Positions 1 through 64,000 of a DNA stretch of 64,000 nucleotides are shown piece by piece; position 1 is the stretch's first letter; every line of letters begins with the position of its first letter. The notes beneath the pieces were generated by a model. It was not told the origin of the DNA. It searched no databases and saw only the letters and a program-made list of their open reading frames with translations. Both the position numbers and the translations under genes were made by a program. Origin of the DNA: Crossaster papposus (taxonomy: Eukaryota > Echinodermata > Asteroidea > Velatida > Solasteridae); the NCBI GenBank assembly GCA_037893245.1, contig JBAIAA010000262.1:620001-684000 (forward strand), written 5' to 3'.

Positions 1-61
1 GCAGTTGAAGCGTGCTGGGCCCATAACCCAGAGGTCCGAGGATCGAAACCTCGCTCTTCTA
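1..61 (+). tRNA. tRNA-iMet-like module A, 5' end cut by window edge
   Basis: Last 61 nt of an A module: the D-loop onward, anticodon arm CTGGG-CCCATAA-CCCAG, T arm CGAGG-ATCGAAA-CCTCG and 3' acceptor strand CTCTTCT plus A. A T5 run follows at 67-71. The missing 11 nt lie left of the window. Confidence 0.85.
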
Positions 62-83
62 ACAAGTTTTTGGTATGACATGA

Positions 84-167
84 GGTACTCGACTCGGAGT
101 GACAAAGTAGACACTTTCTTGGTCAGTACCCGAGAGTTTGGTTGACCACAACCTCGGTCTGCTCAGG
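84..167 (+). pseudogene. E1: 5S rRNA-like relic (3' two-thirds), first copy
   Basis: An 84-nt segment between modules A and B. It shows blocks, in the right order, that resemble the internal control region of animal 5S rRNA: CTCGGA, then ACAAAGTAG (5S: CTAAGCAG), then TGGTCAGTAC (5S: TGGTTAGTAC), then GACC, then GGT...AGG near the 3' end. A TTTT run at 175-178 sits where a 5S terminator would be. It lacks the first ~35 nt of 5S and has an insertion of a few bases after AGTAC. It also folds: CTCGG (93-97) with CCGAG (130-134), TGAC (100-103) with GTCA (122-125), AAAG (104-107) with CTTT (114-117), and GGTTG-ACCA-CAACC (140-153). The 5S alignment is from memory. The alternative is an unknown SINE-like domain, or a tRNA 3' end carrying an insertion (CCTCGGTCTGCT resembles the A-module tail). 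Confidence 0.5.
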
Positions 168-174
168 ATAATTA

Positions 175-178
175 TTTT
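175..178 (+). terminator. T4 run after E1 (possible Pol III terminator)
   Basis: TTTT, 7 nt past the end of E1, present in every unit I read. It matches the minimal Pol III stop signal. Confidence 0.5.
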
Positions 179-213
179 CTTGAAAGTGATTTCATTTTCA
201 TTACAAATAGTTA

Positions 214-285
214 CGCAGAGTGGTGCCGTGGGAGCGTGATGGGCCCATAACCCAGAGGCCCGAGGACCGAAACCTCGCTCTGCTA
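214..285 (+). tRNA. tRNA-iMet-like module B (CAT), first copy
   Basis: 72-nt cloverleaf. Acceptor CGCAGAG/CTCTGCT pairs at 6 of 7 positions (C1 opposite T72 fails); D stem GTGC/GCGT pairs with wobble; anticodon arm ATGGG-CCCATAA-CCCAG pairs 4 of 5 (the outermost pair is A/G); T stem CGAGG/CCTCG is perfect with loop ACCGAAA. Anticodon CAT with C33 and the GGG/CCC stem mark an initiator tRNA origin. I count about seven differences from the inferred invertebrate-type parent, including loss of A1. The A box (TGGTGCCGTGG) has one break from consensus and the B box reads GACCGAAAC. Likely a degenerate copy rather than a working initiator tRNA. Confidence 0.8.
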
Positions 286-293
286 AAGAGGTA

Positions 294-298
294 TTTTT
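294..298 (+). terminator. T5 run after module B
   Basis: TTTTT starting 9 nt past the module end, in the context GTATTTTTGC; kept in all B copies read. Consistent with a Pol III terminator. Confidence 0.7.
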
Positions 299-329
299 GC
301 TTCACTGTTATTCAAATTTAATAATTATT

Positions 330-348
330 TTAGAATGTTTTTAGAATG
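330..348 (+). repeat. TTAGAATG short direct repeat upstream of module C
   Basis: Two copies of TTAGAATG, 11 bp apart (one helical turn), about 42-60 bp upstream of C. The same pair lies upstream of A with TGTAGAATG as the first member, and upstream of X. Role unknown. Confidence 0.55.
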
Positions 349-389
349 TCTGCTTTTATTTTGTTTGTTGTTTTTCTAAATTTACATGA

Positions 390-461
390 GGCATGGTGGC
401 GCAGTGGAAGCTTGCTGGGCCTATAACCCAGAGTGCCGAGGATCAAAACCTCGTTCTGCTG
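390..461 (+). tRNA. tRNA-iMet-like module C with TAT anticodon, first copy
   Basis: 72-nt cloverleaf. Acceptor GGCATGG/TTCTGCT relies on wobble pairs and has one mismatch; D stem GCGC/GCTT has one mismatch, but the D-loop keeps GG; anticodon arm CTGGG-CCTATAA-CCCAG is fully paired; T stem CGAGG/CCTCG is perfect with loop ATCAAAA. The anticodon is TAT, not CAT, which would read AUA (Ile) on an initiator-type body; the discriminator is G. A box TGGCGCAGTGG and B box GATCAAAAC both fit the Pol III consensus, so C has the best internal promoter of the four. About ten differences from the inferred parent. The TAT state is present in essentially every C copy of both arms. Confidence 0.78.
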
Positions 462-469
462 CTAATAAG

Positions 470-474
470 TTTTT
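470..474 (+). terminator. T5 run after module C
   Basis: TTTTT starting 9 nt past module C, in the context AAGTTTTTGG; conserved in nearly all copies (one A-module copy at ~4070 and one C copy at ~2870 show changes next to the run). Confidence 0.65.
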
Positions 475-486
475 GGTATGACTTGA

Positions 487-570
487 AGTACTCGACTCAG
501 AGTGACAAAGTAGACCCTTTCTTGGTCAGTAACCGAGAGTTCGGATGATCACAACCTCGGTCTGCTCAGG
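487..570 (+). pseudogene. E2: 5S rRNA-like relic, second version, first copy
   Basis: An 84-nt counterpart of E1 between C and D. It keeps TGGTCAGTA and has TTCGGATGATCAC where 5S rRNA has the conserved GGATG of its C box; E1 instead keeps GACC. Taken together the two versions point to an ancestor closer to 5S than either. The outer hairpin is weaker than in E1 because CTCGG is CTCAG here. A TTTT run follows at 575-578. Same caveats on identity as for E1. Confidence 0.5.
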
Positions 571-574
571 ATAA

Positions 575-578
575 TTTT
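575..578 (+). terminator. T4 run after E2 (possible Pol III terminator)
   Basis: TTTT, 4 nt past the end of E2, in the context GATAATTTTG; seen in all units read. Confidence 0.5.
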
Positions 579-616
579 GTATTTGATAGGGATTTCATTT
601 TCATTAAAAATAGTTA

Positions 617-688
617 CGCAGAGTAGTGCAGCGGGAGCGTGATGGGCCCATAGCCCAGAGGTCCGAGGACCAAAACCTCGCTTTGCTA
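617..688 (+). tRNA. tRNA-iMet-like module D (CAT), first copy
   Basis: 72-nt cloverleaf. Acceptor CGCAGAG/CTTTGCT pairs 6 of 7 including one G-T; D stem GTGC/GCGT pairs with wobble; anticodon arm ATGGG-CCCATAG-CCCAG has the same outermost A/G mismatch as B and G in place of A38; T stem CGAGG/CCTCG is perfect with loop ACCAAAA. Anticodon CAT. A box TAGTGCAGCGG fits consensus; B box GACCAAAAC is off at one base. About ten differences from the inferred parent. B and D share the outermost anticodon-stem mismatch and C1, so they descend from one already altered copy. Confidence 0.78.
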
Positions 689-790
689 ACTAGGTATTTT
701 TGCTTCACTGCTATTCACATTTAATAAATATTGTAGAATGTTTTTAGAATGTCTGCTTTAATTTTGTTTGCATTTTCAAAATTTACATGA
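689..790 (+). other. D-to-A spacer (102 bp)
   Basis: Twin of the B-to-C spacer: T5 run, GCTTCACTG, paired TAGAATG motifs and a T-rich stretch ending ACATGA. Copies fall into three classes just before module A (AAAATTTAC, AAAATCTAC, TAAATCTAC), which are useful markers of unit history. Confidence 0.7.
697..701 (+). terminator. T5 run after module D
   Basis: TTTTT starting 9 nt past module D in the context GTATTTTTGC, as after B. Confidence 0.65.
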
Positions 791-862
791 GGCATAGTGG
801 CGCAGTTGAAGCGTGCTGGGCCCATAACCCAGAGGTCCGAGGATCGAAACCTCGCTCTTCTA
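791..862 (+). tRNA. tRNA-iMet-like module A (CAT), first complete copy
   Basis: The module closest to a normal tRNA-iMet: about four differences from the inferred invertebrate-type parent. Acceptor GGCATAG/CTCTTCT has two mismatches and one G-T; D stem GCGC/GCGT is paired, but the D-loop AGTTGAA has lost one G of the conserved GG; anticodon arm CTGGG-CCCATAA-CCCAG is fully paired with CAT; T arm CGAGG-ATCGAAA-CCTCG has an intact initiator-type loop. A box TGGCGCAGTTG and B box GATCGAAAC both fit the Pol III consensus. Loss of A1:U72 and a weak acceptor argue against initiator function in this arm. Confidence 0.82.
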
Positions 863-867
863 ACAAG

Positions 868-872
868 TTTTT
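868..872 (+). terminator. T5 run after module A
   Basis: TTTTT starting 6 nt past module A in the context AAGTTTTTGG. Confidence 0.65.
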
Positions 873-3800
873 GGTATGACATGAGGTACTCGACTCGGAG
901 TGACAAAGTAGACACTTTCTTGGTCAGTACCCGAGAGTTTGGTTGACCACAACCTCGGTCTGCTCAGGATAATTATTTTTTTGGAAGTGATTTCATTTTC
1001 ATTACAAATAGTTACGCAGAGTGGTGCCGTGGGAGCGTGATGGGCCCATAACCCAGAGGCCCGAGGACCGAAACCTCGCTCTGCTAAAGAGGTATTTTTG
1101 CTTCACTGTTATTCAAATTTAATAATTATTTTAGAATGTTTTTAGAATGTCTGCTTTTATTTTGTTTGTTGTTTTTCTAAATTTACATGAGGCATGGTGG
1201 CGCAGTGGAAGCTTGCTGGGCCTATAACCCAGAGTGCCGAGGATCAAAACCTCGTTCTGCTGCTAATAAGTTTTTGGTATGACTTGAAGTACTCGACTCA
1301 GAGTGACAAAGTAGACCCTTTCTTGGTCAGTAACCGAGAGTTCGGATGATCACAACCTCGGTCTGCTCAGGATAATTTTGTATTTGATAGGGATTTCATT
1401 TTCATTAAAAATAGTTACGCAGAGTAGTGCAGCGGGAGCGTGATGGGCCCATAGCCCAGAGGTCCGAGGACCAAAACCTCGCTTTGCTAACTAGGTATTT
1501 TTGCTTCACTGCTATTCACATTTAATAAATATTGTAGAATGTTTTTAGAATGTCTGCTTTAATTTTGTTTGCATTTTCAAAATCTACATGAGGCATAGTG
1601 GCGCAGTTGAAGCGTGCTGGGCCCATAACCCAGAGGTCCGAGGATCGAAACCTCGCTCTTCTAACAAGTTTTTGGTATGACATGAGGTACTCGACTCGGA
1701 GTGACAAAGTAGACACTTTCTTGGTCAGTACCCGAGAGTTTGGTTGACCACAACCTCGGTCTGCTCAGGATAATTATTTTCTTGAAAGTGATTTCATTTT
1801 CATTACAAATAGTTACGCAGAGTGGTGCCGTGGGAGCGTGATGGGCCCATAACCCAGAGGCCCGAGGACCGAAACCTCGCTCTGCTAAAGAGGTATTTTT
1901 GCTTCACTGTTATTCCAATTTAATAATTATTTTAGAATGTTTTTAGAATGTCTGCTTTTATTTTGTTTGTTGTTTTTCTAAATTTACATGAGGCATGGTG
2001 GCGCAGTGGAAGCTTGCTGGGCCTATAACCCAGAGTGCCGAGGATCAAAACCTCGTTCTGCTGCTAATAAGTTTTTGGTATGACTTGAAGTACTCGACTC
2101 AGAGTGACAAAGTAGACCCTTTCTTGGTCAGTAACCGAGAGTTCGGATGATCACAACCTCGGTCTGCTCAGGATAATTTTGTATTTGATAGGGATTTCAT
2201 TTTCATTAAAAATAGTTACGCAGAGTAGTGCAGCGGGAGCGTGATGGGCCCATAGCCCAGAGGTCCGAGGACCAAAACCTCGCTTTGCTAACTAGGTATT
2301 TTTGCTTCACTGCTATTCACATTTAATAAATATTGTAGAATGTTTTTAGAATGTCTGCTTTAATTTTGTTTGCATTTTCAAAATTTACATGAGGCATAGT
2401 GGCGCAGTTGAAGCGTGCTGGGCCCATAACCCAGAGGTCCGAGGATCGAAACCTCGCTCTTCTAACAAGTTTTTGGTATGACATGAGGTACTCGACTCGG
2501 AGTGACAAAGTAGACACTTTCTTGGTCAGTACCCGAGAGTTTGGTTGACCACAACCTCGGTCTGCTCAGGATAATTATTTTCTTGAAAGTGATTTCATTT
2601 TCATTACAAATAGTTACGCAGAGTGGTGCCGTGGGAGCGTGATGGGCCCATAACCCAGAGGCCCGAGGACCGAAACCTCGCTCTGCTAAAGAGGTATTTT
2701 TGCTTCACTGTTATTCAAATTTAATAATTATTTTAGAATGTTTTTAGAATGTCTGCTTTTATTTTGTTTGTTGTTTTTATAAATTTACATGAGGCATGGT
2801 GGCGCAGTGGAAGCTTGCTGGGCCTATAACCCAGAGTGCCGAGGATCAAAACCTCGTTCTGCTGCTAATAAGTTGTTGGTATGACTTGAAGTACTCGACT
2901 CAGAGTGACAAAGTAGACCCTTTCTTGGTCAGTAACCGAGAGTTCGGATGATCACAACCTCGGTCTGCTCAGGATAATTTTGTATTTGATAGGGATTTCA
3001 TTTTCATTAAAAATAGTTACGCAGAGTAGTGCAGCGGGAGCGTGATGGGCCCATAGCCCAGAGGTCCGAGGACCAAAACCTCGCTTTGCTAACTAGGTAT
3101 TTTTGCTTCACTGCTATTCACATTTAATAAATATTGTAGAATGTTTTTAGAATGTCTGCTTTAATTTTGTTTGCATTTTCAAAATTTACATGAGGCATAG
3201 TGGCGCAGTTGAAGCGTGCTGGGCCCATAACCCAGAGGTCCGAGGATCGAAACCTCGCTCTTCTAACAAGTTTTTGGTATGACATGAGGTACTCGACTCG
3301 GAGTGACAAAGTAGACACTTTCTTGGTCAGTACCCGAGAGTTTGGTTGACCACAACCTCGGTCTGCTCAGGATAATTATTTTCTTGAAAGTGATTTCATT
3401 TTCATTACAAATAGTTACGCAGAGTGGTGCCGTGGGAGCGTGATGGGCCCATAACCCAGAGGCCCGAGGACCGAAACCTCGCTCTGCTAAAGAGGTATTT
3501 TTGCTTCACTGTTATTCAAATTTAATAATTATTTTAGAATGTTTTTAGAATGTCTGCTTTTATTTTGTTTGTTGTTTTTCTAAATTTACATGAGGCATGG
3601 TGGCGCAGTGGAAGCTTGCTGGGCCTATAACCCAGAGTGCCGAGGATCAAAACCTCGTTCTGCTGCTAATAAGTTTTTGGTATGACTTGAAGTACTCGAC
3701 TCAGAGTGACAAAGTAGACCCTTTCTTGGTCAGTAACCGAGAGTTCGGATGATCACAACCTCGGTCTGCTCAGGATAATTTTGTATTTGATAGGGATTTC

Positions 3801-6800
3801 ATTTTCATTAAAAATAGTTACGCAGAGTAGTGCAGCGGGAGCGTGATGGGCCCATAGCCCAGAGGTCCGAGGACCAAAACCTCGCTTTGCTAACTAGGTA
3901 TTTTTGCTTCACTGCTATTCACATTTAATAAATATTGTAGAATGTTTTTAGAATGTCTGCTTTAATTTTGTTTGCATTTTCAAAATTTACATGAGGCATA
4001 GTGGCGCAGTTGAAGCGTGCTGGGCCCATAACCCAGAGGTCCGAGGATCGAAACCTCGCTCTTCTAACAAGTTTTTTGTATGACATGAGGTACTCGACTC
4101 GGAGTGACAAAGTAGACACTTTCTTGGTCAGTACCCGAGAATTTGGTTGACCACAACCTCGGTCTGCTCAGGATAATTATTTTCTTGAAAGTGATTTCAT
4201 TTTCATTACAAATAGTTACGCAGAGTGGTGCCGTGGGAGCGTGATGGGCCCATAACCCAGAGGCCCGAGGACCGAAACCTCGCTCTGCTAAAGAGGTATT
4301 TTTGCTTCACTGTTATTCAAATTTAATAGTTATTTTAGAATGTTTTTAGAATGTCTGCTTTTATTTTGTTTGTTGTTTTTCTAAATTTACATGAGGCATG
4401 GTGGCGCAGTGGAAGCTTGCTGGGCCTATAACCCAGAGTGCCAAGGATCAAAACCTCGTTCTGCTGCTAATAAGTTTTTGGTATGACTTGAAGTACTCGA
4501 CTCAGAGTGACAAAGTAGACCCTTTCTTGGTCAGTAACCGAGAGTTCGGATGATCACAACCTCGGTCTGCTCAGGATAATTTTGTATTAGATAGGGATTT
4601 CATTTTCATTAAAAATAGTTACGCAGAGTAGTGCAGCGGGAGCGTGATGGGCCCATAGCCCAGAGGTCCGAGGACCAAAACCTCGCTTTGCTAACTAGGT
4701 ATTTTTGCTTCACTGCTATTCACATTTAATAAATATTGTAGAATGTTTTTAGAATGTCTGCTTTAATTTTGTTTGCATTTTCAAAATCTACATGAGGCAT
4801 AGTGGCGCAGTTGAAGCGTGCTGGGCCCATAACCCAGAGGTCCGAGGATCGAAACCTCGCTCTTCTAACAAGTTTTTGGTATGACATGAGGTACTCGACT
4901 CGGAGTGACAAAGTAGACACTTTCTTGGTCAGTACCCGAGAGTTTGGTTGACCACAACCTCGGTCTGCTCAGGATAATTATTTTCTTGAAAGTGATTTCA
5001 TTTTCATTACAAATAGTTACGCAGAGTGGTGCCGTGGGAGCGTGATGGGCCCATAACCCAGAGGCCCGAGGACCGAAACCTCGCTCTGCTAAAGAGGTAT
5101 TTTTGCTTCACTGTTATTCAAATTTAATAATTATTTTAGAATGTTTTTAGAATGTCTGCTTTTATTTTGTTTGTTGTTTTTCTAAATTTACATGAGGCAT
5201 GGTGGCGCAGTGGAAGCTTGCTGGGCCTATAACCCAGAGTGCCGAGGATCAAAACCTCGTTCTGCTGCTAATAAGTTTTTGGTATGACTTGAAGTACTCG
5301 ACTCAGAGTGACAAAGTAGACCCTTTCTTGGTCAGTAACCGAGAGTTCGGATGATCACAACCTCGGTCTGCTCAGGATAATTTTGTATTTGATAGGGATT
5401 TCATTTTCATTAAAAATAGTTACGCAGAGTAGTGCAGCGGGAGCGTGATGGGCCCATAGCCCAGAGGTCCGAGGACCAAAACCTCGCTTTGCTAACTAGG
5501 TATTTTTGCTTCACTGCTATTCACATTTAATAAATATTGTAGAATGTTTTTAGAATGTCTGCTTTAATTTTGTTTGCATTTTCTAAATCTACATGAGGCA
5601 TAGTGGCGCAGTTGAAGCGTGCTGGGCCCATAACCCAGAGGTCCGAGGATCGAAACCTCGCTCTTCTAACAAGTTTTTGGTATGACATGAGGTACTCGAC
5701 TCGGAGTGACAAAGTAGACACTTTCTTGGTCAGTACCCGAGAGTTTGGTTGACCACAACCTCGGTCTGCTCAGGATAATTATTTTCTTGAAAGTGATTTC
5801 ATTTTCATTACAAATAGTTACGCAGAGTGGTGCCGTGGGAGCGTGATGGGCCCATAACCCAGAGGCCCGAGGACCGAAACCTCGCTCTGCTAAAGAGGTA
5901 TTTTTGCTTCACTGTTATTCAAATTTAATAATTATTTTAGAATGTTTTTAGAATGTCTGCTTTTATTTTGTTTGTTGTTTTTCTAAATTTACATGAGGCA
6001 TGGTGGCGCAGTGGAAGCTTGCTGGGCCTATAACCCAGAGTGCCGAGGATCAAAACCTCGTTCTGCTGCTAATAAGTTTTTGGTATGACTTGAAGTACTC
6101 GACTCAGAGTGACAAAGTAGACCCTTTCTTGGTCAGTAACCGAGAGTTCGGATGATCACAACCTCGGTCTGCTCAGGATAATTTTGTATTTGATAGGGAT
6201 TTCATTTTCATTAAAAATAGTTACGCAGAGTAGTGCAGCGGGAGCGTGATGGGCCCATAGCCCAGAGGTCCGAGGACCAAAACCTCGCTTTGCTAACTAG
6301 GTATTTTTGCTTCACTGCTATTCACATTTAATAAATATTGTAGAATGTTTTTAGAATGTCTGCTTTAATTTTGTTTGCATTTTCTAAATCTACATGAGGC
6401 ATAGTGGCGCAGTTGAAGCGTGCTGGGCCCATAACCCAGAGGTCCAAGGATCGAAACCTCGCTCTTCTAACAAGTTTTTGGTATGACATGAGGTACTCGA
6501 CTCGGAGTGACAAAGTAGACACTTTCTTGGTCAGTACCCGAGAGTTTGGTTGACCACAACCTCGGTCTGCTCAGGATAATTATTTTCTTGAAAGTGATTT
6601 CATTTTCATTACAAATAGTTACGCAGAGTGGTGCCGTGGGAGCGTGATGGGCCCATAACCCAGAGGCCCGAGGACCGAAACCTCGCTCTGCTAAAGAGGT
6701 ATTTTTGCTTCACTGTTATTCAAATTTAATAATTATTTTAGAATGTTTTTAGAATGTCTGCTTTTATTTTGTTTGTTGTTTTTCTAAATTTACATGAGGC

Positions 6801-9800
6801 ATGGTGGCGCAGTGGAAGCTTGCTGGGCCTATAACCCAGAGTGCCGAGGATCAAAACCTCGTTCTGCTGCTAATAAGTTTTTGGTATGACTTGAAGTACT
6901 CGACTCAGAGTGACAAAGTAGACCCTTTCTTGGTCAGTAACCGAGAGTTCGGATGATCACAACCTCGGTCTGCTCAGGATAATTTTGTATTTGATAGGGA
7001 TTTCATTTTCATTAAAAATAGTTACGCAGAGTAGTGCAGCGGGAGCGTGATGGGCCCATAGCCCAGAGGTCCGAGGACCAAAACCTCGCTTTGCTAACTA
7101 GGTATTTTTGCTTCACTGCTATTCACATTTAATAAATATTGTAGAATGTTTTTAGAATGTCTGCTTTAATTTTGTTTGCATTTTCTAAATCTACATGAGG
7201 CATAGTGGCGCAGTTGAAGCGTGCTGGGCCCATAACCCAGAGGTCCGAGGATCGAAACCTCGCTCTTCTAACAAGTTTTTGGTATGACATGAGGTACTCG
7301 ACTCGGAGTGACAAAGTAGACACTTTCTTGGTCAGTACCCGAGAGTTTGGTTGACCACAACCTCGGTCTGCTCAGGATAATTATTTTCTTGAAAGTGATT
7401 TCATTTTCATTACAAATAGTTACGCAGAGTGGTGCCGTGGGAGCGTGATGGGCCCATAACCCAGAGGCCCGAGGACCGAAACCTCGCTCTGCTAAAGAGG
7501 TATTTTTGCTTCACTGTTATTCAAATTTAATAATTATTTTAGAATGTTTTTAGAATGTCTGCTTTTATTTTGTTTGTTGTTTTTCTAAATTTACATGAGG
7601 CATGGTGGCGCAGTGGAAGCTTGCTGGGCCTATAACCCAGAGTGCCGAGGATCAAAACCTCGTTCTGCTGCTAATAAGTTTTTGGTATGACTTGAAGTAC
7701 TCGACTCAGAGTGACAAAGTAGACCCTTTCTTGGTCAGTAACCGAGAGTTCGGATGATCACAACCTCGGTCTGCTCAGGATAATTTTGTATTTGATAGGG
7801 ATTTCATTTTCATTAAAAATAGTTACGCAGAGTAGTGCAGCGGGAGCGTGATGGGCCCATAGCCCAGAGGTCCGAGGACCAAAACCTCGCTTTGCTAACT
7901 AGGTATTTTTGCTTCACTGCTATTCACATTTAATAAATATTGTAGAATGTTTTTAGAATGTCTGCTTTAATTTTGTTTGCATTTTCAAAATTTACATGAG
8001 GCATAGTGGCGCAGTTGAAGCGTGCTGGGCCCATAACCCAGAGGTCCGAGGATCGAAACCTCGCTCTTCTAACAAGTTTTTGGTATGACATGAGGTACTC
8101 GACTCGGAGTGACAAAGTAGACACTTTCTTGGTCAGTACCCGAGAGTTTGGTTGACAACAACCTCGGTCTGCTCAGGATAATTATTTTCTTGAAAGTGAT
8201 TTCATTTTCATTACAAATAGTTACGCAGAGTGGTGCCGTGGGAGCGTGATGGGCCCATAACCCAGAGGCCCGAGGACCGAAACCTCGCTCTGCTAAAGAG
8301 GTATTTTTGCTTCACTGTTATTCAAATTTAATAATTATTTTAGAATGTTTTTAGAATGTCTGCTTTTATTTTGTTTGTTGTTTTTCTAAATTTACATGAG
8401 GCATGGTGGCGCAGTGGAAGCTTGCTGGGCCTATAACCCAGAGTGCCGAGGATCAAAACCTCGTTCTGCTGCTAATAAGTTTTTGGTATGACTTGAAGTA
8501 CTCGACTCAGAGTGACAAAGTAGACCCTTTCTTGGTCAGTAACCGAGAGTTCGGATGATCACAACCTCGGTCTGCTCAGGATAATTTTGTATTTGATAGG
8601 GATTTCATTTTCATTAAAAATAGTTACGCAGAGTAGTGCAGCGGGAGCGTGATGGGCCCATAGCCCAGAGGTCCGAGGACCAAAACCTCGCTTTGCTAAC
8701 TAGGTATTTTTGCTTCACTGCTATTCACATTTAATAAATATTGTAGAATGTTTTTAGAATGTCTGCTTTAATTTTGTTTGCATTTTCAAAATTTACATGA
8801 GGCATAGTGGCGCAGTTGAAGCGTGCTGGGCCCATAACCCAGAGGTCCGAGGATCGAAACCTCGCTCTTCTAACAAGTTTTTGGTATGACATGAGGTACT
8901 CGACTCGGAGTGACAAAGTAGACACTTTCTTGGTCAGTACCCGAGAGTTTGGTTGACCACAACCTCGGTCTGCTCAGGATAATTATTTTCTTGAAAGTGA
9001 TTTCATTTTCATTACAAATAGTTACGCAGAGTGGTGCCGTGGGAGCGTGATGGGCCCATAACCCAGAGGCCCGAGGACCGAAACCTCGCTCTGCTAAAGA
9101 GGTATTTTTGCTTCACTGTTATTCAAATTTAATAATTATTTTAGAATGTTTTTAGAATGTCTGCTTTTATTTTGTTTGTTGTTTTTCTAAATTTACATGA
9201 GGCATGGTGGCGCAGTGGAAGCTTGCTGGGCCTATAACCCAGAGTGCCGAGGATCAAAACCTCGTTCTGCTGCTAATAAGTTTTTGGTATGACTTGAAGT
9301 ACTCGACTCAGAGTGACAAAGTAGACCCTTTCTTGGTCAGTAACCGAGAGTTCGGATGATCACAACCTCGGTCTGCTCAGGATAATTTTGTATTTGATAG
9401 GGATTTCATTTTCATTAAAAATAGTTACGCAGAGTAGTGCAGCGGGAGCGTGATGGGCCCATAGCCCAGAGGTCCGAGGACCAAAACCTCGCTTTGCTAA
9501 CTAGGTATTTTTGCTTCACTGCTATTCACATTTAATAAATATTGTAGAATGTTTTTAGAATGTCTGCTTTAATTTTGTTTGCATTTTCAAAATTTACATG
9601 AGGCATAGTGGCGCAGTTGAAGCGTGCTGGGCCCATAACCCAGAGGTCCGAGGATCGAAACCTCGCTCTTCTAACAAGTTTTTGGTATGACATGAGGTAC
9701 TCGACTCGGAGTGACAAAGTAGACACTTTCTTGGTCAGTACCCGAGAGTTTGGTTGACCACAACCTCGGTCTGCTCAGGATAATTATTTTCTTGAAAGTG

Positions 9801-11832
9801 ATTTCATTTTCATTACAAATAGTTACGCAGAGTGGTGCCGTGGGAGCGTGATGGGCCCATAACCCAGAGGCCCGAGGACCGAAACCTCGCTCTGCTAAAG
9901 AGGTATTTTTGCTTCACTGTTATTCAAATTTAATAATTATTTTAGAATGTTTTTAGAATGTCTGCTTTTATTTTGTTTGTTGTTTTTCTAAATTTACATG
10001 AGGCATGGTGGCGCAGTGGAAGCTTGCTGGGCCTATAACCCAGAGTGCCGAGGATCAAAACCTCGTTCTGCTGCTAATAAGTTTTTGGTATGACTTGAAG
10101 TACTCGACTCAGAGTGACAAAGTAGACCCTTTCTTGGTCAGTAACAGAGAGTTCGGATGATCACAACCTCGGTCTGCTCAGGATAATTTTGTATTTGATA
10201 GGGATTTCATTTTCATTAAAAATAGTTACGCAGAGTAGTGCAGCGGGAGCGTGATGGGCCCATAGCCCAGAGGTCCGAGGACCAAAACCTCGCTTTGCTA
10301 ACTAGGTATTTTTGCTTCACTGCTATTCACATTTAATAAATATTGTAGAATGTTTTTAGAATGTCTGCTTTAATTTTGTTTGCATTTTCAAAATGTACAT
10401 GAGGCATAGTGGCGCAGTTGAAGCGTGCTCGGCCCATAACCCAGAGGTCCGAGGATCGAAACCTCGCTCTTCTAACAAGTTTTTGGTATGACATGAGGTA
10501 CTCGACTCGGAGTGACAAAGTAGACACTTTCTTGGTCAGTACCCGAGAGTTTGGTTGACCACAACCTCGGTCTGCTCAGGATAATTATTTTCTTGAAAGT
10601 GATTTCATTTTCATTACAAATAGTTACGCAGAGTGGTGCCGTGGGAGCGTGATGGGCCCATAACCCAGAGGCCCGAGGACCGAAACCTCGCTCTGCTAAA
10701 GAGGTATTTTTGCTTCACTGTTATTCAAATTTAATAATTATATTTTAGAATGTTTTTAGAATGTCTGCTTTTATTTTGTTTGTTGTTTTTCTAAATTTAC
10801 ATGAGGCATGGTGGCGCAGTGGAAGCTTGCTGGGCCTATAACCCAGAGTGCCGAGGATCAAAACCTCGTTCTGCTGCTAATAAGTTTTTGGTATGACTTG
10901 AAGTACTCGACTCAGAGTGACAAAGTAGACCCTTTCTTGGTCAGTAACCGAGAGTTCGGATGATCACAACCTCGGTCTGCTCAGGATAATTTTGTATTTG
11001 ATAGGGATTTCATTTTCATTAAAAATAGTTACGCAGAGTAGTGCAGCGGGAGCGTGATGGGCCCATAGCCCAGAGGTCCGAGGACCAAAACCTCGCTTTG
11101 CTAACTAGGTATTTTTGCTTCACTGCTATTCACATTTAATAAATATTGTAGAATGTTTTTAGAATGTCTGCTTTAATTTTGTTTGCATTTTCAAAATTTA
11201 CATGAGGCATAGTGGCGCAGTTGAAGCGTGCTGGGCCCATAACCCAGAGGTCCGAGGATCGAAACCTCGCTCTTCTAACAAGTTTTTGGTATGACATGAG
11301 GTACTCGACTCGGAGTGACAAAGTAGACACTTTCTTGGTCAGTACCCGAGAGTTTGGTTGACCACAACCTCGGTCTGCTCAGGATAATTATTTTCTTGAA
11401 AGTGATTTCATTTTCATTACAAATAGTTACGCAGAGTGGTGCCGTGGGAGCGTGATGGGCCCATAACCCAGAGGCCCGAGGACCGAAACCTCGCTCTGCT
11501 AAAGAGGTATTTTTGCTTCACTGTTATTCAAATTTAATAATTATTTTAGAATGTTTTTAGAATGTCTGCTTTTATTTTGTTTGTTGTTTTTCTAAATTTA
11601 CATGAGGCATGGTGGCGCAGTGGAAGCTTGCTGGGCCTATAACCCAGAGTGCCGAGGATTAAAACCTCGTTCTGCTGCTAATAAGTTTTTGGTATGACTT
11701 GAAGTACTCGACTCAGAGTGACAAAGTAGACCCTTTCTTGGTCAGTAACCGAGAGTTCGGATGATCACAACCTCGGTCTGCTCAGGATAATTTTGTATTT
11801 GATAGGGATTTCATTTTCATTAAAAATAGTTA

Positions 11833-11904
11833 CGCAGAGTAGTGCAGCGGGAGCGTGATGGGCCTATAGCCCAGAGGTCCGAGGACCAAAACCTCGCTTT
11901 GCTA
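11833..11904 (+). tRNA. Module D copy with TAT anticodon
   Basis: D copy whose anticodon (11865-11867) is TAT instead of CAT; otherwise standard. A single C-to-T change. Confidence 0.75.
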
Positions 11905-13436
11905 ACTAGGTATTTTTGCTTCACTGCTATTCACATTTAATAAATATTGTAGAATGTTTTTAGAATGTCTGCTTTAATTTTGTTTGCATTTTCTAAATCT
12001 ACATGAGGCATAGTGGCGCAGTTGAAGCGTGCTGGGCCCATAACCCAGAGGTCCGAGGATCGAAACCTCGTTCTTCTAACAAGTTTTTGGTATGACATGA
12101 GGTACTCGACTCGGAGTGACAAAGTAGACACTTTCTTGGTCAGTACCCGAGAGTTTGGTTGACCACAACCTCGGTCTGCTCAGGATAATTATTTTCTTGA
12201 AAGTGATTTCATTTTCATTACAAATAGTTACGCAGAGTGGTGCCGTGGGAGCGTGATGGGCCCATAACCCAGAGGCCCGAGGACCGAAACCTCGCTCTGC
12301 TAAAGAGGTATTTTTGCTTCACTGTTATTCAAATTTAATAATTATTTTAGAATGTTTTTAGAATGTCTGCTTTTATTTTGTTTGTTGTTTTTCTAAATTT
12401 ACATGAGGCATGGTGGCGCAGTGGAAGCTTGCTGGGCCTATAACCCAGAGTGCCGAGGATCAAAACCTCGTTCTGCTGCTAATAAGTTTTTGGTATGACT
12501 TGAAGTACTCGACTCAGAGTGACAAAGTAGACCCTTTCTTGGTCAGTAACCGAGAGTTCGGATGATCACAACCTCGGTCTGCTCAGGATAATTTTGTATT
12601 TGATAGGGATTTCATTTTCATTAAAAATAGTTACGCAGAGTAGTGCAGCGGGAGCGTGATGGGCCCATAGCCCAGAGGTCCGAGGACCAAAACCTCGCTT
12701 TGCTAACTAGGTATTTTTGCTTCACTGCTATTCACATTTAATAAATATTGTAGAATGTTTTTAGAATGTCTGCTTTAATTTTGTTTGCATTTTCAAAATT
12801 TACATGAGGCATAGTGGCGCAGTTGAAGCGTGCTCGGCCCATAACCCAGAGGTCCGAGGATCGAAACCTCGCTCTTCTAACAAGTTTTTGGTATGACATG
12901 AGGTACTCGACTCGGAGTGACAAAGTAGACACTTTCTTGGTCAGTACCCGAGAGTTTGGTTGACCACAACCTCGGTCTGCTCAGGATAATTATTTTCTTG
13001 AAAGTGATTTCATTTTCATTACAAATAGTTACGCAGAGTGGTGCCGTGGGAGCGTGATGGGCCCATAACCCAGAGGCCCGAGGACCGAAACCTCGCTCTG
13101 CTAAAGAGGTATTTTTGCTTCACTGTTATTCAAATTTAATAATTATATTTTAGAATGTTTTTAGAATGTCTGCTTTTATTTTGTTTGTTGTTTTTATAAA
13201 TTTACATGAGGCATGGTGGCGCAGTGGAAGCTTGCTGGGCCTATAACCCAGAGTGCCGAGGATCAAAACCTCGTTCTGCTGCTAATAAGTTTTTGGTATG
13301 ACTTGAAGTACTCGACTCAGAGTGACAAAGTAGACCCTTTCTTGGTCAGTAACCGAGAGTTCGGATGATCACAACCTCGGTCTGCTCAGGATAATTTTGT
13401 ATTTGATAGGGATTTCATTTTCATTAAAAATAGTTA

Positions 13437-13508
13437 CGCAGAGTAGTGCAGCGGGAGCGTGATGGGCCCTTAGCCCAGAGGTCCGAGGACCAAAACCTCG
13501 CTTTGCTA
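13437..13508 (+). tRNA. Module D copy with CTT anticodon
   Basis: D copy with CTT at 13469-13471, a lysine anticodon on an initiator-type body. A single A-to-T change seen nowhere else in the window. Confidence 0.72.
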
Positions 13509-16500
13509 ACTAGGTATTTTTGCTTCACTGCTATTCACATTTAATAAATATTGTAGAATGTTTTTAGAATGTCTGCTTTAATTTTGTTTGCATTTTCAAA
13601 ATTTACATGAGGCATAGTGGCGCAGTTGAAGCGTGCTGGGCCCATAACCCAGAGGTCCGAGGATCGAAACCTCGCTCTTCTAACAAGTTTTTGGTATGAC
13701 ATGAGGTACTCGACTCGGAGTGACAAAGTAGACACTTTCTTGGTCAGTACCCGAGAGTTTGGTTGACCACAACCTCGGTCTGCTCAGGATAATTATTTTC
13801 TTGAAAGTGATTTCATTTTCATTACAAATAGTTACGCAGAGTGGTGCCGTGGGAGCGTGATGGGCCCATAACCCAGAGGCCCGAGGACCGAAACCTCGCT
13901 CTGCTAAAGAGGTATTTTTGCTTCACTGTTATTCAAATTTAATAATTATTTTAGAATGTTTTTAGAATGTCTGCTTTTATTTTGTTTGTTGTTTTTCTAA
14001 ATTTACATGAGGCATGGTGGCGCAGTGGAAGCTTGCTGGGCCTATAACCCAGAGTGCCGAGGATCAAAACCTCGTTCTGCTGCTAATAAGTTTTTGGTAT
14101 GACTTGAAGTACTCGACTCAGAGTGACAAAGTAGACCCTTTCTTGGTCAGTAACCGAGAGTTCGGATGATCACAACCTCGGTCTGCTCAGGATAATTTTG
14201 TATTTGATAGGGATTTCATTTTCATTAAAAATAGTTACGCAGAGTAGTGCAGCGGGAGCGTGATGGGCCCATAGCCCAGAGGTCCGAGGACCAAAACCTC
14301 GCTTTGCTAACTAGGTATTTTTGCTTCACTGCTATTCACATTTAATAAATATTGTAGAATGTTTTTAGAATGTCTGCTTTAATTTTGTTTGCATTTTCAA
14401 AATCTACATGAGGCATAGTGGCGCAGTTGAAGCGTGCTGGGCCCATAACCCAGAGGTCCGAGGATCGAAACCTCGCTCTTCTAACAAGTTTTTGGTATGA
14501 CATGAGGTACTCGACTCGGAGTGACAAAGTAGACACTTTCTTGGTCAGTACCCGAGAGTTTGGTTGACCACAACCTCGGTCTGCTCAGGATAATTATTTT
14601 CTTGAAAGTGATTTCATTTTCATTACAAATAGTTACGCAGAGTGGTGCCGTGGGAGCGTGATGGGCCCATAACCCAGAGGCCCGAGGACCGAAACCTCGC
14701 TCTGCTAAAGAGGTATTTTTGCTTCACTGTTATTCAAATTTAATAATTATTTTAGAATGTTTTTAGAATGTCTGCTTTTATTTTGTTTGTTGTTTTTCTA
14801 AATTTACATGAGGCATGGTGGCGCAGTGGAAGCTTGCTGGGCCTATAACCCAGAGTGCCGAGGATCAAAACCTCGTTCTGCTGCTAATAAGTTTTTGGTA
14901 TGACTTGAAGTACTCGACTCAGAGTGACAAAGTAGACCCTTTCTTGGTCAGTAACCGAGAGTTCGGATGATCACAACCTCGGTCTGCTCAGGATAATTTT
15001 GTATTTGATAGGGATTTCATTTTCATTAAAAATAGTTACGCAGAGTAGTGCAGCGGGAGCGTGATGGGCCCATAGCCCAGAGGTCCGAGGACCAAAACCT
15101 CGCTTTGCTAACTAGGTATTTTTGCTTCACTGCTATTCACATTTAATAAATATTGTAGAATGTTTTTAGAATGTCTGCTTTAATTTTGTTTGCATTTTCT
15201 AAATCTACATGAGGCATAGTGGCGCAGTTGAAGCGTGCTGGGCCCATAACCCAGAGGTCCGAGGATCGAAACCTCGCTCTTCTAACAAGTTTTTGGTATG
15301 ACATGAGGTACTCGACTCGGAGTGACAAAGTAGACACTTTCTTGGTCAGTACCCGAGAGTTTGGTTGACCACAACCTCGGTCTGCTCAGGATAATTATTT
15401 TCTTGAAAGTGATTTCATTTTCATTACAAATAGTTACGCAGAGTGGTGCCGTGGGAGCGTGATGGGCCCATAACCCAGAGGCCCGAGGACCGAAACCTCG
15501 CTCTGCTAAAGAGGTATTTTTGCTTCACTGTTATTCAAATTTAATAATTATTTTAGAATGTTTTTAGAATGTCTGCTTTTATTTTGTTTGTTGTTTTTCT
15601 AAATTTACATGAGGCATGGTGGCGCAGTGGAAGCTTGCTGGGCCTATAACCCAGAGTGCCGAGGATCAAAACCTCGTTCTGCTGCTAATAAGTTTTTGGT
15701 ATGACTTGAAGTACTCGACTCAGAGTGACAAAGTAGACCCTTTCTTGGTCAGTAACCGAGAGTTCGGATGATCACAACCTCGGTCTGCTCAGGATAATTT
15801 TGTATTTGATAGGGATTTCATTTTCATTAAAAATAGTTACGCAGAGTAGTGCAGCGGGAGCGTGATGGGCCCATAGCCCAGAGGTCCGAGGACCAAAACC
15901 TCGCTTTGCTAACTAGGTATTTTTGCTTCACTGCTATTCACATTTAATAAATATTGTAGAATGTTTTTAGAATGTCTGCTTTAATTTTGTTTGCATTTTC
16001 TAAATCTACATGAGGCATAGTGGCGCAGTTGAAGCGTGCTGGGCCCATAACCCAGAGGTCCGAGGATCGAAACCTCGCTCTTCTAACAAGTTTTTGGTAT
16101 GACATGAGGTACTCGACTCGGAGTGACAAAGTAGACACTTTCTTGGTCAGTACCCGAGAGTTTGGTTGACCACAACCTCGGTCTGCTCAGGATAATTATT
16201 TTCTTGAAAGTGATTTCATTTTCATTACAAATAGTTACGCAGAGTGGTGCCGTGGGAGCGTGATGGGCCCATAACCCAGAGGCCCGAGGACCGAAACCTC
16301 GCTCTGCTAAAGAGGTATTTTTGCTTCACTGTTATTCAAATTTAATAATTATTTTAGAATGTTTTTAGAATGTCTGCTTTTATTTTGTTTGTTGTTTTTC
16401 TAAATTTACATGAGGCATGGTGGCGCAGTGGAAGCTTGCTGGGCCTATAACCCAGAGTGCCGAGGATCAAAACCTCGTTCTGCTGCTAATAAGTTTTTGG

Positions 16501-17038
16501 TATGACTTGAAGTACTCGACTCAGAGTGACAAAGTAGACCCTTTCTTGGTCAGTAACCGAGAGTTCGGATGATCACAACCTCGGTCTGCTCAGGATAATT
16601 TTGTATTTGATAGGGATTTCATTTTCATTAAAAATAGTTACGCAGAGTAGTGCAGCGGGAGCGTGATGGGCCCATAGCCCAGAGGTCCGAGGACCAAAAC
16701 CTCGCTTTGCTAACTAGGTATTTTTGCTTCACTGCTATTCACATTTAATAAATATTGTAGAATGTTTTTAGAATGTCTGCTTTAATTTTGTTTGCATTTT
16801 CAAAATTTACATGAGGCATAGTGGCGCAGTTGAAGCGTGCTGGGCCCATAACCCAGAGGTCCGAGGATCGAAACCTCGCTCTTCCAACAAGTTTTTGGTA
16901 TGACATGAGGTACTCGACTCGGAGTGACAAAGTAGACACTTTCTTGGTCAGTACCCGAGAGTTTGGTTGACCACAACCTCGGTCTGCTCAGGATAATTAT
17001 TTTCTTGAAAGTGATTTCATTTTCATTACAAATAGTTA

Positions 17039-17110
17039 CGCAGAGTGGTGCCGTGGGAGCGTGATGGGCCCATAACCCAGAGGTCCGAGGATCGAAACCT
17101 CGCTCTTCTA
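17039..17110 (+). tRNA. Chimeric module: B 5' half with A 3' half
   Basis: The 5' half is B type (CGCAGAG, CCGTGGGAG, ATGGG) but from the variable loop on it is A type: AGGTC, GATCGAAAC, CTCTTCT. The following flank (AAGAGGTATTTTT) is B type again. This is a conversion tract confined to the 3' half of a tRNA-like module. A second copy of the same chimera lies at 19442-19513. Confidence 0.85.
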
Positions 17111-19441
17111 AAGAGGTATTTTTGCTTCACTGTTATTCAAATTTAATAATTATTTTAGAATGTTTTTAGAATGTCTGCTTTTATTTTGTTTGTTGTTTTT
17201 CTAAATTTACATGAGGCATGGTGGCGCAGTGGAAGCTTGCTGGGCCTATAACCCAGAGTGCCGAGGATCAAAACCTCGTTCTGCTGCTAATAAGTTTTTG
17301 GTATGACTTGAAGTACTCGACTCAGAGTGACAAAGTAGACCCTTTCTTGGTCAGTAACCGAGAGTTCGGATGATCACAACCTCGGTCTGCTCAGGATAAT
17401 TTTGTATTTGATAGGGATTTCATTTTCATTAAAAATAGTTACGCAGAGTAGTGCAGCGGGAGCGTGATGGGCCCATAGCCCAGAGGTCCGAGGACCAAAA
17501 CCTCGCTTTGCTAACTAGGTATTTTTGCTTCACTGCTATTCACATTTAATAAATATTGTAGAATGTTTTTAGAATGTCTGCTTTAATTTTGTTTGCATTT
17601 TCTAAATCTACATGAGGCATAGTGGCGCAGTTGAAGCGTGCTGGGCCCATAACCCAGAGGTCCGAGGATCGAAACCTCGCTCTTCTAACAAGTTTTTGGT
17701 ATGACATGAGGTACTCGACTCGGAGTGACAAAGTAGACACTTTCTTGGTCAGTACCCGAGAGTTTGGTTGACCACAACCTCGGTCTGCTCAGGATAATTA
17801 TTTTCTTGAAAGTGATTTCATTTTCATTACAAATAGTTACGCAGAGTGGTGCCGTGGGAGCGTGATGGGCCCATAACCCAGAGGCCCGAGGACCGAAACC
17901 TCGCTCTGCTAAAGAGGTATTTTTGCTTCACTGTTATTCAAATTTAATAATTATTTTAGAATGTTTTTAGAATGTCTGCTTTTATTTTGTTTGTTGTTTT
18001 TCTAAATTTACATGAGGCATGGTGGCGCAGTGGAAGCTTGCTGGGCCTATAACCCAGAGTGCCGAGGATCAAAACCTCGTTCTGCTGCTAATAAGTTTTT
18101 GGTATGACTTGAAGTACTCGACTCAGAGTGACAAAGTAGACCCTTTCTTGGTCAGTAACCGAGAGTTCGGATGATCACAACCTCGGTCTGCTCAGGATAA
18201 TTTTGTATTTGATAGGGATTTCATTTTCATTAAAAATAGTTACGCAGAGTAGTGCAGCGGGAGCGTGATGGGCCCATAGCCCAGAGGTCCGAGGACCAAA
18301 ACCTCGCTTTGCTAACTAGGTATTTTTGCTTCACTGCTATTCACATTTAATAAATATTGTAGAATGTTTTTAGAATGTCTGCTTTAATTTTGTTTGCATT
18401 TTCTAAATCTACATGAGGCATAGTGGCGCAGTTGAAGCGTGCTGGGCCCATAACCCAGAGGTCCGAGGATCGAAACCTCGCTCTTCTAACAAGTTTTTGG
18501 TATGACATGAGGTACTCGACTCGGAGTGACAAAGTAGACACTTTCTTGGTCAGTACCCGAGAGTTTGGTTGACCACAACCTCGGTCTGCTCAGGATAATT
18601 ATTTTCTTGAAAGTGATTTCATTTTCATTACAAATAGTTACGCAGAGTGGTGCCGTGGGAGCGTGATGGGCCCATAACCCAGAGGCCCGAGGACCGAAAC
18701 CTCGCTCTGCTAAAGAGGTATTTTTGCTTCACTGTTATTCAAATTTAATAATTATTTTAGAATGTTTTTAGAATGTCTGCTTTTATTTTGTTTGTTGTTT
18801 TTCTAAATTTACATGAGGCATGGTGGCGCAGTGGAAGCTTGCTGGGCCTATAACCCAGAGTGCCGAGGATCAAAACCTCGTTCTGCTGCTAATAAGTTTT
18901 TGGTATGACTTGAAGTACTCGACTCAGAGTGACAAAGTAGACCCTTTCTTGGTCAGTAACCGAGAGTTCGGATGATCACAACCTCGGTCTGCTCAGGATA
19001 ATTTTGTATTTGATAGGGATTTCATTTTCATTAAAAATAGTTACGCAGAGTAGTGCAGCGGGAGCGTGATGGGCCCATAGCCCAGAGGTCCGAGGACCAA
19101 AACCTCGCTTTGCTAACTAGGTATTTTTGCTTCACTGCTATTCACATTTAATAAATATTGTAGAATGTTTTTAGAATGTCTGCTTTAATTTTGTTTGCAT
19201 TTTCAAAATTTACATGAGGCATAGTGGCGCAGTTGAAGCGTGCTGGGCCCATAACCCAGAGGTCCGAGGATCGAAACCTCGCTCTTCCAACAAGTTTTTG
19301 GTATGACATGAGGTACTCGACTCGGAGTGACAAAGTAGACACTTTCTTGGTCAGTACCCGAGAGTTTGGTTGACCACAACCTCGGTCTGCTCAGGATAAT
19401 TATTTTCTTGAAAGTGATTTCATTTTCATTACAAATAGTTA

Positions 19442-19513
19442 CGCAGAGTGGTGCCGTGGGAGCGTGATGGGCCCATAACCCAGAGGTCCGAGGATCGAAA
19501 CCTCGCTCTTCTA
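19442..19513 (+). tRNA. Second copy of the B/A chimeric module
   Basis: Same conversion tract as the copy 2403 bp upstream. The intervening B modules (17840, 18641) are normal, so the two chimeras were carried by duplication of a three-unit block rather than made twice. Confidence 0.83.
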
Positions 19514-19948
19514 AAGAGGTATTTTTGCTTCACTGTTATTCAAATTTAATAATTATTTTAGAATGTTTTTAGAATGTCTGCTTTTATTTTGTTTGTTGTT
19601 TTTCTAAATTTACATGAGGCATGGTGGCGCAGTGGAAGCTTGCTGGGCCTATAACCCAGAGTGCCGAGGATCAAAACCTCGTTCTGCTGCTAATAAGTTT
19701 TTGGTATGACTTGAAGTACTCGACTCAGAGTGACAAAGTAGACCCTTTCTTGGTCAGTAACCGAGAGTTCGGATGATCACAACCTCGGTCTGCTCAGGAT
19801 AATTTTGTATTTGATAGGGATTTCATTTTCATTAAAAATAGTTACGCAGAGTAGTGCAGCGGGAGCGTGATGGGCCCATAGCCCAGAGGTCCGAGGACCA
19901 AAACCTCGCTTTGCTAACTAGGTATTTTTGCTTCACTGCTATTCACAT

Positions 19949-22900
19949 TTAATAAATATTGTAGAATGTTTTTAGAATGTCTGCTTTAATTTTGTTTGCA
20001 TTTTCAAAATTTACATGAGGCATAGTGGCGCAGTTGAAGCGGGCTGGGCCCATAACCCAGAGGTCCGAGGATCGAAACCTCGCTCTTCCAACAAGTTTTT
20101 GGTATGACATGAGGTACTCGACTCGGAGTGACAAAGTAGACACTTTCTTGGTCAGTACCCGAGAGTTTGGTTGACCACAACCTCGGTCTGCTCAGGATAA
20201 TTATTTTCTTGAAAGTGATTTCATTTTCATTACAAATAGTTACGCAGAGTGGTGCCGTGGGAGCGTGATGGGCCCATAACCCAGAGGCCCGAGGACCGAA
20301 ACCTCGCTCTGCTAAAGAGGTATTTTTGCTTCACTGTTATTCAAATTTAATAATTATTTTAGAATGTTTTTAGAATGTCTGCTTTTATTTTGTTTGTTGT
20401 TTTTCTAAATTTACATGAGGCATGGTGGCGCAGTGGAAGCTTGCTGGGCCTATAACCCAGAGTGCCGAGGATCAAAACCTCGTTCTGCTGCTAATAAGTT
20501 TTTGGTATGACTTGAAGTACTCGACTCAGAGTGACAAAGTAGACCCTTTCTTGGTCAGTAACCGAGAGTTCGGATGATCACAACCTCGGTCTGCTCAGGA
20601 TAATTTTGTATTTGATAGGGATTTCATTTTCATTAAAAATAGTTACGCAGAGTAGTGCAGCGGGAGCGTGATGGGCCCATAGCCCAGAGGTCCGAGGACC
20701 AAAACCTCGCTTTGCTAACTAGGTATTTTTGCTTCACTGCTATTCACATTTAATAAATATTGTAGAATGTTTTTAGAATGTCTGCTTTAATTTTGTTTGC
20801 ATTTTCAAAATTTACATGAGGCATAGTGGCGCAGTTGAAGCGGGCTGGGCCCATAACCCAGAGGTCCGAGGATCGAAACCTCGCTCTTCCAACAAGTTTT
20901 TGGTATGACATGAGGTACTCGACTCGGAGTGACAAAGTAGACACTTTCTTGGTCAGTACCCGAGAGTTTGGTTGACCACAACCTCGGTCTGCTCAGGATA
21001 ATTATTTTCTTGAAAGTGATTTCATTTTCATTACAAATAGTTACGCAGAGTGGTGCCGTGGGAGCGTGATGGGCCCATAACCCAGAGGCCCGAGGACCGA
21101 AACCTCGCTCTGCTAAAGAGGTATTTTTGCTTCACTGTTATTCAAATTTAATAATTATTTTAGAATGTTTTTAGAATGTCTGCTTTTATTTTGTTTGTTG
21201 TTTTTCTAAATTTACATGAGGCATGGTGGCGCAGTGGAAGCTTGCTGGGCCTATAACCCAGAGTGCCGAGGATCAAAACCTCGTTCTGCTGCTAATAAGT
21301 TTTTGGTATGACTTGAAGTACTCGACTCAGAGTGACAAAGTAGACCCTTTCTTGGTCAGTAACCGAGAGTTCGGATGATCACAACCTCGGTCTGCTCAGG
21401 ATAATTTTGTATTTGATAGGGATTTCATTTTCATTAAAAATAGTTACGCAGAGTAGTGCAGCGGGAGCGTGATGGGCCCATAGCCCAGAGGTCCGAGGAC
21501 CAAAACCTCGCTTTGCTAACTAGGTATTTTTGCTTCACTGCTATTCACATTTAATAAATATTGTAGAATGTTTTTAGAATGTCTGCTTTAATTTTGTTTG
21601 CATTTTCAAAATTTACATGAGGCATAGTGGCGCAGTTGAAGCGGGCTGGGCCCATAACCCAGAGGTCCGAGGATCGAAACCTCGCTCTTCCAACAAGTTT
21701 TTGGTATGACATGAGGTACTCGACTCGGAGTGACAAAGTAGACACTTTCTTGGTCAGTACCCGAGAGTTTGGTTGACCACAACCTCGGTCTGCTCAGGAT
21801 AATTATTTTCTTGAAAGTGATTTCATTTTCATTACAAATAGTTACGCAGAGTGGTGCCGTGGGAGCGTGATGGGCCCATAACCCAGAGGCCCGAGGACCG
21901 AAACCTCGCTCTGCTAAAGAGGTATTTTTGCTTCACTGTTATTCAAATTTAATAATTATTTTAGAATGTTTTTAGAATGTCTGCTTTTATTTTGTTTGTT
22001 GTTTTTCTAAATTTACATGAGGCATGGTGGCGCAGTGGAAGCTTGCTGGGCCTATAACCCAGAGTGCCGAGGATCAAAACCTCGTTCTGCTGCTAATAAG
22101 TTTTTGGTATGACTTGAAGTACTCGACTCAGAGTGACAAAGTAGACCCTTTCTTGGTCAGTAACCGAGAGTTCGGATGATCACAACCTCGGTCTGCTCAG
22201 GATAATTTTGTATTTGATAGGGATTTCATTTTCATTAAAAATAGTTACGCAGAGTAGTGCAGCGGGAGCGTGATGGGCCCATAGCCCAGAGGTCCGAGGA
22301 CCAAAACCTCGCTTTGCTAACTAGGTATTTTTGCTTCACTGCTATTCACATTTAATAAATATTGTAGAATGTTTTTAGAATGTCTGCTTTAATTTTGTTT
22401 GCATTTTCAAAATTTACATGAGGCATAGTGGCGCAGTTGAAGCGGGCTGGGCCCATAACCCAGAGGTCCGAGGATCGAAACCTCGCTCTTCCAACAAGTT
22501 TTTGGTATGACATGAGGTACTCGACTCGGAGTGACAAAGTAGACACTTTCTTGGTCAGTACCCGAGAGTTTGGTTGACCACAACCTCGGTCTGCTCAGGA
22601 TAATTATTTTCTTGAAAGTGATTTCATTTTCATTACAAATAGTTACGCAGAGTGGTGCCGTGGGAGCGTGATGGGCCCATAACCCAGAGGCCCGAGGACC
22701 GAAACCTCGCTCTGCTAAAGAGGTATTTTTGCTTCACTGTTATTCAAATTTAATAATTATTTTAGAATGTTTTTAGAATGTCTGCTTTTATTTTGTTTGT
22801 TGTTTTTCTAAATTTACATGAGGCATGGTGGCGCAGTGGAAGCTTGCTGGGCCTATAACCCAGAGTGCCGAGGATCAAAACCTCGTTCTGCTGCTAATAA

Positions 22901-23953
22901 GTTTTTGGTATGACTTGAAGTACTCGACTCAGAGTGACAAAGTAGACCCTTTCTTGGTCAGTAACCGAGAGTTCGGATGATCACAACCTCGGTCTGCTCA
23001 GGATAATTTTGTATTTGATAGGGATTTCATTTTCATTAAAAATAGTTACGCAGAGTAGTGCAGCGGGAGCGTGATGGGCCCATAGCCCAGAGGTCCGAGG
23101 ACCAAAACCTCGCTTTGCTAACTAGGTATTTTTGCTTCACTGCTATTCACATTTAATAAATATTGTAGAATGTTTTTAGAATGTCTGCTTTAATTTTGTT
23201 TGCATTTTCAAAATTTACATGAGGCATAGTGGCGCAGTTGAAGCGGGCTGGGCCCATAACCCAGAGGTCCGAGGATCGAAACCTCGCTCTTCCAACAAGT
23301 TTTTGGTATGACATGAGGTACTCGACTCGGAGTGACAAAGTAGACACTTTCTTGGTCAGTACCCGAGAGTTTGGTTGACCACAACCTCGGTCTGCTCAGG
23401 ATAATTATTTTCTTGAAAGTGATTTCATTTTCATTACAAATAGTTACGCAGAGTGGTGCCGTGGGAGCGTGATGGGCCCATAACCCAGAGGCCCGAGGAC
23501 CGAAACCTCGCTCTGCTAAAGAGGTATTTTTGCTTCACTGTTATTCAAATTTAATAATTATTTTAGAATGTTTTTAGAATGTCTGCTTTTATTTTGTTTG
23601 TTGTTTTTCTAAATTTACATGAGGCATGGTGGCGCAGTGGAAGCTTGCTGGGCCTATAACCCAGAGTGCCGAGGATCAAAACCTCGTTCTGCTGCTAATA
23701 AGTTTTTGGTATGACTTGAAGTACTCGACTCAGAGTGACAAAGTAGACCCTTTCTTGGTCAGTAACCGAGAGTTCGGATGATCACAACCTCGGTCTGCTC
23801 AGGATAATTTTGTATTTGATAGGGATTTCATTTTCATTAAAAATAGTTACGCAGAGTAGTGCAGCGGGAGCGTGATGGGCCCATAGCCCAGAGGTCCGAG
23901 GACCAAAACCTCGCTTTGCTAACTAGGTATTTTTGCTTCACTGCTATTCACAT
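19949..23953 (+). repeat. Five apparently identical 801-bp units next to the inversion junction
   Basis: Five successive units all carry GCGGGCTGGG in module A (G for T at the D-arm/anticodon-arm boundary) and the CTCTTCC acceptor end. I found no difference between them by eye. This is the most recently amplified block of the left arm. Confidence 0.8.
23850..23921 (+). tRNA. Last module D of the left arm
   Basis: Standard D module; the final tRNA-like element before the inversion. The spacer after it runs to the junction and stops where module A would begin (…CTACAT). Confidence 0.78.
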
Positions 23954-24009
23954 TTAATAAATATTGTAGAATGTTTTTAGAATGTCTGCTTTAATTTTGT
24001 TTGCATTTT

Positions 24010-24030
24010 CTAAATCTACATAATTTGAAT
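24010..24030. other. Inversion junction between the two array arms (tail to tail)
   Basis: Left of about 24020 the sequence is a D-to-A spacer on +, ending TAAATCTACAT just before the expected GAGG of module A. Right of it the sequence is the reverse strand of a B-type 3' flank (AATTTGAATAACAGTGAAGC). The arms do not form a perfect palindrome at the centre: the left arm ends in a D-to-A spacer and the right in a B-type flank. At most one or two bases of overlap are visible. tRNA strands converge on this point. Confidence 0.93.
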
Positions 24031-24041
24031 AACAGTGAAGC

Positions 24042-24046
24042 AAAAA
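24042..24046 (-). terminator. T5 run after module X
   Basis: AAAAA on +, hence TTTTT on the tRNA strand, starting 9 nt beyond the 3' end of X. Confidence 0.65.
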
Positions 24047-24054
24047 TACCTCTT

Positions 24055-24126
24055 TAGCAGAGCGAGGATTTGGTCCTCGGACCTCTGGGTTATGGGCCCA
24101 GCACGCTCCCACTGCTCCACTCTACT
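24055..24126 (-). tRNA. Unique junction module X: best-paired tRNA-iMet-like element (CAT)
   Basis: A single-copy, 72-nt module at the inversion. Acceptor AGTAGAG/CTCTGCT pairs at all seven positions (one G-T), and it is the only module in the window with the initiator-specific A1:T72. D stem GAGC/GCGT has one mismatch and the D-loop keeps GGG; anticodon arm CTGGG-CCCATAA-CCCAG is perfect; T stem CGAGG/CCTCG is perfect with loop ACCAAAT, which lacks A60 and T55. A box TGGAGCAGTGG; B box GACCAAATC is off consensus. About six differences from the inferred parent. Its upstream flank (CATGA, TTTCTAAATGTA) is A/C type while its downstream flank (AAGAGGTATTTTT) is B type, and no E segment follows it. 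It may be a hybrid from recombination within tRNA homology, or a survivor of an older, simpler unit. Confidence 0.82.
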
Positions 24127-24228
24127 TCATGTACATTTAGAAACAGCAATCAAAATGAAAGCAGACATTCTAAAAACATTCTAAAATAATTATTAAATTT
24201 GAATAACAGTGAAGCAAAAATACCTCTT
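24127..24228 (-). other. Diverged spacer between X and the first right-arm B module
   Basis: Same plan as the B-to-C spacer (T5, GCTTCACTG, paired TTAGAATG) but with several private changes near X (CATTTTGATTGCTG instead of TATTTTGTTTGTTG), showing that X and its flank have not been homogenised with the array. Confidence 0.75.
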
Positions 24229-24300
24229 AAGCAGAGCGAGGTTTCGGTCCTCGGGCCTCTGGGTTATGGGCCCATCACGCTCCCACGGCACCACTCTGCG
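24229..24300 (-). tRNA. First right-arm module B (CAT)
   Basis: B type as in the left arm, but the discriminator is T (…CTCTGCTTAAGAGG on the tRNA strand). The same TTAAGC variant reappears on + near 27431, four units on. Confidence 0.78.
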
Positions 24301-24346
24301 TAACTATTTGTAATGAAAATGAAATCACTTTCAAGAAAATAATTAT

Positions 24347-24430
24347 CCTGAGCAGACCGAGGTTGTGGTCAACCAAACTCTCGGGTACTGACCAAGAAAG
24401 TGTCTACTTTGTCACTCCGAGTCGAGTACC
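24347..24430 (-). pseudogene. First right-arm E1 (5S-like relic)
   Basis: Identical in plan to left-arm E1, including the outer CTCGG/CCGAG hairpin and the following TTTT on the - strand. Confidence 0.5.
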
Positions 24431-24452
24431 TCATGTCATACCAAAAACTTGT

Positions 24453-24524
24453 TAGAAGAGCGAGGTTTCGATCCTCGGACCTCTGGGTTATGGGCCCAGC
24501 ACGCTTCAACTGCGCCACTATGCC
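24453..24524 (-). tRNA. First right-arm module A (CAT), proximal type
   Basis: Same sequence class as most left-arm A modules: acceptor 3' strand CTCTTCT, D-loop AGTTGAA. This class persists through the unit at ~37224. Confidence 0.8.
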
Positions 24525-24626
24525 TCATGTAAATTTTGAAAATGCAAACAAAATTAAAGCAGACATTCTAAAAACATTCTACAATATTTATTAAATGTGA
24601 ATAGCAGTGAAGCAAAAATACCTAGT

Positions 24627-24698
24627 TAGCAAAGCGAGGTTTTGGTCCTCGGACCTCTGGGCTATGGGCCCATCACGCTCCCGCTGCACTACTCTGCG
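24627..24698 (-). tRNA. First right-arm module D (CAT)
   Basis: Matches left-arm D: CGCAGAG/CTTTGCT acceptor, CCCATAG loop. Confidence 0.78.
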
Positions 24699-24744
24699 TA
24701 ACTATTTTTAATGAAAATGAAATCCCTATCAAATACAAAATTAT

Positions 24745-24828
24745 CCTGAGCAGACCGAGGTTGTGATCATCCGAACTCTCGGTTACTGACCAAGAAAGGG
24801 TCTACTTTGTGACTCTGAGTCGAGTACT
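24745..24828 (-). pseudogene. First right-arm E2 (5S-like relic)
   Basis: Matches left-arm E2 with a private G at TTTGTGACTCTGAG (+ strand, near 24810), also present in the unit at about 27210. Confidence 0.5.
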
Positions 24829-24853
24829 TCAAGTCATACCAAAAACTTATTAG

Positions 24854-24925
24854 CAGCAGAACGAGGTTTTGATCCTCGGCACTCTGGGTTATAGGCCCAG
24901 CAAGTTTCCACTGCGCCACCATGCC
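24854..24925 (-). tRNA. First right-arm module C (TAT anticodon)
   Basis: C type with TAT anticodon and one extra change in the D arm (AACTTG for AGCTTG on the tRNA strand). Confidence 0.75.
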
Positions 24926-27432
24926 TCATGTAAATTTAGAAAAACAACAAACAAAATAAAAGCAGACATTCTAAAAACATTCTAAAATAATTATTAAATT
25001 TGAATAACAGTGAAGCAAAAATACCTCTTCAGCAGAGCGAGGTTTCGGTCCTCGGGCCTCTGGGTTATGGGCCCATCACGCTCCCACGGCACCACTCTGC
25101 GTAACTATTTGTAATGAAAATGAAATCACTTTCAAGAAAATAATTATCCTGAGCAGACCGAGGTTGTGGTCAACCAAACTCTCGGGTACTGACCAAGAAA
25201 GTGTCTACTTTGTCACTCCGAGTCGAGTACCTCATGTCATACCAAAAACTTGTTAGAAGAGCGAGGTTTCGATCCTCGGACCTCTGGGTTATGGGCCCAG
25301 CACGCTTCAACTGCGCCACTATGCCTCATGTAAATTTTGAAAATGCAAACAAAATTAAAGCAGACATTCTAAAAACATTCTACAATATTTATTAAATGTG
25401 AATAGCAGTGAAGCAAAAATACCTAGTTAGCAAAGCGAGGTTTTGGTCCTCGGACCTCTGGGCTATGGGCCCATCACGCTCCCGCTGCACTACTCTGCGT
25501 AACTATTTTTAATGAAAATGAAATCCCTATCAAATACAAAATTATCCTGAGCAGACCGAGGTTGTGATCATCCGAACTCTCGGTTACTGACCAAGAAAGG
25601 GTCTACTTTGTCACTCTGAGTCGAGTACTTCAAGTCATACCAAAAACTTATTAGCAGCAGAACGAGGTTTTGATCCTCGGCACTCTGGGTTATAGGCCCA
25701 GCAAGCTTCCACTGCGCCACCATGCCTCATGTTAATTTAGAAAAACAACAAACAAAATAAAAGCAGACATTCTAAAAACATTCTAAAATAATTATTAAAT
25801 TTGAATAACAGTGAAGCAAAAATACCTCTTTAGCAGAGCGAGGTTTCGGTCCTCGGGCCTCTGGGTTATGGGCCCATCACGCTCCCACGGCACCACTCTG
25901 CGTAACTATTTGTAATGAAAATGAAATCACTTTCAAGAAAATAATTATCCTGAGCAGACCGAGGTTGTGGTCAACCAAACTCTCGGGTACTGACCAAGAA
26001 AGTGTCTACTTTGTCACTCCGAGTCGATTACCTCATGTCATACCAAAAACTTGTTAGAAGAGCGAGGTTTCGATCCTCGGACCTCTGGGTTATGGGCCCA
26101 GCACGCTTCAACTGCGCCACTATGCCCCATGTAAATTTTGAAAATGCAAACAAAATTAAAGCAGACATTCTAAAAACATTCTACAATATTTATTAAATGT
26201 GAATAGCAGTGAAGCAAAAATACCTAGTTAGCAAAGCGAGGTTTTGGTCCTCGGACCTCTGGGCTATGGGCCCATCACGCTCCCGCTGCACTACTCTGCG
26301 TAACTATTTTTAATGAAAATGAAATCCCTATCAAATACAAAATTATCCTGAGCAGACCGAGGTTGTGATCATCCGAACTCTCGGTTACTGACCAAGAAAG
26401 GGTCTACTTTGTCACTCTGAGTCGAGTACTTCAAGTCATACCAAAAACTTATTAGCAGCAGAACGAGGTTTTGATCCTCGGCACTCTGGGTTATAGGCCC
26501 AGCAAGCTTCCACTGCGCCACCATGCCTCATGTAAATTTAGAAAAACAACAAACAAAATAAAAGCAGACATTCTAAAAACATTCTAAAATAATTATTAAA
26601 TTTGAATAACAGTGAAGCAAAAATACCTCTTTAGCAGAGCGAGGTTTCGGTCCTCGGGCCTCTGGGTTATGGGCCCATCACGCTCCCACGGCACCACTCT
26701 GCGTAACTATTTGTAATGAAAATGAAATCACTTTCAAGAAAATAATTATCCTGAGCAGACCGAGGTTGTGGTCAACCAAACTCTCGGGTACTGACCAAGA
26801 AAGTGTCTACTTTGTCACTCCGAGTCGAGTACCTCATGTCATACCAAAAAATTGTTAGAAGAGCGAGGTTTCGATCCTCGGACCTCTGGGTTATGGGCCC
26901 AGCACGCTTCAACTGCGCCACTATGCCTCATGTAAATTTTGAAAATGCAAACAAAATTAAAGCAGACATTCTAAAAACATTCTACAATATTTATTAAATG
27001 TGAATAGCAGTGAAGCAAAAATACCTAGTTAGCAAAGCGAGGTTTTGGTCCTCGGACCTCTGGGCTATGGGCCCATCACGCTCCCGCTGCACTACTCTGC
27101 GTAACTATTTTTAATGAAAATGAAATCCCTATCAAATACAAAATTATCCTGAGCAGACCGAGGTTGTGATCATCCGAACTCTCGGTTACTGACCAAGAAA
27201 GGGTCTACTTTGTGACTCTGAGTCGAGTACTTCAAGTCATACCAAAAACTTATTAGCAGCAGAACGAGGTTTTGATCCTCGGCACTCTGGGTTATAGGCC
27301 CAGCAAGCTTCCACTGCGCCACCATGCCTCATGTAAATTTAGAAAAACAACAAACAAAATAAAAGCAGACATTCTAAAAACATTCTAAAATAATTATTAA
27401 ATTTGAATAACAGTGAAGCAAAAATACCTCTT

Positions 27433-27511
27433 AAGCAGAGCGAGGTTTCGGTCCTCGGGCCTCGGGCCTCTTGGTTATGGGCCCATCACGCTCCCACGGC
27501 ACCACTCTGCG
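27433..27511 (-). tRNA. Module B copy broken by a 7-bp tandem duplication
   Basis: The segment CTCGGGC is duplicated (+ strand, near 27453-27466), lengthening the T-arm/variable-loop region and making the module 79 nt. The T arm cannot fold normally. It also carries CTTGG for CTGGG at the anticodon stem and a T discriminator. The change shifts all downstream units by 7 bp and occurs once. Confidence 0.8.
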
Positions 27512-29212
27512 TAACTATTTGTAATGAAAATGAAATCACTTTCAAGAAAATAATTATCCTGAGCAGACCGAGGTTGTGGTCAACCAAACTCTCGGGTACT
27601 GACCAAGAAAGTGTCTACTTTGTCACTCCGAGTCGAGTACCTCATGTCATACCAAAAACTTGTTAGAAGAGCGAGGTTTCGATCCTCGGACCTCTGGGTT
27701 ATGGGCCCAGCACGCTTCAACTGCGCCACTATGCCTCATGTAAATTTTGAAAATGCAAACAAAATTAAAGCAGACATTCTAAAAACATTCTACAATATTT
27801 ATTAAATGTGAATAGCAGTGAAGCAAAAATACCTAGTTAGCAAAGCGAGGTTTTGGTCCTCGGACCTCTGGGCTATGGGCCCATCACGCTCCCGCTGCAC
27901 TACTCTGCGTAACTATTTTTAATGAAAATGAAATCCCTATCAAATACAAAATTATCCTGAGCAGACCGAGGTTGTGATCATCCGAACTCTCGGTTACTGA
28001 CCAAGAAAGGGTCTACTTTGTCACTCTGAGTCGAGTACTTCAAGTCATACCAAAAACTTATTAGCAGCAGAACGAGGTTTTGATCCTCGGCACTCTGGGT
28101 TATAGGCCCAGCAAGCTTCCACTGCGCCACCATGCCTCATGTTAATTTAGAAAAACAACAAACAAAATAAAAGCAGACATTCTAAAAACATTCTAAAATA
28201 ATTATTAAATTTGAATAACAGTGAAGCAAAAATACCTCTTTAGCAGAGCGAGGTTTCGGTCCTCGGGCCTCTGGGTTATGGGCCAATCACGCTCCCACGG
28301 CACCACTCTGCGTAACTATTTGTATTGAAAATGAAATCACTTTCAAGAAAATAATTATCCTGAGCAGACCGAGGTTGTGGTCAACCAAACTCTCGGGTAC
28401 TGACCAAGAAAGTGTCTACTTTGTCACTCCGAGTCGAGTACCTCATGTCATACCAAAAACTTGTTAGAAGAGCGAGGTTTCGATCCTCGGACCTCTGGGT
28501 TATGGGCCCAGCACGCTTCAACTGCGCCACTATGCCTCATGTAAATTTTGAAAATGCAAACAAAATTAAAGCAGACATTCTAAAAACATTCTACAATATT
28601 TATTAAATGTGAATAGCAGTGAAGCAAAAATACCTAGTTAGCAAAGCGAGGTTTTGGTCCTCGGACCTCTGGGCTATGGGCCCATCACGCTCCCGCTGCA
28701 CTACTCTGCGTAACTATTTTTAATGAAAATGAAATCCCTATCAAATACAAAATTATCCTGAGCAGACCGAGGTTGTGATCATCCGAACTCTCGGTTACTG
28801 ACCAAGAAAGGGTCTACTTTGTCACTCTGAGTCGAGTACTTCAAGTCATACCAAAAACTTATTAGCAGCAGAACGAGGTTTTGATCCTCGGCACTCTGGG
28901 TTATAGGCCCAGCAAGCTTCCACTGCGCCACCATGCCTCATGTAAATTTAGAAAAACAACAAACAAAATAAAAGCAGACATTCTAAAAACATTCTAAAAT
29001 AATTATTAAATTTGAATAACAGTGAAGCAAAAATACCTCTTTAGCAGAGCGAGGTTTCGGTCCTCGGGCCTCTGGGTTATGGGCCCATCACGCTCCCACG
29101 GCACCACTCTGCGTAACTATTTGTAATGAAAATGAAATCACTTTCAAGAAAATAATTATCCTGAGCAGACCGAGGTTGTGGTCAACCAAACTCTCGGGTA
29201 CTGACCAATAAA

Positions 29213-31615
29213 GTGTCTACTTTGTCACTCCGAGTCGAGTACCTCATGTCATACCAAAAACTTGTTAGAAGAGCGAGGTTTCGATCCTCGGACCTCTGGG
29301 TTATGGGCCCAGCACGCTTCAACTGCGCCACTATGCCTCATGTAAATTTTGAAAATGCAAACAAAATTAAAGCAGACATTCTAAAAACATTCTACAATAT
29401 TTATTAAATGTGAATAGCAGTGAAGCAAAAATACCTAGTTAGCAAAGCGAGGTTTTGGTCCTCGGACCTCTGGGTTATGGGCCCATCACGCTCCCGCTGC
29501 ACTACTCTGCGTAACTATTTTTAATGAAAATGAAATCCCTATCAAATACCAAATTATCCTGAGCAGACCGAGGTTGTGATCATCCGAACTCTCGGTTACT
29601 GACCAAGAAAGGGTCTACTTTGTCACTCTGAGTCGAGTACTTCAAGTCATACCAAAAACTTATTAGCAGCAGAACGAGGTTTTGATCCTCGGCACTCTGG
29701 GTTATAGGCCCAGCAAGCTTCCACTGCGCCACCATGCCTCATGTAAATTTAGAAAAACAACAAACAAAATAAAAGCAGACATTCTAAAAACATTCTAAAA
29801 TAATTATTAAATTTGAATAACAGTGAAGCAAAAATACCTCTTTAGCAGAGCGAGGTTTCGGTCCTCGGGCCTCTGGGTTATGGGCCCATCACGCTCCCAC
29901 GGCACCACTCTGCGTAACTATTTGTAATGAAAATGAAATCACTTTCAAGAAAATAATTATCCTGAGCAGACCGAGGTTGTGGTCAACCAAACTCTCGGGT
30001 ACTGACCAAGAAAGTGTCTACTTTGTCACTCCGAGTCGAGTACCTCATGTCATACCAAAAACTTGTTAGAAGAGCGAGGTTTCGATCCTCGGACCTCTGG
30101 GTTATGGGCCCAGCACGCTTCAACTGCGCCACTATGCCTCATGTAAATTTTGAAAATGCAAACAAAATTAAAGCAGACATTCTAAAAACATTCTACAATA
30201 TTTATTAAATGTGAATAGCAGTGAAGCAAAAATACCTAGTTAGCAAAGCGAGGTTTTGGTCCTCGGACCTCTGGGCTATGGGCCCATCACGCTCCCGCTG
30301 CACTACTCTGCGTAACTATTTTTAATGAAAATGAAATCCCTATCAAATACAAAATTATCCTGAGCAGACCGAGGTTGTGATCATCCGAACTCTCGGTTAC
30401 TGACCAAGAAAGGGTCTACTTTGTCACTCTGAGTCGAGTACTTCAAGTCATACCAAAAACTTATTAGCAGCAGAACGAGGTTTTGATCCTCGGCACTCTG
30501 GGTTATAGGCCCAGCAAGCTTCCACTGCGCCACCATGCCTCATGTAAATTTAGAAAAACAACAAACAAAATAAAAGCAGACATTCTAAAAACATTCTAAA
30601 ATAATTATTAAATTTGAATAACAGTGAAGCAAAAATACCTCTTTAGCAGAGCGAGGTTTCGGTCCTCGGGCCTCTGGGTTATGGGCCCATCACGCTCCCA
30701 CGGCACCACTCTGCGTAACTATTTGTAATGAAAATGAAATCACTTTCAAGAAAATAATTATCCTGAGCAGACCGAGGTTGTGGTCAACCAAACTCTCGGG
30801 TACTGACCAATAAAGTGTCTACTTTGTCACTCCGAGTCGAGTACCTCATGTCATACCAAAAACTTGTTAGAAGAGCGAGGTTTCGATCCTCGGACCTCTG
30901 GGTTATGGGCCCAGCACGCTTCAACTGCGCCACTATGCCTCATGTAAATTTTGAAAATGCAAACAAAATTAAAGCAGACATTCTAAAAACATTCTACAAT
31001 ATTTATTAAATGTGAATAGCAGTGAAGCAAAAATACCTAGTTAGCAAAGCGAGGTTTTGGTCCTCGGACCTCTGGGTTATGGGCCCATCACGCTCCCGCT
31101 GCACTACTCTGCGTAACTATTTTTAATGAAAATGAAATCCCTATCAAATACCAAATTATCCTGAGCAGACCGAGGTTGTGATCATCCGAACTCTCGGTTA
31201 CTGACCAAGAAAGGGTCTACTTTGTCACTCTGAGTCGAGTACTTCAAGTCATACCAAAAACTTATTAGCAGCAGAACGAGGTTTTGATCCTCGGCACTCT
31301 GGGTTATAGGCCCAGCAAGCTTCCACTGCGCCACCATGCCTCATGTAAATTTAGAAAAACAACAAACAAAATAAAAGCAGACATTCTAAAAACATTCTAA
31401 AATAATTATTAAATTTGAATAACAGTGAAGCAAAAATACCTCTTTAGCAGAGCGAGGTTTCGGTCCTCGGGCCTCTGGGTTATGGGCCCATCACGCTCCC
31501 ACGGCACCACTCTGCGTAACTATTTGTAATGAAAATGAAATCACTTTCAAGAAAATAATTATCCTGAGCAGACCGAGGTTGTGGTCAACCAAACTCTCGG
31601 GTACTGACCAAGAAA
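29213..31615 (-). repeat. Two-unit (1602-bp) higher-order repeat
   Basis: Units at 29213 and 30815 share three rare variants 1602 bp apart: GACCAATAAAG, AAATACCAAATT, and a D module in which the loop is CCCATAA like A and B. The unit between them lacks all three. Confidence 0.78.
29440..29511 (-). tRNA. Module D copy with A-type anticodon loop (CCCATAA)
   Basis: The usual G at loop position 38 is A, restoring the parent loop; probably conversion from a neighbouring A or B module. A second copy lies at 31042-31113. Confidence 0.75.
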
Positions 31616-34600
31616 GTGTCTACTTTGTCACTCCGAGTCGAGTACCTCATGTCATACCAAAAACTTGTTAGAAGAGCGAGGTTTCGATCCTCGGACCTCT
31701 GGGTTATGGGCCCAGCACGCTTCAACTGCGCCACTATGCCTCATGTAAATTTTGAAAATGCAAACAAAATTAAAGCAGACATTCTAAAAACATTCTACAC
31801 TATTTATTAAATGTGAATAGCAGTGAAGCAAAAATACCTAGTTAGCAAAGCGAGGTTTTGGTCCTCGGACCTCTGGGCTATGGGCCCATCACGCTCCCGC
31901 TGCACTACTCTGCGTAACTATTTTTAATGAAAATGAAATCCCCATCAAATACAAAATTATCCTGAGCAGACCGAGGTTGTGATCATCCGAACTCTCGGTT
32001 ACTGACCAAGAAAGGGTCTACTTTGTCACTCTGAGTCGAGTACTTCAAGTCATACCAAAAACTTATTAGCAGCAGAACGAGGTTTTGATCCTCGGCACTC
32101 TGGGTTATAGGCCCAGCAAGCTTCCACTGCGCCACCATGCCTCATGTAAATTTAGAAAAACAACAAACAAAATAAAAGCAGACATTCTAAAAACATTCTA
32201 AAATAATTATTAAATTTGAATAACAGTGAAGCAAAAATACCTCTTTAGCAGAGCGAGGTTTCGGTCCTCGGGCCTCTGGGTTATGGGCCCATCACGCTCC
32301 CACGGCACCACTCTGCGTAACTATTTGTAATGAAAATGAAATCACTTTCAAGAAAATAATTATCCTGAGCAGACCGAGGTTGTGGTCAACCAAACTCTCG
32401 GGTACTGACCAAGAAAGTGTCTACTTTGTCACTCCGAGTCGAGTACCTCATGTCATACCAAAAACTTGTTAGAAGAGCGAGGTTTCGATCCTCGGACCTC
32501 TGGGTTATGGGCCCAGCACGCTTCAACTGCGCCACTATGCCTCATGTAAATTTTGAAAAATGCAAACAAAATTAAAGCAGACATTCTAAAAACATTCTAC
32601 AATATTTATTAAATGTGAATAGCAGTGAAGCAAAAATACCTAGTTAGCAAAGCGAGGTTTTGGTCCTCGGACCTCTGGGCTATGGGCCCATCACGCTCCC
32701 GCTGCACTACTCTGCGTAACTATTTTTAATGAAAATGAAATCCCTATCAAATACAAAATTATCCTGAGCAGACCGAGGTTGTGATCATCCGAACTCTCGG
32801 TTACTGACCAAGAAAGGGTCTACTTTGTCACTCTGAGTCGAGTACTTCAAGTCATACCAAAAACTTATTAGCAGCAGAACGAGGTTTTGATCCTCGGCAC
32901 TCTGGGTTATAGGCCCAGCAAGCTTCCACTGCGCCACCATGCCTCATGTTAATTTAGAAAAACAACAAACAAAATAAAAGCAGACATTCTAAAAACATTC
33001 TAAAATAATTATTAAATTTGAATAACAGTGAAGCAAAAATACCTCTTTAGCAGAGCGAGGTTTCGGTCCTCGGGCCTCTGGGTTATGGGCCCATCACGCT
33101 CCCACGGCACCACTCTGCGTAACTATTTGTAATGAAAATGAAATCACTTTCAAGAAAATAATTATCCTGAGCAGACCGAGGTTGTGGTCAACCAAACTCT
33201 CGGGTACTGACCAAGAAAGTGTCTACTTTGTCACTCCGAGTCGATTACCTCATGTCATACCAAAAACTTGTTAGAAGAGCGAGGTTTCGATCCTCGGACC
33301 TCTGGGTTATGGGCCCAGCACGCTTCAACTGCGCCACTATGCCTCATGTAAATTTTGAAAATGCAAACAAAATTAAAGCAGACATTCTAAAAACATTCTA
33401 CAATATTTATTAAATGTGAATAGCAGTGAAGCAAAAATAGCTAGTTAGCAAAGCGAGGTTTTGGTCCTCGGACCTCTGGGCTATGGGCCCATCACGCTCC
33501 CGCTGCACTACTCTGCGTAACTATTTTTAATGAAAATGAAATCCCTATCAAATACAAAATTATCCTGAGCAGACCGAGGTTGTGATCATCCGAACTCTCG
33601 GTTACTGACCAAGAAAGGGTCTACTTTGTCACTCTGAGTCGAGTACTTCAAGTCATACCAAAAACTTATTAGCAGCAGAACGAGGTTTTGATCCTCGGCA
33701 CTCTGGGTTATAGGCCCAGCAAGCTTCCACTGCGCCACCATGCCTCATGTAAATTTAGAAAAACAACAAACAAAATAAAAGCAGACATTCTAAAAACATT
33801 CTAAAATAATTATTAAATTTGAATAACAGTGAAGCAAAAATACCTCTTTAGCAGAGCGAGGTTTCGGTCCTCGGGCCTCTGGGTTATGGGCCCATCACGC
33901 TCCCACGGCACCACTCTGCGTAACTATTTGTAATGAAAATGAAATCACTTTCAAGAAAATAATTATCCTGAGCAGACCGAGGTTGTGGTCAACCAAACTC
34001 TCGGGTACTGACCAAGAAAGTGTCTACTTTGTCACTCCGAGTCGAGTACCTCATGTCATACCAAAAACTTGTTAGAAGAGCGAGGTTTCGATCCTCGGAC
34101 CTCTGGGTTATGGGCCCAGCACGCTTCAACTGCGCCACTATGCCTCATGTAAATTTTGAAAATGCAAACAAAATTAAAGCAGACATTCTAAAAACATTCT
34201 ACACTATTTATTAAATGTGAATAGCAGTGAAGCAAAAATACCTAGTTAGCAAAGCGAGGTTTTGGTCCTCGGACCTCTGGGCTATGGGCCCATCACGCTC
34301 CCGCTGCACTACTCTGCGTAACTATTTTTAATGAAAATGAAATCCCCATCAAATACAAAATTATCCTGAGCAGACCGAGGTTGTGATCATCCGAACTCTC
34401 GGTTACTGACCAAGAAAGGGTCTACTTTGTCACTCTGAGTCGAGTACTTCAAGTCATACCAAAAACTTATTAGCAGCAGAACGAGGTTTTGATCCTCGGC
34501 ACTCTGGGTTATAGGCCCAGCAAGCTTCCACTGCGCCACCATGCCTCATGTAAATTTAGAAAAACAACAAACAAAATAAAAGCAGACATTCTAAAAACAT

Positions 34601-34820
34601 TCTAAAATAATTATTAAATTTGAATAACAGTGAAGCAAAAATACCTCTTTAGCAGAGCGTGGTTGCGGTCCTCGGGCCTCTGGGTTATGGGCCCATCACG
34701 CTCCCACGGCACCACTCTGCGTAACTATTTGTAATGAAAATGAAATCACTTTCAAGAAAATAATTATCCTGAGCAGACCGAGGTTGTGGTCAACCAAACT
34801 CTCGGGTACTGACCAAGAAA
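31616..34820 (-). repeat. Three-unit higher-order repeat in the proximal right arm
   Basis: Units at 31616 and 34020 share CTACACTATTT (near 31797 and 34201) and AATCCCCATC (near 31938 and 34342), 2404 bp apart. The unit between has one extra A near 32555, which accounts for the odd base. Confidence 0.72.
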
Positions 34821-35274
34821 GTGTCTACTTTGTCACTCCGAGTCGAGTACCTCATGTCATACCAAAAACTTGTTAGAAGAGCGAGGTTTCGATCCTCGGA
34901 CCTCTGGGTTATGGGCCCAGCACGCTTCAACTGCGCCACTATGCCTCATGTAAATTTAGAAAATGCAAACAAAATTAAAGCAGACATTCTAAAAACATTC
35001 TACAATATTTATTAAATGTGAATAGCAGTGAAGCAAAAATACCTAGTTAGCAAAGCGAGGTTTTGGTCCTCGGACCTCTGGGCTATGGGCCCATCACGCT
35101 CCCGCTGCACTACTCTGCGTAACTATTTTTAATGAAAATGAAATCCCTATCAAATACAAAATTATCCTGAGCAGACCGAGGTTGTGATCATCCGAACTCT
35201 CGGTTACTGACCAAGAAAGGGTCTACTTTGTCACTCTGAGTCGAGTACTTCAAGTCATACCAAAAACTTATTAG

Positions 35275-35346
35275 CAGCAGAACGAGGTTTTGATCCTCGG
35301 CACTCTGGGTTACAGGCCCAGCAAGCTTCCACTGCGCCACCATGCC
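35275..35346 (-). tRNA. Module C copy with TGT anticodon
   Basis: Anticodon at 35312-35314 (+ strand ACA) reads TGT on the tRNA strand, a threonine anticodon; all other C copies read carry TAT. Confidence 0.75.
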
Positions 35347-38077
35347 TCATGTAAATTTAGAAAAACAACAAACAAAATAAAAGCAGACATTCTAAAAACA
35401 TTCTAAAATAATTATTAAATTTGAATAACAGTGAAGCAAAAATACCTCTTTAGCAGAGCGAGGTTGCGGTCCTCGGGCCTCTGGGTTATGGGCCCATCAC
35501 GCTCCCACGGCACCACTCTGCGTAACTATTTGTAATGAAAATGAAATCACTTTCAAGAAAATAATTATCCTGAGCAGACCGAGGTTGTGGTCAACCAAAC
35601 TCTCGGGTACTGACCAAGAAAGTGTCTACTTTGTCACTCCGAGTCGAGTACCTCATGTCATACCAAAAACTTGTTAGAAGAGCGAGGTTTCGATCCTCGG
35701 ACCTCTGGGTTATGGGCCCAGCACGCTTCAACTGCGCCACTATGCCTCATGTAAATTTTGAAAATGCAAACAAAATTAAAGCAGACATTCTAAAAACATT
35801 CTACAATATTTATTAAATGTGAATAGCAGTGAAGCAAAAATACCTAGTTAGCAAAGCGAGGTTTTGGTCCTCGGACCTCTGGGCTATGGGCCCATCACGC
35901 TCCCGCTGCACTACTCTGCGTAACTATTTTTAATGAAAATGAAATCCCTATCAAATACAAAATTATCCTGAGCAGACCGAGGTTGTGATCATCCGAACTC
36001 TCGGTTACTGACCAAGAAAGGGTCTACTTTGTCACTCTGAGTCGAGTACTTCAAGTCATACCAAAAACTTATTAGCAGCAGAACGAGGTTTTGATCCTCG
36101 GCACTCTGGGTTATAGGCCCAGCAAGCTTCCACTGCGCCACCATGCCTCATGTAAATTTAGAAAAACAACAAACAAAATAAAAGCAGACATTCTAAAAAC
36201 ATTCTAAAATAATTATTAAATTTGAATAACAGTGAAGCAAAAATACCTCTTTAGCAGAGCGAGGTTTCGGTCCTCGGGCCTCTGGGTTATGGGCCCATCA
36301 CGCTCCCACGGCACCACTCTGCGTAACTATTTGTAATGAAAATGAAATCACTTTCAAGAAAATAATTATCCTGAGCAGACCGAGGTTGTGGTCAACCAAA
36401 CTCTCGGGTACTGACCAAGAAAGTGTCTACTTTGTCACTCCGAGTCGAGTACCTCATGTCATACCAAAAACTTGTTAGAAGAGCGAGGTTTCGATCCTCG
36501 GACCTCTGGGTTATGGGCCCAGCACGCTTCAACTGCGCCACTATGCCTCATGTAAATTTTGAAAATGCAAACAAAATTAAAGCAGACATTCTAAAAACAT
36601 TCTACAATATTTATTAAATGTGAATAGCAGTGAAGCAAAAATACCTAGTTAGCAAAGCGAGGTTTTGGTCCTCGGACCTCTGGGCTATGGGCCCATCACG
36701 CTCCCGCTGCACTACTCTGCGTAACTATTTTTAATGAAAATGAAATCCCTATCAAATACAAAATTATCCTGAGCAGACCGAGGTTGTGATCATCCGAACT
36801 CTCGGTTACTGACCAAGAAAGGGTCTACTTTGTCACTCTGAGTCGAGTACTTCAAGTCATACCAAAAACTTATTAGCAGCAGAACGAGGTTTTGATCCTC
36901 GGCACTCTGGGTTATAGGCCCAGCAAGCTTCCACTGCGCCACCATGCCTCATGTAAATTTAGAAAAACAACAAACAAAATAAAAGCAGACATTCTAAAAA
37001 CATTCTAAAATAATTATTAAATTTGAATAACAGTGAAGCAAAAATACCTCTTTAGCAGAGCGAGGTTTCGGTCCTCGGGCCTCTGGGTTATGGGCCCATC
37101 ACGCTCCCACGGCACCACTCTGCGTAACTATTTGTAATGAAAATGAAATCACTTTCAAGAAAATAATTATCCTGAGCAGACCGAGGTTGTGGTCAACCAA
37201 ACTCTCGGGTACTGACCAAGAAAGTGTCTACTTTGTCACTCCGAGTCGAGTACCTCATGTCATACCAAAAACTTGTTAGAAGAGCGAGGTTTCGATCCTC
37301 GGACCTCTGGGTTATGGGCCCAGCACGCTTCAACTGCGCCACTATGCCTCATGTAAATTTTGAAAATGCAAACAAAATTAAAGCAGACATTCTAAAAACA
37401 TTCTACAATATTTATTAAATGTGAATAGTAGTGAAGCAAAAATACCTAGTTAGCAAAGCGAGGTTTTGGTCCTCGGACCTCTGGGCTATGGGCCCATCAC
37501 GCTCCCGCTGCACTACTCTGCGTAACTATTTTTAATGAAAATGAAATCCCTATCAAATACAAAATTATCCTGAGCAGACCGAGGTTGTGATCATCCGAAC
37601 TCTCGGTTACTGACCAAGAAAGGGTCTACTTTGTCACTCTGAGTCGAGTACTTCAAGTCATACCAAAAACTTATTAGCAGCAGAACGAGGTTTTGATCCT
37701 CGGCACTCTGGGTTATAGGCCCAGCAAGCTTCCACTGCGCCACCATGCCTCATGTAAATTTAGAAAAACAACAAACAAAATAAAAGCAGACATTCTAAAA
37801 ACATTCTAAAATAATTATTAAATTTGAATAACAGTGAAGCAAAAATACCTCTTTAGCAGAGCGAGGTTTCGGTCCTCGGGCCTCTTGGTTATGGGCCCAT
37901 CACGCTCCCACGGCACCACTCTGCGTAACTATTTGTAATGAAAATGAAATCACTTTCAAGAAAATAATTATCCTGAGCAGACCGAGGTTGTGGTCAACCA
38001 AACTCTCGGGTACTGACCAAGAAAGTGTCTACTTTGTCACTCCGAGTCGAGTACCTCATGTCATACCAAAAACTTGT

Positions 38078-38149
38078 TAGCAGAGCGAGGTTTCGATCCT
38101 CGGACCTCTGGGTTATGGGCCCAGCACGCTTCAACTGCGCCACTATGCC
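38078..38149 (-). tRNA. First distal-type module A (acceptor CTCTGCT)
   Basis: Here the acceptor 3' strand is CTCTGCT instead of CTCTTCT, giving 6 of 7 pairs with GGCATAG. The upstream flank changes at the same time from AAAATTTAC to TAAATTTAC (+ strand GTAAATTTAGAAAATG). Apart from single proximal-type units near 39627 and 42036, this class dominates to the right edge. Confidence 0.82.
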
Positions 38150-38878
38150 TCATGTAAATTTAGAAAATGCAAACAAAATTAAAGCAGACATTCTAAAAAC
38201 ATTCTACAATATTTATTAAATGTGAATAGCAGTGAAGCAAAAATACCTAGTTAGCAAAGCGAGGTTTTGGTCCTCGGACCTCTGGGCTATGGGCCCATCA
38301 CGCTCCCGCTGCACTACTCTGCGTAACTATTTTTAATGAAAATGAAATCCCTATCAAATACAAAATTATCCTGAGCAGACCGAGGTTGTGATCATCCGAA
38401 CTCTCGGTTACTGACCAAGAAAGGGTCTACTTTGTCACTCTGAGTCGAGTACTTCAAGTCATACCAAAAACTTATTAGCAGCAGAACGAGGTTTTGATCC
38501 TCGGCACTCTGGGTTATAGGCCCAGCAAGCTTCCACTGCGCCACCATGCCTCATGTAAATTTATAAAAACAACAAACAAAATAAAAGCAGACATTCTAAA
38601 AACATTCTAAAATAATTATTAAATTTGAATAACAGTGAAGCAAAAATACCTCTTTAGCAGAGCGAGGTTTCGGTCCTCGGGCCTCTGGGTTATGGGCCCA
38701 TCACGCTCCCACGGCACCACTCTGCGTAACTATTTGTAATGAAAATGAAATCACTTTCAAGAAAATAATTATCCTGAGCAGACCGAGGTTGTGGTCAACC
38801 AAACTCTCGGGTACTGACCAAGAAAGTGTCTACTTTGTCACTCCGAGTCGAGTACCTCATGTCATACCAAAAACTTGT

Positions 38879-38950
38879 TGGCAGAGCGAGGTTTCGATCC
38901 TCGGACCTCTGGGTTATGGGCCCAGCACGCTTCAACTGCGCCACTATGCC
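38879..38950 (-). tRNA. Distal-type module A with G1-C72 pair (acceptor CTCTGCC)
   Basis: Acceptor GGCATAG/CTCTGCC pairs at six positions with no wobble, the strongest acceptor among A modules. Similar copies occur in units at 44445, 51662, 52463, 54866, 59672, 60473 and 62876. A C72 also arose in the left arm on the CTCTTCT background. Confidence 0.8.
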
Positions 38951-39360
38951 TCATGTAAATTTAGAAAATGCAAACAAAATTAAAGCAGACATTCTAAAAA
39001 CATTCTACAATATTTATTAAATGTGAATAGCAGTGAAGCAAAAATACCTAGTTAGCAAAGCGAGGTTTTGGTCCTCGGACCTCTGGGCTATGGGCCCATC
39101 ACGCTCCCGCTGCACTACTCTGCGTAACTATTTTTAATGAAAATTAAATCCCTATCAAATACAAAATTATCCTGAGCAGACCGAGGTTGTGATCATCCGA
39201 ACTCTCGGTTACTGACCAAGAAAGGGTCTACTTTGTCACTCTGAGTCGAGTACTTCAAGTCATACCAAAAACTTATTAGCAGCAGAACGAGGTTTTGATC
39301 CTCGGCACTCTGGGTTATAGGCCCAGCAAGCTTCCACTGCGCCACCATGCCTCATGTAAA

Positions 39361-42300
39361 TTTAGAATAACAACAAACAAAATAAAAGCAGACATTCTAA
39401 AAACATTCTAAAATAATTATTAAATTTGAATAACAGTGAAGCAAAAATACCTCTTTAGCAGAGCGAGGTTTCGGTCCTCGGGCCTCTTGGTTATGGGCCC
39501 ATCACGCTCCCACGGCACCACTCTGCGTAACTATTTGTAATGAAAATGAAATCACTTTCAAGAAAATAATTATCCTGAGCAGACCGAGGTTGTGGTCAAC
39601 CAAACTCTCGGGTACTGACCAAGAAAGTGTCTACTTTGTCACTCCGAGTCGAGTACCTCATGTCATACCAAAAACTTGTTAGAAGAGCGAGGTTTCGATC
39701 CTCGGACCTCTGGGTTATGGGCCCAGCACGCTTCAACTGCGCCACTATGCCTCATGTAAATTTTGAAAATGCAAACAAAATTAAAGCAGACATTCTAAAA
39801 ACATTCTACAATATTTATTAAATGTGAATAGCAGTGAAGCAAAAATACCTAGTTAGCAAAGCGAGGTTTTGGTCCTCGGACCTCTGGGCTATGGGCCCAT
39901 CACGCTCCCGCTGCACTACTCTGCGTAACTATTTTTAATGAAAATTAAATCCCTATCAAATACAAAATTATCCTGAGCAGACCGAGGTTGTGATCATCCG
40001 AACTCTCGGTTACTGACCAAGAAAGGGTCTACTTTGTCACTCTGAGTCGAGTACTTCAAGTCATACCAAAAACTTATTAGCAGCAGAACGAGGTTTTGAT
40101 CCTCGGCACTCTGGGTTATAGGCCCAGCAAGCTTCCACTGCGCCACCATGCCTCATGTTAATTTAGAAAAACAACAAACAAAATAAAAGCAGACATTCTA
40201 AAAACATTCTAAAATAATTATTAAATTTGAATAACAGTGAAGCAAAAATACCTCTTTAGCAGAGCGAGGTTTCGGTCCTCGGGCCTCTGGGTTATGGGCC
40301 CATCACGCTCCCACGGCACCACTCTGCGTAACTATTTGTAATGAAAATGAAATCACTTTCAAGAAAATAATTATCCTGAGCAGACCGAGGTTGTGGTCAA
40401 CCAAACTCTCGGGTACTGACCAAGAAAGTGTCTACTTTGTCACTCCGAGTCGAGTACCTCATGTCATACCAAAAACTTTTTAGCAGAGCGAGGTTTCGAT
40501 CCTCGGACCTCTGGGTTATGGGCCCAGCACACTTCAACTGCGCCACTATGCCTCATGTAAATTTAGAAAATGCAAACAAAATTAAAGCAGACATTCTAAA
40601 AACATTCTACAATATTTATATTTATTAAATGTGAATAGCAGTGAAGCAAAAATACCTAGTTAGCAAAGCGAGGTTTTGGTCCTCGGACCTCTGGGCTATG
40701 GGCCCATCACGCTCCCGCTGCACTACTCTGCGTAACTATTTTTAATGAAAATGAAATCCCTATCAAATACAAAATTATCCTGAGCAGACCGAGGTTGTGA
40801 TCATCCGAACTCTCGGTTACTGACCAAGAAAGGGTCTACTTTGTCACTCTGAGTCGAGTACTTCAAGTCATACCAAAAACTTATTAGCAGCAGAACGAGG
40901 TTTTGATCCTCGGCACTCTGGGTTATAGGCCCAGCAAGCTTCCACTGCGCCACCATGCCTCATGTAAATTTAGAAAAACAACAAACAAAATAAAAGCAGA
41001 CATTCTAAAAACATTCTAAAATAATTATTAAATTTGAATAACAGTGAAGCAAAAATACCTCTTTAGCAGAGCGAGGTTTCGGTCCTCGGGCCTCTGGGTT
41101 ATGGGCCCATCACGCTCCCACGGCACCACTCTGCGTAACTATTTGTAATGAAAATGAAATCACTTTCAAGAAAATAATTATGCTGAGCAGACCGAGGTTG
41201 TGGTCAACCAAACTCTCGGGTACTGACCAAGAAAGTGTCTACTTTGTCACTCCGAGTCGAGTACCTCATGTCATACCAAAAACTTGTTAGCAGAGCGAGG
41301 TTTCGATCCTCGGACCTCTGGGTTATGGGCCCAGCACGCTTCAACTGCGCCACTATGCCTCATGTAAATTTAGAAAATGCAAACAAAATTAAAGCAGACA
41401 TTCTAAAAACATTCTACAATATTTATTAAATGTGAATAGCAGTGAAGCAAAAATACCTAGTTAGCAAAGCGAGGTTTTGGTCCTCGGACCTCTGGGCTAT
41501 GGGCCCATCACGCTCCCGCTGCACTACTCTGCGTAACTATTTTTAATGAAAATGAAATCCCTATCAAATACAAAATTATCCTGAGCAGACCGAGGTTGTG
41601 ATCATCCGAACTCTCGGTTACTGACCAAGAAAGGGTCTACTTTGTCACTCTGAGTCGAGTACTTCAAGTCATACCAAAAACTTTTTAGCAGCAGAACGAG
41701 GTTTTGATCCTCGGCACTCTGGGTTATAGGCCCAGCAAGCTTCCACTGCGCCACCATGCCTCATGTAAATTTAGAATAACAACAAACAAAATAAAAGCAG
41801 ACATTCTAAAAACATTCTAAAATAATTATTAAATTTGAATAACAGTGAAGCAAAAATACCTCTTTAGCAGAGCGAGGTTTCGGTCCTCGGGCCTCTTGGT
41901 TATGGGCCCATCACGCTCCCACGGCACCACTCTGCGTAACTATTTGTAATGAAAATGAAATCACTTTCAAGAAAATAATTATCCTGAGCAGACCGAGGTT
42001 GTGGTCAACCAAACTCTCGGGTACTGACCAAGAAAGTGTCTACTTTGTCACTCCGAGTCGAGTACCTCATGTCATACCAAAAACTTGTTAGAAGAGCGAG
42101 GTTTCGATCCTCGGACCTCTGGGTTATGGGCCCAGCACGCTTCAACTGCGCCACTATGCCTCATGTAAATTTTGAAAATGCAAACAAAATTAAAGCAGAC
42201 ATTCTAAAAACATTCTACAATATTTATTAAATGTGAATAGCAGTGAAGCAAAAATACCTAGTTAGCAAAGCGAGGTTTTGGTCCTCGGACCTCTGGGCTA

Positions 42301-44178
42301 TGGGCCCATCACGCTCCCGCTGCACTACTCTGCGTAACTATTTTTAATGAAAATTAAATCCCTATCAAATACAAAATTATCCTGAGCAGACCGAGGTTGT
42401 GATCATCCGAACTCTCGGTTACTGACCAAGAAAGGGTCTACTTTGTCACTCTGAGTCGAGTACTTCAAGTCATACCAAAAACTTATTAGCAGCAGAACGA
42501 GGTTTTGATCCTCGGCACTCTGGGTTATAGGCCCAGCAAGCTTCCACTGCGCCACCATGCCTCATGTTAATTTAGAAAAACAACAAACAAAATAAAAGCA
42601 GACATTCTAAAAACATTCTAAAATAATTATTAAATTTGAATAACAGTGAAGCAAAAATACCTCTTTAGCAGAGCGAGGTTTCGGTCCTCGGGCCTCTGGG
42701 TTATGGGCCCATCACGCTCCCACGGCACCACTCTGCGTAACTATTTGTAATGAAAATGAAATCACTTTCAAGAAAATAATTATCCTGAGCAGACCGAGGT
42801 TGTGGTCAACCAAACTCTCGGGTACTGACCAAGAAAGTGTCTACTTTGTCACTCCGAGTCGAGTACCTCATGTCATACCAAAAACTTTTTAGCAGAGCGA
42901 GGTTTCGATCCTCGGACCTCTGGGTTATGGGCCCAGCACACTTCAACTGCGCCACTATGCCTCATGTAAATTTAGAAAATGCAAACAAAATTAAAGCAGA
43001 CATTCTAAAAACATTCTACAATATTTATATTTATTAAATGTGAATAGCAGTGAAGCAAAAATACCTAGTTAGCAAAGCGAGGTTTTGGTCCTCGGACCTC
43101 TGGGCTATGGGCCCATCACGCTCCCGCTGCACTACTCTGCGTAACTATTTTTAATGAAAATGAAATCCCTATCAAATACAAAATTATCCTGAGCAGACCG
43201 AGGTTGTGATCATCCGAACTCTCGGTTACTGACCAAGAAAGGGTCTACTTTGTCACTCTGAGTCGAGTACTTCAAGTCATACCAAAAACTTATTAGCAGC
43301 AGAACGAGGTTTTGATCCTCGGCACTCTGGGTTATAGGCCCAGCAAGCTTCCACTGCGCCACCATGCCTCATGTAAATTTAGAAAAACAACAAACAAAAT
43401 AAAAGCAGACATTCTAAAAACATTCTAAAATAATTATTAAATTTGAATAACAGTGAAGCAAAAATACCTCTTTAGCAGAGCGAGGTTTCGGTCCTCGGGC
43501 CTCTGGGTTATGGGCCCATCACGCTCCCACGGCACCACTCTGCGTAACTATTTGTAATGAAAATGAAATCACTTTCAAGAAAATAATTATGCTGAGCAGA
43601 CCGAGGTTGTGGTCAACCAAACTCTCGGGTACTGACCAAGAAAGTGTCTACTTTGTCACTCCGAGTCGAGTACCTCATGTCATACCAAAAACTTGTTAGC
43701 AGAGCGAGGTTTCGATCCTCGGACCTCTGGGTTATGGGCCCAGCACGCTTCAACTGCGCCACTATGCCTCATGTAAATTTAGAAAATGCAAACAAAATTA
43801 AAGCAGACATTCTAAAAACATTCTACAATATTTATTAAATGTGAATAGCAGTGAAGCAAAAATACCTAGTTAGCAAAGCGAGGTTTTGGTCCTCGGACCT
43901 CTGGGCTATGGGCCCATCACGCTCCCGCTGCACTACTCTGCGTAACTATTTTTAATGAAAATGAAATCCCTATCAAATACAAAATTATCCTGAGCAGACC
44001 GAGGTTGTGATCATCCGAACTCTCGGTTACTGACCAAGAAAGGGTCTACTTTGTCACTCTGAGTCGAGTACTTCAAGTCATACCAAAAACTTATTAGCAG
44101 CAGAACGAGGTTTTGATCCTCGGCACTCTGGGTTATAGGCCCAGCAAGCTTCCACTGCGCCACCATGCCTCATGTAAA
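39361..44178 (-). repeat. Two tandem copies of a 2409-bp, three-unit higher-order repeat
   Basis: Copy 1 is about 39361-41769 and copy 2 about 41770-44178. Shared diagnostic variants 2409 bp apart include TTAGAATAAC (39362/41771), CCTCTTGG (~39484/41893), AAATTAAATC (~39943/42352), GTTAATTTAG (~40157/42566), the A module with GCACACTTC (~40526/42935), a 6-bp insertion TATTTATATTTATT (~40614/43023) and ATGCTGAGC (~41180/43589). The extra 6 bp over three units is that insertion. Confidence 0.88.
40481..40552 (-). tRNA. Module A copy with D-stem change
   Basis: Distal-type A with GTGT for GCGT on the 3' side of the D stem, turning one C-G pair into a mismatch or wobble. The same change is in the copy three units on (42890-42961). 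Confidence 0.72.
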
Positions 44179-47100
44179 TTTATAAAAACAACAAACAAAA
44201 TAAAAGCAGACATTCTAAAAACATTCTAAAATAATTATTAAATTTGAATAACAGTGAAGCAAAAATACCTCTTTAGCAGAGCGAGGTTTCGGTCCTCGGG
44301 CCTCTGGGTTATGGGCCCATCACGCTCCCACGGCACCACTCTGCGTAACTATTTGTAATGAAAATGAAATCACTTTCAAGAAAATAATTATCCTGAGCAG
44401 ACCGAGGTTGTGGTCAACCAAACTCTCGGGTACTGACCAAGAAAGTGTCTACTTTGTCACTCCGAGTCGAGTACCTCATGTCATACCAAAAACTTGTTGG
44501 CAGAGCGAGGTTTCGATCCTCGGACCTCTGGGTTATGGGCCCAGCACGCTTCAACTGCGCCACTATGCCTCATGTAAATTTAGAAAATGCAAACAAAATT
44601 AAAGCAGACATTCTGAAAACATTCTACAATATTTATTAAATGTGAATAGCAGTGAAGCAAAAATACCTAGTTAGCAAAGCGAGGTTTTGGTCCTCGGACC
44701 TCTGGGCTATGGGCCCATCACGCACCCGCTGCACTACTCTGCGTAACTATTTTTAATGAAAATGAAATCCCTATCAAATACAAAATTATCCTGAGCAGAC
44801 CGAGGTTGTGATCATCCGAACTCTCGGTTACTGACCAAGAAAGGGTCTACTTTGTCACTCTGAGTCGAGTACTTCAAGTCATACCAAAAACTTATTAGCA
44901 GCAGAACGAGGTTTTGATCCTCGGCACTCTGGGTTATAGGCCCAGCAAGCTTCCACTGCGCCACCATGCCTCATGTAAATTTAGAAAAACAACAAACAAA
45001 ATAAAAGCAGACATTCTAAAAACATTCTAAAATAATTTTTAAATTTGAATAACAGTGAAGCAAAAATACCTCTTTAGCAGAGCGAGGTTTCGGTCCTCGG
45101 GCCTCTGGGTTATGGGCCCATCACGCTCCCACGGCACCACTCTGCGTAACTATTTGTAATGAAAATGAAATCACTTTCAAGAAAATAATTATCCTGAGCA
45201 GACCGAGGTTGTGGTCAACCAAACTCTCGGGTACTGACCAAGAAAGTGTCTACTTTGTCACTCCGAGTCGAGTACCTCATGTCATACCAAAAACTTGTTA
45301 GCAGAGCGAGGTTTCGATCCTCGGACCTCTGGGTTATGGGCCCAGCACGCTTCAACTGCGCCAATATGCCTCATGTAAATTTAGAAAATGCAAACAAAAT
45401 TAAAGCAGACATTCTAAAAACATTCTACAATATTTATTAAATGTGAATAGCAGTGAAGCAAAACTACCTAGTTAGCAAAGCGAGGTTTTGGTCCTCGGAC
45501 CTCTGGGCTATGGGCCCATCACGCTCCCGCTGCACTACTCTGCGTAACTATTTTTAATGAAAATGAAATCCCTATCAAATACAAAATTATCCTGAGCAGA
45601 CCGAGGTTGTGATCATCCGAACTCTCGGTTACTGACCAAGAAAGGGTCTACTTTGTCACTCTGAGTCGAGTACTTCAAGTCATACCAAAAACTTATTAGC
45701 AGCAGAACGAGGTTTTGATCCTCGGCACTCTGGGTTATAGGCCCAGCAAGCTTCCACTGCGCCACCATGCCTCATGTAAATTTAGAAAAACAACAAACAA
45801 AATAAAAGCAGACATTCTAAAAACATTCTAAAATAATTATTAAATTTGAATAACAGTGAAGCAAAAATACCTCTTTAGCAGAGCGAGGTTTCGGTCCTCG
45901 GGCCTCTGGGTTATGGGCCCATCACGCTCCCACGGCACCACTCTGCGTAACTATTTGTAATGAAAATGAAATCACTTTCAAGAAAATAATTATCCTGAGC
46001 AGACCGAGGTTGTGGTCAACCAAACTCTCGGGTACTGACCAAGAAAGTGTCTACTTTGTCACTCCGAGTCGAGTACCTCATGTCATACCAAAAACTTGTT
46101 AGCAGAGCGAGGTTTCGATCCTCGGACCTCTGGGTTATGGGCCCAGCACGCTTCAACTGCGCCACTATGCCTCATGTAAATTTAGAAAATGCAAACAAAA
46201 TTAAAGCAGACATTCTAAAAACATTCTACAATATTTATTAAATGTGAATAGCAGTGAAGCAAAAATACCTAGTTAGCAAAGCGAGGTTTTGGTCCTCGGA
46301 CCTCTGGGCTATGGGCCCATCACGCTCCCGCTGCACTACTCTGCGTAACTATTTTTAATGAAAATTAAATCCCTATCAAATACAAAATTATCCTGAGCAG
46401 ACCGAGGTTGTGATCATCCGAACTCTCGGTTACTGACCAAGAAAGGGTCTACTTTGTCACTCTGAGTCGAGTACTTCAAGTCATACCAAAAACTTATTAG
46501 CAGCAGAACGAGGTTTTGATCATCGGCACTCTGGGTTATAGGCCCAGCAAGCTTCCACTGCGCCACCATGCCTCATGTAAATTTAGAATAACAACAAACA
46601 AAATAAAAGCAGACATTCTAAAAACATTCTAAAATAATTATTAAATTTGAATAACAGTGAAGCAAAAATACCTCTTTAGCAGAGCGAGGTTTCGGTCCTC
46701 GGGCCTCTGGGTTATGGGCCCATCACGCTCCCACGGCACCACTCTGCGTAACTATTTGTAATGAAAATGAAATCACTTTCAAGAAAATAATTATCCTGAG
46801 CAGACCGAGGTTGTGGTCAACCAAACTCTCGGGTACTGACCAAGAAAGTGTCTACTTTGTCACTCCGAGTCGAGTACCTCATGTCATACCAAAAACTTGT
46901 TAGCAGAGCGAGGTTTCGATCCTCGGACCTCTGGGTTATGGGCCCAGCACGCTTCAACTGCGCCACTATGCCTCATGTAAATTTAGAAAATGCAAACAAA
47001 ATTAAAGCAGACATTCTAAAAACATTCTACAATATTTATATTTATTAAATGTGAATAGCAGTGAAGCAAAAATACCTAGTTAGCAAAGCGAGGTTTTGGT

Positions 47101-48682
47101 CCTCGGACCTCTGGGCTATGGGCCCATCACGCTCCCGCTGCACTACTCTGCGTAACTATTTTTAATGAAAATGAAATCCCTATCAAATACAAAATTATCC
47201 TGAGCAGACCGAGGTTGTGATCATCCGAACTCTCGGTTACTGACCAAGAAAGGGTCTATTTTGTCACTCTGAGTCGAGTACTTCAAGTCATACCAAAAAC
47301 TTATTAGCAGCAGAACGAGGTTTTGATCCTCGGCACTCTGGGTTATAGGCCCAGCAAGCTTCCACTGCGCCACCATGCCTCATGTAAATTTAGAAAAACA
47401 ACAAACAAAATAAAAGCAGACATTCTAAAAACATTCTAAAATAATTATTAAATTTGAATAACAGTGAAGCAAAAATACCTCTTTAGCAGAGCGAGGTTTC
47501 GGTCCTCGGGCCTCTGGGTTATGGGCCCATCACGCTCCCTCGGCACCACTCTGCGTAACTATTTGTAATGAAAATGAAATCACTTTCAAGAAAATAATTA
47601 TCCTGAGCAGACCGAGGTTGTGGTCAACCAAACTCTCGGGTACTGACCAAGAAAGTGTCTACTTTGTCACTCCGAGTCGAGTACCTCATGTCATACCGAA
47701 AACTTGTTAGCAGAGCGAGGTTTCGATCCTCGGACCTCTAGGTTATGGGCCCAGCACGCTTCAACTGCGCCACTATGCCTCATGTAAATTTAGAAAATGC
47801 AAACAAAATTAAAGCAGACATTCTAAAAACATTCTACAATATTTATTAAATGTGAATAGCAGTGAAGCAAAAATACATAGTTAGCAAAGCGAGGTTTTGG
47901 TCCTCGGACCTCTGGGCTATGGGCTCATCACGCTCCCGCTGCACTACTCTGCGTAACTATTTTTAATGAAAATGAAATCCCTATCAAATACAAAATTATC
48001 CTGAGCAGACCGAGGTTGTGATCATCCGAACTCTCGGTTACTGACCAAGAAAGGGTCTACTTTGTCACTCTGAGTCGAGTACTTCAAGTCATACCAAAAA
48101 CTTATTAGCAGCAGAACGAGGTTTTGATCCTCGGCACTCTGGGTTATAGGCCCAGCAAGCTTCCACTGCGCCACCATGCCTCATGTAAATTTAGAAAAAC
48201 AACAAACAAAATAAAAGCAGACATTCTAAAAACATTCTAAAATAATTATTACATTTGAATAACTGTGAAGCAAAAATACCTCTTTAGCAGAGCGAGGTTT
48301 CGGTCCTCGGGCCTCTGGGTCATGGGCCCATCACGCTCCCACGGCACCACTCTGCGTAACTATTTGTAATGAAAATGAAATCACTTTCAAGAAAATAATT
48401 ATCCTGAGCAGACCGAGGTTGTGGTCAACCAAACTCTCGGGTACTGACCAAGAAAGTGTCTACTTTGTCACGCCGAGTCGAGTACCTCATGTCATACCAA
48501 AAACTTGTTAGCAGAGCGAGGTTTCGATCCTCGGACCTCTGGGTTATGGGCCCAGCACGCTTCAACTGCGCCACTATGCCTCATGTAAATTTAGAAAATG
48601 CAAACAAAATTAAAGCAGACATTCTAAAAACATTCTACAATATTTATTAAATGTGAATAGCAGTGAAGCAAAAATACATAGT

Positions 48683-48756
48683 TAGCGCAAAGCGAGGTTT
48701 TGGTCCTCGGACCTCTGGGCTATGGGCTCATCACGCTCCCGCTGCACTACTCTGCG
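48683..48756 (-). tRNA. Module D copy with a 2-bp insertion in the acceptor end
   Basis: GC inserted in the 3' acceptor strand (+ strand TTAGCGCAAAGC), making the module 74 nt and disrupting the acceptor pairing. It shares a changed anticodon stem (GGGCTCATCACG on +) and AATACATAG with the D module one unit before, so these two neighbours derive from one unit duplication. Confidence 0.75.
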
Positions 48757-50099
48757 TAACTATTTTTAATGAAAATGAAATCCCTATCAAATACAAAATT
48801 ATCCTGAGCAGACCGAGGTTGTGATCATCCGAACTCTCGGTTACTGACCAAGAAAGGGTCTACTTTGTCACTCTGAGTCGAGTACTTCAAGTCATACCAA
48901 AAACTTATTAGCAGCAGCACGAGGTTTTGATCCTCGGCACTCTGGGTTATAGGCCCAGCAAGCTTCCACTGCGCCACCATGCCTCATGTAAATTTAGAAA
49001 AACAACAAACAAAATAAAAGCAGACATTCTAAAAACATTCTAAAATAATTATTACATTTGAATAACAGTGAAGCAAAAATACCTCTTTAGCAGAGCGAGG
49101 TTTCGGTCCTCGGGCCTCTGGGTTATGGGCCCATCACGCTCCCACGGCACCACTCTGCGTAACTATTTGTAATGAAAATGAAATCACTTTCAAGAAAATA
49201 ATTATCCTGAGCAGACCGAGGTTGTGGTCAACCAAACTCTCGGGTACTGACCAAGAAAGTGTCTACTTTGTCACTCCGAGTCGAGTACCTCATGTCATAC
49301 CAAAAACTTGTTAGCAGAGCGAGGTTTCGATCCTCGGACCTCTGGGTTATGGGCCCAGCACGCTTCAACTGCGCCACTATGCCTCATGTAAATTTAGAAA
49401 ATGCAAACAAAATTAAAGCAGACATTCTAAAAACATTCTACAATATTTATTAAATGTGAATAGCAGTGAAGCAAATATACCTAGTTAGCAAAGCGAGGTT
49501 TTGGTCCTCGGACCTCTGGGCTATGGGCCCATCACGCTCCCGCTGCACTACTCTGCGTAACTATTTTTAATGAAAATGAAATCCCTATCAAATACAAAAT
49601 TATCCTGAGCAGACCGAGGTTGTGATCATCCGAACTCTCGGTTACTGACCAAGAAAGGGTCTACTTTGTCACTCTGAGTCGAGTACTTCAAGTCATACCA
49701 AAAACTTATTAGCAGCAGAACGAGGTTTTGATCCTCGGCACTCTGGGTTATAGGCCCAGCAAGCTTCCACTGCGCCACCATGCCTCATGTAAATTTAGAA
49801 AAACAACAAACAAAATAAAAGCAGACATTCTAAAAACATTCTAAAATAATTATTAAATTTGAATAACAGTGAAGCAAAAATACCTCTTTAGCAGAGCGAG
49901 GTTTCGGTCCTCGGGCCTCTGGGTTATGGGCCCATCACGCTCCCACGGCACCACTCTGCGTAACTATTTGTAATGAAAATGAAATCACTTTCAAGAAAAT
50001 AATTATCCTGAGCAGACCGAGGTTGTGGTCAACCAAACTCTCGGGTACTGACCAAGAAAGTGTCTACTTTGTCACTCCGAGTCGAGTACCTCATGTCAT

Positions 50100-53000
50100 A
50101 CCAAAAACTTGTTAGCAGAGCGAGGTTTTGATCCTCGGACCTCTGGGTTATGGGCCCAGCACGCTTCAACTGCGCCAATATGCCTCATGTAAATTTAGAA
50201 AATGCAAACAAAATTAAAGCAGACGTTCTAAAAACATTCTACAATATTTATTAAATGTGAATAGCAGTGAAGCAAATATACCTAGTTAGCAAAGCAAGGT
50301 TTTGGTCCTCGGACCTCTGGGCTATGGGCCCATCACGCTCCCGCTGCACTACTCTGCGTAACTATTTTTAATGAAAATGAAATCCCTATCAAATACAAAA
50401 TTATCCTGAGCAGACCGAGGTTGTGATCATCCGAACTCTCGGTTACTGACCAAGAAAGGGTCTACTTTGTCACTCTGAGTCGAGTACTTCAAGTCATACC
50501 AAAAACTTATTAGCAGCAGAACGAGGTTTTGATCCTCGGCACTCTGGGTTATAGGCCCAGCAAGCTTCCACTGCGCCACCATGCCTCATGTAAATTTAGA
50601 AAAACAACAAACAAAATAAAAGCAGACATTCTAAAAACATTCTAAAATAATTATTAAATTTGAATAACAGTGAAGCAAAAATACCTCTTTAGCAGAGCGA
50701 GGTTTCGGTCCTCGGGCCTCTGGGTTATGGGCCCATCACGCTCCCTCGGCACCACTCTGCGTAACTATTTGTAATGAAAATGAAATCACTTTCAAGAAAA
50801 TAATTATCCTGAGCAGACCGAGGTTGAGGTCAACCAAACTCTCGGGTACTGACCAAGAAAGTGTCTACTTTGTCACTCCGAGTCGAGTACCTCATGTCAT
50901 ACCAAAAACTTGTTAGCAGAGCGAGGTTTCGATCCTCGGACCTCTGGGTTATGGGCCCAGCACGCTTCAACTGCGCCACTATGCCTCATGTAAATTTAGA
51001 AAATGCAAACAAAATTAAAGCAGACATTCTAAAAACATTCTACAACATTTATTAAATGTGAATAGCAGTGAAGCAAAAATACCTAGTTAGCAAAGCGAGG
51101 TTTTGGTCCTCGGACCTCTGGGCTATGGGCCCATCACGCTCCCGCTGCACTACTCTGCGTAACTATTTTTAATGAAAATGAAATCCCTATCAAATACAAA
51201 ATTATCCTGAGCAGACCGAGGTTGTGATCATCCGAACTCTCGGTTACTGACCAAGAAAGGGTCTACTTTGTCACTCTGAGTCGAGTACTTCAAGTCATAC
51301 CAAAAACTTATTAGCAGCAGAACGAGGTTTTGATCCTCGGCACTCTGGGTTATAGGCCCAGCAAGCTTCCACTGCGCCACCATGCCTCATGTAAATTTAG
51401 AAAAACAACAAACAAAATAAAAGCAGACATTCTAAAAACATTCTAAAATAATTATTAAATTTGAATAACAGTGAAGCAAAAATACCTCTTTAGCAGAGCG
51501 AGGTTTCGGTCCTCGGGCCTCTGGGTTATGGGCCCATCACGCTCCCACGGCACCACTCTGCGTAACTATTTGTAATGAAAATGAAATCACTTTCAAGAAA
51601 ATAATTATCCTGAGCAGACCGAGGTTGTGGTCAACCAAACTCTCGGGTACTGACCAAGAAAGTGTCTACTTTGTCACTCCGAGTCGAGTACCTCATGTCA
51701 TACCAAAAACTTGTTGGCAGAGCGAGGTTTCGATCCTCGGACCTCTGGGTTATGGGCCCAGCACGCTTCAACTGCGCCACTATGCCTCATGTAAATTTAG
51801 AAAATGCAAACAAAATTAAAGCAGACATTCTAAAAACATTCTACAATATTTATTAAATGTGAATAGCAGTGAAGCAAAAATACCTAGTTAGCAAAGCGAG
51901 GTTTTGGTCCTCGGACCTCTGGGCTATGGGCCCATCACGCTCCCGCTGCACTACTCTGCGTAACTATTTTTAATGAAAATGAAATCCCTATCAAATACAA
52001 AATTATCCTGAGCAGACCGAGGTTGTGATCATCCGAACTCTCGGTTACTGACCAAGAAAGGGTCTACTTTGTCACTCTGAGTCGAGTACTTCAAGTCATA
52101 CCAAAAACTTATTAGCAGCAGAACGAGGTTTTGATCCTCGGCACTCTGGGTTATAGGCCCAGCAAGCTTCCACTGCGCCACCATGCCTCATGTAAATTTA
52201 GAAAAGCAACAAACAAAATAAAAGCAGACATTCTAAAAACATTCTAAAATAATTATTAAATTTGAATAACAGTGAAGCAAAAATACCTCTTTAGCAGAGC
52301 GAGGTTTCGGTCCTCGGGCCTCTGGGTTATGGGCCCATCACGCTCCCACGGCACCACTCTGCGTAACTATTTGTAATGAAAATGAAATCACTTTCAAGAA
52401 AATAATTATCCTGAGCAGACCGGGGTTGTGGTCAACCAAACTCTCGGGTACTGACCAAGAAAGTGTCTACTTTGTCACTCCGAGTCGAGTACCTCATGTC
52501 ATACCAAAAACTTGTTGGCAGAGCGAGGTTTCGATCCTCGGACCTCTGGGTTATGGGCCCAGCACGCTTCAACTGCGCCACTATGCCTCATGTAAATTTA
52601 GAAAATGCAAACAAAATTAAAGCAGACATTCTAAAAACATTCTACAATATTTATTAAATGTGAATAGCAGTGAAGCAAAAATACCTAGTTAGCAAAGCGA
52701 GGTTTTGGTCCTCGGACCTCTGGGCTATGGGCCCATCACGCTCCCGCTGCACTACTCTGCGTAACTATTTTTAATGAAAATGAAATCCCTATCAAATACA
52801 AAATTATCCTGAGCAGACCGAGGTTGTGATCATCCGAACTCTCGGTTACTGACCAAGAAAGGGTCTACTTTGTCACTCTGAGTCGAGTACTTCAAGTCAT
52901 ACCAAAAACTTATTAGCAGCAGAACGAGGTTTTGATCCTCGGCACTCTGGGTTATAGGCCCAGCAAGCTTCCACTGCGCCACCATGCCTCATGTAAATTT

Positions 53001-54650
53001 AGAAAAACAACAAACAAAATAAAAGCAGACATTCTAAAAACATTCTAAAATAATTATTACTTTTGAATAACAGTGAAGCAAAAATACCTCTTTAGCAGAG
53101 CGAGGTTTCGGTCCTCGGGCCTCTGGGTTATGGGCCCATCACGCTCCCACGGCACCACTCTGCGTAACTATTTGTAATGAAAATGAAATCACTTTCAAGA
53201 AAATAATTATCCTGAGCAGACCGAGGTTGTGGTCAACCAAACTCTCGGGTACTGACCAAGAAAGTGTCTACTTTGTCACTCCGAGTCGAGTACCTCATGT
53301 CATACCAAAAACTTGTTAGCAGAGCGAGGTTTCGATCCTCGGACCTCTGGGTTATGGGCCCAGCACGCTTCAACTGCGCCACTATGCCTCATGTAAATTT
53401 AGAAAATGCAAACAAAATTAAAGCAGACATTCTAAAAACATTCTACAACATTTATTAAATGTGAATAGCAGTGAAGCAAAAATACCTAGTTAGCAAAGCG
53501 AGGTTTTGGTCCTCGGACCTCTGGGCTATGGGCCCATCACGCTCCCGCTGCACTACTCTGCGTAACTATTTTTAATGAAAATGAAATCCCTATCAAATAC
53601 AAAATTATCCTGAGCAGACCGAGGTTGTGATCATCCGAACTCTCGGTTACTGACCAAGAAAGGGTCTACTTTGTCACTCTGAGTCGAGTACTTCAAGTCA
53701 TACCAAAAACTTATTAGCAGCAGAACGAGGTTTTGATCCTCGGCACTCTGGGTTATAGGCCCAGCAAGCTTCCACTGCGCCACCATGCCTCATGTAAATT
53801 TAGAAAAACAACAAACAAAATAAAAGCAGACATTCTAAAAACATTCTAAAATAATTATTAAATTTGAATAACAGTGAAGCAAAAATACCTCTTTAGCAGA
53901 GCGAGGTTTCGGTCCTCGGGCCTCTGGGTTATGGGCCCATCACGCTCCCACGGCACCACTCTGCGTAACTATTTGTAATGAAAATGAAATCACTTTCAAG
54001 AAAATAATTATCCTGAGCAGACCGAGGTTGTGGTCAACCAAACTCTCGGGTACTGACCAAGAAAGTGTCTACTTTGTCACTCCGAGTCGAGTACCTCATG
54101 TCATACCAAAAACTTGTTAGCAGAGCGAGGTTTCGATCCTCGGACCTCTGGGTTATGGGCCCAGCACGCTTCAACTGCGCCACTATGCCTCATGTAAATT
54201 TAGAAAATGCAAACAAAATTAAAGCAGACATTCTAAAAACATTCTACAATATTTATTAAATGTGAATAGCAGTGAAGCAAAAATACCTAGTTAGCAAAGC
54301 GAGGTTTTGGTCCTCGGACCTCTGGGCTATGGGCCCATCACGCTCCCGCTGCACTACTCTGCGTAACTATTTTTAATGAAAATGAAATCCCTATCAAATA
54401 CAAAATTATCCTGAGCAGACCGAGGTTGTGATCATCCGAACTCTCGGTTACTGACCAAGAAAGGGTCTACTTTGTCACTCTGAGTCGAGTACTTCAAGTC
54501 ATACCAAAAACTTATTAGCAGCAGAACGAGGTTTTGATCCTCGGCACTCTGGGTTATAGGCCCAGCAAGCTTCCACTGCGCCACCATGCCTCATGTAAAT
54601 TTAGAAAAGCAACAAACAAAATAAAAGCAGACATTCTAAAAACATTCTAA
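50100..54650 (-). repeat. Copy 1 of a long duplicated block (offset 8010 bp)
   Basis: Shares a long series of rare variants, in order, with the block 8010 bp (ten units) to the right: GAGGTTTTGATCC, GCCAATATGCC, AGACGTTC, GCAAATATACC, CTCCCTCGG, GTTGAGGTC, CTACAACATTT, GAAAAGCAAC, GACCGGGGTTG, ATTACTTTTG, CTACAACATTT, GAAAAGCAAC. Limits are set by the outermost shared variants and are approximate. Confidence 0.85.
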
Positions 54651-57600
54651 AATAATTATTAAATTTGAATAACAGTGAAGCAAAAATACCTCTTTAGCAG
54701 AGCGAGGTTTCGGTCCTCGGGCCTCTGGGTTATGGGCCCATCACGCTCCCACGGCACCACTCTGCGTAACTATTTGTAATGAAAATGAAATCACTTTCAA
54801 GAAAATAATTATCCTGAGCAGACCGAGGTTGTGGTCAACCAAACTCTCGGGTACTGACCAAGAAAGTGTCTACTTTGTCACTCCGAGTCGAGTACCTCAT
54901 GTCATACCAAAAACTTGTTGGCAGAGCGAGGTTTCGATCCTCGGACCTCTGGGTTATGGGCCCAGCACGCTTCAACTGCGCCACTATGCCTCATGTAAAT
55001 TTAGAAAATGCAAACAAAATTAAAGCAGACATTCTAAAAACATTCTACAATATTTATTAAATGTGAATAGCAGTGAAGCAAAAATACCTAGTTAGCAAAG
55101 CGAGGTTTTGGTCCTCGGACCTCTGGGCTATGGGCCCATCACGCTCCCGCTGCACTACTCTGCGTAACTATTTTTAATGAAAATGAAATCCCTATCAAAT
55201 ACAAAATTATCCTGAGCAGACCGAGGTTGTGATCATCCGAACTCTCGGTTACTGACCAAGAAAGGGTCTACTTTGTCACTCTGAGTCGAGTACTTCAAGT
55301 CATACCAAAAACTTATTAGCAGCAGAACGAGGTTTTGATCCTCGGCACTCTGGGTTATAGGCCCAGCAAGCTTCCACTGCGCCACCATGCCTCATGTAAA
55401 TTTAGAAAAACAACAAACAAAATAAAAGCAGACATTCTAAAAACATTCTAAAATAATTATTACTTTTGAATAACAGTGAAGCAAAAATACCTCTTTAGCA
55501 GAGCGAGGTTTCGGTCCTCGGGCCTCTGGGTTATGGGCCCATCACGCTCCCACGGCACCACTCTGCGTAACTATTTGTAATGAAAATGAAATCACTTTCA
55601 AGAAAATAATTATCCTGAGCAGACCGAGGTTGTGGTCAACCAAACTCTCGGGTACTGACCAAGAAAGTGTCTACTTTGTCACTCCGAGTCGAGTACCTCA
55701 TGTCATACCAAAAACTTGTTAGCAGAGCGAGGTTTCGATCCTCGGACCTCTGGGTTATGGGCCCAGCACGCTTCAACTGCGCCACTATGCCTCATGTAAA
55801 TTTAGAAAATGCAAACAAAATTAAAGCAGACATTCTAAAAACATTCTACAATATTTATTAAATGTGAATAGCAGTGAAGCAAAAATACCTAGTTAGCAAA
55901 GCGAGGTTTTGGTCCTCGGACCTCTGGGCTATGGGCCCATCACGCTCCCGCTGCACTACTCTGCGTAACTATTTTTAATGAAAATGAAATCCCTATCAAA
56001 TACAAAATTATCCTGAGCAGACCGAGGTTGTGATCATCCGAACTCTCGGTTACTGACCAAGAAAGGGTCTACTTTGTCACTCTGAGTCGAGTACTTCAAG
56101 TCATACCAAAAACTTATTAGCAGCAGAACGAGGTTTTGATCCTCGGCACTCTGGGTTATAGGCCCAGCAAGCTTCCACTGCGCCACCATGCCTCATGTAA
56201 ATTTAGAAAAACAACAAACAAAATAAAAGCAGACATTCTAAAAACATTCTACAATAATTATTAAATTTGAATAACAGTGAAGCAAAAATACCTCTTTAGC
56301 AGAGCGAGGTTTCGGTCCTCGGGCCTCTGGGTTATGGGCCCATCACGCTCCCACGGCACCACTCTGCGTAACTATTTGTAATGAAAATGAAATCACTTTC
56401 AAGAAAATAATTATCCTGAGCAGACCGAGGTTGTGGTCAACCAAACTCTCGGGTACTGACCAAGAAAGTGTCTACTTTGTCACTCCGAGTCGAGTACCTC
56501 ATGTCATACCAAAAACTTGTTAGCAGAGCGAGGTTTCGATCCTCGGACCTCTGGGTTATGGGCCCAGCACGCTTCAACTGCGCCACTATGCCTCATGTAA
56601 ATTTAGAAAATGCAAACAAAATTAAAGCAGACATTCTAAAAACATTCTACAATATTTATTAAATGTGAATAGCAGTGAAGCAAAAATACCTAGTTAGCAA
56701 AGCGAGGTTTTGGTCCTCGGACCTCTGGGCTATGGGCCCATCACGCTCCCGCTGCACTACTCTGCGTAACTATTTTTAATGAAAATGAAATCCCTATCAA
56801 ATACAAAATTATCCTGAGCAGACCGAGGTTGTGATCATCCGAACTCTCGGTTACTGACCAAGAAAGGGTCTACTTTGTCACTCTGAGTCGAGTACTTCAA
56901 GTCATACCAAAAACTTATTAGCAGCAGAACGAGGTTTTGATCCTCGGCACTCTGGGTTATAGGCCCAGCAAGCTTCCACTGCGCCACCATGCCTCATGTA
57001 AATTTAGAAAAACAACAAACAAAATAAAAGCAGACATTCTAAAAACATTCTAAAATAATTATTAAATTTGAATAACAGTGAAGCAAAAATACCTCTTTAG
57101 CAGAGCGAGGTTTCGGTCCTCGGGCCTCTGGGTTATGGGCCCATCACGCTCCCACGGCACCACTCTGCGTAACTATTTGTAATGAAAATGAAATCACTTT
57201 CAAGAAAATAATTATCCTGAGCAGACCGAGGTTGTGGTCAACCAAACTCTCGGGTACTGACCAAGAAAGTGTCTACTTTGTCACTCCGAGTCGAGTACCT
57301 CATGTCATACCAAAAACTTGTTAGCAGAGCGAGGTTTCGATCCTCGGACCTCTGGGTTATGGGCCCAGCACGCTTCAACTGCGCCACTATGCCTCATGTA
57401 AATTTAGAAAATGCAAACAAAATTAAAGCAGACATTCTAAAAACATTCTACAATATTTATTAAATGTGAATAGCAGTGAAGCAAAACTACCTAGTTAGCA
57501 AAGCGAGGTTTTGGTCCTCGGACCTCTGGGCTATGGGCCCATCACGCTCCCGCTGCACTACTCTGCGTAACTATTTTTAATGAAAATGAAATCCCTATCA

Positions 57601-58109
57601 AATACAAAATTATCCTGAGCAGACCGAGGTTGTGATCATCCGAACTCTCGGTTACTGACCAAGAAAGGGTCTACTTTGTCACTCTGAGTCGAGTACTTCA
57701 AGTCATACCAAAAACTTATTAGCATCAGAACGAGGTTTTGATCCTCGGCACTCTGGGTTATAGGCCCAGCAAGCTTCCACTGCGCCACCATGCCTCATGT
57801 AAATTTAGAAAAACAACAAACAAAATAAAAGCAGACATTCTAAAAACATTCTAAAATAATTATTAAATTTGAATAACAGTGAAGCAAAAATACCTCTTTA
57901 GCAGAGCGAGGTTTCGGTCCTCGGGCCTCTGGGTTATGGGCCCATCACGCTCCCACGGCACCACTCTGCGTAACTATTTGTAATGAAAATGAAATCACTT
58001 TCAAGAAAATAATTATCCTGAGCAGACCGAGGTTGTGGTCAACCAAACTCTCGGGTACTGACCAAGAAAGTGTCTACTTTGTCACTCCGAGTCGAGTACC
58101 TCATGTCAT

Positions 58110-61100
58110 ACCAAAAACTTGTTAGCAGAGCGAGGTTTTGATCCTCGGACCTCTGGGTTATGGGCCCAGCACGCTTCAACTGCGCCAATATGCCTCATGT
58201 AAATTTAGAAAATGCAAACAAAATTAAAGCAGACGTTCTAAAAACATTCTACAATATTTATTAAATGTGAATAGCAGTGAAGCAAATATACCTAGTTAGC
58301 AAAGCGAGGTTTTGGTCCTCGGACCTCTGGGCTATGGGCCCATCACGCTCCCGCTGCACTACTCTGCGTAACTATTTTTAATGAAAATGAAATCCCTATC
58401 AAATACAAAATTATCCTGAGCAGACCGAGGTTGTGATCATCCGAACTCTCGGTTACTGACCAAGAAAGGGTCTACTTTGTCACTCTGAGTCGAGTACTTC
58501 AAGTCATACCAAAAACTTATTAGCAGCAGAACGAGGTTTTGATCCTCGGCACTCTGGGTTATAGGCCCAGCAAGCTTCCACTGCGCCACCATGCCTCATG
58601 TAAATTTAGAAAAACAACAAACAAAATAAAAGCAGACATTCTAAAAACATTCTAAAATAATTATTAAATTTGAATAACAGTGAAGCAAAAATACCTCTTT
58701 AGCAGAGCGAGGTTTCGGTCCTCGGGCCTCTGGGTTATGGGCCCATCACGCTCCCTCGGCACCACTCTGCGTAACTATTTGTAATGAAAATGAAATCACT
58801 TTCAAGAAAATAATTATCCTGAGCAGACCGAGGTTGAGGTCAACCAAACTCTCGGGTACTGACCAAGAAAGTGTCTACTTTGTCACTCCGAGTCGAGTAC
58901 CTCATGTCATACCAAAAACTTGTTAGCAGAGCGAGGTTTCGATCCTCGGACCTCTGGGTTATGGGCCCAGCACGCTTCAACTGCGCCACTATGCCTCATG
59001 TAAATTTAGAAAATGCAAACAAAATTAAAGCAGACATTCTAAAAACATTCTACAACATTTATTAAATGTGAATAGCAGTGCAGCAAAAATACCTAGTTAG
59101 CAAAGCGAGGTTTTGGTCCTCGGACCTCTGGGCTATGGGCCCATCACGCTCCCGCTGCACTACTCTGCGTAACTATTTTTAATGAAAATGAAATCCCTAT
59201 CAAATACAAAATTATCCTGAGCAGACCGAGGTTGTGATCATCCGAACTCTCGGTTACTGACCAAGAAAGGGTCTACTTTGTCACTCTGAGTCGAGTACTT
59301 CAAGTCATACCAAAAACTTATTAGCAGCAGAACGAGGTTTTGATCCTCGGCACTCTGGGTTATAGGCCCAGCAAGCTTCCACTGCGCCACCATGCCTCAT
59401 GTAAATTTAGAAAAACAACAAACAAAATAAAAGCAGACATTCTAAAAACATTCTAAAATAATTATTAAATTTGAATAACAGTGAAGCAAAAATACCTCTT
59501 TAGCAGAGCGAGGTTTCGGTCCTCGGGCCTCTGGGTTATGGGCCCATCACGCTCCCACGGCACCACTCTGCGTAACTATTTGTAATGAAAATGAAATCAC
59601 TTTCAAGAAAATAATTATCCTGAGCAGACCGAGGTTGTGGTCAACCAAACTCTCGGGTACTGACCAAGAAAGTGTCTACTTTGTCACTCCGAGTCGAGTA
59701 CCTCATGTCATACCAAAAACTTGTTGGCAGAGCGAGGTTTCGATCCTCGGACCTCTGGGTTATGGGCCCAGCACGCTTCAACTGCGCCACTATGCCTCAT
59801 GTAAATTTAGAAAATGCAAACAAAATTAAAGCAGACATTCTAAAAACATTCTACAATATTTATTAAATGTGAATAGCAGTGAAGCAAAAATATCTAGTTA
59901 GCAAAGCGAGGTTTTGGTCCTCGGACCTCTGGGCTATAGGCCCATCACGCTCCCGCTGCACTACTCTGCGTAACTATTTTTAATGAAAATGAAATCCCTA
60001 TCAAATACAAAATTATCCTGAGCAGACCGAGGTTGTGATCATCCGAACTCTCGGTTACTGACCAAGAAAGGGTCTACTTTGTCACTCTGAGTCGAGTACT
60101 TCAAGTCATACCAAAAACTTATTAGCAGCAGAACGAGGTTTTGATCCTCGGCACTCTGGGTTATAGGCCCAGCAAGCTTCCACTGCGCCACCATGCCTCA
60201 TGTAAATTTAGAAAAGCAACAAACAAAATAAAAGCAGACATTCTAAAAACATTCTAAAATAATTATTAAATTTGAATAACAGTGAAGCAAAAATACCTCT
60301 TTAGCAGAACGAGGTTTCGGTCCTCGGGCCTCTGGGTTATGGGCCCATCACGCTCCCACGGCACCACTCTGCGTAACTATTTGTAATGAAAATGAAATCA
60401 CTTTCAAGAAAATAATTATCCTGAGCAGACCGGGGTTGTGGTCAACCAAACTCTCGGGTACTGACCAAGAAAGTGTCTACTTTGTCACTCCGAGTCGAGT
60501 ACCTCATGTCATACCAAAAACTTGTTGGCAGAGCGAGGTTTCAATCCTCGGACCTCTGGGTTATGGGCCCAGCACGCTTCAACTGCGCCACTATGCCTCA
60601 TGTAAATTTAGAAAATGCAAACAAAATTAAAGCAGACATTCTAAAAACATTCTACAATATTTATTAAATGTGAATAGCAGTGAAGCAAAAATACCTAGTT
60701 AGCAAAGCGAGGTTTTGGTCCTCGGACCTCTGGGCTATGGGCCCATCACGCTCCCGCTGCACTACTCTGCGTAACTATTTTTAATGAAAATGAAATCCCT
60801 ATCAAATACAAAATTATCCTGAGCAGACCGAGGTTGTGATCATCCGAACTCTCGGTTACTGACCAAGAAAGGGTCTACTTTGTCACTCTGAGTCGAGTAC
60901 TTCAAGTCATACCAAAAACTTATTAGCAGCAGAACGAGGTTTTGATCCTCGGCACTCTGGGTTATAGGCCCAGCAAGCTTCCACTGCGCCACCATGCCTC
61001 ATGTAAATTTAGAAAAACAACAAACAAAATAAAAGCAGACATTCTAAAAACATTCTAAAATAATTATTACTTTTGAATAACAGTGAAGCAAAAATACCTC

Positions 61101-62660
61101 TTTAGCAGAGCGAGGTTTCGGTCCTCGGGCCTCTGGGTTATGGGCCCATCACGCTCCCACGGCACCACTCTGCGTAACTATTTGTAATGAAAATGAAATC
61201 ACTTTCAAGAAAATAATTATCCTGAGCAGACCGAGGTTGTGGTCAACCAAACTCTCGGGTACTGACCAAGAAAGTGTCTACTTTGTCACTCCGAGTCGAG
61301 TACCTCATGTCATACCAAAAACTTGTTAGCAGAGCGAGGTTTCGATCCTCGGACCTCTGGGTTATGGGCCCAGCACGCTTCAACTGCGCCACTATGCCTC
61401 ATGTAAATTTAGAAAATGCAAACAAAATTAAAGCAGACATTCTAAAAACATTCTACAACATTTATTAAATGTGAATAGCAGTGAAGCAAAAATACCTAGT
61501 TAGCAAAGCGAGGTTTTGGTCCTCGGACCTCTGGGCTATGGGCCCATCACGCTCCCGCTGCACTACTCTGCGTAACTATTTTTAATGAAAATGAAATCCC
61601 TATCAAATACAAAATTATCCTGAGCAGACCGAGGTTGTGATCATCCGAACTCTCGGTTACTGACCAAGAAAGGGTCTACTTTGTCACTCTGAGTCGAGTA
61701 CTTCAAGTCATACCAAAAACTTATTAGCAGCAGAACGAGGTTTTGATCCTCGGCACTCTGTGTTATAGGCCCAGCAAGCTTCCACTGCGCCACCATGCCT
61801 CATGTAAATTTAGAAAAACAACAAACAAAATAAAAGCAGACATTCTAAAAACATTCTAAAATAATTATTAAATTTGAATAACAGTGAAGCAAAAATACCT
61901 CTTTAGCAGAGCGAGGTTTCGGTCCTCGGGCCTCTGGGTTATGGGCCCATCACGCTCCCACGGCACCACTCTGCGTAACTATTTGTAATGAAAATGAAAT
62001 CACTTTCAAGAAAATAATTATCCTGAGCAGACCGAGGTTGTGGTCAACCAAACTCTCGGGTACTGACCAAGAAAGTGTCTACTTTGTCACTCCGAGTCGA
62101 GTACCTCATGTCATACCAAAAACTTGTTAGCAGAGCGAGGTTTCGATCCTCGGACCTCTGGGTTATGGGCCCAGCACGCTTCAACTGCGCCACTATGCCT
62201 CATGTAAATTTAGAAAATGCAAACAAAATTAAAGCAGACATTCTAAAAACATTCTACAATATTTATTAAATGTGAATAGCAGTGAAGCAAAAATACCTAG
62301 TTAGCAAAGCGAGGTTTTGGTCCTCGGACCTCTGGGCTATGGGCCCATCACGCTCCCGCTGCACTACTCTGCGTAACTATTTTTAATGAAAATGAAATCC
62401 CTATCAAATACAAAATTATCCTGAGCAGACCGAGGTTGTGATCATCCGAACTCTCGGTTACTGACCAAGAAAGGGTCTACTTTGTCACTCTGAGTCGAGT
62501 ACTTCAAGTCATACCAAAAACTTATTAGCAGCAGAACGAGGTTTTGATCCTCGGCACTCTGGGTTATAGGCCCAGCAAGCTTCCACTGCGCCACCATGCC
62601 TCATGTAAATTTAGAAAAGCAACAAACAAAATAAAAGCAGACATTCTAAAAACATTCTAA
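58110..62660 (-). repeat. Copy 2 of the long duplicated block (offset 8010 bp)
   Basis: Second member of the ten-unit-offset pair. A few private changes (for example TATCTAGTTAG near 59891, CAATCCTCGG near 60543) have accumulated since the duplication. The ATTACTTTTG at ~55460 has no partner near 63470, so the shared block ends before that. Confidence 0.85.
59899..59970 (-). tRNA. Module D copy with TAT anticodon (right arm)
   Basis: + strand ATA at 59936-59938 reads TAT on the tRNA strand, the same change as the left-arm D at 11833 but independent by position. Confidence 0.73.
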
Positions 62661-63102
62661 AATAATTATTAAATTTGAATAACAGTGAAGCAAAAATACC
62701 TCTTTAGCAGAGCGAGGTTTTGGTCCTCGGGCCTCTGGGTTATGGGCCCATCACGCTCCCACGGCACCACTCTGCGTAACTATTTGTAATGAAAATGAAA
62801 TCACTTTCAACCAAATAATTATCCTGAGCAGACCGAGGTTGTGGTCAACCAAACTCTCGGGTACTGACCAAGAAAGTGTCTACTTTGTCACTCCGAGTCG
62901 AGTACCTCATGTCATACCAAAAACTTGTTGGCAGAGCGAGGTTTCGATCCTCGGACCTCTGGGTTATGGGCCCAGCACGCTTCAACTGCGCCACTATGCC
63001 TCATGTAAATTTAGAAAATGCAAACAAAATTAAAGCAGACATTCTAAAAACATTCTACAATATTTATTAAATGTGAATAGCAGTGAAGCAAAAATACCTA
63101 GT

Positions 63103-63174
63103 TAGCAAAGCGAGGTTTTGGTCCTCGGACCTCTGGGCTACGGGCCCATCACGCTCCCGCTGCACTACTCTGCG
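63103..63174 (-). tRNA. Module D copy with CGT anticodon
   Basis: + strand ACG at 63140-63142 reads CGT, a threonine anticodon; single occurrence. Confidence 0.73.
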
Positions 63175-63903
63175 TAACTATTTTTAATGAAAATGAAATC
63201 CCTATCAAATACAAAATTATCCTGAGCAGACCGAGGTTGTGATCATCCGAACTCTCGGTTACTGACCAAGAAAGGGTCTACTTTGTCACTCTGAGTCGAG
63301 TACTTCAAGTCATACCAAAAACTTATTAGCAGCAGAACGAGGTTTTGATCCTCGGCACTCTGGGTTATAGGCCCAGCAAGCTTCCACTGCGCCACCATGC
63401 CTCATGTAAATTTAGAAAAACAACAAACAAAATAAAAGCAGACATTCTAAAAACATTCTAAAATAATTATTAAATTTGAATAACAGTGAAGCAAAAATAC
63501 CTCTTTAGCAGAGCGAGGTTTCGGTCCTCGGGCCTCTGGGTTATGGGCCCATCACGCTCCCACGGCACCACTCTGCGTAACTATTTGTAATGAAAATGAA
63601 ATCACTTTCAAGAAAATAATTATCCTGAGCAGACCGAGGTTGTGGTCAACCAAACTCTCGGGTACTGACCAAGAAAGTGTCTACTTTGTCACTCCGAGTC
63701 GAGTACCTCATGTCATACCAAAAACTTGTTAGCAGAGCGAGGTTTCGATCCTCGGACCTCTGGGTTATGGGCCCAGCACGCTTCAACTGCGCCACTATGC
63801 CTCATGTAAATTTAGAAAATGCAAACAAAATTAAAGCAGACATTCTAAAAACATTCTACAATATTTATTAAATGTGAATAGCAGTGAAGCAAAAATACCT
63901 AGT

Positions 63904-63975
63904 TAGCAAAGCGAGGTTTTGGTCCTCGGACCTCTGGGCTATGGGCCCATCACGCTCCCGCTGCACTACTCTGCG
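63904..63975 (-). tRNA. Last complete module D at the right edge
   Basis: Standard D module; the array continues past 64000 with the D upstream flank (AATAGTTA, then ATTTCATTTTCATT on the tRNA strand). Confidence 0.78.
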
Positions 63976-64000
63976 TAACTATTTTTAATGAAAATGAAAT

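Follow-up and report, generated by a model that had tools for sequence, protein, structure and literature searches.

The 64-kb window analysed here (C262:620001–684000 of genome G000, meaning the whole stretch of DNA studied, from an assembly of 1.02 Gb in 1,841 contigs) is very probably a block of satellite DNA that was founded by the tandem duplication of a working initiator tRNA gene (tRNA-iMet) and then spread and homogenised by recombination and segmental duplication. The initial annotation had suspected that the stretch is not a gene family but a satellite that arose from a tRNA gene, and this reading is supported, as the tRNA-like modules are no better conserved than the spacers between them. 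The stretch displays the characteristics of satellite DNA, i.e. long head-to-tail arrays, high copy number, homogenised higher-order repeats (HORs) and no sign of constraint on a coding sequence or RNA gene. Translation of the mitochondrial COX1 on contig C1841 and its ungapped comparison over 445 residues with a mammalian chain of solved structure placed AAA at Asn in 6/7 cases, TGA at Trp in 13/13, ATA at Ile in 13/21 and AGA at Ser in 4/7. This usage matches NCBI table 9, the code of echinoderms and flatworms, and the 359/445 residues shared with the mammal make an echinoderm the more probable host.

Organization of the array

A tandem repeat spans nearly the whole window and was delineated by TRF as two arrays, at positions 1–24021 and 24056–64000. 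Scanning for the anticodon arm with ≤3 mismatches identified 320 recognisable iMet modules, 120 of them on the + strand in the left array (anticodon arms at 16–23876) and 200 on the − strand in the right array. The modules follow each other at distances of mostly 174, 176, 224 and 227 bp, in good agreement with the earlier count of about 320 initiator-tRNA-like modules some 200 bp apart. These spacings sum to 801 bp and define a four-module HOR, and 69 of the 77 HOR copies measured in the window have exactly this length. The spacing scan and the consensus sequences likewise confirmed that four versions of the module are present per unit.

The composition of the HOR is exemplified by the unit at 791–1591 (+ strand), which also served as search query. 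Module A′ (791–862; cmscan 44.2 bits) carries the CAT anticodon together with G1, T5 and other changes, and its type consensus, W224, differs from the iMet gene by four changes. A run of five T residues at 868–872 is positioned like a Pol III terminator 3′ of this module, and the spacer that follows contains a decayed iMet copy, denoted C, identified by local alignment at 896–964. Module B′ (1015–1086; 32.1 bits; W176) starts with C1 and has an altered T-loop. Module A″ (1191–1262; 35.5 bits; W227) has a TAT anticodon and, judged from the sequence and local alignment, a decayed copy C in its own spacer (1299–1367). Finally, module B″ (1418–1489; 32.1 bits; W174) features the C1 start and altered T-loop in combination with a change at position 38. 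All of these elements are on the + strand.

The left and right arrays meet at a strand switch located within a spacer (24021–24056), as determined from the TRF array borders, the change in module strand and a change of sign in both GC and AT skew. This switch did not form part of the original finding, and a second one is found on the same contig at 112,721. Modules were present in every locus sampled on C262 between 96.8 and 810 kb, with the sampling being discontinuous and interruptions present. No TTAGGG run was observed at the four contig ends checked (the end of C146 and the starts of C262, C60 and C13).

The repeat unit and its third iMet copy

The relationship to the living gene is most evident on contig C146, where the consensus of the 224-bp unit (A, 53 units) starts with the exact 72-nt iMet gene, 72 nt being the length of the module. 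The consensus of the 174-bp unit (B, 120 units) shows five changes relative to the gene, including A1C and two in the T-loop. The C146 A spacer contains copy C as a full-length but decayed iMet sequence, aligned without gaps over 69 nt at ~72% identity. The alignment score of 31 was reached by none of 1000 dinucleotide shuffles, for which the maximum was 13, and local alignment revealed no corresponding sequence in the C146 B spacer. In the window, 159 C copies were found in the 224/227-bp units, with on average 47.4 of 69 positions identical (range 44–50); this component was absent from the initial annotation. In combination, the three iMet copies A, B and C define a basic unit of ~398 bp, and two such units correspond to the 801-bp HOR. 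Consequently, with a decayed full-length C copy in each long spacer, iMet-derived sequence accounts for ~53% of the window.

A T4 run is located ≤28 nt 3′ of 315 of the 319 complete modules, and elements resembling an A box and a B box, according to the patterns that we take to be the consensus, were each found in 158 of 319; the B box is changed in the B-type modules. An origin from a retroposed mature tRNA was considered and rejected, as no CCA was found encoded after the modules and none of three iMet-type primer-binding words had a match in the window. Many A-type modules continue directly with ACA, one base off CCA, and a decayed CCA is therefore conceivable.

State of the modules as tRNAs

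Infernal (cmscan) returned 219 tRNA matches in the window above the Rfam gathering score (cut-off 29 bits). The modules are thus not low scorers throughout, and their assignment as tRNA-related sequences held up in this analysis as well as in the comparison with the genome's own iMet gene, from which 317 of 319 modules differ by 3–11 mismatches (the other two by 13 and 21). Still, the best window module reached 52.1 bits, among the 150 of 219 matches listed, compared with 58.7 bits for the iMet genes on contig C885, so that gene-level covariance scores were not attained in the window. ARAGORN called 27 tRNAs in the window, all tRNA-Met(CAT).

The suggestion that every module retains the initiator anticodon stem and loop was not borne out. 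The anticodon is CAT in 236 of the 319 complete modules, TAT in 80 and another triplet in three, and the anticodon stem preserves 5/5 pairs in 156 modules, 4/5 in 156 and 3/5 in seven. No module in the window matches the gene exactly (0/319), and the A1:T72 pair is kept in only 1/319. The proposed general loss of A1:U72 is accordingly almost valid for the window, but not for the family, since A1:T72 was retained by 115 of the 195 C146 modules sampled. The A1:U72 pair and CAU anticodon expected of a functional tRNA-iMet are thus not generally retained in the window; they are present in five of six copies on C885, and in part on C146. That 219 of 320 modules pass the gathering score and about half keep box-like elements counts against a loss of function. 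The window modules nevertheless probably yield no working initiator tRNA, and Pol III transcription of some A modules, chiefly of those identical to the gene, is conceivable.

Genome-wide abundance and the living genes

Searching the assembly with an 18-mer of the anticodon arm gave 47,857 matches at ≤2 mismatches, to be compared with 28 for the reversed control. A 47-mer gave 12,847 matches and the TAT module 8,292, both at ≤3 mismatches and both with no match for the control. At ~200 bp per module, the family is estimated at ~9.6 Mb, or ~0.9% of the assembly, a value that haplotype copies, C13 and C723 for example, may inflate. Modules of the window types were found also on C79, C271, C255, C648, C723 and C735, and on C146 at 2.9–3.45 Mb. 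Exact copies of the gene are located on C146 at 4.31–5.93 Mb, based on 100 of the 1,281 matches listed, all on this contig, and the exact 47-mer extends to 6.57 Mb on C146 among the matches listed.

Outside the arrays, contig C885 carries five exact iMet genes in 11 kb, with a sixth, degraded copy nearby. Three of the five are alike just upstream and are thus probably local duplicates. None of the gene flanks visibly resembles the array flanks when compared by eye, and the founder locus was not found. From their genomic context, we take the C885 copies to be ordinary genes.

Arrays of tRNA-Lys(TTT) with an intact appearance are present on C479 and C424 (785 copies at ≤3 mismatches, best matches 78–79 bits). 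Tandem arrays of tRNA are therefore no rarity in this genome, but the iMet family is the one that passed into a decayed satellite.

Array edges and recent dynamics

Seven array edges (three on C146 and one each on C255, C648, C723 and C735) have flanks that are 98.5–100% identical over 1.3–1.9 kb. A 3.1-kb version of this flank occurs 17 times at full length (including the query) on 11 contigs at 98–100% identity, and at least 11 of the 17 continue into array modules; one copy is located on C262 itself (197,314–200,423). The flank encodes a gag-type zinc knuckle (Pfam zf-CCHC, E=2.5e-5) and an integrase core (rve, E=2.7e-16), and an LTR was inferred by eye. On C783, a related copy has no array at the equivalent place and displays, by eye, reverse-transcriptase-like frames; in the array-linked copies, the sequence at this point passes directly to the zinc knuckle. 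A further 2.5 kb on the outer side is shared as well (17 near-full matches including the query, 94–100%), and gives way to repeats of variable number. The common flank and outward sequence reveal that blocks comprising the array edge and its flank have been copied around the genome, either by segmental duplication or by transposition.

Within the window the repeats are highly homogeneous. The 77 HORs have a mean identity of 99.26%, with 45 identical pairs out of 2,926, and sub-variants shift along the window and differ between the two arms. A mirror-image (palindromic) origin of the strand switch was rejected, with a divergence of 0.0068 for mirrored HOR pairs compared with 0.0074 for all left–right pairs. 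Slightly outside the window, an LTR-like insert of 1,527 bp (TGTTAG...TTACA, direct repeat GTCAG) is found at both C262:608,248 and C262:612,185, with 1525/1527 positions identical. As the insert was duplicated together with its array surroundings, a ~3.9-kb segment of the array must have been duplicated after the insertion.

Conservation of modules relative to spacers, and alternative explanations

The treatment of the tRNA part relative to the rest of the repeat was compared in three ways. When the four window types were compared with the C146 units, the consensus had changed at 4, 8, 5 and 4 module positions (21/288) and at 9, 10, 9 and 4 spacer positions (32/508; Fisher p=0.66), a test that is approximate because small indels (one indel set), insertions included, were omitted from the counts and some changes are common to several types. 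Within C146, where 173 units in total were sampled non-randomly, in stretches around early pattern matches, the variation was 0.035 in modules and 0.020 in spacers for the 224-bp class, and 0.056 and 0.040, respectively, for the 174-bp class; the higher module variation may be partly due to subfamilies. Within the window, whether modules or spacers vary more depends on the class. Finally, the 1,281 exact genome-wide matches to the 72-nt gene are bracketed by those of two 72-nt spacer segments (1,822 and 1,136), representing neither excess nor deficit. Thus, consensus changes, within-unit variation and 72-mer counts all failed to reveal any excess conservation of the tRNA part over the spacer. 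The tRNA part appears to fare no differently from the remainder of the repeat, and selection on it is not visible at the level of sequence.

These comparisons bear on whether the arrays have a role. One could picture a continuum from gene to satellite, comprising ordinary genes, more than 1,200 gene-identical copies and decayed HORs, in which the arrays would be active as a germ-line reserve of initiator tRNA or as long TFIIIC platforms shaping chromosomes or centromeres; we consider this unlikely. A structural satellite, whether it offers dense docking sites for TFIIIC and Pol III, forms a chromatin boundary or makes up (peri)centromeric DNA, would be in keeping with the very long arrays on many contigs, the HOR organization, the B-box-like element kept in 158/319 modules and the fact that tRNA genes can serve as boundaries. 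It is, on balance, a rather improbable reading, as a sequence-specific role predicts conservation of modules over spacers, of which none was seen, and as the B box is changed in the B-type modules. A tandem repeat of human tRNA genes has been implicated as a boundary in the account of PMC4041453.

Alternatively, the arrays could be functional iMet genes amplified to satisfy a demand for initiator tRNA, such as that of eggs or embryos, and the decayed modules would then be by-products. The exact gene copies, the T-runs and box-like elements and the intact-looking tRNA-Lys arrays of the same genome are all compatible with such a scenario. We nevertheless regard it as quite improbable considering the lack of exact copies and the near-complete loss of A1:T72 in the window, the modules being no better conserved than the spacers and among the sampled C146 units even more variable, and the existence of five ordinary iMet genes on C885.

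Two further explanations appear highly improbable. In the first, a small LTR retrotransposon of the Helenus kind (TRIM), with iMet sequence in its LTRs, would have been tandemly amplified. Helenus LTRs bear tRNA-like sequence and tandem arrays of one such element are reported (PMC10886601), and a retrotransposon remnant lies next to the array edges studied here. However, the modules lack CCA and no match to an iMet-type primer-binding word, the only type sought, was found in the window; the consensus of the modules is that of a living gene followed by a gene-like trailer; and the two spacer types, A and B, differ by eye, leaving no evident LTR pair. In the second, the copy number or the strand switches would be inflated or false products of assembly, as might be suspected from the parallel sets of flank matches on C13 and C723, which are those expected of haplotype copies, and from the location of both switches (24.0 kb in the window and C262:112,721) inside near-identical repeats. 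This is hard to reconcile with the shift in sub-variants along the window and between its arms, with mirrored HOR pairs that are hardly closer than left–right pairs in general, and with related modules on many contigs. A dispersed SINE as the source of the satellite is made less likely by the identity of the module to a living gene.

A satellite founded by a tRNA-iMet gene thus accounts best for the observations, and the score gap between window modules and C885 genes, the tens of thousands of anticodon arms genome-wide and the near-identity of the HORs lend it further support. Its formation can be envisaged as follows. A working tRNA-iMet gene with its gene-like trailer and T-run terminator would have been duplicated in tandem, giving rise to a founding unit of ~398 bp composed of A (whose C146 consensus matches the living gene exactly), B (five changes) and C (~72% identical), copies which would differ in age. 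The founding unit presumably spread to many contigs, with several blocks starting at one common edge that includes the remnant of a retrotransposon. Two diverged units in the C262 block would have become locked into the 801-bp HOR, which was then probably expanded and homogenised via unequal exchange and local segmental duplication. Unequal exchange is the likely motor, perhaps aided where replication stalls at Pol III units, and the arrays may now be drifting.

Relation to known systems and implications

Tandem repeats derived from tRNA are already known, and the iMet family is a very large, gene-founded variant of these. In amphibians, the newt PolIII/TAN (~360 nt), the Xenopus OAX ("satellite I") and Rana/polIII are described as tandem repeats containing tRNA-like or tRNA-related parts, with 64% over 64 nt for Rana/polIII (PMC10702118). 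They share with the present family a tandem arrangement, a high repeat number and a tRNA-like part, and the length of the newt unit is similar. Compared with that description, the repeat studied here differs in its initiator-tRNA source, a C146 consensus equal to the living gene, three copies of mixed age per unit and, in the window, an 801-bp HOR. The squamate satellites treated in the same source (PMC10702118) are likewise tandem satellites of Pol III-type descent; they are, however, described as derived from portions of SINEs and as amplified less than typical satellites, whereas the C146 modules have a consensus identical to a living iMet gene. Helenus TRIMs, e.g. the zebrafish LTR-11_DR, which forms tandem arrays, contain tRNA-like sequence in thousands of copies and are characterised by LTRs, a primer-binding site and target duplications according to PMC10886601, while the family reported here has a C146 module consensus equal to the gene. 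Head-to-tail units with tRNA sequences are also reported from Entamoeba (PMC2652664) and from the human 1q23.3 tDNA repeat (PMC4041453). In these accounts they are described as tRNA genes, whereas the window modules are decayed, not conserved over their spacers and far more numerous. A search of the open-licence PMC literature by titles and abstract openings revealed no iMet-derived satellite among the papers listed, although this is not proof of absence. What distinguishes the iMet family is thus its initiator-tRNA source, the three copies found in each unit, the members identical to the gene and its overall size.

The arrays represent a satellite descended from a named essential gene with the intermediates surviving, i.e. 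genes outside the arrays, gene-identical copies, a unit of mixed age and a homogenised HOR. As these intermediates are still present, origin, spread and decay are measurable within one genome. Counts of tRNA genes and tRNA-derived reads may also be swamped by gene-like satellite modules, which number in the tens of thousands, and should be interpreted with caution. Moreover, the iMet arrays offer a test of whether Pol III promoters, present en masse, affect chromatin.

Flanks and inserts of the initiator-tRNA-like arrays

Several edges of the initiator-tRNA-like (iMet) satellite arrays share a flanking block that recurs across many contigs of the Crossaster papposus assembly, and in which a gag-type zinc-knuckle and integrase remnant is found together with a putative LTR and further tandem repeats, the latter varying in number. 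On contig C262 the block spans positions 197,314-205,900, and it is present also at the labelled loci L044 and L055. The flank matches on C13 and C723 form parallel sets, the pattern that two haplotypes of a single region would give. On C60 the iMet array begins approximately 1.2 kb from the contig end; the first 100 bases of this contig and the last 100 bases of C146 have one non-iMet repeat in common, in opposite sense (L057 and L059). Within the array segment on C262, a solo-LTR-like insert of 1,527 bp, flanked by a 5-bp direct repeat, was observed at both 608,248 and 612,185 (L029 and L030), the two copies being identical at 1525 of 1527 positions.

tRNA-Lys arrays and annotation

The same genome contains 785 copies of tRNA-Lys(TTT), allowing up to three mismatches. 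Arrays (L001 and L004-L008) are located on C479 (19-486 kb, unit ~572-576 bp) and C424 (1.27-1.38 Mb, unit ~770 bp), and judged by score their copies are predicted to be intact. A tRNA-Lys/tRNA-Asn cluster on the 5.3 Mb contig C8 (L002 and L003) is, by eye, bacterial in look, and the COX1-family frames of this contig lack introns; C8 is probably a symbiont or contaminant. Some iMet modules of the C146 array carry the anticodon CTT or TTT (L040 and L009) and are called tRNA-Lys by ARAGORN; consequently, tRNA-Lys genes would be miscounted by automatic annotation.
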